NCBI RefSeq assembly: GCF_013409365.1
Contig: NZ_JACCBA010000001.1
Location: forward strand, 496,001-560,000
Direction of reading: 5' to 3'
Source of the DNA: Actinomadura luteofluorescens
Lineage (GTDB): Bacteria; Actinomycetota; Actinomycetes; Streptosporangiales; Streptosporangiaceae
Length of the DNA stretch: 64,000 bases
Position 1 is the first letter of the stretch; the number at the start of each line of letters is the position of its first letter. Positions 1 through 64,000 of this stretch are shown piece after piece. Under the pieces are notes generated by a model that saw only the letters and a program-made list of their open reading frames with translations, did no database searches and was not told the DNA's origin. The translations under genes were made by a program, and so were the position numbers.

Positions 1-229
1 GGTCCTCGCCGAGCCCGCCGCGGTCACCGTCGCGGCGCTCGGCGCGCGCAAGGCCGGCAACCGGGTCCGGGAGACCCGGCAGGCGGCGCTGACCCGGCTG
101 TTCGCCGGCCCGCTGGACATCGACGTCCTGCGCCGGCGCGAGCTGCTCGACCGCCTGGACGCGGTGGGGCGGCGGCTCGGCGAGGCGGCCGACGCGCTCT
201 CGGACGCGATGCTCAAGCGCAGTCACTGA
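1..229 (+). CDS. DUF47 / PhoU-like protein, C-terminal fragment
   Basis: This is the last 75 codons of a gene that begins left of the window, read in the frame that ends with TGA at 227-229. The tail (RRRELLDRLDAVGRRLGEA, then ADALSDAMLKRSH) matches the usual C-terminus of DUF47 proteins, which end in an amphipathic helix of the form 'kel.d.le...d..e.vad.led.vlk'. DUF47 proteins are PhoU-like helical bundles, usually encoded beside low-affinity phosphate (Pit) transporters. Here the next gene, 54 bases downstream on the same strand, is the binding protein of an ABC importer followed by several phosphatases, which fits phosphate metabolism. The call rests on this short tail only, so it is moderate. 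Confidence 0.5.
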   Translation, partial: VLAEPAAVTVAALGARKAGNRVRETRQAALTRLFAGPLDIDVLRRRELLDRLDAVGRRLGEAADALSDAMLKRSH

Positions 230-283
230 TCGAACCATGAAGCCGCAGGTCGGGGCTGCGGGCCCGCAAGGAGAGGACCCACC

Positions 284-1483
284 ATGATCCGCACCATGAG
301 GAGAGGGCGCCGGGTACAGGCCGGAGCCGCCGTCGCCGTCGCCGCCGCCCTCGCCACGGCGGCACTGGGCGCGTGCGCGCCGTCCAGCGAGGGGCGGGCC
401 GGAGCCGACCGGCCCCTGCCCACCGTGACCGTCGAGGACGCCGCGTCCTTCGACCTCAACGCGCTCATCGCCGCGGCGAAGAAGGAGGGCAGCGTCCTCG
501 CCTACGACGGCAGCGGCGACGTCAAGGACATGGCCGCCGCGTTCGAGAAGAAGTACGGCATCAAGGCCGAGGGCGAGAAGTCCAAGGCCGCCGCGACCGC
601 GGAGAAGATGACGCGCGAGGCCCAGGCCGGCAACGTCACCATCGACGTCAGCCTGTTCGAGGACGGCCCGATGCTCGTCGGCCAGCTCCTCCCCCAGAAG
701 ATCGTCACCACCTGGATCCCGCCGGACCTCGCCGGGACCATCGCCGAGAAGAACCGCAACCCGCTGATGATGATCTCGAAGGCGTACGTGTTCGCCTACA
801 ACCCCAGGCTCAACCCCGGCGGCTGCCCGGTGAAGAACGTCTGGGACCTGACCGACCCCCGGTGGAAGGGCAAGGTCATGTTGCAGGACCCGCTGGGCAA
901 GGAGGTCTTCACCCAGTGGTTCACGCAGCTGTCGGAGCGGAGCTCCGACAAGCTCGCGGCGGCCTACGAGCAGCTGGGCAAGGGCAAGCTCAAGACCGGC
1001 GAGGACGACGCCGCCCACGAGTGGGTGAAGCGGTTCGCGAAGAACGACCCGGTGCTGACCACCGAGGACGAGGACGTCGCGACCGCCGTCGGCGCGCCCA
1101 ACCAGACCCGGACGACGATCGGGCTGTTCTCGATCGCCAAGTTCCGCGACCTGGAGGGCAAGAACTTCGACATGAAGGTCTGCGAGGGCCTGAACCCCTG
1201 GGCGGGCTTCGCCTACCCCAAGTTCGCGACGATCGCGGCGAAGTCCGAGCACCCCAACGCCGCCAAGCTGTTCGTCCACTTCGCGATGTCGAAGGAGGGC
1301 TTCGACCTCGAGGCCCACTCCGGCGGCGTGTCCGGCAACGACGCGGTCGGGGTGAGCCCCCACAACCCGCCCGGCCTCACCGACTGGAACACCCAGCTGT
1401 ACTGGTTCGCCTCCGACCAGCTGCTCGCCGACTTCCGCAACCGCCAGGACATCAAGGACTTCTGGCGCGTCAACCACTCCTGA
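284..1483 (+). CDS. ABC importer substrate-binding lipoprotein (COG1840-like)
   Basis: A 399-residue secreted lipoprotein. The N-terminus is basic (MIRTMRRGRR), followed by an Ala-rich hydrophobic stretch and a lipobox LGAC with the lipidated Cys near residue 31. The mature part has the periplasmic-binding fold signature of the iron/2-aminoethylphosphonate/polyamine class, for example VFAYNPRL followed by VWDLTDPRWKGKV. I do not see the adjacent Tyr pair typical of ferric-binding members, so a non-iron ligand is more likely. The start is ATG 284 behind AGGAGAGG. It heads an operon with the fused permease (66 bases downstream), the ATPase and a set of phosphatases. An organophosphate or phosphonate ligand is inferred from context. 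Confidence 0.85.
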   Translation: MIRTMRRGRRVQAGAAVAVAAALATAALGACAPSSEGRAGADRPLPTVTVEDAASFDLNALIAAAKKEGSVLAYDGSGDVKDMAAAFEKKYGIKAEGEKSKAAATAEKMTREAQAGNVTIDVSLFEDGPMLVGQLLPQKIVTTWIPPDLAGTIAEKNRNPLMMISKAYVFAYNPRLNPGGCPVKNVWDLTDPRWKGKVMLQDPLGKEVFTQWFTQLSERSSDKLAAAYEQLGKGKLKTGEDDAAHEWVKRFAKNDPVLTTEDEDVATAVGAPNQTRTTIGLFSIAKFRDLEGKNFDMKVCEGLNPWAGFAYPKFATIAAKSEHPNAAKLFVHFAMSKEGFDLEAHSGGVSGNDAVGVSPHNPPGLTDWNTQLYWFASDQLLADFRNRQDIKDFWRVNHS

Positions 1484-1548
1484 GCACTGCCCGACCCCCG
1501 GCGGGCCGCACGAGCGGCCCGCCGGGCTCCACCCCGGAGGAAGAACCC

Positions 1549-3372
1549 ATGGCGGTCGCCGCCTCCGCACGGCCCGTGTCACGCGGCCGGCGCGTGCTCT
1601 ACCGGTCCCGCGTCCTGCTGCGCAACCCCACCGTGCTGCTCGGCCTCGTGCTGAGCGCCGCGCTGCTCTACCTCGTCATCGCCCCGCTCGTCTCGGTCGT
1701 CTCGGACGCGGGCCGCGTCCAGTACGGCGACGAGGCCCGCTCCGGCCAGGGGGCGGGCTCGTGGACGAGCTACTACCTGTGGCGGGTGTTCCGCTCCCCG
1801 GTCAGCCGGCTGCTGTTCTGGGAACCGCTCCTGCACACCCTCACGGTCGCGGTCGGCGTCATCGCGTTCGCGCTCGTCGTGGGCGGGTCGATGGCGTGGC
1901 TCGTGACCCGCACGAACGTCCCGGGGCGCACGTTCCTGGCCGGCGCGCTGGTCGTGCCGTACATGCTGCCGTCCTGGACGTTCGCGCTGGCGTGGCTGTC
2001 GCTGTTCAAGAACGAGCGGTCCGGCGGGCAGGTCGGCTACCTGCAGGGCGCCGGGATCCACACCCCCGGCTGGCTCGCCTACGGGCCCGTGCCGATCATC
2101 GTGACGCTCGGCCTGCACTACTACCCGTTCGTGCTGCTGCTGTTCGGCAACGCGCTGCGCCGGATCGACTCGCAGCTGGAGGACTCGGCGCGCATCCTCG
2201 GCGCCGGCGGCCGGACGGTCCTGCGCCGCATCACGCTGCCGCTGATGCTGCCCGCGCTGTCGTCGGCGGTGCTGCTCGTCCTCGGCCGGGTCCTCGGCAC
2301 GTTCGGCACCCCCTACATCCTCGGGCTGCCGAGCGACTACAACGTCCTGTCCACGAGCCTGTACCACGCGATCCGCGACCGCAGCACCGGCGTCGCCTCG
2401 ACGCTGGCCGGCGTGATCGTGCTGGTCGGGGTGCTCGTCGTCGTGGTCGACACCCGGCTGGTGCGCGAGCAGCGGCGGTTCGTCACGGTCGGAGGGAAGG
2501 GCGCCATGGACCGGCGCGGCGACCTGCGCCGCTGGCGCTGGCCCGCGTTCGGGCTGGCGATGGCGGTGTTCGCCGCGAGCGTCGTCGTCCCGGTGCTGAC
2601 GCTGCTGCTGTCCACGATCACCAAGACGCCCGGCGTGTTCAGCCCCGGCAACTTCACGCTGAAGTACTGGTTCGGCTCCGACATCGAGGGTGCGGTCGGC
2701 TTCCCGCACGGCGTGCTGCGCGGAGGCGAGCTGTGGGAGGCGGCCTGGAACAGCGTGCGGATCGTCGGGCTGGCCTCGCTGGTCTGCGGCTTCGTCGGGC
2801 TCCTCGTCGGGTACGTGGTGGTGCGCGGCGCCGGGAGCCGCGTCTCGGCGTTCCTGCGGCAGGTGTCGTTCCTGCCGTACCTGGTGCCCGGCATCGCGTT
2901 CGCGGCCGCGTGCCTGTCGCTGTTCGCCGTCCGGCGCGGCCCCGTGCCCGCCCTCTACGGGACGATCACGCTGCTCGTCCTGGTGATGGTGGTGACGCAC
3001 CTGCCGTACTCGTCCCGGTCGGGGATCTCGGCGATGATGCAGCTCGGCCGGGAGCCGGAGGAGGCCGCGCAGATCAGCGGGGCGCGCTGGCCGACCCGGA
3101 TGGTCCGCATCATCATCCCGATCCAGCGGGGGGCGCTCGTCACCGGCGTGGTCCTGCCGTTCATCTCCGGGCTGAAGGAGCTCAGCATCGTCATCATGCT
3201 GACCACGTCCGGGACGCAGCTGCTCACCACCCTGTCCATCGGGCTCGTCGACTACGGCTACACCCAGCTCGCCAACGGCGTCGTGCTCGTCATCGCCCTG
3301 CTCTCGTTCACCATGACCTACCTGGCCCAGCGGCTCACCAAGAGCAGCCTGGCCTCGGGCATCGGAGGTTGA
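1549..3372 (+). CDS. ABC importer permease, two fused permease domains
   Basis: A 607-residue membrane protein carrying two binding-protein-dependent permease (BPD) domains in one chain, as in FbpB-like and PhnU/PhnV-type systems. The first EAA loop is near residues 205-225 (EDSARILGAGGRTVLRRITL) and the second near 505-525 (EEAAQISGARWPTRMVRIII). About a dozen hydrophobic segments flank them. ATG 1549 was chosen because GGAGGAAG precedes it at 1536-1543; the longer reading frame upstream is a shadow of the binding-protein gene. The stop codon lies three bases before the ATPase start. Because it is a fusion, one gene supplies the whole transmembrane channel. Confidence 0.9.
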   Translation: MAVAASARPVSRGRRVLYRSRVLLRNPTVLLGLVLSAALLYLVIAPLVSVVSDAGRVQYGDEARSGQGAGSWTSYYLWRVFRSPVSRLLFWEPLLHTLTVAVGVIAFALVVGGSMAWLVTRTNVPGRTFLAGALVVPYMLPSWTFALAWLSLFKNERSGGQVGYLQGAGIHTPGWLAYGPVPIIVTLGLHYYPFVLLLFGNALRRIDSQLEDSARILGAGGRTVLRRITLPLMLPALSSAVLLVLGRVLGTFGTPYILGLPSDYNVLSTSLYHAIRDRSTGVASTLAGVIVLVGVLVVVVDTRLVREQRRFVTVGGKGAMDRRGDLRRWRWPAFGLAMAVFAASVVVPVLTLLLSTITKTPGVFSPGNFTLKYWFGSDIEGAVGFPHGVLRGGELWEAAWNSVRIVGLASLVCGFVGLLVGYVVVRGAGSRVSAFLRQVSFLPYLVPGIAFAAACLSLFAVRRGPVPALYGTITLLVLVMVVTHLPYSSRSGISAMMQLGREPEEAAQISGARWPTRMVRIIIPIQRGALVTGVVLPFISGLKELSIVIMLTTSGTQLLTTLSIGLVDYGYTQLANGVVLVIALLSFTMTYLAQRLTKSSLASGIGG

Positions 3373-3374
3373 CC

Positions 3375-4508
3375 ATGCCGGCCATCACCCTCAGCGGAGT
3401 GGTCAAGAACTACACCGGCGGCGGCCGCGCCGCGGTGCGCGACCTCGACCTCGTCATCCCGGACGGGTCCTTCACCTGCCTGCTCGGACCGTCCGGCTGC
3501 GGCAAGACCACCACCCTGCGCATGATCGCCGGGCTGGAGCAGCCGACCCGGGGCGAGATCACCGTGGGCGACCGGGTCCTGGACTCGGTCGAGCGCGGCG
3601 TCTACGTCCCGCCGGAGAAGCGGGACATGGGCCTGGTGTTCCAGAACTACGCGCTCTGGCCGCACCTCACCGTCCGCGGCAACACCGAGTTCGGGCTCCG
3701 GATGCGCAGGGTGCCGGCGGAGCGCCGCAGGGCCCGCGCGCAGGAGGCCCTGGAGAAGGTGCGCGTCGCCGACTGCATGGACCGGTACCCGTCCCAGCTG
3801 TCCGGCGGCCAGCAGCAGCGCGTCGCGCTGGCGCGGATGCTCGCCGTGGACCCCGACGTCCTGCTGCTGGACGAGCCGCTGTCCAACCTCGACGCGCGGC
3901 TGCGCCTGGAGATGCGGACGGAGCTGAAGCGCATCCACGAGGAGACGGACGCGACGGTCGTGTTCGTCACCCACGACCAGATGGAGGCCATGACGATGGC
4001 GACGCACATCGCCGTCATGTCGGAGGGAGAGCTCCAGCAGGTGGCGCCGCCGATGGAGATGTACGAGCGCCCGGCCAACCGGTTCGTCGCCGAGTTCGTG
4101 GGAAGCCCGCCGATGAACATCGTCCCCTTCGGTGAGGAGCCCGAGGGGCTCGCCGGGTCGCTGCTGCGTTACGTGGAGAAACGCGCCGGACTGAGCGGGG
4201 CTGCGTGCGCGGGCGTCCGGCCCGAGGCGCTGAGGCTGGCCCGGTCGCGGGACGAGGTGCCCGGCACGGCCTGGGCGGACGAGGCCGTCGTCGAGACCGT
4301 CCTGCCGACCGGGTCGAGCTGGACCGTGCAGCTGCGCGTGATGGACACCGACCTGTTCGCCGTCACGCACGAGGATCCCGAGGCCGCGCCGGGCGACCGG
4401 CTCCACTGCTGGGCGCGCCCCGAGCGACTGCACGTGTTCGCCGGGGACGGATCCCGGATGGGCGCCTGGGACGACGCCGCCGCGCCCGTTCAGAAGGCGG
4501 CCTCGTGA
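3375..4508 (+). CDS. ABC importer ATP-binding protein
   Basis: A 377-residue ATPase of the PotA/FbpC/UgpC type. Walker A is GPSGCGKTT (about residue 38), the signature is LSGGQQQRVALAR (about 138), Walker B is VLLLDEPLSNLD, and the switch is VFVTHDQMEAM. A C-terminal TOBE-like region follows (about 280-370). ATG 3375 follows the permease stop by two bases, and the TGA stop overlaps the GTG start of the next gene (GTGA at 4505-4508), so translation is coupled. It powers the importer encoded by the two preceding genes. Confidence 0.95.
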   Translation: MPAITLSGVVKNYTGGGRAAVRDLDLVIPDGSFTCLLGPSGCGKTTTLRMIAGLEQPTRGEITVGDRVLDSVERGVYVPPEKRDMGLVFQNYALWPHLTVRGNTEFGLRMRRVPAERRRARAQEALEKVRVADCMDRYPSQLSGGQQQRVALARMLAVDPDVLLLDEPLSNLDARLRLEMRTELKRIHEETDATVVFVTHDQMEAMTMATHIAVMSEGELQQVAPPMEMYERPANRFVAEFVGSPPMNIVPFGEEPEGLAGSLLRYVEKRAGLSGAACAGVRPEALRLARSRDEVPGTAWADEAVVETVLPTGSSWTVQLRVMDTDLFAVTHEDPEAAPGDRLHCWARPERLHVFAGDGSRMGAWDDAAAPVQKAAS

Positions 4509-5290
4509 CCGCGTCCCTGCGCCCGCCGCGGGCGCTGCTGCTGGACTTCGGCGGCGTGCTGGTCGAGACGTCCAAGCGGGACGGCTGGCAGGCGGCCCTT
4601 TCCAAGGAGGTGCACGCGACCCTCGCCGGAGCGGGCTCCCGCGAGCTGGACGCCGCCGCGATCGAGACCGACATCAGGGCGGGCGCGGCCGCGGACAAGT
4701 GCTGGAAGGACGCCATGTCCCGCCCGTACGCCCCGCGCGAGACGACCCACGCCGCGTTCTGGGGCGACTACGTGGCGGCCGACTGGCCCGCGCCCGCGCG
4801 GCAGCTCGTCGTCGCGCACGCCACCCCGCTGTGCAAGCGGATGGGCGAGCTGCGGCAGGAGCGCCGCACCCGTCCCGGCATCCCCGAACTGCTCGACGCC
4901 GCCGCCGGGTTCGGCATCCCCTGCGCGGTCGTGAGCAACGCGCTGTCCGGCGCGGTGCACCGGGACTACACCGCCTCGACCGGGCTGGCGGGCAAGCTGG
5001 CTCTGGAGGTCTACAGCGACGAGGTCGGGATCCGCAAACCCAACCCGGAGATGATCTGGATCGCGACCCGCGCCCTCGGCGTCGAGCCCTCGGACGCGTG
5101 GTATGTCGGCGACAACTTCGACCGGGACGTCCTGTGCGGGCACCGCGCCGGCATCGGCGGGAACGTGCTGATGGTGGCCAAGGGCACCCATGACGTCCCG
5201 TACGAGGTCCGGTGCCGTCCCGACGCCGTCGTCGACGACGGGCACGGGCTGCTGGACCTGCTCACCGCCACGATCGAAGGAGAACAATGA
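4505..5290 (+). CDS. HAD-superfamily hydrolase (subfamily IA)
   Basis: A 261-residue haloacid-dehalogenase-like hydrolase. Motif I is LLLDFGGVLVET, where the first Asp would be the nucleophile and the usual second Asp is Gly, a variant seen in HAD-IA 'DFGGV' proteins. Motif II is VVSNAL, motif III is RKPNPEMI and motif IV is YVGDNFDRDV. GTG 4505 overlaps the ATPase stop, and the stop overlaps the ATG of the next gene (ATGA at 5287). Its place in an importer operon with two other phosphatases suggests it dephosphorylates the imported compound or a product of it. The substrate is unknown. Confidence 0.85.
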   Translation: MTASLRPPRALLLDFGGVLVETSKRDGWQAALSKEVHATLAGAGSRELDAAAIETDIRAGAAADKCWKDAMSRPYAPRETTHAAFWGDYVAADWPAPARQLVVAHATPLCKRMGELRQERRTRPGIPELLDAAAGFGIPCAVVSNALSGAVHRDYTASTGLAGKLALEVYSDEVGIRKPNPEMIWIATRALGVEPSDAWYVGDNFDRDVLCGHRAGIGGNVLMVAKGTHDVPYEVRCRPDAVVDDGHGLLDLLTATIEGEQ

Positions 5291-6129
5291 GCGTCGACGT
5301 CCCCGCCTCGCGGGAGCTCGCCGGGATCGCCGAACTCGCCGCCCGCGCCACGGGGGACCGTCTGCGGACGGCGTTCCGGTCGCGTCCCGAGGTCGATCTC
5401 AAGCGCGACATCCACGACCCGGTCACCGTGCACGACCGGGCGGCGGAGGAGACGATCCGGGAGGTGCTGGCCGAGCACACCCCCGGCAGCGTCGTCGTCG
5501 GTGAGGAGGGCGGCGTGGGCGGCGGAGACGGCGGGGACGGCGACCTGCGCTGGTTCGTCGACCCCATCGACGGGACCGCCAACTTCGCCGTCGGCCTGCC
5601 GTTCTTCTGCGTGTCCATCGGCGCGGCCATGGGCGGCGAACTGGTGGCGGGCGTGGTGTACGACCCGGTGCGCGACGACATGTTCACCGCGTCCCTGGGC
5701 GGCGCCACCTGCAACGGCGAGCCGATCCACAGCCGCGGAGCGACCCGCGACGAGAACGCGGTGCTCGTCACCGGCTACCCGAACGCGCGGGAGATGCATC
5801 GCCGCGGTGAGGAGTCGCTGCGGAGTTTCGGCTCGCTGGTGAACGCGTTCGCCACCGTGCGACGTCCGGGCAGCGCCGCCCTCACCCTCGCCCACGTCGC
5901 CGCCGGATGGGCGGACGTGGCCTACGGAACGTCCGTCAACGCGTGGGACGTCGCGGCGGCCGTGCTGCTGGTCAGGCAGGCCGGCGGCACCTACCTGCCG
6001 CTGGACGGGGAGCCCGGCGGCAGCGACTGGGAGGCCCCCGGGTACCTGGCGTGCGTGGGCGGCTTCGACCTCGGCGGCTCCGCCATCGCCGAGGTCGCGG
6101 GACTCGTGAACGCCGGGGAGCCGGCATGA
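5287..6129 (+). CDS. Inositol-monophosphatase-family phosphatase
   Basis: A 280-residue Mg-dependent phosphatase. The metal-binding motifs are present: VVGEEGG (about residue 75), WFVDPIDGTANF (about 95-106) and NAWDVAAAVLLVRQAGG (about 218-234). The length fits the IMPase/SuhB/HisN family. The start is an ATGA overlap with the HAD gene, and the stop overlaps the next gene in the same way. Family members hydrolyse inositol monophosphate, histidinol phosphate, fructose 1,6-bisphosphate or 3'-phosphoadenosine 5'-phosphate, and the sequence alone does not decide which. Clustering with an ABC importer favours catabolism of an imported phosphate ester. Confidence 0.9.
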   Translation: MSVDVPASRELAGIAELAARATGDRLRTAFRSRPEVDLKRDIHDPVTVHDRAAEETIREVLAEHTPGSVVVGEEGGVGGGDGGDGDLRWFVDPIDGTANFAVGLPFFCVSIGAAMGGELVAGVVYDPVRDDMFTASLGGATCNGEPIHSRGATRDENAVLVTGYPNAREMHRRGEESLRSFGSLVNAFATVRRPGSAALTLAHVAAGWADVAYGTSVNAWDVAAAVLLVRQAGGTYLPLDGEPGGSDWEAPGYLACVGGFDLGGSAIAEVAGLVNAGEPA

Positions 6130-6944
6130 GCGCCACCGGGCTGCGGACGGTCGACTGGATCGTCACCGACCTGGACGGAACGCTCGTCGGGCGCGACCTG
6201 AAGATCGTCGAGTCGAGCCTGGCCGCGCTGCGCCGCTTCGTCGCCTCCGGCGGCACCGTCGTCATCGCCACCGGGCGCAGCGAGGAGGCCGCGCTGCCGT
6301 ACTACCGAGCGCTCGACCTGACCACCCCCGCCATCCTGTACAACGGGGCCCGCGTGGTCGACCTCGGCACCGGCGCCGTCCTGCACCGGCGCTGCCTCGA
6401 CGTCGCCGCCTGGGCGAAGCTCACGCCGCTGTTCGCCGAGCTGCCCTCGGGCGTCTGGCCGGTCGCGTTCGCCCAGGGCCGCGCCCACACCACGGGTTCC
6501 TCAGCGGCGCTGCGGGAGTACGCCCGCCGCGACGGGATCGACCTCGGGCACATCGCGTCGTGGGACGACCTGCCGCTCGACGACATCGTCAAGGTCATGC
6601 TCATCTGCGACCGTCCCGAGCTGATGGATCCCACGGAGGAGGCGGTGGCGGCGGTCGTGTCCGGCGTCACCCTGGTCAGGTCCGAGAGCACCTACCTGGA
6701 GGTGCTGCCCGCGGGCGCGACCAAGGGCACGGCGCTGCGCGAGCTGGCCGCGGCCCGGGGCGTGGCCCTGAGCGCCGTCGCGGCGATCGGCGACAACCCG
6801 AACGACCTGGACATGATCCAGGCCGCCGGTCTCGGCGCCGCCGTCGGGGACGGCGCCGAGATCGTCCGGTCCGCCGCCGACGTGGTGGTGGGCCCCTGCG
6901 ACGAGGGCGCCGTCGCCGACCTCGTGGCCCGCGTCCTGCCGTGA
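6126..6944 (+). CDS. Cof-type HAD phosphatase (subfamily IIB)
   Basis: A 272-residue HAD-IIB phosphatase. Motif I is WIVTDLDGTLVG, motif II is VVIATGRSEE, a conserved Lys lies in AGATKGTALREL, and motif IV is IGDNPNDLDMIQAAGLGAAV. These are standard for Cof/YidA proteins, which act on sugar phosphates, FMN and similar substrates. The start at 6126 is an ATGA overlap with the IMPase gene, and the stop overlaps the GTG of the metallo-hydrolase gene. It is the third phosphatase in a row in this operon. Confidence 0.92.
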   Translation: MSATGLRTVDWIVTDLDGTLVGRDLKIVESSLAALRRFVASGGTVVIATGRSEEAALPYYRALDLTTPAILYNGARVVDLGTGAVLHRRCLDVAAWAKLTPLFAELPSGVWPVAFAQGRAHTTGSSAALREYARRDGIDLGHIASWDDLPLDDIVKVMLICDRPELMDPTEEAVAAVVSGVTLVRSESTYLEVLPAGATKGTALRELAAARGVALSAVAAIGDNPNDLDMIQAAGLGAAVGDGAEIVRSAADVVVGPCDEGAVADLVARVLP

Positions 6945-7663
6945 TCCTGACCGTCGTCGGCTGCGCCGGCTCCGTCCCGGGGCCGGAGGCCGCGTGCTCC
7001 TGCTACCTGCTGGAACACGACGGCTTCCGGCTCCTGCTGGACGCCGGGACGGGGGCGCTCGGCCCCCTGCAGCGCTTCGCCGACCCGTGCGCGATCGACG
7101 CCGTCGTCATCAGCCACCGGCACCGCGACCACTGCTCGGACCTGGTGCCGCTCGCCTACCTGCGGGACCGCAGGGGCGCCACCGCCCGGCTGCCCGTGAT
7201 CGCCCCGGCGGGGACCGGGGCGCACGTCGCGGCCCCGCCCGGCTACGGGCGGATCCTCGACTGGCAGGCCCCGCCCGCGGGACCGTCCGGGCTCGGACCG
7301 CTGACGATCGAGACGGCTCCGGTGCGGCATTCCGTACCGGCGCAGGCCGTCCGGGTCACCGCCGGATCCGCGAGCCTCACCTACTCGGGCGACTCCGGTG
7401 AATGCGCCGAGCTGCTGGAGCTTGCGCGCGGAACGGACGTCCTCCTGTGCGAGGCGGCTGCGGCCGTCGAGACCCCTGGCTCGGCCGCCGCCCACCTCAC
7501 CCCGGCGCAGGCGGCGCGCCTGGCCCGGGAAGCCGGCGCCGCCCACCTCGTCCTCACGCACCTGCGCCCCTGGGCCGACCCCATGGCGGCCCTACGGGAG
7601 GCCCGCGCGTCTTATCGCGGGCCCGTGACCCTGGCGACTCCCGGCCTGAGACTGATCGCCTGA
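6941..7663 (+). CDS. Metallo-beta-lactamase-fold hydrolase (RNase Z / Rv1339-like)
   Basis: A 240-residue MBL-fold enzyme beginning VILTVVGCAGSVPGPEAACS, typical of the stand-alone RNase Z/phosphodiesterase-like group that includes mycobacterial Rv1339. The metal motif is SHRHRDHCSDL (HxHxDH, about residue 50). Further ligands are likely His in VRHSVP, Asp in TYSGDSGE and His in LVLTHLRPW. GTG 6941 overlaps the previous stop (GTGA). As the last gene of the phosphatase operon it is likely a phosphodiesterase acting before the monoesterases, which is inference. A strong hairpin follows. Confidence 0.85.
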   Translation: MILTVVGCAGSVPGPEAACSCYLLEHDGFRLLLDAGTGALGPLQRFADPCAIDAVVISHRHRDHCSDLVPLAYLRDRRGATARLPVIAPAGTGAHVAAPPGYGRILDWQAPPAGPSGLGPLTIETAPVRHSVPAQAVRVTAGSASLTYSGDSGECAELLELARGTDVLLCEAAAAVETPGSAAAHLTPAQAARLAREAGAAHLVLTHLRPWADPMAALREARASYRGPVTLATPGLRLIA

Positions 7664-7674
7664 CCGCCGGGCGA

Positions 7675-7697
7675 GGCGCCCCTCAGTGAGGGGCGCC
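7675..7697. terminator. Bidirectional terminator hairpin
   Basis: An inverted repeat with 11-base arms (GGCGCCCCTCA at 7675-7685 and its complement at 7687-7697) lies between the convergent metallo-hydrolase and carboxylesterase genes. There is no clear U-tract, as is common in high-GC actinomycetes. Confidence 0.75.
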
Positions 7698-7722
7698 CCG
7701 GCTTCCGGTGAGGGAGCGCGCG

Positions 7723-9363
7723 TCAGCGGGCGAGGTCCGTCCAGAATCGGAGGTGGTGCTCGGCGGCCAGGTCGACGGGGCGGATGCCGCCGCTGCCGGG
7801 CGCGAGGGACTGGACGTGAGGGGTGCGGCCCCCGGTCGCCCTGAACAGCGGCCACCGCGGGCCGCCGGCCGTCGCGGGCCGTCCCGTCGCGGCGAAGCTC
7901 GTCCAGTAACCGAGCATCTGCCGGGCGAGGGTCCGCTGTTCGGCGTCCAGCTTGGGCGGAATGCCGCCCAGGTCGAACAGGTACCACAGCTCGGACGCGT
8001 GCTGGGCGCCCATCGGCATCTTCGGGGGCCCCGGGGCCAGCGCCGGCGCGTTCGGGTCGGCGAACTCGTACTCGTACACCGGCACGCGCCGGGCCAGGTC
8101 ACGCGCCATGGCGTACTGCGCGTGCACCCACTTGCGGTCGGTGGCGATCGCCGACCAGGCCAGCGCCGCCGAGTCGTAGGACGAGCGGGGGTACTCGGCC
8201 CTGACCGCCTTCTCGTCCTCGCCGAACGTCTCGGTCATCACCGTGTCGAAGGTCTGCTCGGTCATGGGTCCGCGCTGGCCTCCGCCGGCGTCCTCGTAGA
8301 CCGCCGTCGACTGGGTGGCCTCGTCGTGGGTGTTCCCCGACAGCACCGGCACGTGGTGGAACCGTCCGGCACGCAGCGCGTCGGCCGGCCGGGTCGGCAG
8401 CACGTCGGTGCCGTAGGCCGGGAACATGTACTGCCCCAGCACCGGCATCAGCTTGTCCACGGGAAGCGCGCGCAGGCAGGCGACGACCGCCTGGTCGTCG
8501 CCGGTGCAGCCGACCTCGGAGGCGGTCCGCCGGCCGCGCGCCTCGACGGCCGTGCGCGGCTGGAGGATCTCCGCGGCCTTCTGCCCGCGGTAGTCGAAGT
8601 TGTCGGGCCAGCCGACCGAGCAGGAGCCGGTCTGCAGGATGACCTTGCTGAACAGGCCCCTCGCGCCCGGCGAGGTGAGGTGGGCGCAGCCGCTGACCGC
8701 GCCCGCGGACTGGCCGGCCAAGGTGACGTTGCGGGGGTCGCCGCCGAACCTGGCGATGTTGCGGTTCACCCAGGACAGGGCGGTCTGCTGGTCCTTGAGG
8801 CCGTACGTTCCGGATCCCTCCAGGCCGGGGTGGCCGAAGAAGCCGAACACGCCGACCCGGTAGTTGACGGAGACGACGACGGCGTCGCCCTGGGCCGCCA
8901 TGCGGTGGGCGTCGTAGTTGCTGCCGGCGCCCATGTAGAAGCCGCCGCCGTGCACCCACACGATCACCGGCCTGGGCTTGGCCGGGTCGCCTTTCGGCGT
9001 GGTCACGTTCAGGTAGAGGCAGTCCTCGTTCCTGCTCCCGGTGGGAACCTCGCCGGGTTCCTGCGGGCACGGCGAGCCCGGCCGGGTGGCGTCCCGCGCG
9101 CCCTTCCACCGTGCCGGCGGCCGCGGATCCCGCCAGCGCAGCGCGCCCACCGGCGGCGCTGCATAGGGGATGCCCTGGAAGGTCCGGACCTCCCCGTCGA
9201 GCCTGCCTCGGACCGCCCCGTACTCGGTGCGCACGACCTGACCGTCGTTCCCGCCCCCGCCGCTGAGCCTCGCGGTCTGGGCGCCGGCACACGACGTCGC
9301 GGCGCCCACCGCCCCGATCAGCGCGACCAGCGCCGGTAGCGGGCGCCGCCTCCCGACCTTCAT
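7723..9363 (-). CDS. Secreted carboxylesterase type B (lipoprotein)
   Basis: A 546-residue alpha/beta-hydrolase of the carboxylesterase/cholinesterase family. It has a signal sequence with a possible lipobox (ATSCAG, Cys near residue 25). Family landmarks are FQGIPYAAPP, NEDCLYLNV, WVHGGGFYMG (oxyanion hole) and the nucleophile elbow GQSAGAVS (about residue 226). A Glu/His pair typical of the family lies further on; the C-terminal MGAQHASELWYLF probably carries the catalytic His. The start is ATG 9363. It is monocistronic, convergent with the phosphatase operon and divergent from the sensor kinase at 9550. It probably hydrolyses small esters outside the membrane. Confidence 0.92.
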   Translation of the reverse strand: MKVGRRRPLPALVALIGAVGAATSCAGAQTARLSGGGGNDGQVVRTEYGAVRGRLDGEVRTFQGIPYAAPPVGALRWRDPRPPARWKGARDATRPGSPCPQEPGEVPTGSRNEDCLYLNVTTPKGDPAKPRPVIVWVHGGGFYMGAGSNYDAHRMAAQGDAVVVSVNYRVGVFGFFGHPGLEGSGTYGLKDQQTALSWVNRNIARFGGDPRNVTLAGQSAGAVSGCAHLTSPGARGLFSKVILQTGSCSVGWPDNFDYRGQKAAEILQPRTAVEARGRRTASEVGCTGDDQAVVACLRALPVDKLMPVLGQYMFPAYGTDVLPTRPADALRAGRFHHVPVLSGNTHDEATQSTAVYEDAGGGQRGPMTEQTFDTVMTETFGEDEKAVRAEYPRSSYDSAALAWSAIATDRKWVHAQYAMARDLARRVPVYEYEFADPNAPALAPGPPKMPMGAQHASELWYLFDLGGIPPKLDAEQRTLARQMLGYWTSFAATGRPATAGGPRWPLFRATGGRTPHVQSLAPGSGGIRPVDLAAEHHLRFWTDLAR

Positions 9364-9549
9364 CAGTGATGTCCTTCCATGCTGTCGATCGCCCGGACGA
9401 TCACCAGTCCAGCGGACGGCGCGGGGGGCGCACCAGCGGCGAAGGCGGATGCGCGCTGCCTACGAAAGTGGATCCCGGCCTGCCATCCTTCGGTGATCGC
9501 GCGGTCGTGGGCGGACGCCGGGGCCGCGCCGGCCCCTACCGTGTGCGGC

Positions 9550-11625
9550 ATGCGATTCGTCCCGGCACGTGCGACGCGGACCGTCCGGGCCCGGCTGCTC
9601 GACCCGGCGATCCTGGTGTGCGTCGCCGCCCTCACCTGGGTGCCGCCGATCCCGGACGGGCCCGCCGGAGAGGGCCCGTGGGCCGGGGTCGCGGGCATGC
9701 TCGCGGTCGGGGCCGTGATCGTCGCCGGGCGGCGGGCCGGCGCCGAGGCACCGGCGGCTGCCGCGGCCGCCGCCGGTGTGACGGTGTGGGCGCTGTCGAC
9801 GTCCGGCCGCTTCGCCTCGGCGGGCGAGCCCACCAACCTGCTGATGTCGCTCGCCCCCGCCTTCCTGACCTACGCCGGGCACCTCTACGGGCGGGACCGC
9901 CGGCGCGCCTGGACCATGGTGGTCCTGCTCGGGCTCGCCGCCGTGCACCCGTGGGAGACCTCGCAGAAGGTCGCCGCCGACGGGCTGCTGTACGTGTGCG
10001 CGCCGATGCTGTTCGGGTTCTACCGCGAGGCCAGGCAGATGCTCGTGCGGACCCTGACCGACCGCGCCCGCGACGCCGAGCGCGAACGGGACCTGTGCGC
10101 CGAGCAGGCCAGAGTCCGGGAGCGCACCCGCATGGCCGTGGAGCTGCACGACGTCGTCACGCACCGGGTGAGCCTGATGGTGCTGCACGCCGGGGCGCTG
10201 AGGATGACCGCGGCCGACCGTGCCGTGCGGGAGACGGCCGAGAAACTCCGCGCGACGGGATGCGAGGCGCTGGTCGAGCTCCGCGAGCTGATCGGCGTGC
10301 TGCGCGGTTCCCAGGCGTCCGCCCCCGAGCGGAGCATCCCCCCTCCCCCGGCCCCGGTGGCCGCCGGAGCCCTTTCTCCGGAGGCGCCGCCGCGGATCGA
10401 CCGGTCGGACCGGTGGTTCGCGGCCGCCGCGGGCGCCTGGACGCTGCTGATCAGCACTCTCGTGGCCTCGGTGCCTCCGACCGGAGCCGGCGAACCCGTC
10501 CTCCCCTGGCTGGAGATCGCCCTCCAGCTGCCCCTGGCGGCGGCCCTCGTCCTGCGCCGCCGCCATCCCCACGCGGCCGCCGCGCCGACGCTGGCCGGGA
10601 CGGCGGTCCTGCTCGTCCTCGCCGTGACCGGCGCCATGGACCTGCCGGTGACGGGCGGCTCCACCAGGCTGGTCCTCCCGGCGACCGCGCCCCTGGCGGC
10701 CTACTGCGTGGCCGCGTACTCCAAGCGTCCCGGCCTGGGCGCGGCCATGGTGGCGGCACTGCTGCTCGTCGCCGTCCGGCCGTGGGCGCCCCACGCGGCC
10801 GTCGTCTCGGTCGGGGCGGTGTTCATCGGGCTGCCCGCGCTGCTGGGGCTGTACGCCGGAGCGTGGCGACGCCTCGTCGCGGCCCTGACCGAACGCGCCG
10901 AACGGGCGAGGCGCGAGCGGTGGCTGCTGGAGGGCCGGGCCCGGGCCGAGGAACGGGCCAGGCTCGCCCGCGAGATGCACGCCATCGTGTCCGGCCGGGT
11001 GAACGACATGCTCGGCTGCGCCGAGCGGCTGGGCGGCGCCTCCCCCTCCGCGGAGATCGCGCGGGCCCACGCCGATCTGGTCGCGAACGGCCGGCGGGCC
11101 CTCGACGAGCTGCACCACCTGGTCGGCGCGTTCCAGTCCGGCGACGCCGCCGCGGAGACCGCGGACGGGCCCGGCGGTCCGGCGGGGCTCGCGGGGCTCG
11201 CCGCCGAGTCCGCGTCCGTCGGCGTCCCGGTCGAGCTCGTCGAGGAGGGCGACCCGGCGGCGGCGTCCCCGGCGATCATCCGGACGGCGCACCGCATCGT
11301 CGGGGAGGCGCTCACCAACGTCCGCAAGCACGCGCACGGCGCGCACGTGCGCGTGGCGGTGCGCTACCTCCCCGACCAGGTGCGGGTCAGGGTGAGCAAC
11401 GGAAGGCCGCCCGCCGGGCCCTACCGCGGGGAGCGGGAACTCGCGGCCGGGGGCTCCGGCACCGGGCTCCTCGGCGTTCGGCAGCGGGTCGACCTGGTCG
11501 ACGGGACGCTGGTGGCGCGGCCCACCGAGGACGGCGGATTCGTGATCGATGCGATACTGCCCGCATACGTGCCCACGTCATCGCACCCACAGCACCCGAC
11601 CCCACAGCACCAGGCGCCGCCGTGA
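9550..11625 (+). CDS. Double-headed NarL-type sensor histidine kinase
   Basis: A 691-residue membrane kinase that looks like two kinases joined. Residues about 15-165 hold several transmembrane segments. A first HisKA_3 box follows (ERTRMAVELHDVVTHRV, His about 200) but no ATPase domain comes after it. A second membrane block spans about 290-440. A second HisKA_3-like box (ERARLAREMHAIVSGRV, His about 477) is then followed by a HATPase_c domain with N-box GEALTNVRKHAHG and G-box GSGTGLLGVRQRV. In the second box the acidic residue normally next to the phospho-accepting His is Ala. The start at ATG 9550 was chosen over the longer frame because the conserved membrane region begins there. It is paired with the response regulator 46 bases downstream. 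Confidence 0.88.
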   Translation: MRFVPARATRTVRARLLDPAILVCVAALTWVPPIPDGPAGEGPWAGVAGMLAVGAVIVAGRRAGAEAPAAAAAAAGVTVWALSTSGRFASAGEPTNLLMSLAPAFLTYAGHLYGRDRRRAWTMVVLLGLAAVHPWETSQKVAADGLLYVCAPMLFGFYREARQMLVRTLTDRARDAERERDLCAEQARVRERTRMAVELHDVVTHRVSLMVLHAGALRMTAADRAVRETAEKLRATGCEALVELRELIGVLRGSQASAPERSIPPPPAPVAAGALSPEAPPRIDRSDRWFAAAAGAWTLLISTLVASVPPTGAGEPVLPWLEIALQLPLAAALVLRRRHPHAAAAPTLAGTAVLLVLAVTGAMDLPVTGGSTRLVLPATAPLAAYCVAAYSKRPGLGAAMVAALLLVAVRPWAPHAAVVSVGAVFIGLPALLGLYAGAWRRLVAALTERAERARRERWLLEGRARAEERARLAREMHAIVSGRVNDMLGCAERLGGASPSAEIARAHADLVANGRRALDELHHLVGAFQSGDAAAETADGPGGPAGLAGLAAESASVGVPVELVEEGDPAAASPAIIRTAHRIVGEALTNVRKHAHGAHVRVAVRYLPDQVRVRVSNGRPPAGPYRGERELAAGGSGTGLLGVRQRVDLVDGTLVARPTEDGGFVIDAILPAYVPTSSHPQHPTPQHQAPP

Positions 11626-11671
11626 CGGCCCGCCGCACGCGACCGCGCCACGAACCGGGAGAGCCGAGCCC

Positions 11672-12331
11672 GTGAGCCCCGACCCGATCCGCGTCCTGAT
11701 CGTCGACGACGAGCCGATGGTGTGCGCGCATCTGCGCACCATCCTCGGATCGGCCGGCGACATCGAGGTGGTCGAGCCGGCGCATGACGGGGAGGCCGCC
11801 CTGCGGGCCGTCGAACGGCACCGGCCCCACGTCGTCCTGATGGACCTCCGGATGCCGGGCATGGACGGGATCACCGCGACCGAACGTCTCACCGCGCGCC
11901 CGGCGCACCCGGTGATCGTGGTGCTGACCACCTTCGACGCCGACGAGTTCGTGCTGCGCGCCCTGCGCGCCGGCGCCGCCGGGTTCCTGGTCAAGTCGAC
12001 GCCGCCGGAGGACCTGATCGGCCTCGTCCGGGTCGCCCGCGACGGGCACACCGTGCTGTCGCCGGAGGCGACCAGGCGGCTGCTCGCCGCGTCGTCGGCC
12101 GGAGAGCGCGACAGGGAGCGCGCCCGCCGCCTGGTCGCCGGGCTGACCGAACGCGAGGCCGAGGTCCTGGCCTGCCTCGGCGAGGGGTTGTCGAACGCCC
12201 AGATCGGCAGGCGGCTGTCGCTCACCGAGGCCACGGTGAAGAGCTACGTCTCGCGCATGCTGGTCAAGCTCGGCTGCGAGAACCGCACCCAGGCGGGGCT
12301 CGCCGCCCACAACGCGGGCCTGGTCGGCTGA
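11672..12331 (+). CDS. NarL/LuxR-family response regulator
   Basis: A 219-residue two-component regulator. The receiver domain has the acidic pocket VDDEP, the phospho-acceptor Asp in VVLMDLRMPGMDG (about residue 55) and the conserved Lys in GFLVKSTPP. The DNA-binding LuxR/GerE domain is at about 150-210 (LTEREAEVLACLGEGLSNAQ, then ATVKSYVSRMLVKL). GTG 11672 lies behind GGGAGAG. It is the cognate partner of the double-headed kinase just upstream; the target genes are not evident. Confidence 0.93.
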   Translation: MSPDPIRVLIVDDEPMVCAHLRTILGSAGDIEVVEPAHDGEAALRAVERHRPHVVLMDLRMPGMDGITATERLTARPAHPVIVVLTTFDADEFVLRALRAGAAGFLVKSTPPEDLIGLVRVARDGHTVLSPEATRRLLAASSAGERDRERARRLVAGLTEREAEVLACLGEGLSNAQIGRRLSLTEATVKSYVSRMLVKLGCENRTQAGLAAHNAGLVG

Positions 12332-12341
12332 ACGGCCGACC
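12322..12341. terminator. Hairpin at the convergent regulator gene ends
   Basis: GGTCGGC (12322-12328) and GCCGACC (12335-12341) form a 7-bp stem with a 6-base loop that overlaps the stop codon of the response regulator and precedes the convergent GntR/TetR gene end. Confidence 0.45.
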
Positions 12342-12362
12342 GGCCGGCGAGCGACCGCGGCG

Positions 12363-13328
12363 TCATGACGGCGTTCGGGTACCTGACTCCACGAGGACGG
12401 CGAACCCGTCGAGATGGCGTGCGAGACCGTACTCGAACAGCCCTTCCAGGTCCGACGTCGTCTCCTCGTGAACGGCCGCGAGCAGGGGAAAGCGGCCGCT
12501 CCGCATGAGCTCGTCGGTCCGCTCGCGCCGGTCCAGCCGCCACCGCGTGAGCGTCACACCGGTCTCCTGCTCCGCCTCGGCCTCGTTCGCCAGGGGCAGC
12601 GCGATGTTGATCACCAGCGCGTGCAGGGTGAGCGCCTCCCTGGTCCGCGTCGTCATCGACAGCCCGAGCCCGTCGAGCGCGCGCATCGTCCACTCGGTGT
12701 GCTCCAGCATGTGGGGGACGAGCAGCGGGCGGGTCAGCGAGATGGCGCTCGGCAGCCAGAGATGCCGCCGGCACAGGTCCCACTGGAGCCGCGCGATCAG
12801 TTCGAGCTTGGCGCGCCACCCCTCCGGCCCCGGGCTGGGCAGCTCGGTCGAGCCGAAGGCGGCGTCGGCCATCTGCGCCACCAGCTCGTCCTTGTTCGCC
12901 ACGTACCGGTACAGCGACATCGGGGCGATGTCGAGTTCGGAGGCGAGCCTCCGCATGGACAGGGCGTGGAGCCCCTCGACGTCGGCGATGGCGATCGCGG
13001 CGCGAAGGACGTGCTCCAGGCTCGGCGCCTGCCTGCCGGGGCGGGGCCGCGGCGCTCCCGCCGCCGCGCCCGGGCCGGCGGGCCGCCGTGGCACACCGCG
13101 CGCCCTCACCACCGATCCGGCGCCGACCTTCGCCTCGACCAGCCCCTCCTCGCGCAAGGTCGCGATCACTCTGGTCGCGGTCGCGATGGCGACGTCCCAC
13201 CGCTGGGCGATCTGGCGGATGGAGGGCACCCGGTCGCCGGGCCGCAGCCGGCCGTCCTGGATCTGGGCCCGGATGTCCGCGGCGATCCGCCGGTAGGGCG
13301 GATCCGGCCGCGGGGCCGATGACGCCAT
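12363..13328 (-). CDS. GntR-TetR double-HTH transcriptional repressor
   Basis: A 321-residue regulator with two DNA-binding modules. Residues about 5-75 are a GntR-type winged helix (YRRIAADIRAQIQDGRL, then GDRVPSIRQIAQRWDV). After a Pro/Ala-rich linker, residues about 100-150 are a TetR helix-turn-helix (LHALSMRRLASELDIAPMSL, then YRYVANKDELV), followed by a TetR C-terminal ligand-binding domain. GntR-TetR fusions are known in actinobacteria and often control drug efflux or small-molecule metabolism. ATG 13328 is preceded by GGGGTG; GTG 13340 is an alternative. Two copies of an 11-base operator-like sequence lie just upstream, which suggests autorepression. Confidence 0.88.
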   Translation of the reverse strand: MASSAPRPDPPYRRIAADIRAQIQDGRLRPGDRVPSIRQIAQRWDVAIATATRVIATLREEGLVEAKVGAGSVVRARGVPRRPAGPGAAAGAPRPRPGRQAPSLEHVLRAAIAIADVEGLHALSMRRLASELDIAPMSLYRYVANKDELVAQMADAAFGSTELPSPGPEGWRAKLELIARLQWDLCRRHLWLPSAISLTRPLLVPHMLEHTEWTMRALDGLGLSMTTRTREALTLHALVINIALPLANEAEAEQETGVTLTRWRLDRRERTDELMRSGRFPLLAAVHEETTSDLEGLFEYGLARHLDGFAVLVESGTRTPS

Positions 13329-13373
13329 AGGACACCCCACTCCACCGGCGGGGCCGGATCCCCGCGCGATCAG

Positions 13374-13404
13374 ACTAGTGCACTCATCGCGACACTAGTG
13401 CACT
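13374..13404 (-). promoter_or_regulatory. Repeated operator-like site upstream of the GntR-TetR gene
   Basis: The 11-base sequence ACTAGTGCACT occurs twice (13374-13384 and 13394-13404), exactly 20 bases apart, which is about two helical turns. The second copy contains the palindrome CACTAGTG. The pair lies 46-76 bases upstream of the chosen start and would suit a dimeric autoregulator. Confidence 0.6.
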
Positions 13405-13537
13405 TCCTCGATTCCACCTGCCTGATCGGCCCCCATATATCACGACTCTCGATACGTTGTCCCAAAGCGAGTAGACGGCGTACACCCCGTCCGGCGGGCC
13501 GACGCCGGGGACCGAATCGGTGTGAGCCCGCGCCGGG

Positions 13538-15082
13538 TCAGGCGTTGCCGCCCCATCGGGTGCCCGCGTACCGGGCGAGCGTCATCTCGATCTCCTTGCG
13601 GGAGCCCTTGAGCCGGTGGACGGGCACCACCATGATCCAACCGGTCTGCCTGTCCAGGTAGCACAGCGGATTCCGCGGTCCCCGGACCGCCGGCAGGGGC
13701 GCACCCGGCATCGGGGACACGCACACCGCCCACCCGGCCGGCTTGGCGCGGCGCACCGCGACCCGGCCGATCTCGTGCCATCCGTAGTGGACGCGGCGGC
13801 CGCTGTACTGGAGTTCGAGCCCATCGGCGCCGACCCGGAGTTCGCACGGTCTCCAGAGCGCGTCCAGATGCGGGATCACCCATTTCACCGGGACGCGCAC
13901 GAGCCAGAAGGCGGTCACGGCCAGAATCGCGATGATCAGGGTGAGGAACGCCCCGGCCGAGTCCGCCGACCCCATCGCCGAGTCCACCGCCAGCAGGCCG
14001 ACAGCGATCCCCGTGAGAAGTCGGAGAACGTGGCCGATGAGCCCGAGGACCACGGGCGCGACACTGGCCTCGAACCGCACCGACGGGGGAGGGCCGAGCT
14101 GCCGGGTCCGCCGATCCCGGTTCTCGAAGGACCCTGTCACATCGTGCGCCGACACGTCGGTGGTGGTGGAACCGGTGACGTGATACCGCGTCAGCATGTC
14201 CTGCACGGGACGGGGAAGCCACGCACCGCCGTCACCGCCCGAGGACAGCACTTCGACCAGTTCTGCCGGGCTCGGCCGTGCGGCGGGATCCTTGGCGAGG
14301 CAGTCCGCGACGACGCCTTTCAACGCGTCGGGCAGCGCGTCCAGGACCGGGGACTTGTGCACCACCCGATAGGTCAGCGCCTCCACCGGCCCCTCCCCGA
14401 ACGGCCGGACGCCCAGGGCGTAGGCGAGGACGGCTCCGAGGGCGAACACGTCGCACGCCGGCGTGATCGAACCCTCGGAGATCAGCTCTGGCGCCATGAA
14501 ACCGGGGGTTCCGGCCCGGGACGTGACCCCGGAGGCGTCGACCGCCCGGGCGATGCCGAAATCGATGACGCGCGGCCCGTCCGCGGCGAGCAGGACGTTC
14601 GATGGTTTGAGGTCACGGTGGACGACTCCGGCGCGGTGGACGGCCTCCAGCGCCTCCGCCAGCCCGGCCCCCAGCGCCAGAGCCGAGGCCGGCGGGAAGG
14701 GTCCGAGCTCGGCGACCGCGGTGGCGAGCGAAGGCCCCGGCACGTACGCCGTGACCAGCCATGGAACGTCGGCCTCGGGATCCGCGTCGACGACGGGGGC
14801 GGTGTGGAATCCGCCCACCTGGCGTGCGGCCTCCACCTCGCGTTTGAAACGGCGGCGGAATTCGGCGTCGGCGGCGAACCCGGGGTGGACCAGCTTCACG
14901 GCGACCGGCCGGCCGCCGGGGGACGTTCCGAGGAACACCTGCCCCATTCCGCCGGCACCGAGTCGGGCCGACAAGGTGTAACGACCGATCGCGCCAGGGT
15001 CGCCGGGCCGTAGAGCGTCCACCGCACTCCCAGGGTCGGTCCGCGGTCCTTGAGTCGGGAATACCGCGGAGCGCCCGCTCAT
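13538..15082 (-). CDS. Membrane Ser/Thr protein kinase
   Basis: A 514-residue Hanks-type kinase. The kinase domain is at about 35-290: glycine loop LGAGGMGQVF, VAVKLV (ATP-binding Lys), catalytic loop HRDLKPSN, VIDFGIA (DFG) and GTPGFMAPE. After a linker, two hydrophobic helices lie at about 345-400, followed by a C-terminal cytoplasmic domain of about 110 residues (LRVGADGLELQYSGRRVHYG) that resembles a PH-like/DUF domain in place of PASTA repeats. It would therefore not be a peptidoglycan sensor of the PknB type. ATG 15082 follows GAGGAGACC. It is divergent from the AraC regulator across a 216-base intergenic region. Confidence 0.9.
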   Translation of the reverse strand: MSGRSAVFPTQGPRTDPGSAVDALRPGDPGAIGRYTLSARLGAGGMGQVFLGTSPGGRPVAVKLVHPGFAADAEFRRRFKREVEAARQVGGFHTAPVVDADPEADVPWLVTAYVPGPSLATAVAELGPFPPASALALGAGLAEALEAVHRAGVVHRDLKPSNVLLAADGPRVIDFGIARAVDASGVTSRAGTPGFMAPELISEGSITPACDVFALGAVLAYALGVRPFGEGPVEALTYRVVHKSPVLDALPDALKGVVADCLAKDPAARPSPAELVEVLSSGGDGGAWLPRPVQDMLTRYHVTGSTTTDVSAHDVTGSFENRDRRTRQLGPPPSVRFEASVAPVVLGLIGHVLRLLTGIAVGLLAVDSAMGSADSAGAFLTLIIAILAVTAFWLVRVPVKWVIPHLDALWRPCELRVGADGLELQYSGRRVHYGWHEIGRVAVRRAKPAGWAVCVSPMPGAPLPAVRGPRNPLCYLDRQTGWIMVVPVHRLKGSRKEIEMTLARYAGTRWGGNA

Positions 15083-15298
15083 GGTCTCCTCAGATTGCCC
15101 TGATCACGTCCGCGTGTCTTTGACCGTGCTTCCACGATCCTTTGACACCTTTTCCATCGACCTCTGCTGACACGGGCGCCTGCCGCACGTCGTCGCAGGG
15201 CGGTACCCCTGGACGGCCCGTCCGCGCGGGGAGGGAACGGTGTAGCGTTGATCGTCCAAGTGCCCTCATGGCCGTCACGAGTGGACCTGGGGAAGCCA

Positions 15299-16297
15299 GT
15301 GATCGAAACGGTGTACAGAACCGAGGACTTCCCCCCGGCGGAGAGATTCGACCACTGGCGGGAATGGATGGGGCGTACGCACGCTCCCGTGGATCTGAGC
15401 AGCGAATATGCCGCGGACTATCACGCTCACCAGCGCACCTTGCAGCTCGGCGCGATGACCGTGTGGCCGTCGACCCTCCAGCCGCTGCTGTCCCGCCGGA
15501 CGGCGAAACTCGTCAGATTCTCCGATCCCGGAACGTACAACCTCACGCTCGTCCTCGAAGGAACGGCAAGGGCCAGATGGGACGATCGGGAAGCCGAATA
15601 CCGTCCCTACGACCTGCACGGGCAGAATTCCTGGCGACCCTGCACGGTCCAGGTCGGGCGGAATGATCAGATCGTCAGGTGCGTGGGGGTCGAGATCCCC
15701 AGGGACCTCGTCGCGCTCCCGCGCGGGAGCGCCGACCGCGCGATCAGCCGGCCGCTGTCGGCGCGGGAGGGCGTCGGCGCGCTGCTGGCCGGTTTCCTCA
15801 CCCGGCTCAGCGCCGACACCTCCGGCTACCGCGCCACCGACGGCCCCCGGCTCGGCGCCGTCCTGAGCGATCTCGTCTCGGCGCTGTTCGCCCACGCCCT
15901 CGACTCCGACCGGGAACTCTCCCCCGAGGCCCGCCGGCGGACCCTGATCCTGAGCGTCCGCTCCTTCATCGGCCGGAACCTGCACGACCCCGATCTGACC
16001 CCGTCGCTCGTCGCCGCCGCGCACAACATCTCCACCAGCCATCTGTACCGCCTCTTCCAGGACGAGAACGTGACCGTCGGAGCCCTGATCCGCCGGGAAC
16101 GTCTGGAACGCGCCCGCCGGGATCTGGCCGATCCGGCCCAGCACGGGGTGCCCGTCCACGAGATCGCCGCCCGCTGGGGCTTCACTCACCATTCGGCCTT
16201 CACCCGGGCCTTCCGCGCCGCCCACGGCACCTCCCCCAGCGACTACCGGCAGGCACGGCGGCACCCGGCGCCGAGCACCGCTGACCAGGTCATGTGA
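15299..16297 (+). CDS. AraC-family transcriptional regulator
   Basis: A 332-residue regulator. The N-terminal part (about 1-200) resembles the AraC-binding-like domain 2 found in actinobacterial regulators (FPPAERFDHWREWM near the start). The C-terminal two-helix-turn-helix domain is at about 225-325 (VAAAHNISTSHLYRLFQDEN, then IAARWGFTHHSAFTRAFRAA). GTG 15299 is preceded by GGGGA at 15289-15293; a longer frame from TTG 15248 is possible but lacks a good ribosome site. The upstream 15083-15298 region is shared with the divergent kinase gene; a TTGACA hexamer lies at 15142-15147 without a clear -10 partner. Confidence 0.88.
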   Translation: MIETVYRTEDFPPAERFDHWREWMGRTHAPVDLSSEYAADYHAHQRTLQLGAMTVWPSTLQPLLSRRTAKLVRFSDPGTYNLTLVLEGTARARWDDREAEYRPYDLHGQNSWRPCTVQVGRNDQIVRCVGVEIPRDLVALPRGSADRAISRPLSAREGVGALLAGFLTRLSADTSGYRATDGPRLGAVLSDLVSALFAHALDSDRELSPEARRRTLILSVRSFIGRNLHDPDLTPSLVAAAHNISTSHLYRLFQDENVTVGALIRRERLERARRDLADPAQHGVPVHEIAARWGFTHHSAFTRAFRAAHGTSPSDYRQARRHPAPSTADQVM

Positions 16298-16364
16298 GCG
16301 GTCGACTTCCGCAAACAGGGTTTGATGCGCGCTTAGGCCTCGCTTGAGGGGTTAGGGCAGCGTC

Positions 16365-19300
16365 ATGGTCCTTGAACTCCTGCGGCGCGGCGTGTCAGCG
16401 GCCGGCGGTCTCCCAGGTGGTGGAACCGCCGTCCGCGCCGCGGACTACGCGGGGACTCTGGGCGTCCGGACGGCGGCCGTGCCGATCCGGCAGGCGAGAC
16501 GTGCTCTCGGTGAGGTCGGAAGCATCGCTGGGCGGGCTCTCCGGCCGTCGCGGACCGTCCACCGGTACCCGGACCGGCTGCACATCGAGCTGCGTCATCT
16601 GCACAAGGCGGGCCGGTGGTCCGAGGCGCAGGCCCTGGAGCACGCCGTCGAAGAGCTTCCCGCCGTGCACTGGGCGCGCGTCAACGCGGCCTTGGGACGC
16701 TTGATCGTCCACGTGCCGGAGGAGGTCTCCCCGGAGGACGTCCTGGAAGTCGTCGAGGCACTGGACGCGGTCCTGGAGGGCGAGGAGCCCGGAGCGGGTC
16801 TCTTCGCGGCGCCGCCGACGGCGCTGGCCCTCGGCGCCGACCTGGTCGGGCTCACGATCACCGGGGCGCAGTGGGTGCTCGGGCGGGCGCCGCTGCCGTC
16901 CGAGGTCGCGGGGCTGGTGGCGTTCGCGGACACGGTGCCCGTGCTGCGCGGCGTTCTGGCCGCCGCGGTGCCGGGTGCGCCGGTGGAGCGGTGGCTGCCG
17001 CTGACCCAGGCCGCCGTGCAGGCGCTCGCGCCCGGCGGGACGGGGCTGGTCGTCGACACTGCGCAGCGGCTCTGGCAGCGCCGCGAGGCCGCCGCCACCC
17101 ACCGGTTGTGGCGGATCGCCGAAGCGGACCTGACCGGCGCGCCCGAGCGGGCCGGATGCACGGGCGTGTCCGGCGGGCGTTCCCACGACCTGCGCGACGG
17201 GCCGCCGGAGCGGCACGCGGGCCGGATGCTCGCCGTCGGCCTCGGAGGGCTCGTCCTCGGCGGGCTCCTGACCGGCAGCGCGCGCCGCGCGCTGGACGTC
17301 GGGGTCGCCGCGGCGCCGAAGGCGCCCCACGCCGCCCGCGAGGTCTTCGCGGCCGAACTCGCCGCCCGGCTGGCCGGGCGGGGAGTGCTGGCCCTGCACC
17401 CGGCGGCGCTGCGCCACCTGGACCGGATCGACACGGTGCTGCTGGACGCCGACGCCCTGAAGGCCGGTGACCTGGTGGTGGACGAGGTCGCCGTGCTCGC
17501 GGGCACGTCGGAGGCCGAGGTGGCCGAGCACGTCCACGCGCTGCTGGACCCCGGGGCGCCGGACGAGGTCAGGGAGGGGGGCGGGTGGTCCCTCGGCCCC
17601 GCCGAACGCGTGCTGCCCGGCCGGAGGGTCGCGGCCGAGGGCCGGGGCCTGCGCGGTTCGGGCCCGCTGCTGGCCCTGGCCGAGGGCGGGCGGCCGCGCG
17701 CCCTGATCCGCATGCGCCGCTCGCTGCGGGAGGAGACGAACGCCCTGGTGACCGCCGCGCGGGAGGCGGGCGCGAAGATCGTGCTGGCCGGATCCGGCGT
17801 CGATCTGCCGCTCCCCCCGGACGCCACCGCCCCCGGCGGCCCGGACCTGGTCGCCTCCGTCCGCGCGCTGCAGGAGGACGGCGCGGGCGTCCTGCTGATC
17901 TCGCGCGATCCGGCGGCGCTCGCCGCGGCCGACGTCGGCGTGGCGGCCTGGGCGGACGGCGCGCCGCCGTGGGGCGCGCACCTGCTGGTCCTGCGGGATC
18001 CGGCGGCGGCCGCGCACGTCGTCGAGGCCGTCGCCGCCGCGCGCCGCGTCAGCGAGCGGGGCGTCACGCTCGCATGGTCGGGCACGGGGGTGGCCGCGCT
18101 GCTCGCGCTCACCGCGCCTCCGGGGAAGGCCGCGGACCGCGCCCTGTCCGCCGTCAACGGGGCGGCGGCCCTGGGGATGGCCTACGGCGCCTGGACGGCC
18201 CGCGATGTGATGCGGCACGTTCCCGCGCCGCCGCTGCCGTCCACGCCGTGGCATGCCATGCCCGTGGAGGCGGCGCTGGAGCGGCTCGGCAGCCGTGCCG
18301 AGGGCCTGTCCGATGCCGAGGCGCGTGACCGCGGCGGGCGCGGCGCGGACCGCGCCCGCCCCGGCGAGGACCGCCGGCCGCTGCTGCGGGCCGTGGTCCA
18401 GGAACTGGCCAACCCCCTGACGGCGGTGCTCGCCGCCGGCGCGGCCGGTGCGGCGGCGGTCGGCTCGCCGGTCGACGCCGCGCTCGTCGCCGCGACCATC
18501 GGCGTGTCCGGGCTCGCCGGCGGCCGGCAGCGGGTCTCCGCCAACGAGATCATCGCGAGGATCTCGGCCAGGTCCGGCGAGCCGGTCGCCGTTCTGCGGG
18601 ACGGCGAGCAGACCCGGGTGCCCGCGGAGCTGCTCGTCCGCGGCGACGTCGTGGTGCTCGTCGCGGGGGACGCGGTCCCCGCCGACTGCCGGATCGTCAC
18701 CGCGAACGGCCTGGAGGCCGACGAGTCGTCGCTCACCGGCGAGTCCCTCCCGGTGGCCAAGGACACCGCGCCGACCCTGGCCCGGCACGTCGCCGAACGC
18801 TCCTGCATGCTCTACGAGGGCACCTCGATCGCCGCCGGGGAATGCACCGCCGTGGTCGTCGCGGTCGGCGACGCCACCGAGAGCGGCCGGGCCATGGCCG
18901 CGGCGGTGGCCTCCGGCTCGGCCTCCAGCGGCGTCGAGGCCCGCCTCAAGCAGATCACCGAGGCCACGACGCCGATGGCGGTCGGCGCGGCCGTCGGCGT
19001 CGTCACCTCGGGCCTGCTGCGGGGCGGGCCGCTGCGCCGCGCGCTGTCCGAAGGCGTCAACCTCGCCGTCGCGTCCGTCCCCGAAGGGCTTCCACTGCTG
19101 GTCAGCGCCGCCCAGGTGGCCGCGATCCGGCGGCTCGCCGAACGGGGGATCTACGTCCGCGACCCGCGCACCATCGAGACGCTCGGACGGGTCGACGTGC
19201 TGTGCTTCGACAAGACCGGCACCCTGACCGAGGGCCGCATCACGCTCGCCCGCATCGCCGATCACCGCCGCGACGCGGAGGCCGCGCGACTCGACGCCGC

Positions 19301-20786
19301 GCTGCGCGGCGTCCTGGCCGCCGCCCTGCGCGCCACCCCGGTGCCCAGCAACGGGCGGCACAGCCACGTCACCGACGCCGCCGTGGAGGAAGGCGCCGCG
19401 CAGGCGGGCGTGGACCGCGACTCCGGCGGGCCGTGGAAGCAGATCGACAGCCTGCCGTTCGAGCCGTCGCGCGCCTTCCACGCGACCCTCGGCTCGTTCG
19501 GCGGCGAGCGCACGGTGTTCGTCAAGGGCGCCCCGGAGGTCGTGCTCCCGCTGTGCGCCCGTACCCCGGACGGCGCGCTGGACCGCACCACCCGGCGGCG
19601 GCTGCGGGGACGCGTCGAGCGGCTCGCGTCCAGCGGCCACCGCGTCCTCGCCGTCGCCGAGCACCGCATGCCGGACGGCGGCGACACGATCACCGAGGGC
19701 GAGGTGACCGGCATGACCTTTCTCGGGCTGCTGGGCCTCGCCGACCCCGTCCGCGCCACCGCCGCGCGCGCGGTCGCCGACCTCCGCGCCGCCGGCGTCC
19801 AGATCATCATGCTCACCGGCGACCATCCGGCGACCGCCGCCGCGATCGCCGACCAGGTCGCCGGCGGCGGCGCCGAGCACCGCGTCATCACCGCGGACGA
19901 GATCGACCGGCTCGACGACGACGACCTGTCGCAGGCCCTGATCGGCGTGGACGTCGTGGCCCGGTGCACTCCCGTCCACAAGGTCCGCGTCGTGCGCGCC
20001 CTGCGCGGACGCGGGCGCGTCGTCGCCATGACGGGCGACGGCGCCAACGACGCCGCCGGCATCCGCCTCGCCGACGTGGGCATCGCGCTCGGCGAGCGCG
20101 GCACGGCCGCGGCGCAGGCGTCGGCCGACCTGATCGTCGCCGACGACCGGCTGGAGACGATCGTCTCCGCGCTCGTGGAGGGGCGCGCCATGTGGGCGTC
20201 GGTCCGCGAGGCCCTCGCCATCCTGGTCGGCGGCAACCTCGGTGAGATCGCCTTCACCCTGCTCGGCTCGCTGATGACCGGCCGCGCCCCGCTGTCGGCC
20301 CGCCAGATGCTGCTGATGAACATGCTGACCGACCTGGCCCCCGCCCTCGCCATCGCCGTCCGCGTCCCGACCCGGGACGCCACCGAGGTGCTGCTGGCGG
20401 AAGGCCCGGAGACCTCGCTCGGCTCCGCCCTCACCCACGACATCGCGCACCGCGCGGCGGTGACCACGCTCGGCGCCCTCTCCGGCTGGCTGGCCGGGCG
20501 CTTCACCGGCCCGGCCGTCCGCGCCCGCACCATCGGCCTGGTCGCGCTCATCGGCACCCAGCTCGCCCAGACGCTCAAGGCGGGCCGCGACGACCGCGCC
20601 GTCCTCCTCAGCACGCTCGGCTCGGCGGCGCTCCTGGCCGTCATCGTCCAGACGCCAGGCGTCAGCGGCTTCTTCGGCTGCGTCCCCCTCGATCCGCTCG
20701 CCTGGGCCACCGCCGCGGCGGCCGTCGCCGCGGCGATGGCGGCCGGCCGCTTCCTCCCGGACGGCGACGGACGGTCCGCTCCGTAG
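16365..20786 (+). CDS. Giant P-type cation ATPase (CtpI/CtpH-like)
   Basis: A 1473-residue P-type ATPase, much longer than usual (about 700-900) but like mycobacterial CtpH/CtpI. The N-terminal ~700 residues are an actinobacterial extension beginning with a metal-associated-like fold without a CxxC motif and continuing into a degenerate pump-like half. The catalytic half carries SSLTGESLPV (actuator), PEGLP (the transmembrane motif of P2 pumps), CFDKTGTLTEG with the phosphorylated Asp near residue 949, VKGAPEVV (nucleotide binding) and MTGDGANDAAGIRLADVGIA (hinge). PEGLP favours Ca/Na/Mg-type ions over heavy metals. It is monocistronic; the ion is unknown. Confidence 0.92.
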   Translation: MVLELLRRGVSAAGGLPGGGTAVRAADYAGTLGVRTAAVPIRQARRALGEVGSIAGRALRPSRTVHRYPDRLHIELRHLHKAGRWSEAQALEHAVEELPAVHWARVNAALGRLIVHVPEEVSPEDVLEVVEALDAVLEGEEPGAGLFAAPPTALALGADLVGLTITGAQWVLGRAPLPSEVAGLVAFADTVPVLRGVLAAAVPGAPVERWLPLTQAAVQALAPGGTGLVVDTAQRLWQRREAAATHRLWRIAEADLTGAPERAGCTGVSGGRSHDLRDGPPERHAGRMLAVGLGGLVLGGLLTGSARRALDVGVAAAPKAPHAAREVFAAELAARLAGRGVLALHPAALRHLDRIDTVLLDADALKAGDLVVDEVAVLAGTSEAEVAEHVHALLDPGAPDEVREGGGWSLGPAERVLPGRRVAAEGRGLRGSGPLLALAEGGRPRALIRMRRSLREETNALVTAAREAGAKIVLAGSGVDLPLPPDATAPGGPDLVASVRALQEDGAGVLLISRDPAALAAADVGVAAWADGAPPWGAHLLVLRDPAAAAHVVEAVAAARRVSERGVTLAWSGTGVAALLALTAPPGKAADRALSAVNGAAALGMAYGAWTARDVMRHVPAPPLPSTPWHAMPVEAALERLGSRAEGLSDAEARDRGGRGADRARPGEDRRPLLRAVVQELANPLTAVLAAGAAGAAAVGSPVDAALVAATIGVSGLAGGRQRVSANEIIARISARSGEPVAVLRDGEQTRVPAELLVRGDVVVLVAGDAVPADCRIVTANGLEADESSLTGESLPVAKDTAPTLARHVAERSCMLYEGTSIAAGECTAVVVAVGDATESGRAMAAAVASGSASSGVEARLKQITEATTPMAVGAAVGVVTSGLLRGGPLRRALSEGVNLAVASVPEGLPLLVSAAQVAAIRRLAERGIYVRDPRTIETLGRVDVLCFDKTGTLTEGRITLARIADHRRDAEAARLDAALRGVLAAALRATPVPSNGRHSHVTDAAVEEGAAQAGVDRDSGGPWKQIDSLPFEPSRAFHATLGSFGGERTVFVKGAPEVVLPLCARTPDGALDRTTRRRLRGRVERLASSGHRVLAVAEHRMPDGGDTITEGEVTGMTFLGLLGLADPVRATAARAVADLRAAGVQIIMLTGDHPATAAAIADQVAGGGAEHRVITADEIDRLDDDDLSQALIGVDVVARCTPVHKVRVVRALRGRGRVVAMTGDGANDAAGIRLADVGIALGERGTAAAQASADLIVADDRLETIVSALVEGRAMWASVREALAILVGGNLGEIAFTLLGSLMTGRAPLSARQMLLMNMLTDLAPALAIAVRVPTRDATEVLLAEGPETSLGSALTHDIAHRAAVTTLGALSGWLAGRFTGPAVRARTIGLVALIGTQLAQTLKAGRDDRAVLLSTLGSAALLAVIVQTPGVSGFFGCVPLDPLAWATAAAAVAAAMAAGRFLPDGDGRSAP

Positions 20787-20953
20787 CGGGGTCCGCTGTC
20801 CCCCATCCGAGCTACCGGCGAATGTCCACCGGATGGTGACGATTCGTGCGGTGCCGGTTCCCTAGCGTTGCGGTGCGGCCGCACCGTTCGGCCTCCCGTT
20901 CCGCCACACCGCCGGGTGATCCGCGGCGATGCCCCCCTCCCTGGAGAAGAATC

Positions 20954-21853
20954 ATGATTCGCAAGATCAAGACGGCCGCCGTCGCCGCGGCGTGCTGCAC
21001 CGTCGTCGGTGCGGGGCTCGCCGGCTGCGAGGGCGACTCACTGGCGGGCGGGAGTCCGTCCTCCTCCGGCACGCCGAAGGCCGAAGCCGACCCGATCAAG
21101 GGAACCGAGAGGATCGAGGTCGGCGGCACGTCGGTGAACGTGTCCTGTGCGGGCGACGCGGCGAAGGGCAGGCCGGTCATCGTCCTGATGCACGGAGGAG
21201 GTGACGGGCTCGACAAGTTGGCCGCCACCCAGAAGCAGCTGAGCAAGGACGACCGGGTCTGCTCCTACGACAGGCTCGGTGCGGGCAAGAGCGACCCGCC
21301 GGACGGTCCGCAGGACTTCTCCAGCAGCGGCAAGGTCCTGACCGGCGTGCTCGACCGGATCGCCGGTGACGGCCCGGTCGTCCTGGCCGGGCACTCGCTG
21401 GGCGGGCTGATCGCGGCCCGGTACGCGCCGGACCACCGGGACAGGGTGAAGGGGCTGGTCCTGATGGACGCCACACCGCCGACGATGATCGAGGACATCA
21501 CCGAGGCGATCCCCGAGTCCGCCAAGGGGCCGGCGGGCCAGGTGCGCGCGCAGAACCTCGCGATCTTCCAGGGCCAGAACCCGGAGAAGCTCGTCATCAC
21601 CGACGGGAAGGTCGGCTCCGCGGGCAGCATCCCGGTGGAGGTGATCAAGCATGGGAAGCCGTACCTCGCGGCCATTCCCACCTACGGGCCGCGGCTGGAG
21701 CAGGCCTGGTCCGCCGGGCAGCGCGCGTGGCTCGCCCTGTCCAGCCGCAGCACGCTGACCACCGCCCCCCGGAGCGGGCACTACATCTACCTCGAACAGC
21801 CCGAGGTCGCCATCAAGGCCATCCGGCGCGTCACCTCGCAGGCCGCCGGATAG
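20954..21853 (+). CDS. Alpha/beta-hydrolase lipoprotein
   Basis: A 299-residue secreted hydrolase. The signal sequence ends in a lipobox (GLAGC, Cys about residue 23) followed by a Ser/Gly-rich spacer. The alpha/beta-hydrolase core has VLMHGGGDG (oxyanion strand), a nucleophile elbow AGHSLGG (Ser about residue 143) and a probable catalytic His in RSGHYIYLEQP. ATG 20954 follows GGAGAAGA; the longer upstream frame has no support. It is 46 bases upstream of a two-component pair on the same strand and may be co-transcribed. The substrate is unknown. Confidence 0.88.
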   Translation: MIRKIKTAAVAAACCTVVGAGLAGCEGDSLAGGSPSSSGTPKAEADPIKGTERIEVGGTSVNVSCAGDAAKGRPVIVLMHGGGDGLDKLAATQKQLSKDDRVCSYDRLGAGKSDPPDGPQDFSSSGKVLTGVLDRIAGDGPVVLAGHSLGGLIAARYAPDHRDRVKGLVLMDATPPTMIEDITEAIPESAKGPAGQVRAQNLAIFQGQNPEKLVITDGKVGSAGSIPVEVIKHGKPYLAAIPTYGPRLEQAWSAGQRAWLALSSRSTLTTAPRSGHYIYLEQPEVAIKAIRRVTSQAAG

Positions 21854-21899
21854 GCGACGGGCGGTGACCGGCCGGCCGTCCTCGCACCAAGGAGTCGTC

Positions 21900-23111
21900 A
21901 TGCGACGGTCGACCCGGCGCCCCCGCCGCGACCGCTACCCTCGCCGAGTGATCGATCTGCGGCGGCTCCCTGCCGCGTGGCGGCGTCAGGACGTGACGGT
22001 CCGCGATCTCCCGTTCGCCCTGCTGCTGGCCGTCATGTCGTTCCTGCCGGTCCTGCGCGGCCACGAGACGTACGTCGGCGAACTTCCGCCCCGTCCCTTC
22101 GACGCGCCGGCCATCCTGGCGCTCGCCCTGCTCTGCCTCCCGCTCGCCGTGCGCCGGCGGTGGCCGGCCGCGTGCCTGGCCCTGGTGTCACTCGGTTTCG
22201 CCGTCGCGCAACTCCGCGGCTACCAGATGGTCGCGGGGACCGCGCTGCCCGCCGCGCTGGTGAGCTCGGGCGCCCATCTGGAACGCCACCGGCGCCTCGC
22301 GTTGATCGTCCTGTCCGCCGCGTACGCGGCGCTGGCGATCGCGCTCCACCTGCTCGGCGGGGCCGAGCGGCCGGACGGATACGTGGTGGTCTACCTGGCG
22401 CTGGCCGCCGCGTGGGGCATCGGGTCGTGGCTGCGCTCCGGTCGCGCCGCCGAGGCCGAGCGCCGCGTCCGGGTCGCCGAGGCGACCCGCGCGGCCGAGC
22501 GCACCCGCATCGCCCGCGAGCTCCACGACGTCGTCGCCCACCACGTGACGGCGATGGTCGTGCAGGCCGAGGCGGCGCGCTACCTGACCGCCTCCCCCGA
22601 CCGCCTCGACGCGACCCTGAACGCGGTCACCGGCACCGGGCGGCGCGCCATCACCGACCTGCGGCACCTGCTCGACCTGCTCAACCCCGAGCACGGCGCC
22701 CCGGGGAACGGCGTCAGGACGCCGTCCGCCGGCGACCTCGGCACGCTCGTGGAACACACGCGCCAGGCCGGGCAGCCGGTGGAGTTCACCGAGGAGGGCG
22801 AACCGTCGGAGTCCGCCGGAAGCGCCGAGTTCGTGGCCTACCGGGTCGTGCAGGAGGCCCTGACCAACGCTCTCAGGTACGCCCACGGCAACCGCACCGT
22901 CACCCGGGTCCGGTACGGCGAGAAGGAGATCACCGTGCAGGTCGGCACCGACGGCCCCGAGAGGCGGACCGCGTCGCCGGGCGGCGGCGGGCGAGGCCTG
23001 GCCGGGCTGCGCGAACGGGTCGACGCCCTCGGCGGCGAGTTCAGCGCGCGCCCGCAGGCCGGCGGCGGCTTCGTCGTGCGGGCGCGCATCCCCACCGGGA
23101 GCCCGTCGTGA
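21900..23111 (+). CDS. NarL-type sensor histidine kinase
   Basis: A 403-residue kinase. Four to six transmembrane helices occupy about 35-175. The HisKA_3 box is ERTRIARELHDVVAHHVTAM with the phospho-accepting His near residue 209, and the HATPase_c domain has VVQEALTNALRYAHG and GGGRGLAGLRERVDALGG. ATG 21900 has AAGGAG five bases before it. The stop overlaps the GTG start of the response regulator (GTGA at 23108-23111), so the pair is translationally coupled. Confidence 0.93.
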   Translation: MRRSTRRPRRDRYPRRVIDLRRLPAAWRRQDVTVRDLPFALLLAVMSFLPVLRGHETYVGELPPRPFDAPAILALALLCLPLAVRRRWPAACLALVSLGFAVAQLRGYQMVAGTALPAALVSSGAHLERHRRLALIVLSAAYAALAIALHLLGGAERPDGYVVVYLALAAAWGIGSWLRSGRAAEAERRVRVAEATRAAERTRIARELHDVVAHHVTAMVVQAEAARYLTASPDRLDATLNAVTGTGRRAITDLRHLLDLLNPEHGAPGNGVRTPSAGDLGTLVEHTRQAGQPVEFTEEGEPSESAGSAEFVAYRVVQEALTNALRYAHGNRTVTRVRYGEKEITVQVGTDGPERRTASPGGGGRGLAGLRERVDALGGEFSARPQAGGGFVVRARIPTGSPS

Positions 23112-23767
23112 GCGCCCCGGTCCGGGTGCTGGTGTGCGACGACCAGGCGCTGATCCGGACCGGGTTCGCGACGATCATCGACGCGCAGCCCGACCTGGAG
23201 GTGGTGGGCGAGTGCGGGGACGGGCGGACCGCGGTCGGCCTCGCCCGCAGCCTGAGCCCCGACATGGTGGTGATGGACGTGCGGATGCCGGTGCTCGACG
23301 GCATCGAGGCGACCCGCCTCCTGGCCGGCCCCGGGGTCGGGGACCCCGTCAAGGTGCTCGTGGTGACGACGTTCAACCTGGACGAGTACGTGTACGAGGC
23401 GCTGCGCGCGGGAGCGAGCGGGTTCCTGCTCAAGGACGCCCCACCGGCGCAGCTGCTGCACGGGATCCGCACCGTCGCGGGCGGTGCCGCGCTGCTGGCG
23501 CCCGAGGTGACCCGGCAGCTCGTCGGCCGGTACGCCGCGCGGATCCGTCCCGCCCCGGGCACGGCCGACGACGTCGCGCTGGCCCCGCGCGAGCTGGAGG
23601 TGCTGAACCTCATCGCCAACGGCCTGTCCAACAACGAGATCGCCGCGACGCTGGTGCTCAGCCCGGAGACCGTCAAGACCTACGTGTCGCGCATCCTCAC
23701 CAAACTCGGCCTGCGCGACCGCGTGCAGGCCGTCGTCTACGCCTACCGCAACGGCCTGGTCACCTGA
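23108..23767 (+). CDS. NarL/LuxR-family response regulator
   Basis: A 219-residue regulator paired with the preceding kinase. The receiver domain has CDDQALIR, the phospho-acceptor Asp in MVVMDVRMPVLDG (about residue 54) and the Lys in GFLLKDAPP. The LuxR DNA-binding domain is at about 155-215 (LAPRELEVLNLIANGLSNNE, then ETVKTYVSRILTKLGL). A strong hairpin follows 19 bases after the stop. It may control the neighbouring lipoprotein hydrolase; no direct evidence is visible. Confidence 0.94.
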   Translation: MSAPVRVLVCDDQALIRTGFATIIDAQPDLEVVGECGDGRTAVGLARSLSPDMVVMDVRMPVLDGIEATRLLAGPGVGDPVKVLVVTTFNLDEYVYEALRAGASGFLLKDAPPAQLLHGIRTVAGGAALLAPEVTRQLVGRYAARIRPAPGTADDVALAPRELEVLNLIANGLSNNEIAATLVLSPETVKTYVSRILTKLGLRDRVQAVVYAYRNGLVT

Positions 23768-23786
23768 ACTCCGCGGTCGAAGGACG

Positions 23787-23814
23787 CGGTCCCGGGGCAT
23801 CAGCCCCGGGACCG
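23787..23814 (+). terminator. Terminator hairpin after the response regulator
   Basis: A perfect 12-base inverted repeat (CGGTCCCGGGGC at 23787-23798, complement at 23803-23814) with an ATCA loop lies between the regulator and the convergent glycosyltransferase-like gene, and may serve both. Confidence 0.8.
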
Positions 23815-23852
23815 GTTGGGTCGGGCAGGGGCCCGGCCATTGCCGACCGGCC

Positions 23853-24944
23853 CTACTCTCTCGACAGCCGCAGGTAGTGGATCGCCTGCTCAGGGGTGAG
23901 AGAGGTGGGCAGGCCCAGAAGCCGCCGCTGCCAGATGCCCAGGTTCTCGCGCCATGTGCGATAGAAGGACAGGCAGCTCATCGGAGAGATCTCCCCATGG
24001 CGTTTCTTCGCCTCGTCGAGGAGTCTCAGGATCCGGTCGCGATCGGGAACGGGCTCTCCCTTTCCGCGAGCGGATCCGTGCAGACGGTCCACCACCTCTT
24101 CGATGAAACGCGAGCGCTTCTTGATCGCGTCCATCCAGAAGTAGAGCGTGGACACATCTGCTTCGTAGTGGAGCGCCCGGAAAAGGCCTTCGGCGATGAT
24201 CTCACCGAACTCCTCCGGCGCGGCGCTCCGTTCGAACGGTTCGTACGCCAGCTGCCACAGCCTGCCCGCGATGCACGCCGAGCCGGCGGTGACCGCGTCG
24301 TACATGAACAGCCAGTCCTCATTGTAGATCGCGGGGAAGTACGTGCCCACGCGACGTGTGTCGACGAGGAGCGCGTTACCCCCCATGAAGGTCGACTGCA
24401 CTCCCCCGGAAACCCGGTTGGCATGACATACGACTGAATTATCAGGAAAATCGGTGATCTGAAATCCGACCACCGGATATCGCTCGGTCAGACCGGCGGC
24501 CCTCGCGATCAGGGAGGGCTCCATGCCCCGGATGTCGTCGTCGAGGAAGAAGACCGTCCGCCAGCCGCACAGCCGGGCCAGCAGCAGGCCGATGTTCCGC
24601 TTCACCGCGATGTCGGTGTGCTTCTCCATCGCTCGCCGCTCGAAGTCGAGCAACGGGTGACCGTACCCTGGCGGAACCACCAGGGTGAGCGTGTCGGCGT
24701 GCAGGGCACGGCCGATCTTTTCGATCTCCCGCCGCTGCGAATCCGTGCTGCACAACAGGACGATCTTGCACTCCAGTGCCTTCGCCAGGGCGATCGCCGG
24801 ACCCACCCGATGCGGGTGGATCGTGGGAACGACAATGGCGTCCACCTTTCCAGGTTTCGCCCTGCTCATGACATTGGACATGTCTGCCAGCAGGTCGATG
24901 TGCGAACCTATGTGGGACGCCTGGTCGAAATTATTCTCAGTCAT
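23853..24944 (-). CDS. Glycosyltransferase-like protein (GT-A fold suspected)
   Basis: A 363-residue soluble protein. The acidic motif VFFLDDDIRGME (about residue 135) resembles the DxD metal/nucleotide-sugar site of GT-A glycosyltransferases, and YNEDWLFMYD (about 205) resembles the later ED catalytic region. The N-terminal part (VDAIVVPTIHPHRVGPAIAL) looks like the first Rossmann-like strands. ATG 24944 is preceded immediately by GGAGGAAAG, so the 23 extra upstream codons are not used. Codon use is less GC-extreme than in the neighbours, which hints at transfer. No acceptor, transporter or sugar gene is next to it, so its job is unknown. Confidence 0.65.
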   Translation of the reverse strand: MTENNFDQASHIGSHIDLLADMSNVMSRAKPGKVDAIVVPTIHPHRVGPAIALAKALECKIVLLCSTDSQRREIEKIGRALHADTLTLVVPPGYGHPLLDFERRAMEKHTDIAVKRNIGLLLARLCGWRTVFFLDDDIRGMEPSLIARAAGLTERYPVVGFQITDFPDNSVVCHANRVSGGVQSTFMGGNALLVDTRRVGTYFPAIYNEDWLFMYDAVTAGSACIAGRLWQLAYEPFERSAAPEEFGEIIAEGLFRALHYEADVSTLYFWMDAIKKRSRFIEEVVDRLHGSARGKGEPVPDRDRILRLLDEAKKRHGEISPMSCLSFYRTWRENLGIWQRRLLGLPTSLTPEQAIHYLRLSRE

Positions 24945-25061
24945 CTTTCCTCCGTTTTTTCTCGTCCGCGACCTGGTCGCGAAACGGCCCAAGATCAAGA
25001 TCGATCTGGACACTGGGTACTGTCCGCAGAGGAGCCGTCAGGGCAACGCGGGACTACCGCA

Positions 25062-25757
25062 TCAACGCGCCGAGGGCCCCGACGGCGTTCCGATCAACCC
25101 GAGCACCTCGGCCGTCGGACGGACGTCGCCGAAGGACCGGTAGACGGTGTGCAGGGTGGCGTTGTGCTCCCGGTCGCCGCGCGCCGCGTTCGCGTCGGCG
25201 ACCAGGATGACCCGGAACCCGAGGGTGCTCGCGTCGCGCGCGGAGGACTCGCAGCACACGTTGGTGACGGTGCCGGTGACCAGGACGGTGTCGACCCCGC
25301 GCCGTTCCAGCAGGTCCGGAAGGGGGCAGCGCCCCGGGAAGAAGGCGCTGGCCGCCGACTTCTCCACCAGCAGGTCGTCGGCATGGACCACGAAGTCATG
25401 CCACAGGCGTTCGGCCAAGGGCCCGGTGCCGCCGGAGGTGCGGTACATCTCGGCCGCTTCGGGCCCGAAGAACTCGTCGGCCACCGCCGTACGTTCGCCC
25501 ACCGCGGGCAGGACCCAGGCGACCGTGCCGCCTGCACCCCGCAGAGCGTCGGCGAGACGGGCGATGTGGGGCACGATCCCCCGGCAGTAGGGATTGCCGG
25601 ACACGAAGAACGGGACCATGTCGATCACTACCAGCGCCGTGCGGGCGGGAACGAGCCGCGTGAACGCGAAGCGGCGCCCCCGGCGGCGCTCATGACGGGC
25701 GTACTCCCGGGCCTCGATCCGCCACCTGTGCCGCTGCGCCTCGGCCTCTGACGGCAC
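25062..25757 (-). CDS. Isochorismatase-family cysteine hydrolase
   Basis: A 231-residue hydrolase of the isochorismatase/nicotinamidase fold. The catalytic triad is recognisable: Asp in LVVIDMVPFF, Lys in LLVEKSAASAF and Cys in GTVTNVCCESSARDA. GTG 25757 follows GGAGGA. No salicylate or 2,3-dihydroxybenzoate genes are nearby, so a siderophore role is not supported. It could hydrolyse an isochorismate-like enol ether, an amide such as nicotinamide or a carbamate. Confidence 0.88.
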   Translation of the reverse strand: MPSEAEAQRHRWRIEAREYARHERRRGRRFAFTRLVPARTALVVIDMVPFFVSGNPYCRGIVPHIARLADALRGAGGTVAWVLPAVGERTAVADEFFGPEAAEMYRTSGGTGPLAERLWHDFVVHADDLLVEKSAASAFFPGRCPLPDLLERRGVDTVLVTGTVTNVCCESSARDASTLGFRVILVADANAARGDREHNATLHTVYRSFGDVRPTAEVLGLIGTPSGPSAR

Positions 25758-25903
25758 GATTCCTCCACGGTCTCCAGCACCCGACCCGCGAGCGGGACGA
25801 AAGGACGACCCGGGCCAGGAAGGGCTCACGGTACCGATCGTGTGCCAGATGGGCGCGACGAACTCCGCATGCGCCGGCGGAGCAGGCCTCCTAGGCTGCG
25901 GGC

Positions 25904-26365
25904 GTGAACTACAGCGAGCTTGAGGCGGACGTCCTCCGACTGATCATCGAAGCCGGCGAGGACGACGTTCGCGCCTTCGGCGAGGAGACGGTCACCCGCC
26001 TGGTGCGACCGGAGCTGCTGCGCGGCGCGGCCGAGGACGAACTCAGCCAGGACGCCCGGGCGGCGCTCGCCAACGCCTGCGCCAACGTCCTGACGATCAG
26101 CGCCGACGGGCTGCGGGACGAACTCGCGACGATCTATGACGGCATCCTGGTCGACGACGATCTGGACGGCGGAGTCCTCACCGCCATCAGGGCGCTGTCG
26201 CACTGGCAGAGCTACCTGGAGCAGAACCGGCGCGGCGAGCTCTACGAACTCGCCATCCGCTCCATCGAGGACGTCGACCACGAGGTCTCCGCCGATCTCG
26301 ACGACTTCCTCGCCGCACCGGAGATGGCCGCCGAGTACGAGCGGATCCGCCGGCTCCTGGCCTAG
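25904..26365 (+). CDS. Small acidic protein of unknown function
   Basis: A 153-residue, strongly acidic, helix-rich soluble protein with many Glu/Asp and no signal or membrane segment (VNYSELEADVLRLIIEAGED at the N-terminus, GTG start at 25904). I do not recognise the family. Its size and acidity would suit an immunity or anti-toxin-like protein, but no toxin gene is adjacent, so that is only a possibility. Its last four bases overlap the end of the convergent VOC gene. Confidence 0.65.
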   Translation: MNYSELEADVLRLIIEAGEDDVRAFGEETVTRLVRPELLRGAAEDELSQDARAALANACANVLTISADGLRDELATIYDGILVDDDLDGGVLTAIRALSHWQSYLEQNRRGELYELAIRSIEDVDHEVSADLDDFLAAPEMAAEYERIRRLLA

Positions 26366-26814
26366 CCGGGCGCGGGGCGATCGGCGAAGACGCCGTGGAG
26401 CATGCCCGTGGCCTGCCCGACCTCGATGAGGTAGCCGTCCGGGTCGCGCATGTAGCAGCGGATCTCCGCCTTGCGGTCCAGAGGCTCGGTCAGGAACTCC
26501 GCGCCGTGAGCGGTCGCCGACGCGTAGAACGCCTCTATGTCGGCCACCCTGACGTTGAGGAACGTCGACACCGGATCGCCGGGCTCGGGCGGCCTGAGGA
26601 CGACGCCGGGCTTGTCCGGCGTGGGGCCGCCACCGGGGTTCATGATGATCCAGGTGTTGGCCACCTGCACGATGGCCGGGTTCTCCGGGAGAACCACCTC
26701 GCCGCCGAGGACGTTCGCGTAGAAGTCCCTGGAGACGGCCACGTCCCGGACCGTCAGGAAGTGCGTGAGCACGAGTCCCTGACTCGGCGCAGGAAGGCTG
26801 CCCTGGTCCGGCAT
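26362..26814 (-). CDS. VOC/glyoxalase-family protein
   Basis: A 150-residue single-chain vicinal-oxygen-chelate protein. It shows the paired beta-alpha-beta repeats: LTHFLTVRDVAVSRDFYANV at the start, VSTFLNVRVADIEAFYA in the middle and CYMRDPDGYLIEVGQA with the metal-binding Glu at the end. Members are glyoxalases, dioxygenases or drug-binding resistance proteins; the substrate is not evident. The 278 bases upstream (26815-27092) separate it from a divergent membrane-protein gene and show no recognisable element beyond short inverted repeats. Confidence 0.85.
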   Translation of the reverse strand: MPDQGSLPAPSQGLVLTHFLTVRDVAVSRDFYANVLGGEVVLPENPAIVQVANTWIIMNPGGGPTPDKPGVVLRPPEPGDPVSTFLNVRVADIEAFYASATAHGAEFLTEPLDRKAEIRCYMRDPDGYLIEVGQATGMLHGVFADRPAPG

Positions 26815-27092
26815 CTCAGATTCCCCCTCGTCGCGGTGTCACCGGGCGGACGTGGCGCTTGTTCCTCCAGGACACCCGGCCCGGTCAACGCCCGTGCGGT
26901 AGGGAAATTCTCCATTCCCACGATCACAGTACGCGCCGCCTCGCGCTATCGATTGGTCGCCGAACCCGTCAAGGTCTGGCCAAGCGAACCTCGACGCCCG
27001 CCGTCCCGAATGTGGTAGATCATGCAGCGCGGTCGACCGTCGGTCACCGTGGACGCCCGGTGCCGTCAAGAGCCGCTCGCGGAGGAAGCCAT

Positions 27093-27953
27093 ATGGGCTT
27101 GCACGGATTTCTGGCGCTGTGGTGCGCGGTGTGGGGGACGGTGGCGCTGCTCGGCTACGGGCGGTCGCTGGCCGGGATGACCCGGGCCCAGCGGACGGTC
27201 CGGGTCACCGGGCGGATCGAGCGGCTGGGAGAGCCCCGGCACGGCGGCTCCGGGAAGAGCGGAATCCCGGTGGACGTCTCCTACCGTCCCCCGTCCGGCG
27301 GGCAGGAGGTCGTCGTGGCGAACGACGGTGACCGGGATGAAACGATCACCGCCGCGTGGACGGGCCGGGAGGTCGCGGTCCTCTACCCGCGCGGCAGGCC
27401 GGACGCCTTCCGCCTGACCGGCGACTCCCAGGAGGGCGACCGCGGACCGGGCTGGCCGGCCTTCGCGCTCTTCCTCGTCTATGCCGGTGTGGTGGTGGTC
27501 GCCGCGATCGACCGGGGCTGGCCCTGGGCGCTGGTCGGCTTCTGCGGGCCGTGGGCCGTCTACGGCGCCTACCACCTGCCCGGGAACGTGCGCGACACGC
27601 GCCGCCGCCGCGAGACGCTGGCCTCCATGGTCGCCGTCCAGGGCCGGGTCATCGCGGTGCTCGAGGACGTCACCACCGACGGGGAGGGCAGCACCCTGAC
27701 CGTCAGCACACCGGTCGTGGCGTTCACGACGCGGGAGGGAACGGACGTCACCGCCTACTGCCCTCCGGGGGTGCCGGACGCGGCCGGCGCCCGCGGCCGG
27801 GAGGTCACGGTCCACTACACGCCGGCCGACCCGGCCGTCTTCAGCCTGGACCGCGTGGCCGAACACCGCTCCCTGAGAACGGACATCCCGGTCAACGTCG
27901 TGGCCCTCCTCGTCATCGCGTCGGCGGCGGTCGCGGGAGCGGTCATGCTGTGA
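27093..27953 (+). CDS. DUF3592-like membrane protein
   Basis: A 286-residue membrane protein beginning MGLHGFLALWCAVWG. Hydrophobic helices lie near residues 3-23, 128-147 and 265-285, and possibly at 148-165. Between them are two extracytoplasmic or cytoplasmic beta-rich segments of the DUF3592 kind (RVTGRIERLGEP, then VPVDVSYRPP-like stretches and VQGRVIAVLED), a duplicated arrangement. ATG 27093 has GGAGGA at 27081-27086. The function of the family is unknown. The gene is convergent with the broken gene at 27,988. Confidence 0.75.
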   Translation: MGLHGFLALWCAVWGTVALLGYGRSLAGMTRAQRTVRVTGRIERLGEPRHGGSGKSGIPVDVSYRPPSGGQEVVVANDGDRDETITAAWTGREVAVLYPRGRPDAFRLTGDSQEGDRGPGWPAFALFLVYAGVVVVAAIDRGWPWALVGFCGPWAVYGAYHLPGNVRDTRRRRETLASMVAVQGRVIAVLEDVTTDGEGSTLTVSTPVVAFTTREGTDVTAYCPPGVPDAAGARGREVTVHYTPADPAVFSLDRVAEHRSLRTDIPVNVVALLVIASAAVAGAVML

Positions 27954-27987
27954 CGTCCAGGTCTCCGGCGACGGTCGCCCGGGCCGC

Positions 27988-29020
27988 TCAGCAGGCCAGC
28001 GGCACCGGGATGCCACCGTTCGGCGGCGCCGTCAGCCCGAGCTGCGCGGCCAGCGCGTCCGCGTCGACGGTGTCGAGGGGCTTCAGGGCGGTGCCGCCGA
28101 TGCGCGCCCACGCCGCGCCGCCGGGCGCGGCGGGCTGGTCGCGGACCGCGGCCAGCGCGACGTCGGGCCGCACCTCCAGTTCGCCGAGCAGGCTGCGCCA
28201 GTCGTGGCGCCGCGGGCAGCGGACGACGTCCCCGTCGGGGGCCGGAGGGTGGGGCGGACGGTCCCCGATCACCAGCAGGACGGTCCGCCCGGGCCCCGGG
28301 CCGGCGCCGATCCGCCTCAGCACCTCCGCCAGCACGTCCTCGACCTGGGCGGCGCGCGGATAGCGGAGGTCGGCGGCGCCGAACCGGCTGAGCGAGCGCA
28401 GCGCCTTCCCGGTGTCCGACCGCCAGTCGGTCACGACCACGCCGTCGGCGGCCCCGCGCCGGTGCGCACCGTAGCCGATGAGGCCGACCCGGAGCCGGTC
28501 GCCGAGGCCCCGGTCGGCGGCGAGCGCCACGCGCTCGGCGCAGCCGCCCGGACCCGGTGCGTCCCCGCGGGCAGCGCCGCGGAGGCGGCCGACAGCAGGC
28601 CCGGTTCCGCGTCCCGCGTCACGACCGCGAAGACCAGGCGGTTCTCCTCCTCGCTGCGCACGCTCAGCTCCGCGGAGGCGCCGCGCCGGGCGCCCTCCGG
28701 GAACAGCGGCTCGGACGACAGCCTGACCCGCCCGTCCGCCGGATCGGCGCGCGCGACGAGCAGCCCGTAGGCGTGCGGGATCGGCAGGGCGGCGACGACG
28801 TCCGCGATCAACGCGGCGGCGTCCTCCCCGTCGAGGACGTAGGAGCGCGCGTCCGGGCGGGTCGCGGTGATCCGCCGCACCAGCTCCGCGGCCGCCGGCT
28901 CCTCACCGGCCGGCACCGCGATCCGGACCGCCGCCCCGGACACATCGCCCCCGGCGGCGAACTCCGAGCGGCGCACACGGGCGGCGCCCCGCCCGTCCCG
29001 CTCGATCCGGAACGCGGCGG
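27988..29020 (-). pseudogene. Broken vWA-like gene (frameshifted, 5'-truncated)
   Basis: Two minus-strand frames carry one apparent protein. The 5' part (from about 29,020) reads FRIERDGRGAARVRR, then VRIAVPAGEEPAAAELVRRI, then LVFAVVTRDAEPGLLSAA; near 28,520-28,560 it turns into low-complexity Ser/Ala/Pro sequence while the next frame takes up sensible sequence (LRVGLIGYGAHRRG, then VLLVIGDRPPHP, ending IPVPLAC at 27,988). The second part resembles the vWA-like proteins that accompany NTPases in actinobacterial conflict systems (inference). No credible start exists: further upstream the frame is only the antisense of the plus-strand remnant. Alternatively these are two small genes, the second starting at GTG 28530. 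Confidence 0.5.
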
Positions 29021-29603
29021 CTCCGGTTTCACCGACCCGTTCGTCCGGCTCGCCCTCGCGCTGTCGGGCGGCCTTCCCCGCGAGCTGCTCCGCGTCACGC
29101 GCCGCCTCGTCGAGCTCAACGCCGAGCACGAGTACGAGCTGCTGCTGCCCGGCCTCACCGACCGCCTCGTCCGCGAAGAGGCCCTGGAGGCCCTGGAGGC
29201 CACGCGCGGCCGGCTCGCCCAGACGCAGGCGGGCCCTGACTGGGCCCCGGTGCTGGACCGGCTGCGCCAGCTCAGCTGGTCGTTTCGGCCCGACGCCGAC
29301 ATCAGCGAGCTGCCCCGTGCCCTCAAGGAGCTCGCCGACCTCGCGCCCCCGTCTCCGTCCGGCACCGACGAGTCCGAGATCTGGACGGCGCTCAACGACC
29401 TCGCCGCGCTCGCCGCGCTCGGCATGGCCACCTGCGACGCGTTCGCCGATGCCTGCTTCGACGCGTTCGGCACGGACGCCCCGGCATCCGCTTCGCCCGG
29501 CCCCTACACGGAGCTGGCGGCGGCCCGGCGGGAACTGGCCCTCTCCGCGTCGAGCTGCCGGGCCGCAGTCGACCGCATCCGCTTCACCCTCGACCTCTCC
29601 TGA
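29021..29603 (+). pseudogene. C-terminal remnant of a probable P-loop NTPase
   Basis: Coding-quality sequence on the plus strand begins abruptly near 29,021 (FTDPFVRLALALSGGLPREL, then LRVTRRLVELN) and runs to TGA at 29,601-29,603. The segment ALSGGLPRELLR resembles the sensor-2-like tail of KAP/AAA-type NTPases, where 'GGxPRdllr' follows the ATPase core. Walker motifs are missing because upstream of 29,020 the frame is antisense to the neighbouring minus-strand gene. About 190 residues remain, helical and acidic. It could still be expressed as a short protein, but no ribosome site is seen. Confidence 0.5.
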
Positions 29604-29622
29604 CGAGGCCGGTCGGCGTTCG

Positions 29623-30267
29623 TCAGTAGCCGCCGCCGCCGCTCTTGCGGACCGCGCTGCCGGACGGCGACATCACGTACCAGACGGCCCCGAACTGGTT
29701 GAGGCCCTCCCCCTTGGCACTGCCGCTGGTCGTGCCGTCGGGCGCGTAGTAGTACAGCGGATGTCCGGCGTAGGTGACCTGGGTCGTGCCGTCGGTCCTC
29801 TTCGAGGTGCCCAGCAGCGACGCGTTCGCCCCCGAGCCCGCCTGGGGCTTCGCGCCGGCGGGGACCGGCGGCCACACCGCGGCGCACGCGCCGTAGCAGG
29901 AGGACTTGCCGCCGGTGTCCTTCTGGAAGTTGTAGACCGTGCGGCCCGCACCGTCGACGAGGATCTGCCCCAGTGAGCCCACACCCGCCGTCTTGATCAT
30001 CGCACCGGTGGTGGCGCCGCCGGCGGGCGGCGGGGAGCTCGCCGGGGGCGGGGAACTCGTCGGGGGCGGGGAACTCGTCGGGGGCGGGGTGGTCGTCGGG
30101 GGCGAGGTGCTCGGCGACGCCGACTGGCCGCTCGATCCGCCCGATCCGCCGCATCCTGCGACCACCGCGGTCGCGAGACCGGCCACCGCCACCGCCGCCC
30201 ATGCCCGCCGATGCCGCCGCGATGTGCGGGACGGGCGGGTCGGGCCAGTCGGAATCACCTGGTACAT
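29623..30267 (-). CDS. COG4315 lipoprotein (YxFxxD secreted repeat)
   Basis: A 214-residue lipoprotein. After a basic start (MYQVIPTGPTRPSRTSRR) and a hydrophobic stretch comes the lipobox VVAGC, then a long Ser/Pro/Thr spacer built of SPPPTS repeats. The globular part holds two copies of the secreted-repeat motif of COG4315/PF03640 (RTVYNFQKDTGGKSSCYGAC and HPLYYYAPDGTT) with the conserved CxGxC pair. ATG 30267 lies behind AAGGAA. Family members are cell-surface proteins of unknown function. A shorter paralogue is encoded at 33,331-33,843. Confidence 0.87.
   Translation of the reverse strand: MYQVIPTGPTRPSRTSRRHRRAWAAVAVAGLATAVVAGCGGSGGSSGQSASPSTSPPTTTPPPTSSPPPTSSPPPASSPPPAGGATTGAMIKTAGVGSLGQILVDGAGRTVYNFQKDTGGKSSCYGACAAVWPPVPAGAKPQAGSGANASLLGTSKRTDGTTQVTYAGHPLYYYAPDGTTSGSAKGEGLNQFGAVWYVMSPSGSAVRKSGGGGY
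30026..30113. repeat. 18-bp minisatellite encoding the SPPPTS spacer
   Basis: The unit GGGGGCGGGGAACTCGTC occurs exactly at 30044-30061 and 30062-30079, with diverged copies on both sides. Read on the minus strand it encodes the hexapeptide repeat of the lipoprotein spacer. Length variation by slippage is likely. Confidence 0.85.
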
Positions 30268-30494
30268 CCGCGATATTCCTTCCTGGAAAAGCGCCGTACC
30301 GGTCGGTCCGATACCGCCTCCTCGGGCACCGGATACCCCGCCGCGCCGGCATGCGAACGGTCTCTTCGCAGCCCTGAACTGCCCTTTTCCCTTCCATGAG
30401 GCCATCGGGCCGGAGCGCGGAGCGGGGGAATCCTTGGGGACGTATGGGAACGGACAGGACTGAACAGGCGGAAACCGGGTGAGACCATGGCCCC

Positions 30495-32369
30495 ATGAGA
30501 GTCAGCGGTCCCCCCGTTGACGTCCCGTCCGATCCCGGGCGCGCCACGGCCTTCCGGATCGACGGCTACGCCCGGCTGCGCGACTACGCGGTGATCGGAG
30601 ACGGGCGGAGTGCCGCGCTGGTCGCCGCCGACGGGTCCGTCGACTGGCTGGGGGCACCGGATCTTGACTCCCCCTCGGTGTTCGCCGCCGTCCTGGACCC
30701 CGTCCGAGGCGGCCGCTTCCTGCTGGAGCCAGAGGAGCCCTTTACGGTCGCGCGCCGGTACCTCCCTGGCACGAACGTACTGGAGACCACGTTCACCACC
30801 GCCCGCGGAAGTCTGCGGGTGACCGATGCACTGACCCTGGAGGCCGATGGGGCCCTCGGACCGATGCGGGAACTGCAGCGGCGCCTCGACTGCGTGGCCG
30901 GGACGGTGCCGCTGCGCTGGAGTGTTCAGCCGCGGTTCGGTTACGGCGCCCACCGCCCGCGTATCGGCAGGCGCGCCGGCATACCGGTCGCGGTGTCCGG
31001 CGCGGACGCGCTCGCCGTCTGCGCCTGGGACGCGGGGGAACCGGAATGCACCGACTGGGCTGTCAACGGCCGCGTCGAGCTGGGGCAAGGAGGGCGGGCA
31101 CTGCTGGCGATTCCGTTCGCCCACCAGGAACCGCTCGTCCTACCGAGCCGTTCCGAGTGCGATGCCCGCGTGGAGCAGACCATCGCGGCTTGGCGCGGCT
31201 GGGCCGGGGAACGCTCCAGCGAGGGCCGGTGGCAGGACGCCGTGCTGCGCAGCGCGCTGGCGCTCAAGCTCCTGATCTACGCGCCGTCGGGGGCCATCGC
31301 CGCCGCGGTGACGACCTCGCTGCCGGAGCATGTCGGCGGCGAACGGAACTGGGACTACCGCTTCTCCTGGGTCCGCGACTCGGCGTTCACTCTCGACGCG
31401 CTCCTGAAGCTCGGATGCCCCGCCGAGGCGGATGCCTACTTCTGGTGGCTCATGCACGCCTCCCAGCTCACCCATCCGCGGCTGCGGGTGCTGTACCGGC
31501 TGAACGGCGGCGGCCACGCCCCGGAACGGTCGCTCCCCCTCGACGGATACCGCGGTTCCAGGCCGGTCCGGATCGGCAACGCGGCGGGCGCGCAGACCCA
31601 GCTGGACACCTATGGCGAGCTGGTGCAGACCGGCTGGCTGTACGCGGGCGCCGCCGGGCGGCTGGACGCGGACGTCGCCCGGCGCCTGGCGGAACTGGCC
31701 GACTTCGTCTGCGCCGCCTGGCGGGAGCCGGACTCGGGGATCTGGGAGGTGCGCAGCGCTCCCCTGCACTTCACGCAATCGAAGATGATGTGCTGGGTCG
31801 CGCTCGACCGGGCCATCGACCTCTGCGAGCGCGGCCTGATCCCGAGCCGCGGCTCGGCCCGCCGGCGGCCGGCCCGCTGGCGGTCGGCCCGCGCGCAGGT
31901 GCGCGACTTCGTCGAGACGCGCTGCTTCTCCTCAGTTCACCAGTGCTACACGCGGTCGGCCGACAGTTCGGAACTGGACGCCGCCGTGCTGCTCGGTCTT
32001 CTGCACGGCTACGCGCGTCCCGGCGATCCCCGCATGCGCGCCACGGTCGACGCGGTGGCACGGGAGCTGCGGCACGGCCCGTTCGTCGACAGGTACTCAG
32101 GTGAGGACGGACTGAGGGGCAGCGAAGGCGCGTTCCTGGCCTGTTCCTTCTGGCTGGCCGAGTGCCTCGCCCGCACCGGGCGCCTCGACGAGGCGACGGC
32201 GCTGATGGACGACCTGGTCGGGCTGGCCAACGACGTCGGCCTGTACGGCGAGGAGATCGACCCGGCCACCGGCGCCTTCCTGGGGAACCTGCCGCAGGGG
32301 CTGAGCCACCTGGCGCTGATCAGCGCCGCGCGCGCCATCGACTCGATCGCCGAGGCGGCGGACGGGTGA
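30495..32369 (+). CDS. GH15 glucoamylase/trehalase-like glycoside hydrolase
   Basis: A 624-residue cytoplasmic enzyme. It has the N-terminal beta-sandwich of this group (YAVIGDGRSAALVAADGSVD) and the GH15 (alpha/alpha)6 barrel. Landmarks are ERNWDYRFSWVRDSAFTL (about 275-292), PDSGIWEVR with a likely catalytic Glu (about 418), and EEIDPATGAFLGNLPQGLSH with the second acid (about 585-604). Actinobacterial members include trehalases and alpha-glucan hydrolases. It starts at ATG 30495, divergent from the COG4315 lipoprotein; the following membrane-protein gene overlaps its stop (GTGA at 32366). Confidence 0.92.
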   Translation: MRVSGPPVDVPSDPGRATAFRIDGYARLRDYAVIGDGRSAALVAADGSVDWLGAPDLDSPSVFAAVLDPVRGGRFLLEPEEPFTVARRYLPGTNVLETTFTTARGSLRVTDALTLEADGALGPMRELQRRLDCVAGTVPLRWSVQPRFGYGAHRPRIGRRAGIPVAVSGADALAVCAWDAGEPECTDWAVNGRVELGQGGRALLAIPFAHQEPLVLPSRSECDARVEQTIAAWRGWAGERSSEGRWQDAVLRSALALKLLIYAPSGAIAAAVTTSLPEHVGGERNWDYRFSWVRDSAFTLDALLKLGCPAEADAYFWWLMHASQLTHPRLRVLYRLNGGGHAPERSLPLDGYRGSRPVRIGNAAGAQTQLDTYGELVQTGWLYAGAAGRLDADVARRLAELADFVCAAWREPDSGIWEVRSAPLHFTQSKMMCWVALDRAIDLCERGLIPSRGSARRRPARWRSARAQVRDFVETRCFSSVHQCYTRSADSSELDAAVLLGLLHGYARPGDPRMRATVDAVARELRHGPFVDRYSGEDGLRGSEGAFLACSFWLAECLARTGRLDEATALMDDLVGLANDVGLYGEEIDPATGAFLGNLPQGLSHLALISAARAIDSIAEAADG

Positions 32370-32851
32370 GCGCGTGGGGGACCGCTGCGGGCGCCTTCGT
32401 CGGCACGCTGGCGCTGACCACCGCCCTCCGCACCGCCAGCGAGCTCAGGCTCACCCGCATGGACCTGCCGTTCCTGCTCGGGACCGCCGTGACCGCCGAC
32501 CGGGCCCGCGCCAAGGCGCTCGGCTACCTCGTGCACTTCGCCAACGGAGAGCTGTTCGCGTTCGTCTACTACGCCGTCTTCCTCGCCATCGGCCACGCCG
32601 GCTGGTGGCTCGGGGCGCTCTTCGGTCTGGTGCACGGGCTGTTCGCCGGCACCGCGCTGGTGAACGTCCTGCTGCCGTTGGTCCACCCCCGGATGGGAAG
32701 CCCGCTGACGAGCGCCCCTCGGGTGGCCCTCCTGGAACCGCCAGGCTTCCTGATGCTCAACTACGGGCCCAGCACACCGTTGGTCACCGTCCTCGCCCAC
32801 GTCGGCTTCGGGGCCATAGTCGGAGGGTTCACCACGCTCGGTTCCGGGTGA
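32366..32851 (+). CDS. Four-helix integral membrane protein
   Basis: A 161-residue membrane protein of unknown function with four hydrophobic segments (about 5-20, 55-75, 78-105 and 133-155). The start is GTG 32366, overlapping the stop of the glycoside hydrolase, so the two are co-translated. The sequence LTRMDLPFLLGTAVTADRAR, with its Asp/Arg-rich cytoplasmic loop, recurs in a group of actinobacterial membrane proteins I cannot name more precisely. It is convergent with the next gene, 16 bases away. Confidence 0.7.
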   Translation: MSAWGTAAGAFVGTLALTTALRTASELRLTRMDLPFLLGTAVTADRARAKALGYLVHFANGELFAFVYYAVFLAIGHAGWWLGALFGLVHGLFAGTALVNVLLPLVHPRMGSPLTSAPRVALLEPPGFLMLNYGPSTPLVTVLAHVGFGAIVGGFTTLGSG

Positions 32852-32867
32852 GCAGCGGCCTACCGCC

Positions 32868-33350
32868 TCACCTGGCGGCCGGACGGGCCCGCCCCCGGCC
32901 CGCCTCACCGGCCAAGAAGCCCGCGAGGACGACGACCCCGGCCGCTTCGAGGGCCAGCGCGAGCCAGACGGTGGTCCGGTAGCCGTACTCGTGGAAGCCG
33001 AACAGCGACCACTGCTCGCTGATGATCAGGCCGATGATCGTGCCGAGGAGGAACACGATGCCGCCGAGCGCGACGAACGCGTGCGGGGCCCGCCCGACGA
33101 GCGGGAGGGACCGGATGAAGGGCAGGGCCTCGAGCGGCACCGCCAGCGCCAGTCCGAGCACGACCGCGCCGGCGAAGTTCGCGGCGAAGAGGTCGCCGAT
33201 GATCGGTATGACGCTGTAGTGGTCGGCGGAGAACTCGTACAGGTGCACGGCGCCGACCCCGAACAGCAGAAGAGCGGCCAGGTAGCGCAGCAGAACCGAG
33301 GTGAGCGGCGCCGCGGCGCTCGCGCCGAGGTCAGAACTGGAAGCCGCCAT
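32868..33350 (-). CDS. Four-helix membrane protein linked to a COG4315 lipoprotein
   Basis: A 160-residue integral membrane protein with four predicted helices (about 20-37, 50-75, 85-110 and 130-150) and a basic C-terminus. ATG 33350 lies inside the 3' end of the COG4315 lipoprotein gene, so the two are translationally coupled; GTG 33356 is an alternative start. COG4315 lipoproteins are often paired with small membrane proteins of this sort in actinomycetes, which suggests joint action at the membrane. The function is unknown. Confidence 0.72.
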   Translation of the reverse strand: MAASSSDLGASAAAPLTSVLLRYLAALLLFGVGAVHLYEFSADHYSVIPIIGDLFAANFAGAVVLGLALAVPLEALPFIRSLPLVGRAPHAFVALGGIVFLLGTIIGLIISEQWSLFGFHEYGYRTTVWLALALEAAGVVVLAGFLAGEAGRGRARPAAR

Positions 33351-33843
33351 GGGCACTCCCCGTGGTCTGGATCTGCCCCTGGGGGCTGACGGCGAACCAC
33401 AGGGCCCCGAACTGGGTGATGCCCTGGCCGTAAGTGTCGCCGCGTCCGGTGTCGGCTTGGTAGTAGTACAGCGGGTGACCCGCGTAGACGATCTGGCTCG
33501 GCCCGTCGGGACGGGCGAGCGTGGTCACCATGCCCGCCTGGGCCCCGTCCGCCACCGTCGGCCGCCCCTGGGTGGTGACCGGCGGCCAGATGCTCGCGCA
33601 CGCACCGAAACAGGTGGAGGCGTTCGGCGGGTCGGCGATGAACAGGTACAGCGTGCGCCCGTTGCCGTCCACCAGGACCCGGCCGAGGTTCGGCAGGTCG
33701 GCCGTGGAGAGTTGCAGGCGGCCGGGGTGCTGCGAGTTCGTCGCGAACGTGCAGCCCGCGGCCAGCAGGCCCGCCACCGCGATCGCGGCCCGCCACCGCA
33801 ACGACGAGATCGTCCGCGATCGAAGCGTGTCAGGAGCCGTCAC
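33331..33843 (-). CDS. COG4315 lipoprotein (second copy)
   Basis: A 170-residue lipoprotein with a lipobox AAGC at about residue 31 and no long spacer. It carries the same two repeats as the 29,623-30,267 protein: RTLYLFIADPPNASTCFGAC and HPLYYYQADTGRGD, with the conserved Cys pair. It is a paralogue about 3 kb away. The 3' end overlaps the start of the small membrane-protein gene by 20 bases. Confidence 0.87.
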   Translation of the reverse strand: MTAPDTLRSRTISSLRWRAAIAVAGLLAAGCTFATNSQHPGRLQLSTADLPNLGRVLVDGNGRTLYLFIADPPNASTCFGACASIWPPVTTQGRPTVADGAQAGMVTTLARPDGPSQIVYAGHPLYYYQADTGRGDTYGQGITQFGALWFAVSPQGQIQTTGSAHGGFQF

Positions 33844-33924
33844 CCCGCTGCCTCCTTTCCAAGCCCGCCCTACCCCGGGAGAACAGCGGGCGAACGGACT
33901 TGCCCACCCGTTGACCCGGTCGCC

Positions 33925-35139
33925 TCAATTCCTTTCGGGGCTTTGAAGCCTCATCGAAGTGACCTGGTCCGAAGCGTCGGGAATGTCAAATCCGAGGCTG
34001 CGTACGACTCGTGTCGTGTCGTCGATGGCCGCCTGATCCGTCGCATCGCCCCGGACCAGGGTGCGGAGCCTGATCGGCGGGCCGGGCGAGACGAGGGTCG
34101 GGACGAAGGAGGGCTGTTCTCTCCACCGTTGTTCACGTGAGTCCCAGGTGAAGGTGAACAGGGCGACGAGCCCCCGATGGGTGGCCGGGGTGTTCGCGGT
34201 CGGATTGGCGACCTGATTTCCCATCCCGTACACGACCCACTTGCCGTTGATCCGCTCGAAAGGCTGGACGACGTGCACGTGGTCGCCGAGGATCAGGTCC
34301 ACGTCGCTGGAACGCAGCAGCTTCGCGGCCAGGTGCCGCTGCTCGGGTGTGGCCTCGTGCTGGTATTCCTCGCCCCAGTGGAGGCTGACCATCACGGCGT
34401 CGGCACCCGATTTCTTGGCGTCGGCCGCGTCCGCGAGGATCCTGCCCGCGTCCAGCCCGTCGTTCACGAGCCAGGGTCTTCCCGCGGGCTTCGCTATGCC
34501 GTTGGTGCCGTATGTGTACGAAAGATGGGCGATTTTGAGGCCTTTGACGTCCAGAAGGTTGATCTTCTTCGCCTCCTCCGCGCTGCGGGCGGTGCCGGCA
34601 TGCCTGATACCTGCGCCGTCCAGGGCGGCGAGCGTGCGGCGCACGCCCGGTTCCCCCTGGTCGATGGCGTGGTTGGAGGCGGTGGAGCAGGTGTCGTAGC
34701 CGAGCCCGCGGATCGCGTTCACGATCTGGGGCGGTGAGTTGAAGGACGGGTAGCCGAGGAAGGGCCCCGACCGCGAGGCCAGCGGCGTCTCGATGTGGCA
34801 GATTCCCAGATCCGCCCCGCTGACCACGGGATTGAGCCGCGCGAGCATCGGCGTGAAGTCGTACCCGTCCCGCCCTTCGGTGCGCGCATCCGAGGCCGCC
34901 TGATCCATCACGACTCGGTGCAGGAGGAAATCCCCGGTGGCCGCGACGGTAAATTGGACCGGTTTATGGCGAACTGCCTTGGTTGCCCGTTGCAGAGTCG
35001 CGGAACGGCGGTGGATCCCGTCGCAGGCCGACAGCGCACCGAGCCCCAACGCCGCGATCAGCAGGGTGCATGCCGCGAGGCGGCTCCCACCCGGCTGCCG
35101 TCCGTTCGATGACCTGAGCGTAGATGGCGACATTCGCAT
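33925..35139 (-). CDS. CapA-family metallophosphatase-like lipoprotein
   Basis: A protein of about 404 residues of the CapA/PgsA family (PGA_cap fold, related to calcineurin-like phosphoesterases). A signal sequence with a probable lipobox (LSAC) precedes the domain. Conserved features are AATGDFLLHR, GICHIETPLASRSG, STASNHAIDQGEP, VMVSLHWGEEYQHE and ILGDHVHVVQPFE. CapA proteins assist poly-gamma-glutamate or other surface-polymer assembly, but no capB/capC genes are adjacent, so its role here is open. ATG 35139 was chosen; GTG 35154 and ATG 35133 are also possible and none has a strong ribosome site. Confidence 0.85.
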   Translation of the reverse strand: MRMSPSTLRSSNGRQPGGSRLAACTLLIAALGLGALSACDGIHRRSATLQRATKAVRHKPVQFTVAATGDFLLHRVVMDQAASDARTEGRDGYDFTPMLARLNPVVSGADLGICHIETPLASRSGPFLGYPSFNSPPQIVNAIRGLGYDTCSTASNHAIDQGEPGVRRTLAALDGAGIRHAGTARSAEEAKKINLLDVKGLKIAHLSYTYGTNGIAKPAGRPWLVNDGLDAGRILADAADAKKSGADAVMVSLHWGEEYQHEATPEQRHLAAKLLRSSDVDLILGDHVHVVQPFERINGKWVVYGMGNQVANPTANTPATHRGLVALFTFTWDSREQRWREQPSFVPTLVSPGPPIRLRTLVRGDATDQAAIDDTTRVVRSLGFDIPDASDQVTSMRLQSPERN

Positions 35140-35271
35140 AGCCGCTATATCCACACCCCATGGCGCCCGAAACGGACATTTACCAAGGAGTAGATCATCG
35201 CTAGCAACACATTTATCGAGCTATGTCCAGCCAATGATCTGGAAGGCACGGGTTCGCGACAAGATCGTGCG

Positions 35272-35296
35272 CACCGTGACGGAACCCGTCACGGTG
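35272..35296. promoter_or_regulatory. Perfect 11-bp-arm inverted repeat in a divergent intergenic region
   Basis: CACCGTGACGG (35272-35282), loop AAC, then the exact complement to 35296. It sits in the 305 bases between the divergent CapA and DUF1232 genes (35140-35444), where no upstream gene needs a terminator, so an operator or leader hairpin is possible. A second weaker stem (ACTCGGC 35355-35361 with GCCGAGT 35387-35393) lies closer to the DUF1232 start. I see nothing else in this intergenic stretch. Confidence 0.5.
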
Positions 35297-35444
35297 GGCG
35301 GGCCCTGTGCCAGTGGTGTCGTCGTCTCCAGGCACAGGAGCAGGGAGGCGTGCGACTCGGCCAGGGAGGGCATTCACGCCTCTGAAGCCGAGTGAAACCG
35401 CCCGGGACGGCAATACCGGAGGACACGTCCCCCCGGAGGTGCGC

Positions 35445-35834
35445 ATGGTGTGGCTCGGACTTCTCCTCGTCGTCGCGGGTGCCGTCCCGGCACTCACCAT
35501 GGACGGTGACCTGTGCGGTGTCGACCTCACCGTCGCGGGCGCCGCCCTCATGGCCGTCGGCGCGGTCCTGCTGGTGGCGGGCATCCTCCGGCTGCGCAGG
35601 CGCCGCCGCGCCGGGCCGCCCGGCGCGGCCGCGCAGGCCTACTACCGGACCTCCACCGGCAAGATCGTCGCGATGGTGATCGCGGTCGTCTACATCGTCT
35701 CTCCGGTCGATCTGATCCCCGACGTCTTCCTTCCGTTCGGGATCGTCGACGACGCCACCGCACTCACATGGCTGCTCTTCGCGCTCGGCCAGGAGTACAC
35801 GCGGCGGTCCCGCGCGGAACGCCGCGCCCCCTGA
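35445..35834 (+). CDS. DUF1232 (YkvA-like) membrane protein
   Basis: A 129-residue membrane protein. Two N-terminal helices (about 2-17 and 25-45) are followed by a basic loop and the DUF1232 signature VYIVSPVDLIPDVFLPFGIV, then DDATALTWLLFALG. ATG 35445 has GGAGGT at 35435-35440. The function of YkvA-type proteins is unknown. It is the last non-cluster gene before the NRPS region and is convergent with its LuxR regulator. Confidence 0.85.
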   Translation: MVWLGLLLVVAGAVPALTMDGDLCGVDLTVAGAALMAVGAVLLVAGILRLRRRRRAGPPGAAAQAYYRTSTGKIVAMVIAVVYIVSPVDLIPDVFLPFGIVDDATALTWLLFALGQEYTRRSRAERRAP

Positions 35835-35844
35835 CGCTCATTGG

Positions 35845-35881
35845 CGGCCGCGTTCCTGAACGGCGTTCGAGAACGCGGCCG
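35845..35881. terminator. Bidirectional terminator at the cluster border
   Basis: CGGCCGCGTTC (35845-35855) pairs with GAACGCGGCCG (35871-35881); the loop itself contains GAAC-GGC-GTTC. It lies between the convergent DUF1232 and LuxR genes. Confidence 0.7.
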
Positions 35882-35893
35882 GGCCGAATTCGC

Positions 35894-36520
35894 TCACCGC
35901 GGTGATGTCTGCGGAACGTCGAGGCCAGAGATCAGCTGAACCGCGGCTCTGGTCAACTCCGCCTTGTTTCCGAGTTTGAGCTTTCCGCGGATGCGTTTCA
36001 CATAGGTGTCCACGGTGTGCCGGCTGATTCCCAGATGCCGGGCGATCTGGCTGTGCGTGTATCCGCCGGCGATGCAGTCGAGGACCTGCTGTTCGCGGAG
36101 CGACAACTGATCGGTGGCCGCGGGAGCCTCCAGGAACGAGGACACCTCGGTCGGAATCACCATTCGTCCCGCCGCCGCCGTTCGGACGGCGTCCAGGAGG
36201 ATGTTGACCGGAGCATCGGGATATAAGACACCGCGGGCTCCGGCGCGCAGGCATCTCACCGCCTCGTTCTTCCTCTCGGGCCCGCGGGCCCAGCTCAGGA
36301 TGAGGACGGAGGTCTTGCGGGACAGTTCCGCGATCTGCCGTCCGCATGCGGCGCCCTCGGACGGGCAGAACCCCAGAAGGACGACGTCGAGTGCGCTCGA
36401 CGGTATGCCCTGGGCATTCGCCTGGGAGATCTCAATGGTTATCTCTGGTGTTCTATTGAACACGTATTGCAGCCCATGCAGGACGACAGGTCGCGGATCG
36501 ATGATGCCGAGACGGATCAT
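35894..36520 (-). CDS. LuxR/NarL-type cluster regulator with a TTA codon
   Basis: A 208-residue regulator with a receiver-like N-terminal domain and a LuxR/GerE DNA-binding domain at about 138-200 (LSLREQQVLDCIAGGYTHSQ, then HTVDTYVKRIRGKLKLGNKA). The receiver is degenerate: where response regulators have 'LLDxxMPG' this one has VVLLGFCPSEG, so the phospho-acceptor Asp is missing. No kinase gene is adjacent. Leu99 is encoded by TTA (complement of 36224-36226), the rare codon that makes secondary-metabolism regulators dependent on the bldA tRNA in Streptomyces and relatives. It lies downstream of the NRPS operon on the same strand and is the likely cluster-situated regulator. Confidence 0.85.
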   Translation of the reverse strand: MIRLGIIDPRPVVLHGLQYVFNRTPEITIEISQANAQGIPSSALDVVLLGFCPSEGAACGRQIAELSRKTSVLILSWARGPERKNEAVRCLRAGARGVLYPDAPVNILLDAVRTAAAGRMVIPTEVSSFLEAPAATDQLSLREQQVLDCIAGGYTHSQIARHLGISRHTVDTYVKRIRGKLKLGNKAELTRAAVQLISGLDVPQTSPR

Positions 36521-36820
36521 TCCACCCCCAACAGATGCGGACTACATACACTTCACGCATGCCGGACGGGCCTTCGTCCGGACCACGCCAGAGAAAGGCA
36601 AGTTACCGTAAAGGAACATGTGCAGAAGGTGTTCCCTGCGGGGGTTTCAGTTTGTTCTGCCCTCAATGATCTATGAGGTCCGCCGGTAATTCAAGGCTCC
36701 TGATCAATAAATGAGGCGATTCTTCCTGGTCGCCAAATAACTGCAGGTAGATCAACATCTGGAACGAATCACGGCAGTCCGTAGCACGGATGCGGGGCCG
36801 GCCGTGCGGCGGCGGACGCG
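36521..36820. other. AT-richer intergenic region between the acyltransferase and luxR genes
   Basis: About 300 bases with clearly more A/T than the surroundings. It must contain the LuxR promoter; TATGTA-like sequence lies on the minus strand near 36,540. A possible minus-strand ORF of about 32 codons (ATG near 36,758, stop at 36,663) has TTA and TTG leucines and no ribosome site, so I do not call it a gene. No strong terminator for the operon is seen. Confidence 0.5.
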
Positions 36821-38173
36821 TTACGGAGCCTGCGGCAACCGCTCCCGCGGCCGGTCGGGGAGCAGGGCCCGCCAATTCACGTCCATGCCCTCCACCCACA
36901 GGCGGCCCACCGCCGTGAGCACGCCGGCCACATCCGAATCGCGGGCCTCGATGGTGGGAAGAGTGCTCAGAACCGTGCCGTCCGGTCGCCGGCCGGGGTG
37001 TTGCCGTACCAGGGTGCTGAGCGTCCGGCCCGCACCGACCTCCAGCAGTATCGGCGCCGGCAGGCGCCACAGCTCGGCCAGCTCGTCGTCGAAGCGGACG
37101 GTCCGCGACATATGCTGCGCCCAGTAATGGGGACTGGTCGCCTGCGCCTCGGTCAGCCACGTTCCGGTGACATTCGACAGCAGCGGAATGGCGGGCGGTG
37201 ACAGCGAGGGCCCGGCGGCCAGTTCACACATCGCCTCCTCGAACGGCTCGAGCATCGCCGAGTGGAAGGCGTGCCGGGTCGGCAGGCGCAGGCTCGCCAC
37301 GCCCGCGGCCGCGAGCCGCCGCTCGAGGCGCTCGACCGCCGCGATGCGGCCGCCGACCACCGAGAGCCGCGGCCCGTCGGCCGCCGACAGCGACAGCTCG
37401 TCGTCGAGGTGCTCGGCGAGCTGGTCGGCGCCGAGCAGCACCGCGACCATCGCGCCCTCGGGCGCGGTCTCGATCAGCTTCGCCCGGCGGGCGACCAGTT
37501 CCAGCGCGTCCTCCGGTGCCAGCACCCCCGCCGCGCACGCCGCGACGTACTCCCCCAGGCTGTAGCCGGCCAGCGCGGTGGGACGGATCCCCAGATCCGC
37601 CAGGTACTCGGCCAGCGCGTACTCCACCGCGAAGACCAGCGGCTGGGCTATCGCGGTCCGGTCCAGATCGGCGGACCGCTCGTGCCGGCCGAGCAGCCGG
37701 GCCAGGTCGAGCTTGCCGTCCGGTCCGCCCGACGGTGGCGCGGACTCGAAGTCCTCCGGGTAGAGGATCTCGCGCAGGTCCCGGCCCAGCCGGTCCATGA
37801 GGGCCTCGGCGCAGTAGTCGAGCGCACGGCGGAAAAGCGGCTCGCTCCGGTAGAGGCCGGCCGCCATCCCGGCGTAGTGGTCACCGACGCCGGGGAAGAG
37901 GAAGGCGACCGGACGCTCGGCAGCAGTCGCCCGCCCGATGAGCGTCTCGCGGGCGGCCGGGGCCTGGAGCCGCCGCGCGGCGTCGGCGCCGTCGCGCGCC
38001 ACCAGCGCCAGGCGGTGCGGCAGCTGCGGGCGGTCATGGGCCAGAGAGCCGGCGACCGCGGCCAGCGGGAGGCTCGGTCTGTCGGTCAGGAATCGAGCCA
38101 GCCCGCGCGCGGCCGCGGCAAGTTCGTCGCTGGAGGAGGCGGACAGAACGACGAGCTCGTATGGCCTGGTCAC
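36821..38173 (-). CDS. Stand-alone malonyl-type acyltransferase
   Basis: A 450-residue discrete acyltransferase of the polyketide synthase AT type. It begins with sequence like the KS-AT linker (VVLSASSSDELAAAARGLAR), followed by FLFPGVGDHY, the nucleophile elbow LAGYSLGEYV (Ser about residue 203) and HAFHSAMLEPF (about 300). HAFH is the motif linked to malonyl rather than methylmalonyl specificity. The usual gap before the active site carries an insert rich in Asp and Arg. GTG 38173 follows GAGAGGAAC. No ketosynthase or PKS acyl carrier protein is present in this window, so it must act in trans on a protein encoded beyond the edge or on an NRPS carrier domain. Confidence 0.88.
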   Translation of the reverse strand: MTRPYELVVLSASSSDELAAAARGLARFLTDRPSLPLAAVAGSLAHDRPQLPHRLALVARDGADAARRLQAPAARETLIGRATAAERPVAFLFPGVGDHYAGMAAGLYRSEPLFRRALDYCAEALMDRLGRDLREILYPEDFESAPPSGGPDGKLDLARLLGRHERSADLDRTAIAQPLVFAVEYALAEYLADLGIRPTALAGYSLGEYVAACAAGVLAPEDALELVARRAKLIETAPEGAMVAVLLGADQLAEHLDDELSLSAADGPRLSVVGGRIAAVERLERRLAAAGVASLRLPTRHAFHSAMLEPFEEAMCELAAGPSLSPPAIPLLSNVTGTWLTEAQATSPHYWAQHMSRTVRFDDELAELWRLPAPILLEVGAGRTLSTLVRQHPGRRPDGTVLSTLPTIEARDSDVAGVLTAVGRLWVEGMDVNWRALLPDRPRERLPQAP

Positions 38174-38251
38174 ACTGTTCCTCTCTGTGTGAGGGCCCCC
38201 GGGGACCGCCCCTCCGGGCGGCCCCCGGGGCCTACGGTGCTGCGAGCGGGG

Positions 38252-38476
38252 TCAGGAACCGCCGGCGACGGTCTCGGAGTCCATCTGCCTGCGCAGGCTC
38301 AGTGGCCGCATGTCCGTCCACGCCTGGTCGATGTGGGCCAGGCACTCCGGCTTGGTCCCCCGCGTGCCCTCGGCGCGCCATCCCTCCGGGATCTCGCGGT
38401 CCTCCGGCCAGATCGAGTACTGCTCCTCGTGGTTGATCACGACCCGGTAGATCCGTTCGTCGTCGTCCTCGAACAT
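38252..38476 (-). CDS. mbtH: MbtH-like protein
   Basis: A 74-residue MbtH-like chaperone of adenylation domains. The hallmark NHEEQYSIWPEDREIPEGW is followed by LAHIDQAWTDMRPLSLR. ATG 38476 has a GAGAGGAGAG ribosome site; the longer upstream frame is not used. MbtH proteins bind and activate A domains of the same cluster, so one or more A domains here are probably MbtH-dependent. It lies 38 bases after the ABC exporter gene and 78 bases before the acyltransferase. Confidence 0.97.
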   Translation of the reverse strand: MFEDDDERIYRVVINHEEQYSIWPEDREIPEGWRAEGTRGTKPECLAHIDQAWTDMRPLSLRRQMDSETVAGGS

Positions 38477-38514
38477 GTCTCTCCTCTCGCGTTCTTCCAG
38501 AGATTCCGTGCCGC

Positions 38515-40365
38515 TCAGTCGTGCTCCACCCGTCCGGCGTGCGCGTCCCCCGGAACGGATTCGTCGGCCGCCCACAGGTGCCGCATCTCCGCGCAGTCCT
38601 CCAGCAGCTCCTCCAAGGTGCCGACGGCGACCGTCTCGCCTTCGACGAGCACCACGATCTGGTCGGCTCGCCGGAGGATGGACCGTCGGTGCGAAACGGC
38701 CAGGATCGTGGCGCCGTCATCGTCCAGAAGCCGGTCCCACAACCGGAGCTCGGTGGTGACGTCCAGCGCGTTGGACAGGTCGTCGAAGACCATCAGGTCG
38801 GTGCGGCGCACCGCCATCCGGGCGGCGGCGATCCGCTGCATCTGGCCGCCGGACAGGCGCAGGCCCCGCGGCCCGATCACGGTGTCGAGGCCCTTGTCCA
38901 GACCGGCGATGTCGTCTTCGAGCACGGCGAGGCGCACCGCCTCGGCCACCTCCGCCGGAGAGGAGGAGGCGCCGAGCAGGATGTTCTCCCGGATCGTGCC
39001 GCTGAACAGCCGGGGGACCTGCGGCACGAAGCTCGACCGCGGCGGGATCAGGAACGTCCCGGGATCGTCGACGGGCGCGCCGTTCCACAGGACGGTGCCG
39101 CGCTCGGCGGGGAGCAGCCCGAGGAGCACCTGCAGAAGGGTGCTCTTGCCGGAGCCGATCCTGCCGGTCACGACCGTGACCGTGCCGGCGGGCAGGTGGA
39201 GGTCGATGTCGCGGATGCCACGCGAGGTCCCGGGATAGCGGGCGGTGAGGCCGTGCGCCTGCAGCAGGCGCAGCGGCGCGGGACGGTCCCCGGGCGGCGC
39301 CGGCCGCGGCGGCTCGCTCCGCAGGTAGGTCTCCGTGCGGGCGATCACCGCTGATTCGTCGTCGGCGAGTTCGGCCACCCGGCGCATGGAGAGTTCGGCC
39401 TTCTGGTACCGCGCGAAGAACATGCCCAGCGCGGTCACCGCCTCGGTGATGAACTGGATGTAGAAGACGAAGAGCGCCAGGTCGCCCACGGTGAAGTCGC
39501 CGCCGCGCATGCTCGCCGCGGCCAGCAGCAGCACGAACCCGGTGCCGAGCGCGGCCGTCCCGTTGAACAGGGACGTCTGCACGGTGGTCAGGAGCACCTC
39601 GCGGATCGCGAACCGCAGCCTGACGGCGTTGGCGTCCCGCAGCCGCGCGACGAACCGCTCCTCGGCGCGCCCGACCTTGATCGCCTGAACGCCGCCGACC
39701 GCCTCCCCGACGACGCTGCTCACCTCCGAGGCCGCCCGGCGGCCGGCGTGCTGGTACTCGCGCAGCGGCCTGGCCAGCGCCCGGCTCGCGAGCACCATGA
39801 CCACCACGGGGACGACGAGCCCGAGGGTCACGACGGCGTCGATGCCGAGCATGATGATCAACGCGCCCACGGCGATGATCAACCGGGCGAGGTTGGACGC
39901 CGACCAGATCGCGAAGACGCCGACCTCGTCGGTGTCCTCGCCGAACCGGCTGACGGCGTCGCCGCCGGTGCGGTCCAGCGCCCGTCCCGCGGGCCTGCGC
40001 AGGATCGCGCCCAGCGCGTTGACCTGCAGCGCCGCGCGGATCCGGTAGGTGAAGTGCGGTTCGACCCGGCTGAGGATCACGCCGTACCAGACGGCCACCT
40101 TGGCGGCCTCCGCCGCCGCCACCAGGGCGATGAGCGACCATGCCGACATGCCGGCCCGCCCGGTGCCGCTGAGGGTGTCGAAGACGAGCTGGAGCAGCAG
40201 TCCGGTGGCCAGGAGCGCGCCCCGCAGCAGGACCCACAGTCCGATCAGGCAGAGGTAGGTGGGGGCCGATCGGGACAGCAGCGGTACCAGCCGCGACCGC
40301 CGGACGGGACGTCCTTGAGGCGCCGCGGCCAGCGGGTCCGACCGGCGTGTCCGCGGGGCCCTCAT
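38515..40365 (-). CDS. ABC exporter half-transporter (degenerate NBD)
   Basis: A 616-residue half-transporter with six transmembrane helices (about 35-320) and a C-terminal nucleotide-binding domain. Walker A is TGRIGSGKST, the signature is LSGGQMQR and the Walker B region is LMVFDDLSNALD, where the usual catalytic Glu after the Asp is replaced by Asp. This degeneracy is typical of one subunit of heterodimeric exporters. ATG 40365 overlaps the stop of its partner (ATGA at 40362-40365). The pair is likely the export pump for the peptide and may give self-resistance. Confidence 0.9.
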   Translation of the reverse strand: MRAPRTRRSDPLAAAPQGRPVRRSRLVPLLSRSAPTYLCLIGLWVLLRGALLATGLLLQLVFDTLSGTGRAGMSAWSLIALVAAAEAAKVAVWYGVILSRVEPHFTYRIRAALQVNALGAILRRPAGRALDRTGGDAVSRFGEDTDEVGVFAIWSASNLARLIIAVGALIIMLGIDAVVTLGLVVPVVVMVLASRALARPLREYQHAGRRAASEVSSVVGEAVGGVQAIKVGRAEERFVARLRDANAVRLRFAIREVLLTTVQTSLFNGTAALGTGFVLLLAAASMRGGDFTVGDLALFVFYIQFITEAVTALGMFFARYQKAELSMRRVAELADDESAVIARTETYLRSEPPRPAPPGDRPAPLRLLQAHGLTARYPGTSRGIRDIDLHLPAGTVTVVTGRIGSGKSTLLQVLLGLLPAERGTVLWNGAPVDDPGTFLIPPRSSFVPQVPRLFSGTIRENILLGASSSPAEVAEAVRLAVLEDDIAGLDKGLDTVIGPRGLRLSGGQMQRIAAARMAVRRTDLMVFDDLSNALDVTTELRLWDRLLDDDGATILAVSHRRSILRRADQIVVLVEGETVAVGTLEELLEDCAEMRHLWAADESVPGDAHAGRVEHD

Positions 40366-42140
40366 GCCAGCGCCTCGTTGGCGGCGAGCAGGCGGGAGAA
40401 CTCCGAGGACGGGTCGGCGACCAGCCGGTCCCGGGGGCCGTGCTCGACGACGCGGCCCTCGCGGAGCAGGAGCACCTCGTCGACGGAGCCGAGGGTCTCG
40501 AGGCGGTGCGCCACGATGATCGCGGTGCGTTCGGCGAGCAGGCGCTCCATGGCCGTGTCGAAGGCCCGCCGGCTCGCCGGGTCCAGCCTGGACGCGGCCT
40601 CGTCCAGGAGCACCAGGCCCGGGTCCTGGATCAGGACGCGGGCGAAGGTCAGCAACTGCCCCTGCCCGGCCGACAGCCCGGTGTCGCCCGGGCCGAGGAG
40701 AGTGTCCAGGCCCGCGGGCAGGCTCTCCAGCCACTGGCGCAGTCCCACCTCCGCGAGCGCCTCGCGCACCCGGGCGTCATCGACCGTCGCGTCGAAGAGC
40801 GTGACGTTGTCGCGGACCGTGGCGGCGAACAACTGGACCTCCTGCGTGACCAGACCGACCTGGCCGCGCAGTGAGGACACCGAGATCTCCCGCAGGTCGC
40901 GGCCGTCGAGCCGGACCGCCCCCTCGGTGGGGTCGGCGAACCGGAACAGCAGGCGTATCAGGGTGCTCTTTCCGCTGCCCGTGCGGCCGATGACGGCCAG
41001 CCGGGCCTTCGGCCGAAGGCGGAAGGAGACGTCGCGGAGCGCGGCTTCTTCGGGCTGGTAGCTGAACGAGACCCGGTCGAGTTCCACGGCTGGCGCCCCG
41101 GCGGGCAGCGGGGCGCCGCCGGTGTCGACCGCGCTGCGCTCGCCGAGCAGGCCGTGGATGCGCCGCAGCGCCCCGAGCGCGGCTTCGAGATCATGGAACT
41201 GCGAGGTGATCACCAGCATCGGGGTCTGCACCATGACCGCGTAGACGACCAGGGTGTAGGCCGCGCCGAGCGTCATCTGGTCGGCCGTGTAGAGCCACGC
41301 ACCGGCCGCGAGCGCCATGACGAACCCCGCCGACGCCAGCGACTGCGCGGCCGCCGGCCAGCGCACGCCCAGCAGCGCCGCGCGGCGGCTGGCCCGGAAC
41401 AACGTCGCGGCGTGCGTCCAGAAGCCGTGCACGGTGTGTTCTTCGGCTCCGTTGGCCCGCAGGTCGGGAAGGCCGTTCAGGCGTTCTTCGAAGAATCCGA
41501 GCAATTTCGCGTTGGCCTCCCGCTGGGCCGCCATCGCGGGCACGGCGGTGCCGACCAGCCGCCGCAGCAGGACGAAGGAGACGGTGACGAAAGGGGCGTA
41601 CACCAGGCCGATTCGCCAATCCTGGACGAACAGCGCGATGCCGATCCCGACCACCAGCAGCAGGTTGGAGAACACGAGCAGGAACATCTGCGAGAAATAG
41701 TTGGCCAGCTTGCTCACGTCTCCGTCGATCCGGTCGATCAACTCGCCGGGAGCGTGCCGCTCATAGAACGACATGTCCAGCCGGAGGCAGTGTGCGGTGA
41801 GATCGGCGCGCAGCTCGTTCGTCGCGCTCCAGGCCACCCGGGCGCCCCGGTACTCGGCGACGATCCAGATCACCTGCGCCACCACCGCGACCGCCAGGTA
41901 GGTCGCGCCGAGCCCCAGCAGGGCCGACAGCGGGGCACCGGAGCGGACGCCGTCGATGAACCTGCCCAGCAACTGCGGGTTGGCCACCTGGAGAGCCGTG
42001 GAGACCAGTGTCGTCACCGCGAGCACGGCGGCGACGGTGCGGTGCGGCCCCAGATAGGTGCGAAGTGTCCTCGCGGCGCTCGGTACCACGGTGTCCTCCG
42101 CGTTCCCGGTGCTCGAAGGCTCGACATTCGCATGCGCCAT
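40362..42140 (-). CDS. ABC exporter half-transporter (canonical NBD)
   Basis: A 592-residue half-transporter with six helices followed by an ATPase domain: Walker A IGRTGSGKST, signature LSAGQGQLL (a recurring variant of LSGGQ) and Walker B LVLLDEAASRLD with the catalytic Glu present. It complements the partner subunit, whose Glu is missing. ATG 42140 was chosen because AAGGAATGTGGT precedes it; the 15 extra upstream codons have no support. It lies 92 bases after the last NRPS gene of the operon. Confidence 0.92.
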   Translation of the reverse strand: MAHANVEPSSTGNAEDTVVPSAARTLRTYLGPHRTVAAVLAVTTLVSTALQVANPQLLGRFIDGVRSGAPLSALLGLGATYLAVAVVAQVIWIVAEYRGARVAWSATNELRADLTAHCLRLDMSFYERHAPGELIDRIDGDVSKLANYFSQMFLLVFSNLLLVVGIGIALFVQDWRIGLVYAPFVTVSFVLLRRLVGTAVPAMAAQREANAKLLGFFEERLNGLPDLRANGAEEHTVHGFWTHAATLFRASRRAALLGVRWPAAAQSLASAGFVMALAAGAWLYTADQMTLGAAYTLVVYAVMVQTPMLVITSQFHDLEAALGALRRIHGLLGERSAVDTGGAPLPAGAPAVELDRVSFSYQPEEAALRDVSFRLRPKARLAVIGRTGSGKSTLIRLLFRFADPTEGAVRLDGRDLREISVSSLRGQVGLVTQEVQLFAATVRDNVTLFDATVDDARVREALAEVGLRQWLESLPAGLDTLLGPGDTGLSAGQGQLLTFARVLIQDPGLVLLDEAASRLDPASRRAFDTAMERLLAERTAIIVAHRLETLGSVDEVLLLREGRVVEHGPRDRLVADPSSEFSRLLAANEALA

Positions 42141-42232
42141 ACCACATTCCTTCACGGTGGATTTTCCATCGTTCGGGGCGATCACCCCATGGCCATGATG
42201 TCGGTCAACGCCCTTCGCTCAACGTTCTTTGG

Positions 42233-45200
42233 TCAACGTTCTTCGGTCAATGCCGTCAACAGCGTGTCCAGTCCGCCTTGGTCGAGTCCCGATTCGGGGA
42301 AATCGGAGGGGGTGTAGCCGCCGGCTCCCGGCCCGGTGCAGTGCGCGATCAGTCCGCGGAGGCTCGCGAGGGTCTCCTCGGCGAGCCGCTCGATCGTCCG
42401 GGCGCCGTAATGCGCCGCGCTGTAGGAGAAGGTGATGTCCAGATGCCCGTCGATGGTGATCGCGTCGACGTCGAGCAGGTGCGGGCGCGCGTTCTCCGGG
42501 TGGAAGGCGGGCGGCAGCGGTTCCGGTGCCCGCCGCAGCCGCAGCGCCGGTCCGTCATGGCCGCCCGGTTCCGTGTTCTCGCCGGCGATGGCGGTGTCGA
42601 ACTGCCCCAGGTAGTTGAAGCCGACGCGGGGCGCCGGCCGCGCCGCGAGGGTCGATGCGTGCACCGCGTGCAGGTAGCGCAGCAGACCGTAGCTCAACCC
42701 GTGATGCGGAACCGCGCGCAACTGCTCCTTGACCGCTTTGAGCGCCGCTTCGGGATCGTCGCCCGGGGGCAGGGTGAGCCTCACCGGTGCGATGGAGGTG
42801 AACCAGCCCAGCGTGCGGGACAGGTCCGCTCCGTCGACCAGGTGCTGTTCCCTGCCGTGTCCCTCCAGCCACAGCGACGCGTGATCCGACAGGGTCGACC
42901 GGGTCAGCGCCATCGTCAGCGCGGTGAGCAGCACGTCGTCGATGTGGGTCCGGTAGGCCCGCGGAACCTCGCGCAGCAGCAGCCGGGTGTCCTCCGCGTC
43001 CAGGCCGACCGTCGTCTGCTCGGTGTCCGCCTCGCGGGCGTGCTCCGGCGGATGCGGCAGGTCGGGCTCCGGACCGGCGGGGTCCACCGAGGTCTGGGAG
43101 AGCCAGAAATCCAGGTCGGCCTCTGTCTCGGGGCTGTGCGCCAGCTCGCCCAGGGCCCGTGACCAGGCGGAGATCGGCGTGGTCGCGGGTGCAAGGCGCA
43201 CCGGCGCTCCGGTGGCGGCCTGCCGGAACCCCGCGTGGAGATCGTCCAGCAGGATGCGCCAGGACACCCCGTCGATGATCAGGTGGTGGGCCAGCAGCGC
43301 CAGCCGGCGCCGGTCCGGCCGGCCGCCGTCGATCACCAGCACGCGCAGCAGGGGCGGGCTGCCCAGGTCGAACTCGGAGGCCGCCGCCAGCGCCTCGTCC
43401 AGCGCCGCGTCCCAGTCGTCGCGGCCTGCCACGTCGACCAGGGTGACCGCCGCGTCGGTCGCGGCGCGGTCGACGGCCCGCACCTCGGCGCGCCATCGGC
43501 CGTCCGCGCCGCTTCGCCCGAAGCGCAGGCGAAGCGCCTCGTTCCGGTCGACGAGGGCGGCGACCACGTCCCGCAGGTGCTCGGCGGTCCGGGCGCAGTC
43601 GGCGTCGGCGTCCAGCGCGAACAGCCATCCCTGGTTCCAGTGGCCCGGGCGGGCGAGGTCCTGCTCGAAGAAGCGGTGCTGGACGGGCGTGAGCGGCAGG
43701 TCGCCGGTGTCGGCGGCCGATCCCTTCCGGGCGCGCCGCACGCCGACGGGGCGGGTCATGGACTCGGCCACGGCGGCGAGTTCGCGGACGGTCTGCTTGT
43801 CGAAGAACTGCCGCGGCGTGATCCGCAGCCCCTCCTGGGCGGCCCGGGAGACCACCATGATGCTGAGGATCGAGTCGCCGCCGAGTTCGAAGAAGTTGTC
43901 CAGCGCGCCGACCCGGTCCACGCCGAGCACGTCGGCCCAGATCGCACTGAGGGTCTTCTCGGCCGGGTCGCGCGGCGGGACGAACTCCTGCGCCAGCTCG
44001 GGACGGACGCCGTCGGGAGCCGGCAGAAGCGCCCGGTCCACCTTGCCGTTCGCGGTCACTGGGAGGGTGTCGAGCCAGACGAACACGGCCGGGACCATGT
44101 AGTCGGGCAACCGCGCGGCGAGGTGGTCGCGCAGCTCTGAGACGGGGACCCGTTCGGCGTCCCGTGCCGGGAGCACGTAGGCCACGAGCCGCCGTGAGGA
44201 GGTGTTCTCCTGCTCCTGGGCCGTCACCACCACGTCGCGCACCGCGGGATGGCCGGAGAGCACCGCCTCGATCTCCCCCAGCTCGATGCGGAACCCGCGG
44301 ACCTTGACCTGGAAGTCGGCCCTGGCCACGAACTCCAGGGACCCGTCGGGCAGCCAGCGCACCAGGTCTCCCGTCCGGTACAGCCGGTCGCCGGTGCCGA
44401 ACGGGTCCGGGACGAACCGTTCCGCGGTCATGCCGGGTCGCGCCAGGTACCCGCGTGCCACGCCCGAGCCTCCGACGTACAGCTCGCCCGGGACGCCCAC
44501 GGGCACGGGGCGCAGTTCCCGGTCGAGCACGTAGCCCCGGGTTCCGGTCAGCGGCCGCCCGATGGGCACCCGGGCGACGTCGGAGCGGTCCGGCACCGGC
44601 CAGATCACGCACGACACCGACGTCTCGGTGGGGCCGTAGACGTTGGCGGCCTCGGCGTGGCAGACCTCGCGGAACGCGTTGACCAGGCCGGCCGGCAGCG
44701 CCTCGCCGGCGATCAGGACGAGCCTCAGGTGGTGGCCGAGCCGGCGTGCGGGGTCGACGAGCACGGTGTTGAGCAAGGACGGCACGTAGGACACGACGGT
44801 CACCTCGTGCTCGTCCATCACCTGGGCGAGGCGCTCGGGGTCCTTGGCGTCGGTGTCCGGCACCACCAGAGCGGCGCCGGTCAGGAACGGCCAGAAGACC
44901 TCCCAGACCGAGGCGTCGAATCCGACCGAGGTGCGCTGCGCGATCCGGTCGTCCGGTCCGATCGGGAACGTGCGCTGCATCCATCCCAGATGGTTGAGGA
45001 CGCCGCGGTGGGTGGCCATCACGCCCTTCGGACGGCCGGTCGAGCCCGAGGTGCAGATGATGTACAGCAGGTTGTCCGAGGACACGGCCGAAGCCGGAGG
45101 GGTGGACGGCGCGCGGTCGATCTCCTCCGCCTCGGCGTCCAGGTTCAGCACCCGCGCCGCGCCGTCCGGCGGCAGCCGGTCGGCGGCGCCGCCCCCCGTC

Positions 45201-46912
45201 AGGACGAGCCGCACGCCGGTATCGGCGATCAGGGAGGCGATGCGGGCCTGCGGGTACTCCGGGTCCAGGGGCACGTAGCAGCCGCCCGCCTTCACCACGG
45301 CCAGCAGCGCGACCAGCAGCTCGACCGAGCGTTCCAGGCATACGGCGACCGGCACGTCCGGGCCCACGCCCGCGGCGCGGAGGTGATGCGCGAGCCTGTT
45401 GACGCGGGCGTCGAACTGCCGGTAAGTCAGCCGCTGCTCTCCGCAGATCACCGCGAGCGCGTCGGGCCGCGTGCGGGCCTGTTCGTCGAGGAGTTCGGGA
45501 ACGGTGGCGCTGAGCAGTTCGGCCTCGCCTCCGTCCGCCCAGTCGCCCAGCAGCCGGTCTTCTTCCGCAGGGGTGAGCAGCCGCAGTCCCCCGACCGGCC
45601 GGTCCGGGTCGGCGGCGAGGCCGTCCGCGATCTCGGTGAGGAGCGTGCGGAGGTGCCCGAGCATGCGTTCCGCCGCCGGATCGGACAGGCGCCGCCGGTC
45701 GTGGTGGAGGCGCACTTCCAGGTCATCGGTCCCCGCCACGACGAGCGTCACAGGGTAATGGGGCCGTTCGTGAGCGCGGACGCCGGTGACGCTGAGGGGG
45801 TCGTCGGCGCCGAGCCACCCGGTGCGCACCGGGTAGTTCTCGAACGCGACGATGCTGTCGAACAGCGCGGTCCCCCCGGGGACGTCGCTCCAGCGCTGCA
45901 CCTGGGCGAGCGGGCTGTAGTCGTACCGCCGCCCGGCGGCGAGGTCCTTCTGCAGGGTGGCCAGCCACTCCAGGAGCGGTGCCGACTCGTCGACGCGGAC
46001 CCGGATCGGCAAGGTGGCGCTGAGCAGGCCCACCATCCGCTCGACGTCCGCCACCTGCGGCGGACGGGTGGACACCACCGAGCCGAACACCACGTCCCGC
46101 TGTCCGCTGTACCGGCTGAGCAGCAGCGCCCACGCGCCGTGGACGACCGTGCCGAGGGTGAGGTGCCGGCGCCTGGCCAGATCTTCCAGCCGTGACCGCA
46201 GCCCGTCCGGCATGACGTCGTCGATCTCGCCGAAGCCGGGCTCGCCCTGCGCCCCCGGATGGCCGACGGACAGCGGCGTGGGCTCGTGGAACCCGGCAAG
46301 ATGATCCCGCCAGTGCCGCTCCGCCGCGGCGAGGTCCTGCCGGTGCAGCCACGCCACGTACTCCCAGTACGGCGGGGCCGGCGCGGCCTCCTCCGCGTCT
46401 TCGCCGTCCGCTCGCCGGTACCGGCCGAACGCGTCGTCGACGACCAGATGGACCGACCAGCCGTCGAGCAGCAGGTGGTGGAAGGTCAGGACGAGCCACC
46501 AGTCCTCGTCCGTGAGCCGCACGAGCACCAGGCGCATCAACGGGGCGCGGGCGAGTTCGAACGGCCGCGAGCGGTCGTCGTCCAGCAGCGTGCGCAGCCC
46601 TCGCTCCCGCTCCTCGGGATGCGTCGCGCGCCAGTCCAGCTCCGTCCAGGGCACGGCGACGGAGGTCCGTACGGCCTGCAGGGGCTCGTCGGTCCCCTCC
46701 CAGACGAAGGCCGTGCGCAGCGCCGGATACCGGTCGGCCACCCACTGCCAGGAGTCGCGCAGGCGGGACGCGTCCAGCGGGCCGCGCAGCGTGAGCACGA
46801 TCTGGTTGACGTAGAACCCGGCGTCCGGGTCACCCACGCTGTGCAGCAGCATCCCCTGCTGCATCGCCGTGAGCGGGAAGACCTTTTCCACTGCACCGTT
46901 GTCGGTCATCAT
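42233..46912 (-). CDS. NRPS module C-A-T-E
   Basis: A 1559-residue NRPS. The C domain (about 10-450) starts with [13 protein letters not shown], the form typical of DCL condensation domains that accept a D-residue, and has HHLLLDG at about 147. The A domain (about 460-960) has [14 protein letters not shown] and NVYGPTETS; my alignment to GrsA gives pocket residues D-A-W-S-L-A-V-V-S, which I cannot assign to a substrate. The T domain has FFELGGDSI with Ser about 1012, the form that precedes epimerases. The E domain (about 1070-1530) has [18 protein letters not shown] and FNYLGQFD. There is no thioesterase. ATG 46912 overlaps the upstream stop (ATGA). It incorporates one D-configured residue. 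Confidence 0.93.
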
Positions 46913-49900
46913 GATCCTTCGCTGAGCCGGTCCTGCTCGCGCATGACGGCGAGGATGTAGTCGAAGGTGTCCCCGTCGACCCGGGTGACGGGGAACCGGT
47001 CGTCGCCGGGGGCGCCGGGGCCGCCCGGACGGTCCGGCCCGGACCATCGGGCGAGCCGGGCCAGGTCGGCGATGGTCTGCTTCTCGAAGAACTGCTGCGG
47101 CGTGATGTGCAGCCCCTCGCGGGCGACGCGGGAGACGACCATGATGCTGAGGATCGAGTCGCCGCCCAGCTCGAAGAAGTTGTCGAACACGCCGACGCGG
47201 TCCACCGCCAGGACGCGGGTCCAGGCCTCGGCCAGGACCTTCTCGGCGCGGTCGCGAGGTGGCACGAAACGGCCGCCCACCTGCTCCCGCGTGACCCCGG
47301 CCTCCGGCAGTGCCGCGCGGTCCACTTTTCCGCTCGCCGTGAGCGGCAGGGACGCCAGCCACTTGAAGGCCGACGGGACCATGTACTCCGGCAGCCGGGC
47401 GGCCAGGAACTCCCGCAGGCCCGCGACGGGGACCGCGGGTCCGTCGCCCGCCGGTACCAGATGCGCGACGAGGCGCGTCGTGCCGGCGCCGTCCCGCCGG
47501 GTCGTGACGACCGCGTCGCGGACGGCGGGGTGCTCGGCCAGCGCGGCCTCGATCTCGCCGAGTTCGATGCGCAGGCCCCGCACCTTGACCTGGAAGTCGG
47601 CCCGGCCGAGGAACTCCAGTTCCCCGTCCGGCAGCCGGCGGACCCGGTCACCGGTGCGGTACAGGCGCTCGCCGTCGCCGGTGAAGGGGTCGGGGACGAA
47701 CCGTTCGGCGGTCGTTCCCGGCCGGTTCAGGTAGCCGCGACCGACCTGGACGCCGCCGAGGCACAGCTCCCCTGGCACCCCCACCGGGACCCGCTGGCCG
47801 TCGCCGTCGAGCACCTCGGTTCGCGTGTTGCTGACCGGCCGGCCGATCGGGACCGTCCGGTCGGCGGGGCCGCAGGGATGCCAGGTGACGTCGATCGTCG
47901 CCTCGGTCGGCCCGTACAGGTTGTGCAGGTCGGTGCCGGGCAGGACTTCGGCGAAGCGCCGCGCCAGCTCGGCCGGGAGGGCCTCACCGGAACAGATCAC
48001 CCGCCGCAGGCCGGCGGGGCGGCCGAGATCCCGCACCCGGTCCAGGAACGGGTTGAGCATGCTCGGCACGAAGTGCACGGTCTGTACACCCGCACCGGTG
48101 ATGAGTTCGAGGAGGCGGTCCGGGTCGCGATGCCGTCCCGGCTCGGCGACGATCAGGCCCGCCCCGGCCGTGAGCGGCCAGAGAAGCTCCCACACCGACA
48201 CGTCGAACGTGAACGGCGTCTTGTGCAGGACGCGGTCCCGCGGGCCGAGCGGGAAGGTCTCCTGCATCCAGTGCAGCCGGTTCACCAGGCTCCGGTGGCT
48301 GATACCGACGCCTTTCGGACGGCCCGTCGAGCCGGACGTGTAGATGACGTAGGCGAGCTCGTCCCCGGCCTCGATGCCGTCGTCCACGAACGCCGGCGAG
48401 CCGGCCTCCGGGGGCGTGTCGAGATCCGCCTCGTCCCAGCACAGCACCCTCGCGCCGGTGCCGGCGAGGTCGCCGGCGAGGGCGTCGGAGGTCAGGACGA
48501 CGGCGGCGCCCGAGTCCGTGAGGACGAATCGCCGGCGGGACACCGGATGATCGGGATCCACGGGGAGGTACGCACCGCCGGCCGCGAGGACGGCGTGCAC
48601 CGCGATCACCAGTTCCACGCCGCGGTGCAGGCACACTCCGACCACGCTCTCCGGGCCGACGCCGGTGCGGCGCAACCGCGCGGCCAGCCGCTCGACCGCG
48701 GAGGCGAACTCGCGATAGGTGATCCGGCGCTCGCCGAACCCGACCGCGAGCGCCTCCGGCGAACGCGCCGCCTGCTCGGCCACCAGGTTCGGCACGCGGA
48801 CGCGCCGGTGAGCGCGGCCGGTGCGGTTCCATTCCGCGATCCGGGCGTGCTCCCCGGCGGTGAGCATGGGGAGCGTCGCCACCGGGCGGTCCGGCTCGGC
48901 CACCGCGGCGGCCAGCAGCGTCAGCAGGTGGCCGGTGAGCCGCTCGACGGTGTCCGCCGTGAACAGGTCCGCGTCGTACTCGAACACGCCGCGCAGCCGG
49001 TCGGCGTCCTCGACCAGGTAGAGCGCCAGGTCGAACTTCGACGTTCCGGTGTCCGGCGGGAAGAGCTCCTCGGCCCGCCCGGCGGCCCCCTCCAGCGGCG
49101 CCGCGTCCTGGAGGGTCAGCATCACCTGGAAGAGGGGGTTGTGCGCCATGCTCCGCCGCGGCGCCAGCTCCTCGACGAGCCGTTCGAACGGCATCTCCTG
49201 GTGGGCGTAGGCGCGCAGGCAGGTGCGGCGGACCCGGTCCAGCAGCCGGCGGAACGACGGCCGGCCGGCGACGTCGGTGCGCAGCACCAGGGTGTTGGCG
49301 AAGAACCCCGCCAGTTCCTCGACATCGGGGGACGGCCGGCCGGCGACCGGAGCGCCGACCACGACGTCCGACTGGCCGGACCAGCGGGACAGGACGGCGG
49401 TGAATCCGGCGAGCAGCGTCATGAACAGCGTCGCGCCCTCGGCCGCGCCCAGACTCCGCAACCCGGCGAGCACCGCCGGAGGGACGTCCACGTCGTGGCG
49501 GGCTCCGCGATGGGCCTGGACCCGCGGTCGCGGTCGATCGGTCGGCAGTTCCAGGAGTTGCGGCGCCCCGGCGAGTTCGCCCGTCCAGAAGCCCATCAGT
49601 TCCGCCTGCCGCTCGCCGGTCAGCGACTCGCGCTGCCAGGCGGCGAAGTCGGCGAACCGCACCGGCAGCGGCGCCGGGGTCTCGGAGGCGAGGAGGCGGA
49701 GCAGATCACGCAGCAGCACGCCGCCCGACCAGCCGTCGGTGATGAGGTGGTGCAGGGTGAGACCGAGCACGTGATCTGTCTCGGACAGGCGGATCAGGCA
49801 GGCCCGCCACAGCGGTGCCGTGTCCAGGTCGAACAGGCGCCGTGACTCGGCGTCCAGCAGGCGGCGCGCCCTGGCGAGCGGATCCTCCGGGCTCGCGGCC

Positions 49901-52770
49901 TGCGGTTCCGTTCCGTCGAGCTCGATCTCCTTGAGCTCGACGTCGACGGACTCGTGCACCGTCTGGAACGGCCTGCCGTCCACCGCCGTGATCGAGGTGC
50001 GCAGGACTTCGTGGCGCTCGGCCAGCTCGGTCAGCGCGGTGCGCAGCCCGGCCGTGTCCAGCGCGCCCCGCAGCCGCACGGCCACGGGGACGTTGTAGGT
50101 GGCCTGACCGGGTTGCAGCTGCTCAAGGACCCAGAGACGTTCCTGGGAGAAGGACGTCTGGAGCGGCCCGCCATCGCGCGGCCTCCGGCGCAGTTCGGGG
50201 AGGGCGGCGGTGGCCTCGTGGCGTCCGAGCGCCGCGCGAACGGCGCTCGCGGCCCCTGCGACGGTCGCCTCCTCGAACAGTTCGGCGATCCCCAGGTCGA
50301 CGCCGAAGACGTCCCGTATCCGGGTGAGCAGCCGTACCGCGAGGATCGAGTTGCCGCTCAGCGCGAAGAAGTTGTCGAACACGCCGAAGCGGTCGGTCCG
50401 CAGTACCTCGGCCCAGAGCCCGGCCACCGCGCGCTCGATGTCGTCCCGAGGAGGGACGGAGTCCTCCGGCGGCTGCCCGTCCACCGTCTCGGGAACCGGT
50501 AGCGCCTGCCGGTCGATCTTCCCGTTGGGCGTCACGGGAAGCGCGTCCAGCAGCACGATCGCCGCCGGCACCATGTAGTCGGGCAACCGGGAGGCCGCGA
50601 ACCGCCGCAATTCCGCCGGGCTGGGCCGCTCCGCCGCCGCGGGCACCAGATAGCCCACCAGCCGCCGCGAGTCGGGACCGTGGTCCTCCCGCACCGTCAC
50701 GACCGCTTCGCGCACGCCGGGATGCCGGGTCAGCGCGGCCTCGATCTCGCCGGGTTCGACGCGGAACCCGCGTATCTTCACCTGGAAGTCGGCCCTGCCG
50801 ACGAAGTCCAGGGTGCCGTTGCGCGCCCACCGCACGAGGTCTCCCGTCCGGTACAGCCGGCCGCCCCCGCGCTGGAACGGGTCCGGCACGAACCGCTCCG
50901 CGGTCAGTCCCGGCCGCCCGGCGTAGCCTCGGCCGACCCCGGTGCCGCCGAGGTAGAGCTCGCCGACGACCCCGGCGGGCACCGGCTGCATCTCGCCGTC
51001 GACGACGTGGGCCCGCATCCCCGGGACCGGCCGGCCGATGGTCGCGATCGGGCCGGCCGTGCCGTCCGGCGGCGCGTCGATCACGGCGTGGCACTGGTCG
51101 TCGCTGCATTCGGTGAGGCCATAGGTGTTGAGCAGGGGGACGCCGGGATGCAGGGCGAGCCACCTGTGGACGAGGTCGCCGGGCAGGGCGTCACCCGTGG
51201 GCACCAGCCAGCGCAGTCCCTCCAGCCGCGACGCGGCATCACCGGCGAGCATCATGCTGATCGCCGCGGGCACGGCCTGGAGCACGCTCACCCCGCCGGC
51301 GCTCACCTCTTCGGCGAGCCGTTCGGGGTCCTCCAGGGCCTCGTCGGGCACCACGTGCACCCGCCCGCCGATCGTCAGGGGCGCGAGGCACTGCCACACC
51401 ACCACGTCGAAGGTGGCCGGCCCGTTCTGGGCGAGCACGTCCCCCGGTCCCATGCCCAGGTCGCGGATCTTGGCGGTCATGTGCGTGACCAGGCCGCGGT
51501 GGAGGACGCCCGCTCCCTTCGGCGCGCCGGTGGTGCCGGAGGTGAACATGACGTAGGCCAGGGCGTCGGGGAGGCAGCGGGCCGGAGGATCGTCGGCGGG
51601 CCGGTCGAGGTGGGCCTCCGGGCCGATGTCGACGCAGAAGGGGCGCCGGTCGTCCGGCACCTCGGCCGTCGCGCCGGTGAGGGCCGCGCGGCCCGCCGCG
51701 TCGCCCAGCACCACGCCGCAGCCGCTCTGGGCGATGATGTAGCGCAGCCGGTCGGCCGGCTGGTCCGGACTGAGCGGGACGAACGCTCCGCCTGCCTTGA
51801 GCGTGGCGAGCATCCCCGTGATGAAGTCGGGGCCTCGCCTGGCCATGAGACCGACGGTCATCTCGGCGCCGGTCCCCGGCTCGCGCGACCATTGCTCGCG
51901 CAGCCGATGCGCCAGCCGGTTGGCGCGCGCGTTGAGTTCCGCGTAGCTGAGCCGTTCGGAGCCGCTGCTGACGGCGACGGCCTCCGGGGTGCGGGCCGCC
52001 TGGGCTTCGAACAGCGCCGGCAGGCAGTCCTCCGGACGGTCGACGGTCACCGGGCCCGGTCCGCCGTCGGCCCAGCCGGCCAGCAGCCTCTGCTCGGACG
52101 CGGTCAGCAGCGGCAGGACGGTCACCGGCCGGTCCGGTTCGGCGGCGGCCCCCGCCAGCAAAGTGCTCAGGCTGCCGGCCAGCCGCTGGGCAGTGTCCCT
52201 GTCGAAGACGGCTGCGTTGTAGTCCAGTGCGCCGCTGAGCGCGTTCTCGTGCTCCGCGAATCGCAGAGCCAGATCCAGTGCCGTCCCCGCGGGGCCCCTG
52301 CCCGGCGTCGCCGGGGTGTCCGACTCGTCGTCCAGCGTCAGCGACACCTGGAACACCGGATGGTGGGCGGAGCCCGGCGGCAGCTCCAATGCCTCCACCA
52401 GGGAGTCGAAGGGGAGGTCGGCGTGCGCGTTCGCCCGTTCCCACGTCCGCCGCAGCCGCCCCACCACCTGGCGGAACGACGGGCGGCCCGAGAGGTCCGC
52501 GCGTATCGGCATCGGCGAACCCACCACGACGTCCGCGAGTCCGGACCATCGCGCCATGACGACGGAGAAGGCGGCCAGCAGCGGGACGAGGAGCGTCGTC
52601 TCCTCAGCGGTGGCCAGGTTCCTCAAGGAGGCCAGGGTCTCCCCCGGCACCTCGACGGGCAGCCGCCCGGTTCGATGGGACGCCGCGTCGCGGGGCCGGT
52701 CGGCCGGGAGCGTCAGGACCTCGGGCGCGCCGGAGAGCTCCTCGCGCCAGAAAGCGACGAGCGGGACCAT
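46909..52770 (-). CDS. NRPS, half-C-A-T-C-A-T (second A predicted Ser)
   Basis: A 1953-residue NRPS. ATG 52770 has a near-perfect AAGGAGG ribosome site, yet the protein starts in the middle of a C domain ([14 protein letters not shown]), so the N-terminal lobe with the HHxxxDG motif is absent. A1 (core [14 protein letters not shown], about residue 410) gives pocket D-V-W-Q-V-T-T-D-D. T1 is FFALSGNSI (Ser about 806). C2 is an LCL-type domain ([21 protein letters not shown] about 1008). A2 ([10 protein letters not shown] about 1477) gives D-V-W-H-I-S-L-I-D, which closely matches serine codes. T2 is FFELGGDSI (about 1870), of the pre-epimerase type, but only a short tail follows. The gene is 59 bases downstream of the Dap-synthase-like gene. 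Confidence 0.92.
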
Positions 52771-52829
52771 CTCGACCTCCTTGCTGCGTTGGACCGGCGG
52801 GCGGCCGGGCGGCCGGCCGGGCACCGGCC

Positions 52830-53810
52830 TCACGAGCGGCTCAGCGGGCGCCGCGGGGGCGACCAGTCGAATCTCGGTTCGGCGGGGGCGTCCGCGGAGA
52901 GCAGGTCGAGATACCGCTCGCCGCGGTCCGGCAGGAGGGTCAGCACCCGCACCGGGCGAGGCAGCCGCGGCAGGATCTGCCGCAGCCCGGCCACGACGGC
53001 CCCGGACGAGCCCCCGGCGAGGATCCCCTCGGAGTGCAGCAGCTCGTGGCAGCCCTGGACGGCCTGCTCGTCGTCGACGAGGACCACGTCGTCGATCTCG
53101 TCCCGGCACAGGATCTCGGGGACGCGGCCCGCCCCGATGCCGGGCACCCGGCGCGGGGCCGGCGGATGACCGAAGATCACCGAGCCGACGGCGTCCACGG
53201 CGACGGCCCGCAGCCGCGGGTACTCGGCGCGCAGCGCCCGGGTGACGCCGTGGATCGTCCCCGTGGTGCTCACCGCCATGACCACGCAGTCCAGCGGCCC
53301 GTCGACGTCGGCGAGGATCTCCTGCCCGGTGGACTCCGCGTGCGCCTTCCAGTTCAGCCGGTTCGCGTACTGGTTGATCCACACGGACCCCGGCACGGTG
53401 CCGACGATCTCCCGGACCCTGCGCAGCCGCTGCTCCAGGTAGCCGCCGCTGCCGTCGCCCTCGCTCACCATGTCGACGCGCGCGCCGTACCGGTGCAGCA
53501 GGTGGAGGTTCGTGGCGGTGATGTGCGGGTCGACGACCACCGTCAGCGCCAGGCGGTGGATCCGGCACACCATCGCCAGCGCGATGCCGAAGTTGCCCGA
53601 GGTGCTCTCGACCAGGTGCGAGTCGGGGGCGATGGCGCCGCTCCGCAGGCCCTCCTCGATGATGTGCCGGGCCGGGCGGTCCTTGACGCTGCCGCCGGGG
53701 TTGAGCATCTCCAGCTTGGCGAGGACCTCGACGCCGGGCTCGTCGAACAGCCGGCGCAGCGCGACGATCGGCGTGCGCCCGATGCAGCCGAGCACTGATT
53801 CGTGGATCAC
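52830..53810 (-). CDS. sbnA: SbnA-like N-(2-amino-2-carboxyethyl)-glutamate synthase
   Basis: A 326-residue PLP enzyme of the cysteine-synthase fold. The cofactor Lys is in [15 protein letters not shown] (about residue 44). Sequence landmarks ([58 protein letters not shown]) agree closely with SbnA of staphyloferrin B biosynthesis and relatives such as VioB, which join O-phosphoserine and glutamate as the first step to 2,3-diaminopropionate. The partner dehydrogenase SbnB is not in this window. GTG 53810 overlaps the stop of the preceding NRPS gene (GTGA). It supplies Dap or a derived residue to the peptide. Confidence 0.9.
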
Positions 53811-56428
53811 CGGCCCGCTCCCGCGTCGCCGGGCGCGGCATCGTCCAGGCATGCCTCCAGCCGCCGGGCCACCTCGGGGACGGCCGGTCCGTAGACGAAC
53901 TCCAGATGGGAGCCGGCGTCGACGTCCTCGACCTTCAGGCCGCCGATCGGGAAGCGGGCCCACTCCACCGCCAGGTCGCGGTCGGCGCGGTCCTTCTGCG
54001 TCAGCAGCGTCACCGTCCCCGGATAGGACGGGCGGTAGGCGGAGACGGCCCGCGCGTTCAGCTCCAGGCGGCGGCAGAACGACGCGAACTCGGCCGGCTC
54101 GACTTCGGGCGGCAGGTCCCCGGCACGTTTTCCGGCCTCCAGCACCCGGTGCAGCTGCGCCTGCCGGTCCAGACCGCGCAGGTCGTCCTCCGGCGGGGAG
54201 AACAGCAGCCAGCCCGCGAGGATGAACGCGAGGTCGGGGTCGGGCGGAGCGTCGGTGAGCGGTGCCGTGTCCAGCAGGACCACCGTGCCCACCCGGTCGC
54301 CCGCGGCGTGCAGGCTGTTGGCGACCGCCAGCGCGAACCTGCCCGCCCCCGAGAACCCGCACAGGTGGTACGGCCCCTCCGGGTGCACCCGGCGCACTTC
54401 CTCGGCGTAGCGGTCCGCCATCTGCTCCATGGTCAGCACGCCCGGGTCGGCGCCGCCGTGGAAGAAGCCGTCGTTCTGGACGCCGTAGAGCGCCCGGCCG
54501 GTGCCCAGCGCCCCGGCCAGCTCGAAGTAGTGGTACAGCTCTCCGAGCACCGCGTGCAGGAAGAACAGCGGTGGACGCGGCCCGCCGGGCTGCAACTCCA
54601 CCACGAACTGGGGGTCGGCCGAGGTCGTCTCGCTGGACCGGATCCAGTCGGCCAGGGCCTCCACCGTGCGCGTCGCGTACAGGTCGTGCAGGGTTACCGA
54701 CCGGCCGGTCAGCTTGCTCAGCCGGTCGACCACCAGCATCCCCGGCATGGAGCTGCCGCCGAGATCGAAGAACTCGTCGTGCGCGCCGATCGGCGTGACG
54801 CCGAGCACCTCCGACCAGACCTGTGCGACGTAACGCTCCCAGCGGTCGCGCGGCTCGACGAAGCCGGGGGAGGTCGACCAGCCGGACGGCGCGGACTCCG
54901 CGTCCGGGTCGCCGGCCTCCGGTGCGGACACCGGTGCGGTTCCCGGTCGCGGGTCCGGCAGCTGGGTGACGGGCAGATCGGGATCGGCGGTGACGGCGGC
55001 GAGGACCTCGACCAGGTATCCGGCGAGGCCCTCGATGGTTTCCGCGTCGAAGATGTCGGTGGCGTATTCGAAGGTCCCGGCCAGCCGTCCTCGGTGTTCG
55101 TTCAGGTAGAGCGACAGGTCGAACTTCGCGCCGGCGTCGCTGGGAACGGTCACCGGCTCGGCGAACGTCCCCGGGAGGTCGAGGTGGCCCTGCGGCACGT
55201 TCCCGAACCCGAAATTGACCTGGAAGAGGGGGTTGTAGGCGGTGTCGCGCGTCGGCGCCAGATGTTCGACGAGCTTCTCGAAGGGCAGGTCCTGGTGCTC
55301 GAACGCGCGCAGGGACCGCTGGCGCACACGGTGGAGGAGCTGCCGGAACGACGGCCGGTCGGACACGTCCGCGCGCACCACCACGCTGTTGACGAAGAAG
55401 CCGACCAGGCCCTCGAGGTCGGGGTGGCGGCGCCCGGCGACGGGCGTTCCCACGACGAGATCGGTCTGCCCCGACCATCGCGACAGCGCGGCGACGAACG
55501 CGGCCAGCAACGCCATGAACAGCGTGACGTCGGTGCTACCGCTCAGGTCCCGGGCCGCGCGCAGCAGGTCGCCGGGCACCTCGAACTCGTGACGGGCGCC
55601 GCGGCCCGTCCGCGCCCGCGGCCTCGGCCGGTCGGTGGGCAGAGCCAGCAGGTCCGGCGCGCCGGCGAGCTCCTCCTTCCAGAAGGCCGCCAGTTCGGAA
55701 ACCAGGTCGTCGGTCAGGCGCTCGCGCTGCCAGACCGCGAAATCGCCGTACTGGAGGGGCAGCGGCGGCAGCACCGGGTCCGGCGGAGCCGGATCGTCTC
55801 GCGACGCGGTGTAGAGCCCCCCCAGTTCGGAGAGGAACACGCCGACCGACCACGCGTCGGTGATCGTGTGGTGCATGGCGACGCCGAACAGGTGGTCCCG
55901 CGGACCCATCCGCACCAGCCGCGCCCGCCAGAGCGGCGCGGCGGTGAGATCGAAGCCGCGCTCGACGTCGCCGGCCAGGATCCGTTCGGCCGCGGCGCGC
56001 GGGTCCGGCGCGTCCGACAGGTCGGTCACCTCCCAGGGCACGGCGACCGAGTCGTGGACGATCTGGACGGTCCGGTCACCGGTCCAGGCCAGCGACGTCC
56101 GGAGGATCTCGTGCCTGCCGGTCAGGTCGGCCAGTCCGGCGCGCAACCGGTCGGCGTCGAGGTCGCCGCGCAGCCGCCCGGCGGTCGAGACGACATAGGC
56201 CGCCGAGTCCGGCCGGAGCCGGTCCAGCAGCCACAGCCGCTCCTGGGCGAAGGACGCGGGCAGCGGGGCACCGGTGCGGGGCGCCGGTCGCGGATCCGCA
56301 GGGCTCGTCCCCGCGGTGCCGTCCCCCGCCGGGCCGCGCATCCGGCGCAGGACGAGTTCGCGTGCCTGCGGGCTGAGGGCGGCCAGGCGCTCGGCGAGGC
56401 CGGACGGACCGGAGGTTGCTTCATTCAT
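53807..56428 (-). CDS. NRPS terminal module C-T-TE without A domain
   Basis: An 873-residue NRPS. The C domain (about 50-490) is LCL-like ([14 protein letters not shown]) with HHTITDAWS at about 186, so the last Gly of HHxxxDG is Ala. It passes directly to a T domain ([14 protein letters not shown], Ser about 558) and then a thioesterase (about 600-860: [13 protein letters not shown], nucleophile [11 protein letters not shown] with Ser about 694, and a probable catalytic His in [10 protein letters not shown]). No adenylation domain lies between C and T. It should receive an amino acid loaded in trans, or pass the chain to the TE for hydrolysis or cyclisation. The start at ATG 56428 overlaps the upstream gene by eight bases. 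Confidence 0.92.
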
Positions 56429-59400
56429 GTGACTTCTCGCCTTCCGCGAGCCGGGCGGCGACCTCTTCGTCGGACAGGCCGGCCACCTCGTCCATCAGCG
56501 CGTCCAGGTCGGCCGCTTCGTTGAGCAGGCGCTCGACCGTGGCCGCGCATCCGGCGATGGTGGGGGCGGCGAACAGCTCGGGGAGGGTGTAGTCGGCCGG
56601 GAAGGCTTCGCGGATCCGCCCCACGGCGCGGACGGCCATGAGGGAGTCTCCGCCGAGGGTGAAGAAGTTGTCGTGGACTCCGATCCGGGAAACGCCCAGA
56701 ACCTCGCCCCACACCTCCGCCAGCACCCGCTCGGCCGACGACCGCGGCTCCACGAACCGCTCCCCCAAACGCGGCCGCTCCCCCTCCGGAACCGGCAACG
56801 CCCCCCGATCCACCTTCCCGTTCACCGTCAACGGCAACGAACCCAGCCACACGAACACCGCCGGCACCATGTACTCCGGCAACCGCCCACCAACGAACCC
56901 CCGCAACTCCTCCACACCCACCTCACCCCCCACCCCCGAAGCCACCACATACGCCACCAGACGAACCACCCCACCCCCACCATCAGAACGCGCCACCACC
57001 ACCGCATCCCGCACCCCCCGATGCCCCACCAAAACCGACTCCACCTCCCCCAACTCCACCCGAAAACCACGCACCTTCACCTGAAAATCAACCCGCCCCA
57101 CAAACTCCAAACCACCACCATCAACCGACCACCGCACCAAATCCCCCGTCCGATACAAACAACCCCCCGAACCCCCGAACACATCAGGCACAAACCGCTC
57201 CGCCGTCAAACCCGGCCGCCCCAAATACCCACGCGCCAAACCAGCACCACCCACGAACAACTCACCCACCACACCCGGCGGGCATGGCTCCAGTTCTCGA
57301 TTGAGCACGTGCACCCGCGTGTTGGCGATCGGAAGGCCGATGGGCACGGTGCCTCGCCGCTCGGCGAACCCCCGGGGAAGGGCCTGGTAGGTCGCGTAGA
57401 TCGCCGATTCGGTCATCCCGTAGATGTTCGCGATCCTGCCGTTGCGGAACCGCCGGTCCCACTCGACGGCGAAGGAATGCGGCAATGGCTCGCCGCCATT
57501 GAAGACCCGCCGCAGCCGCGGCAGCGGATCATCGATGCCGCGCTTCGCCGCGGCGGCCATGAACAGATCGAGCTGGCGCGGCACGAACTGGCAGTAGGTG
57601 ACGTCGTGCCGGTCCAGCGCGTCGTACAGCGCGTCCGGGTCGCGGACCGTCTCGTCGCCGACGACGGCCAGCGCGGCTCCGTTGCAGAGCGGCCACACCA
57701 CCTCGCAGACCGAGTCGGTGAAGCTGACGGGGGTCTTGAAGGCGACCACGTCGCCGGGACCGCAGCCGAGTTCCTCCTCCAGCCACCGCATCGTGTTCAG
57801 CACCGCCCGGTGACTGACCATGACGCCCTTCGGCGTCCCGGTGGAGCCCGAGGTGTAGATCACGTAGGCGAGGTTGCCGGGGAGCGCCCGCGCCGGCAGC
57901 GGGCGCTCGGGCCCGCCCCCGCCCGCGCCGCCGTCCGCCGGAAGCGAGTCCAGGCAGACGGTCCGGACCGCCTCCCCGCGGTCGGCCGGGAGCCGGTCGA
58001 GGAGATCGCTGCGGGTGAGCACGGTGCGGCAGCCGCTGTCCCCGATCATCCAGGCGATGCGGGCCGCCGGATACCCGGGATCGATCGGGACGTAGGCGGC
58101 CCCGGACTTCAGCACCGCCAGGGCCGCCGTCACGAAGGACACGGACCGCTCCAGCAGGACCGCCACCCGTTCCTCGCCTCGGGCGCCCTGCTCCACGAGC
58201 GTGCGCGCCAGCCGGTCGGCCCGCCGGTCCAGCTCCCGGTAGCTCACCCGAGCGTCGCCGTCCACGACGGCAGTCGCGTCGGGCGTCCGCCTGACCTGCT
58301 CCTCGATGAGCTCCGCGACGGTGTGCGGGGGCGAGAACCGGCGTTCGGTGGCGTTGACCTGGTCGCGCCGGCGGTGGGCAGCCGTTTCCGTGGGAAAGAC
58401 CGGGACGGTGCTGACGGGCCGGTCCGCGCCGGCGGACAGGCCCGTCAGTGCCGTGAGCACGGACTCGGCGAGGAGCGCGGCGGTCCCGCCGTCGACCAGC
58501 GCCAGGTCGTGCACGGCCCGTATCTCCAGCCGCTCGCCCGGCACCGCGAACATCGTGATCGGGTAATGGGTGGTCTCGAACCCACTCAGGCCGCTGTACC
58601 GGTATCCGGGATCGAGCTGCCCGGTCTCGTCCAGCCTCGGATAGTTCTGGACGACCAGCACGGACTGGAACAGCTCCTGCCCGGCGGACAACTCGCTGCA
58701 CCGCTGCACCTGGGAGAGCGGGGTGTGCTCGTACTCCAGGGCGGCGGACTGCCGCGCGTGGAGCCCGCGCAGCCACGTCCCCACCCGGTCGCCGGGCCCC
58801 GACGCCACACGGACCGGGACGGTGTTGGTGAGGAGCCCCACCATGTCCTGCACTCCGGGAAGGTCGCCGCTTCGTCCGGAGACGACCTGGCCGAAGACGA
58901 CGTCGCCGACCCCGGTGTACCGCATCAGCGTCAGCGCCCACGCCGCCTGCACCATGATGCCGATCGGCACCCGGTACGTCCGGGCGGCCGCACCGACGCG
59001 TTCCGTCGCCTCCGGCGAGAGCGCCGCGGTGTGCTCGGCCACCCCCGTCCGGCCGCCGGAGCCGCCGGGCCCCGCGACCGGCAAGGGCGTCGGCTTCGTG
59101 AAACCGCGCAGCGCTTCCCGCCAGTGGCGCCGGGCGTCGTCCTGGTCGCGCAGGCGCGTCCATTCGACGAAGTCCCGGTACGGGGCGCGGTCGGGTGGCG
59201 GCATCACCTCTCCGGCGCGGGACGCCGCACCGTGGCGCACCAGGTCCCGCATCACCATCGCCGTGCTCCAGCCGTCGAGCAGGATGGCGTGGTACGTCCA
59301 GACGAACTGGTAGTCGTCCTCGCCGAGCCGGAGGAGCGCGTAACGGGCCAGGGGCGCGTGGGACAGCTGGAACGGCTCGTTGCGGTCCCGGTCGAGGAAG

Positions 59401-59753
59401 GCGGTGAGGCGCTTCCGCATGGCGTCAGGTGGCAGGCCGCGCCAGTCCTGCGTGTCGAACCGGACCGGCACTCTTCTGTAGACCACCTGGACCGGCTCGT
59501 CCGCGCCTTCCCACAGGAAGGCCGACCGCAGTGCCGGATGCCAGGCCACCGTCTGCTCCCAGCTCTCCCGGAAGGCGACCGGATCGAGTCCGGACAGCAG
59601 AGCCGTGGTCTGGCTGAGATAGACCGCGGAGTCCGCCTCGCGCAGCGTGTGGAACAGCAGTCCCTGCTGGAGCGGGGACAGCGGATGGATGTCCTCGATG
59701 ACCTCGGCCGCCGCCGGCCGTTGCCGCTGCGCCGGTCCCGCCGTGTCACTCAT
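56421..59753 (-). CDS. NRPS module C-A-T with atypical C and A domains
   Basis: An 1110-residue NRPS. The C domain (about 20-470) begins HPLSPLQQGLLFH (DCL-type), fitting an upstream epimerase, but its active site is HAILLDG (about 157): the catalytic second His of HHxxxDG is Ala. The A domain (about 480-990, [14 protein letters not shown] about 636) has SFTDSVCEVV where GrsA has FDASVW, so Asp235 is replaced by Thr and an Asp occupies 236. My alignment gives T-D-C-Q-F-G-I-I-Y, unassigned. The T domain is FFTLGGDSL (Ser about 1033). The last ~210 residues through the T-domain Ser appear identical to the next upstream NRPS. ATG 59753 overlaps the upstream stop. Confidence 0.92.
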   Translation of the reverse strand: MSDTAGPAQRQRPAAAEVIEDIHPLSPLQQGLLFHTLREADSAVYLSQTTALLSGLDPVAFRESWEQTVAWHPALRSAFLWEGADEPVQVVYRRVPVRFDTQDWRGLPPDAMRKRLTAFLDRDRNEPFQLSHAPLARYALLRLGEDDYQFVWTYHAILLDGWSTAMVMRDLVRHGAASRAGEVMPPPDRAPYRDFVEWTRLRDQDDARRHWREALRGFTKPTPLPVAGPGGSGGRTGVAEHTAALSPEATERVGAAARTYRVPIGIMVQAAWALTLMRYTGVGDVVFGQVVSGRSGDLPGVQDMVGLLTNTVPVRVASGPGDRVGTWLRGLHARQSAALEYEHTPLSQVQRCSELSAGQELFQSVLVVQNYPRLDETGQLDPGYRYSGLSGFETTHYPITMFAVPGERLEIRAVHDLALVDGGTAALLAESVLTALTGLSAGADRPVSTVPVFPTETAAHRRRDQVNATERRFSPPHTVAELIEEQVRRTPDATAVVDGDARVSYRELDRRADRLARTLVEQGARGEERVAVLLERSVSFVTAALAVLKSGAAYVPIDPGYPAARIAWMIGDSGCRTVLTRSDLLDRLPADRGEAVRTVCLDSLPADGGAGGGGPERPLPARALPGNLAYVIYTSGSTGTPKGVMVSHRAVLNTMRWLEEELGCGPGDVVAFKTPVSFTDSVCEVVWPLCNGAALAVVGDETVRDPDALYDALDRHDVTYCQFVPRQLDLFMAAAAKRGIDDPLPRLRRVFNGGEPLPHSFAVEWDRRFRNGRIANIYGMTESAIYATYQALPRGFAERRGTVPIGLPIANTRVHVLNRELEPCPPGVVGELFVGGAGLARGYLGRPGLTAERFVPDVFGGSGGCLYRTGDLVRWSVDGGGLEFVGRVDFQVKVRGFRVELGEVESVLVGHRGVRDAVVVARSDGGGGVVRLVAYVVASGVGGEVGVEELRGFVGGRLPEYMVPAVFVWLGSLPLTVNGKVDRGALPVPEGERPRLGERFVEPRSSAERVLAEVWGEVLGVSRIGVHDNFFTLGGDSLMAVRAVGRIREAFPADYTLPELFAAPTIAGCAATVERLLNEAADLDALMDEVAGLSDEEVAARLAEGEKSHE
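56644..57281 (-). repeat. 638-bp A-T block, copy 1 (in C-A-T NRPS)
   Basis: By eye identical to 61346-61983 (offset 4702). It encodes the C-terminal A subdomain (from VVGELFVGGAGLARGYLG) through the T-domain LGGDS. Codons end in T or TTG far more than in the rest of the gene. Confidence 0.9.
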
Positions 59754-62700
59754 CTGGTCGCGCCTCCGTCACATCGGCCATGGTCTTCGGCGCCAGGGCC
59801 AGCGCCTTGTCGAGCAACGTGTGGAATCGCGTCCCGCCCGGGCGCCCGCAGTGGTCGATCAGTTCGCCCAGCCGGGCGACCACGGCGCCGGTCAGCCGGT
59901 CGATGGTCGCCCGGTCGTGGTGGGCACGGCTGTAGCCGACGCGTAGCCGGAGCCGGCCGCCGACCACGGCGGCGGTGACGTCCAGCAGGTGCGTACGCCG
60001 GTTGCCCGGATGCTGCGGCGGGGGCATCGGCTCGGGAGCGGCGGCCAGGTACAGCCGGTCGTCGGGCGTCCGTGTCTCCGGGCTCTCGGCGTTCGCATCG
60101 AACTGGCCGAGGTAGTTGAAGCTCACCTGGGGAGCCGGCGGTTCGGCCAGCGCCCGGCCGCGCACCGGATCGAGATGGCGCAGGATGCCGTGGCCGACAC
60201 CGCCGTGCGGGACGGCGCGCAACTGCTCCTTCACGGCGGCGAGCGCGTCGCCCGGGTCGGCGCCGTCCGGCAGGCGCAGCAGCAGCGGGGCGATCGCCGT
60301 GAACCACCCGACCGTGCGGGACAGGTCCGCGCCTTCCACAAGGTGCTGCTCTCGGCCGTGCCCTTCCACGTCGACGTACAGCCGGGTGATGCCGAACGTC
60401 TCGGTCATCGCCAGAGCGAGCGCGGTGAGCAGGACCTCGTCGACGCGGCTGTGGTGGATCGCGGGCAGGTCCCGCAGCAGGGCCGTGGTCTCCCCGGCGC
60501 CGAGCAGCCCGTCGACGTGATCGGCGGCGCCGTAGGTCCCGGTGCCGCCCGCCTGGTGGTCGAGCGGCACCTCCCACCGTCCCGAGGGGCTCTGGCCGCG
60601 CCAGAAGTCCAGGTCGGCGGCCACCGCGCCGGGGAGCTCGGTGAGGGCACGGGCCCAGGCCGCGAACGATGTCGTGGCGTCGGGGGTCCCGGGTTCGCCG
60701 CCTCCGGCGAGCCGCCGGTAGGCGCCGCGCAGGTCGTCGAGGAGGATCCGCCAGGAGACCGCGTCGATGACGAGGTGATGGGCGATCAGCGCGAGGCGGT
60801 GCCGGTCGTCCCGGCCACCGTCGATCAGCAGCGCTCGCAGGGGCGGATCCCGTTCCAGGTCGAAGTCCTGCGCGTCGGCGAGGACGCGGGCGAGCGCCGG
60901 TTCCCACTGCGCCTCTTTGGAAAGGTCCACGCGGCGGAGGGCGGTGAGCTCCGGCGGCGCGCCCTGCCCGGTGTACTCCGCCCGGCGGCCTCCGGGCGCC
61001 CGGGAGTCTCGCGGGAACCGCAGCCGGAGCGCGTCGTGCCGCTCCAGCAGGCCCGTGAAAGCGGCGGCGAGCCGATCGGCGTCGACCGCCGCGGGGACGT
61101 GGAACAGCCATCCCTGGTTGTAGTGGCCAGGGTGGAAGAACTTCTGGTCGAAGAACCAGCGCTGGATGGGCGTCAGCGGCACGGGACCGGCGGCCTGCCC
61201 CGCCGGGTCGGCGCGGTCCTGGACGGCCACCACCGGCACCGCCGCTTCGGCCTGCCCGGCGACGGTCTGGTTCTCGAAGAACTGCCAGGGTGTGATGCGC
61301 AGACCGCGGCGGGCGGCTCTCGACATCACCACAATGCTCGTTATCGAGTCTCCGCCGAGGGTGAAGAAGTTGTCGTGGACTCCGATCCGGGAAACGCCCA
61401 GAACCTCGCCCCACACCTCCGCCAGCACCCGCTCGGCCGACGACCGCGGCTCCACGAACCGCTCCCCCAAACGCGGCCGCTCCCCCTCCGGAACCGGCAA
61501 CGCCCCCCGATCCACCTTCCCGTTCACCGTCAACGGCAACGAACCCAGCCACACGAACACCGCCGGCACCATGTACTCCGGCAACCGCCCACCAACGAAC
61601 CCCCGCAACTCCTCCACACCCACCTCACCCCCCACCCCCGAAGCCACCACATACGCCACCAGACGAACCACCCCACCCCCACCATCAGAACGCGCCACCA
61701 CCACCGCATCCCGCACCCCCCGATGCCCCACCAAAACCGACTCCACCTCCCCCAACTCCACCCGAAAACCACGCACCTTCACCTGAAAATCAACCCGCCC
61801 CACAAACTCCAAACCACCACCATCAACCGACCACCGCACCAAATCCCCCGTCCGATACAAACAACCCCCCGAACCCCCGAACACATCAGGCACAAACCGC
61901 TCCGCCGTCAAACCCGGCCGCCCCAAATACCCACGCGCCAAACCAGCACCACCCACGAACAACTCACCCACCACACCCGGCGGCACGGGATGAAGTTCCT
62001 TGTCGAGTACGTAGGCGCTCAGGTCCGCCAGCGGAACCCCGATGGGAGAGCGCTCGGAGGACGGGGAATCCGCCGCCTCCGCGGAGTCGGTCGCGGCGCG
62101 GGGGACGTCGGCCGGTGAAAGGGGGTGGTAGGTCGCGTGCACCGTGGTCTCGGTGATCCCGTACATGTTGACCAGCCGCGGCCCCTGGTCGCCGTGGCGG
62201 GCGAACCAGCCGGCGAGCATGCCGGGCATCAGGGCTTCGCCGCCGAACACCACCACGCGCAGCGCCGGCCGCTCCCCGGCGGGGTCCGCCTCCTCGGCGG
62301 CCAGCAGGTTGCGGAAGGCCCCTGGCGTCTGGTTGAGCACGGTCACCCGCTCCCGCGCCAGCAGGGCGCGGAACCGCTCCGGCGAGCGCGTCAGAGCCGT
62401 CGGCACGACGACCAGGCGGCCGCCGTTCACCAGTGCTCCCCAGAGTTCCCAGGCGGCGAAGTCGAACGTGACGGTGTGGAAAAGGGTCCAGACGTCATCG
62501 GGACCGAAGGAGAACCAGGGTTGGGCGGTGGTCAGCAGCCGGACGAGATCGGCATGGGTGACCATCACCCCCTTGGGGCGCCCGGTCGAACCCGAGGTGT
62601 AGATGACGTAGAGCAGATTGGCGGGCACCGTGTTCGGCGGCGGCGCCTCGGCGGGCCACCGGCCGATCGCCGCCGCGTCCTCGTCCATCCGGACCGTCGG

Positions 62701-64000
62701 CAGGTCCGGTCCCGCGGAGGCCCGCTCGCTCGCCCGGCCGGAGGTGACGAGGATCCGCACGCCGGCGTCGCCGAGCACGTAGGAGATCCGCTCGGCGGGG
62801 TGATCCGGATCCACCGGGACATAGGCCCCGCCCGACTTGACGACCGCGAGCAGCGCGACGACCAGTTCGATCGAACGATCCAGGCAGACCCCCACCCGCA
62901 CCTCCGGACCGGCCCCGAGTGCGCGCAGGTGATGAGCCAGCCGGTTGGCCCGCGTTTCCAGCTCGCCGTAGGTCAGCCGGTCCGTGCCGCACACCACCGC
63001 CACGTCCTCGGGCCGCCGCGCGGCCTGCTCCGCCACCAGCGCCCCAAGGCACGTGCGGGGCGGGCCGCTCTCCCGGTCCCCGCCCGATCGCAGCAGCAGC
63101 CGCCGCCCCCTCTCCCCCAGCAGGTCCAGGTCGCGGCAGGCGCTGTCGGGACGGGCCAGCGAGTCGGTCACCACCGCGAGGAAGGACTCCATCAGCTGCC
63201 CGGCGGCGGGATCCGCCAACGCGTCGCCGTCGTATCCGAGCGTGAACCGCATCCCGTCCCCGGTGGCCTGGCAGGACAGGCGGACCACGAACCTGTCGTG
63301 GTGGCCGTACGTCTCGGCCGGGGCGGCGCCGGCCTGGCCCGCGGGCCAATGCTCGGCGTCGAAGTCGAAGCCGATCGGGAACCATGACGGCCGGCCCGGT
63401 GCGGCGGGCGGAACGCAGCGCTCCCAGCTGTACCACTCGGCGTGGGCGTCGCCCGCCTCGATCTGGTCGGCCGCCTCGGAGGCGGCCGCCGAGACGGCGA
63501 GGTCGAGCGACCGGTCGAGCCGCGCGGGCAGGCTGACGGTCAACGGCCCGGAGCAGCCCCGCAGCTCCTCGTGCCGGCGCAGGTCCGTCCCCACGCCGAC
63601 GACCAGGGCGCCGGCTCCGGTCGTCCTTCGTAGCAGCACCTGCCAGCAGGTCAGCAGCCAGCCGCGCGCCTTCTTCGGCGTGGGGCACCGGCGGCGCAGC
63701 CTCATGGTCTCTGCGGGAGAGAGGCGCCCGGTCAGGGTCTTGGGACGGAACGGACCGAGCCGGTGGTTACGCTGCCCCGGCAGCTCTATCGGCTGATCCC
63801 ACCCGGCGCAGCGAGACCGCCAGAACTCCCGGGCCGTCGCCCCCTCCGGCAGTTCGGCCATCTCGTTCCACCAGGCGGCCACACCCTCGAACGGCAGGCC
63901 GCTTGAAGCGGCGCGGGTGGCGCGGCCCGCCGCGCGTTCGACGACCTCATGGGCCAGGCTTCGCAGCGTCGTGGCATCGGCGCAGATGGCGGGAAGCGAG
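59746..64000 (-). CDS. NRPS C-A(Thr)-T-E, 5' end beyond the window
   Basis: An NRPS whose frame stays open to the right edge, so the N-terminus is missing. What remains is the C-terminal lobe of a C-like domain (ATAREFWRSRCAGWDQPIEL), an A domain ([14 protein letters not shown] near 62,590), a T domain (FFTLGGDSI near 61,350) and an E domain (HHLVIDAVSW near 60,775, [18 protein letters not shown]). The A-domain pocket by alignment is D-F-W-N-V-G-M-V-H, a close match to threonine codes. The module should therefore load L-Thr and deliver D-(allo)-Thr. It is the most upstream cluster gene seen, and translation is coupled to the next gene by an eight-base overlap. Confidence 0.93.
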   Translation of the reverse strand, partial: SLPAICADATTLRSLAHEVVERAAGRATRAASSGLPFEGVAAWWNEMAELPEGATAREFWRSRCAGWDQPIELPGQRNHRLGPFRPKTLTGRLSPAETMRLRRRCPTPKKARGWLLTCWQVLLRRTTGAGALVVGVGTDLRRHEELRGCSGPLTVSLPARLDRSLDLAVSAAASEAADQIEAGDAHAEWYSWERCVPPAAPGRPSWFPIGFDFDAEHWPAGQAGAAPAETYGHHDRFVVRLSCQATGDGMRFTLGYDGDALADPAAGQLMESFLAVVTDSLARPDSACRDLDLLGERGRRLLLRSGGDRESGPPRTCLGALVAEQAARRPEDVAVVCGTDRLTYGELETRANRLAHHLRALGAGPEVRVGVCLDRSIELVVALLAVVKSGGAYVPVDPDHPAERISYVLGDAGVRILVTSGRASERASAGPDLPTVRMDEDAAAIGRWPAEAPPPNTVPANLLYVIYTSGSTGRPKGVMVTHADLVRLLTTAQPWFSFGPDDVWTLFHTVTFDFAAWELWGALVNGGRLVVVPTALTRSPERFRALLARERVTVLNQTPGAFRNLLAAEEADPAGERPALRVVVFGGEALMPGMLAGWFARHGDQGPRLVNMYGITETTVHATYHPLSPADVPRAATDSAEAADSPSSERSPIGVPLADLSAYVLDKELHPVPPGVVGELFVGGAGLARGYLGRPGLTAERFVPDVFGGSGGCLYRTGDLVRWSVDGGGLEFVGRVDFQVKVRGFRVELGEVESVLVGHRGVRDAVVVARSDGGGGVVRLVAYVVASGVGGEVGVEELRGFVGGRLPEYMVPAVFVWLGSLPLTVNGKVDRGALPVPEGERPRLGERFVEPRSSAERVLAEVWGEVLGVSRIGVHDNFFTLGGDSITSIVVMSRAARRGLRITPWQFFENQTVAGQAEAAVPVVAVQDRADPAGQAAGPVPLTPIQRWFFDQKFFHPGHYNQGWLFHVPAAVDADRLAAAFTGLLERHDALRLRFPRDSRAPGGRRAEYTGQGAPPELTALRRVDLSKEAQWEPALARVLADAQDFDLERDPPLRALLIDGGRDDRHRLALIAHHLVIDAVSWRILLDDLRGAYRRLAGGGEPGTPDATTSFAAWARALTELPGAVAADLDFWRGQSPSGRWEVPLDHQAGGTGTYGAADHVDGLLGAGETTALLRDLPAIHHSRVDEVLLTALALAMTETFGITRLYVDVEGHGREQHLVEGADLSRTVGWFTAIAPLLLRLPDGADPGDALAAVKEQLRAVPHGGVGHGILRHLDPVRGRALAEPPAPQVSFNYLGQFDANAESPETRTPDDRLYLAAAPEPMPPPQHPGNRRTHLLDVTAAVVGGRLRLRVGYSRAHHDRATIDRLTGAVVARLGELIDHCGRPGGTRFHTLLDKALALAPKTMADVTEARPDE
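61346..61983 (-). repeat. 638-bp A-T block, copy 2 (in C-A(Thr)-T-E NRPS)
   Basis: The second copy of the block at 56644-57281. Identity starts at the T-domain Ser codon and stops sharply at the GVVGE motif; beyond both ends the two genes differ at once. Confidence 0.9.

Follow-up and report, generated by a model that had tools for sequence, protein, structure and literature searches.

A candidate gene cluster for GE23077 or a close congener in Actinomadura luteofluorescens, with a predicted SerRS-like route to aminomalonyl-ACP

Introduction

GE23077, first obtained from Actinomadura sp. DSMZ 13491, is a cyclic heptapeptide that inhibits bacterial RNA polymerase by occupying its nucleotide sites, and its residues are listed as D-dmaDap, D-Ser, D-Val, dhGln, D-aThr, D-isoserine and Ama, in a cyclic order given twice alike, in the stereochemistry and in the contacts (PMC3994528). 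The compound contacts residues of RNA polymerase whose substitution abolishes activity, which accounts for its unusually small resistance spectrum (PMC3994528). The term "gene cluster" is absent from the available text of that paper, and no GE23077 gene cluster was found in the literature on the compound, of which a minority of the subscription papers was covered, so that a printed one is possible. Such a cluster would open biosynthesis, supply and the making of analogues to study.

Aminomalonyl units are described in the zwittermicin A pathway (zmaF to zmaJ), which has a dedicated ACP, 3-hydroxyacyl-CoA-dehydrogenase-like and acyl-CoA-dehydrogenase-like enzymes and a GYSxG acyltransferase (AT); there ZmaJ, a domain described as a seryl-AMP synthetase, loads the serine, and the unit passes to a PKS. 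A further described system is Bll0957 (PDB 3mey), an amino acid:[carrier protein] ligase with its gene near an ACP gene.

Here we analysed a window of 64,000 nucleotides (the whole stretch of DNA under study) from Actinomadura luteofluorescens, together with the adjoining genome sequence. An earlier note on this DNA had reported an unrecognised nonribosomal peptide cluster that matches no known one. This may hold literally, since no such cluster was found in print. The product, however, is recognisable: the string of modules agrees with an Actinomadura antibiotic already described, GE23077. Judged from its sequence, the block is very probably the gene cluster of GE23077 or of a very close congener, with reactions and product being predictions. 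The cluster would also connect enzymes of protein synthesis with peptide antibiotics through two steps open to direct test, serine loading by a SerRS-like ligase and the charging of an NRPS module with an amino acid by an acyltransferase.

Results and Discussion

The A. luteofluorescens genome is a single contig of 9.62 Mb. The operon had been judged incomplete within the window, and extension to the right of 64,000 showed that it goes on for another 20 kb, so that the cluster covers about 48 kb from position 35,894 of the window. The other elements named in the earlier note were found on the minus strand close to where it had placed them: a LuxR-type regulator with a GerE domain (35894..36520), a stand-alone acyltransferase (36821..38173), an MbtH-like protein (38252..38476; PF03621, 81 bits) and the two halves of an ABC exporter (38515..40365 and 40362..42140, each with ABC_membrane and ABC_tran domains). 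Gene starts come from a simple gene caller and may err by some codons. The gene order of the cluster is kept in two further Actinomadura genomes, G007 and G027 (A. mexicana). The LuxR-type regulator forms the left border of the conserved block, with orthologues at the equivalent position (83% and 85% identity in G007 and G027, respectively), and the genes to its left (g24-g31) had no match in the 60 kb searched per genome, about 6 kb of which lie on that side.

All five NRPS genes counted in the window by the earlier note were found, again on the minus strand, and its readings of Thr (followed by epimerisation) and Ser, its A-less terminal module and its non-canonical domains were borne out. 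The gene at 46909..52824 encodes half-C - A(Dap)-T-C-A(Ser)-T (codes DVWQVTTDDK and DVWHISLIDK), the HHxxxDG half of its N-terminal C domain being missing, and the gene at 42233..46912 encodes C-A-T-E with a predicted conversion of Val to D-Val (code DAWSLAVVSK in all three species) and a C domain that groups with the donor-D type. Beyond the window, one NRPS has an intact A domain with a Gln-like pocket and dead C and T domains (genome C1:563220-566390), and its neighbour is C-A*-T-C with a dead A domain (C1:566419-570837). The gene that starts at 59746 and runs over the edge (59746..64000, on to 64440 in the extended sequence; genome C1:555746-560440) encodes C*-A(Thr)-T-E, predicted to yield D-allo-Thr (code DFWNVGMVHK in 3/3 species), and is followed by a C-A-T protein with predicted isoserine specificity (56421..59753; code TDCQFGIIYK in 3/3 species), the pocket of which has lost Asp235, carries Asp at 236 and is beta-amino-acid-like. 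The terminal module is C-T-TE without an A domain (53807..56428; LGGSS and GFSGAG motifs in 3/3 species), with predicted aminomalonate loading and ring closure. Dap, as had been proposed, is supported by the Dap/Dab-like pocket and by an SbnA-type 2,3-diaminopropionate enzyme (52830..53810, minus strand) that scores 382 bits with TIGR03945, above the NCBI curated cut-off of 350; a whole-genome search placed no SbnB in the cluster and one elsewhere.

The assembly line can thus be read as Dap-Ser-Val(E)-Gln-Thr(E)-beta-amino acid-[A-less C-T-TE], with aminomalonyl-ACP genes and two TauD dioxygenase genes alongside. Seven T domains would incorporate residues, in the order Dap, Ser, Val, Gln, Thr, beta-amino acid and Ama, with the TE at Ama. 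Pocket codes are identical across the three species save for a single Ser-pocket position with an I/L exchange, and the dead domains are dead in all three. Most dead domains also have raised dN/dS, as in the T (1.28, 1.19) and C (0.65, 0.50) domains of g44, whose A domain is constrained (0.27, 0.32), the C domain of g41 (0.65, 0.55) and the A domain of g45 (0.47, 0.57), although certain live domains also reach 0.45-0.49 and the half-C domain of 46909..52824 is not clearly relaxed (0.39, 0.35). C-domain clades, which we take to be donor-D and donor-L types, place donor-D domains after Ser, Val and Thr and donor-L domains after Dap, Gln and isoserine. Furthermore, the T domains of Ser, Val and Thr are those of the E-partner type. 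An E domain in cis is present for Val and Thr only, and E activity for Ser would have to be supplied in trans.

GE23077 and the cluster share residue set, ring order, mass with a C5 acyl and genus. Both unusual residues have a counterpart, isoserine in the beta-amino-acid-like pocket and Ama in the aminomalonyl genes. The Dap/Dab-like, Ser, Thr and Gln-like codes were written down before the structure of GE23077 was read, at a time when this compound was already suspected. The two pockets that had been left unassigned fit Val and isoserine, assignments made by fit to the GE23077 structure, and the Val pocket agrees with none of the printed Val codes compared. C-domain clades and E-partner T domains agree with GE23077 in predicting D-Ser, D-Val, D-Thr and L-Gln, which are four of the five residues of alpha-amino-acid type for which the domains predict a configuration (Ama not counted). 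One difference lies in D-Dap, a configuration that the Dap module does not explain, as it lacks an E domain and the C domain after it belongs to the donor-L type. The computed [M+H]+ of the predicted ring plus a C5H8O acyl is 806.3527, which equals the mass listed for GE23077 B1/B2. In addition, GE23077 A minus CO2 plus NH3 gives a computed average MH+ of 777.81, and the values printed for a GE23077 derivative are 777.80 calculated and 778.20 found (PMC3994528).

In the proposed pathway, 46909..52824 would start with Dap and then Ser, and 42233..46912 would add and epimerise Val. The module with the dead A domain (C1:566419-570837) would receive Gln in trans from its neighbour with the intact A domain (C1:563220-566390), and the two TauD enzymes, which have HxE...H motifs, would install both hydroxyls of dihydroxyglutamine. 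The protein from 59746 on would add Thr and epimerise it to D-allo-Thr, 56421..59753 would add isoserine, and C-T-TE would accept aminomalonate and close the ring. The C5 acyl may be attached to Dap by a GNAT enzyme, and export may be the task of the ABC pair. The cluster also encodes ThrC-like (g42) and GntC/VioD-like (g43) enzymes. Solved-structure searches with one of the two TauDs, the aminotransferase and the ThrC-like enzyme indicated no substrate.

Two other products were weighed. An undescribed congener, in which the GE23077 scaffold would carry another residue at the Val site, another beta-amino acid or another acyl, overlaps with our reading and is a lesser but real possibility, given that the Val and isoserine pockets were assigned solely by fit and that the KAS III gene and the small gene next to it are missing from one of the three species; however, GE23077 agrees in the remaining residues and their order, in the D/L pattern and in genus, and the pocket codes stay constant across the species apart from the exchange in the Ser pocket. 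Far less credible is a tuberactinomycin- or capreomycidine-type peptide. VioA is a Dap-Ser didomain protein, and the cluster has such a protein together with SbnA, the TauD enzymes and a VioD/GntC-like PLP enzyme. The earlier statement that no VioC/VioD-like genes are visible applies to the window alone, as the two TauD-family oxygenases and the PLP enzyme lie outside it. The PLP enzyme remains below cut-off with both the VioD model (TIGR03947, 120 bits against 390.9) and the GntC model (196 against 415), and the tuberactinomycin family is not known to have an aminomalonyl cassette, a TE, a Thr module or a pair of E domains. Gene content rejects both the siderophore and the tuberactinomycin readings, in agreement with the earlier note. 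Malonomycin was also dropped, since its malonate reportedly arises by another route.

A point against GE23077 as the product is that target-based self-resistance gave no sign, both A. luteofluorescens rpoB genes keeping the known GE-resistance sites. The segments PIETPEGPN and NRALMGSNMQRQ, where we place resistance sites 565, 566, 681 and 684 of E. coli and which cover part of the GE-contact residues, are intact in all nine rpoB copies read (two from A. luteofluorescens); the search returned no rpoB match for A. mexicana.

The stand-alone acyltransferase (Acyl_transf_1) is predicted to be an aminomalonyl-ACP:T-domain transferase, in line with the trans acyltransferase proposed earlier. Among solved structures the closest to it is the ZmaA AT (4qbu, E 1.3e-68). 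It has GYSLG in place of GHSxG and, by our own count, neither Arg nor Lys at the first RXR position. This is the pattern that has been tabulated for ATs with ACP-linked extenders, which have the GYSLG motif in common with it. That it belongs to the malonyl-type AT family and keeps the KS-AT linker region would also suit an enzyme that uses malonyl-CoA to cap the peptide, or to extend it, by a malonyl unit, but we consider this improbable in view of the above pattern, the ZmaA relative, the lack of any ketosynthase save a KAS III among the cluster genes in Pfam scans, and the finding that GYSxG ATs in other loci adjoin a ligase, an ACP and dehydrogenases.

This ACP-linked-type AT occurs together with an ACP (genome C1:572991-573293) and 3-hydroxyacyl-CoA-dehydrogenase-like and acyl-CoA-dehydrogenase-like enzymes, a zwittermicin-type set by predicted activities. 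No ZmaJ-like Ser-loading adenylation enzyme was found among the aminomalonyl genes of the cluster, where a SerRS-like ligase stands in its stead, and for this reason the pathway resembles that of zwittermicin without being identical to it. Serine charged on the free ACP by this ligase would be oxidised there by the two dehydrogenase-like enzymes, and the acyltransferase would pass the resulting aminomalonate to the NRPS C-T-TE module rather than to a PKS. Zma sequences were compared for the ZmaA AT, the rest of the likeness resting on description; no Bacillus was among the plasmid matches listed (the best 25 of 964, 288 and 76 records each).

The ligase (genome C1:574185-575444, 419 aa) is homologous to the catalytic core of Bll0957 (E 1.1e-35, query 125-403), shares with it the Cys/Glu/Cys motifs and a nearby ACP gene, and differs in 124 N-terminal residues that do not align to the 346-aa chain, in belonging to an antibiotic cluster and in its predicted substrate, serine. 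It scores 157.9 bits with the curated family NF005479, under the cut-off of 357. An atypical SerRS core with Cys/Glu/Cys motifs, presumably a zinc site, is present in all 16 aligned ligases, including that of the cluster; the alignment covered 16 of 24 loci (all but L019, L020, L022, L023, L026 and L067-L069). No paper on a SerRS-like loader for aminomalonyl, or on an NRPS for isoserine plus aminomalonate, was found in a search that covered a minority of the subscription papers. Both the predicted initiation of aminomalonyl-ACP by a SerRS-like amino acid:ACP ligase that replaces an A domain and the predicted loading of aminomalonate onto an NRPS module by a stand-alone acyltransferase look new. 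Gene neighbourhoods were compared for 21 given loci except L072, which shares a contig with L018 (L020 and L023 belong to the same genome), and the comparison was confined to ligase matches stronger than those at 30-38% identity. It is fairly likely that an actinobacterial cassette recurs, in which a SerRS descendant charges Ser on a dedicated ACP, the serine is oxidised there to aminomalonyl-ACP, and a stand-alone GYSxG AT delivers the unit to AT-less ketosynthase modules (C-C bond) or, here, to A-less NRPS modules (amide). As the AT of this cassette would hand aminomalonate to an A-less NRPS module, in GE23077 biosynthesis it would stand in for an A domain.

Extent and conservation of the cluster

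Since the window cuts the cluster, DNA to its right was added and genes were called over 109 kb of the source genome, a single contig of 9.62 Mb. The window is C1:496001-560000; positions above 64,000 carry on its numbering, and adding 496,000 converts them to genome positions. The earlier note had proposed extending past 64,000, and the conserved block does go on there, running from the LuxR gene (35,894) to the end of g55 (84,315), with its gene order kept in G007 and G027, both also Actinomadura genomes. Right of the window, the minus strand carries a ThrC-like gene (g42, 64584-65915), a PLP aminotransferase-like gene (g43, 65926-67179), two NRPS genes (g44, 67220-70390; g45, 70419-74837), TauD genes (g46 and g47, 74910-76987), an ACP (g48, 76991-77293), a 3-hydroxyacyl-CoA-dehydrogenase-like gene (3HCDH; g49, 77331-78188), a ligase (g50, 78185-79444) and an acyl-CoA-dehydrogenase-like gene (ACAD; g51, 79441-80712). 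On the plus strand lie g52 (GNAT), g53 (KAS III), its small neighbour g54, and g55, which looks membrane-transporter-like without a Pfam match.

Orthologues of g32 to g52 and of g55 are 79-93% identical in G007 and G027, and those of LuxR 83-85%. The compared stretch was 60 kb per genome, reaching about 6-7 kb past LuxR, where g24-g31 had no match, and 5-6 kb past g55, where the sole match of g56-g63 was that of g58 to the ABC genes (34-36%). g53 and g54 were found in G027 but not in G007, whose g52 and g55 are separated by 0.6 kb; the KAS III gene and its small neighbour are present in two of the three clusters (6747-8074 of L014, the A. mexicana locus).

Assembly line and match to GE23077

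All NRPS genes are on the minus strand. g37 (46909-52824) encodes a half-C domain (one lacking the HHxxxDG half), A (DVWQVTTDDK), T, C, A (DVWHISLIDK) and T; g36 (42233-46912) C, A (DAWSLAVVSK), T and E; g45 C, a dead A lacking its core motifs, T and C; g44 a dead C without HHxxxDG, A (DAWQCGLVDK) and a dead T with LGARPL at the expected serine; g41 (59746-64440, extended) a dead C, A (DFWNVGMVHK), T and E; g40 (56421-59753) C, A (TDCQFGIIYK) and T; and g39 (53807-56428) C, T and TE. Code positions follow GrsA numbering. Aligned to solved A domains, g40 has Asp at 236 for 235, a shift that marks beta-amino acid pockets, as in the beta-alanine code. The C domains split into one clade of g36 C, g40 C and g45 C1 and another of g37 C, g39 C and g45 C2, with N-terminal motifs that we assign to the donor-D and donor-L types, respectively.

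Printed codes bore out the Thr pocket (g41, which also carries an E domain; printed DFWNIGMVHK) and the Ser pocket (second of g37; printed DVWHLSLIDK, identical to the G027 copy) predicted in the earlier note. The printed Gln codes are DAWQFGLIDK and DAWQTGLIDK, a beta-hydroxy-Dab code is DVWQMIGDDK, with Dap pockets described as similar to those of Dab, and the g36 code is unlike the printed Val code DALFIGGTFK.

The predicted line g37-g36-g45(g44)-g41-g40-g39 would give Dap-Ser-Val-Gln-Thr-beta amino acid-[Ama]. Besides the match to GE23077, this protein order relies on the types of the C domains and on the TE; it differs from the gene order, in which g45 is first, with the blocks g45-g41-g40-g39 and g37-g36 colinear. 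Pocket codes and the GE23077 guess had been put down before the GE23077 structure was consulted; that guess assumed two residues, alpha-methylserine and hydroxyvaline, which the structure does not contain. According to PMC3994528, GE23077, from Actinomadura sp. DSMZ 13491, is a cyclic heptapeptide of D-dmaDap, D-Ser, D-Val, 3R,4S,L-dhGln, D-aThr, D-iSer and L-Ama; we took the ring order from two residue lists there, and the contact section (dhGln, aThr, iSer, Ama, dmaDap, Ser, Val) has the same cyclic order. Donor-D-type C domains follow Ser, Thr and Val, and donor-L-type ones Dap, iSer and Gln. A GGDSI...ITPxQFF type is common to the Ser, Val and Thr T domains, two of which are followed by an E domain; the D configuration of Dap was not predicted by the domains.

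The computed [M+H]+ of the predicted ring is 804.337 with C5H6O and 806.3527 with C5H8O, and the mass of GE23077 B1/B2 is quoted as 806.3527 in PMC8941997, so that C5H8O is the acyl group of GE23077 B inferred from mass. Ions 805 and 806 ([M+Na]+, low accuracy) from two Actinomadura strains were left unassigned in that text. For a derivative with an amino group added and CO2 lost, PMC3994528 gives 777.80 calculated and 778.20 found; our predicted composition gives 777.81. Thus, while the earlier note was right to see a cluster here, what it called unrecognised is very probably the GE23077 cluster, close congeners included. No printed GE23077 gene cluster was found in the literature searched on GE23077 and gene cluster.

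Dead and live domains

All three species share these motif losses. Nei-Gojobori dN/dS (against G007 and G027), single values of which are rough since short domains carry few changes, was 1.28 and 1.19 for the dead T of g44, 0.65 and 0.50 for its dead C, 0.65 and 0.55 for the dead C of g41, and 0.47 and 0.57 for the dead A of g45, but the g44 A came out at 0.27 and 0.32, and the g45 T at 0.43 and 0.27. There are exceptions to this pattern: the g37 half-C gave only 0.39 and 0.35, live domains went as high as 0.43 (g37 C), 0.45 (g41 E) and 0.49 (both A and T of g40), and values for the small ACP were 0.69-0.91. The pattern would fit g44 being an A domain that charges the g45 T domain in trans. 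In addition, g40 and g41 share a 638-bp tract, 100% identical in the source genome, 98.3% in G007 and 99.7% in G027; being more alike than between-species orthologues (about 90%), it points to gene conversion within each species.

A putative aminomalonate cassette

What appears new in this cluster is a putative SerRS-like start of aminomalonyl-ACP, with an acyltransferase that would charge the NRPS module. g50 has as relatives the amino acid:[carrier protein] ligase Bll0957 (E 1.1e-35) as well as seryl-tRNA synthetases of the methanogen type; it scores under the NCBI cut-off for the ligase family (157.9 vs 357), and Cys, Glu and Cys motifs are conserved in all 16 aligned ligases, g50 among them. 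Its closest named relatives are from A. luteofluorescens (97%), Actinomadura sp. DSM 109109 (87%) and A. mexicana (85%), whose locus L014 gave the same matches as G027. PMC6395733 assigns the families of g49 and g51 to aminomalonyl-ACP formation in zwittermicin biosynthesis, so these are common to both systems, whereas serine is loaded there by ZmaJ, a seryl-AMP synthetase domain, whose place the SerRS-like ligase would take here. Domain scans of the cluster genes found no stand-alone serine A-domain protein. The nearest solved structures to g51 are prolyl-ACP dehydrogenases, and it could therefore oxidise another aminoacyl-ACP bond. The acyltransferase g32 (36821-38173, minus) carries GYSLG and has the ZmaA AT as nearest solved relative; a table in PMC4207774 lists GYSFG for ZmaA and GYSLG for ZmaF, both ATs that use ACP-linked units, and GHSxG for CoA-using ATs.

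Ligase relatives (47-88% identity) were surveyed at 21 loci. ACP and 3HCDH matches each lie within the stretch in 20 of these, counting L069 with a match 6 kb off on the opposite strand; L019 has neither. ACAD at 56% identity or more occurs in nine, L015, L018, L024, L045, L046, L070, L071 and the GE-type clusters L014 (G027) and L039 (G007). On two Streptomyces plasmids the five cassette genes are adjacent, beside a ketosynthase gene, and the ligase has no annotation beyond hypothetical protein. Counting the source genome and these plasmids, 12 loci combine ligase, ACP, 3HCDH and close ACAD, and 11 have a GYSxG acyltransferase, which adjoins the cassette in eight and, in the three GE-type loci, lies at the other end of the cluster; none was found in the 20 kb read at L071. 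At L018 the first AT motif is GMSQG, followed by GYSIG, and all five polyketide-synthase ATs with a readable motif at these loci have GHSLG. The cassette adjoins a KS-T protein without AT at L045. At L015 and L018 it has NRPS genes with A-less modules beside it, both truncated by the left locus edge; the former shows five C stretches and two T but no A, the latter four C stretches with three T and a single A. At the corresponding place in L024 the protein is of an ordinary A-T kind. Ligase matches at 1e-60 or better occur in 4 of 394 genomes at the level of the class and in 9 of 341 at that of the family (source genome counted in both), and at 1e-3 in 12 of 65 of the genus. A second neighbourhood type (L016, L020, L021, L022, L025, L026, L068) has ligase, ACP and 3HCDH with ACAD absent or at most 35% identical, and a GHSxG acyltransferase match directly downstream, which in the six gene-called loci shares a single protein with a condensation-like region.

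Precursor supply and self-protection

g43 scored 196 bits against the GntC model and 120 bits against VioD, both under cut-off, and is by elimination a candidate for the isoserine route. A whole-genome search placed no SbnB in the cluster. An SbnA and SbnB pair, both above curated cut-offs, lies at C1:7775101-7777065, with further NRPS condensation-domain matches 2 kb away, and could supply the missing SbnB step. No changes were found at known GE-resistance sites of RNA polymerase, which leaves export by the ABC pair as the remaining guess for self-protection. rpoB matches in the source genome lie at C1:5460749-5462002 and C1:9467050-9468303; G027 had none, three other Actinomadura genomes searched had one, and G007 and G008 had two each.
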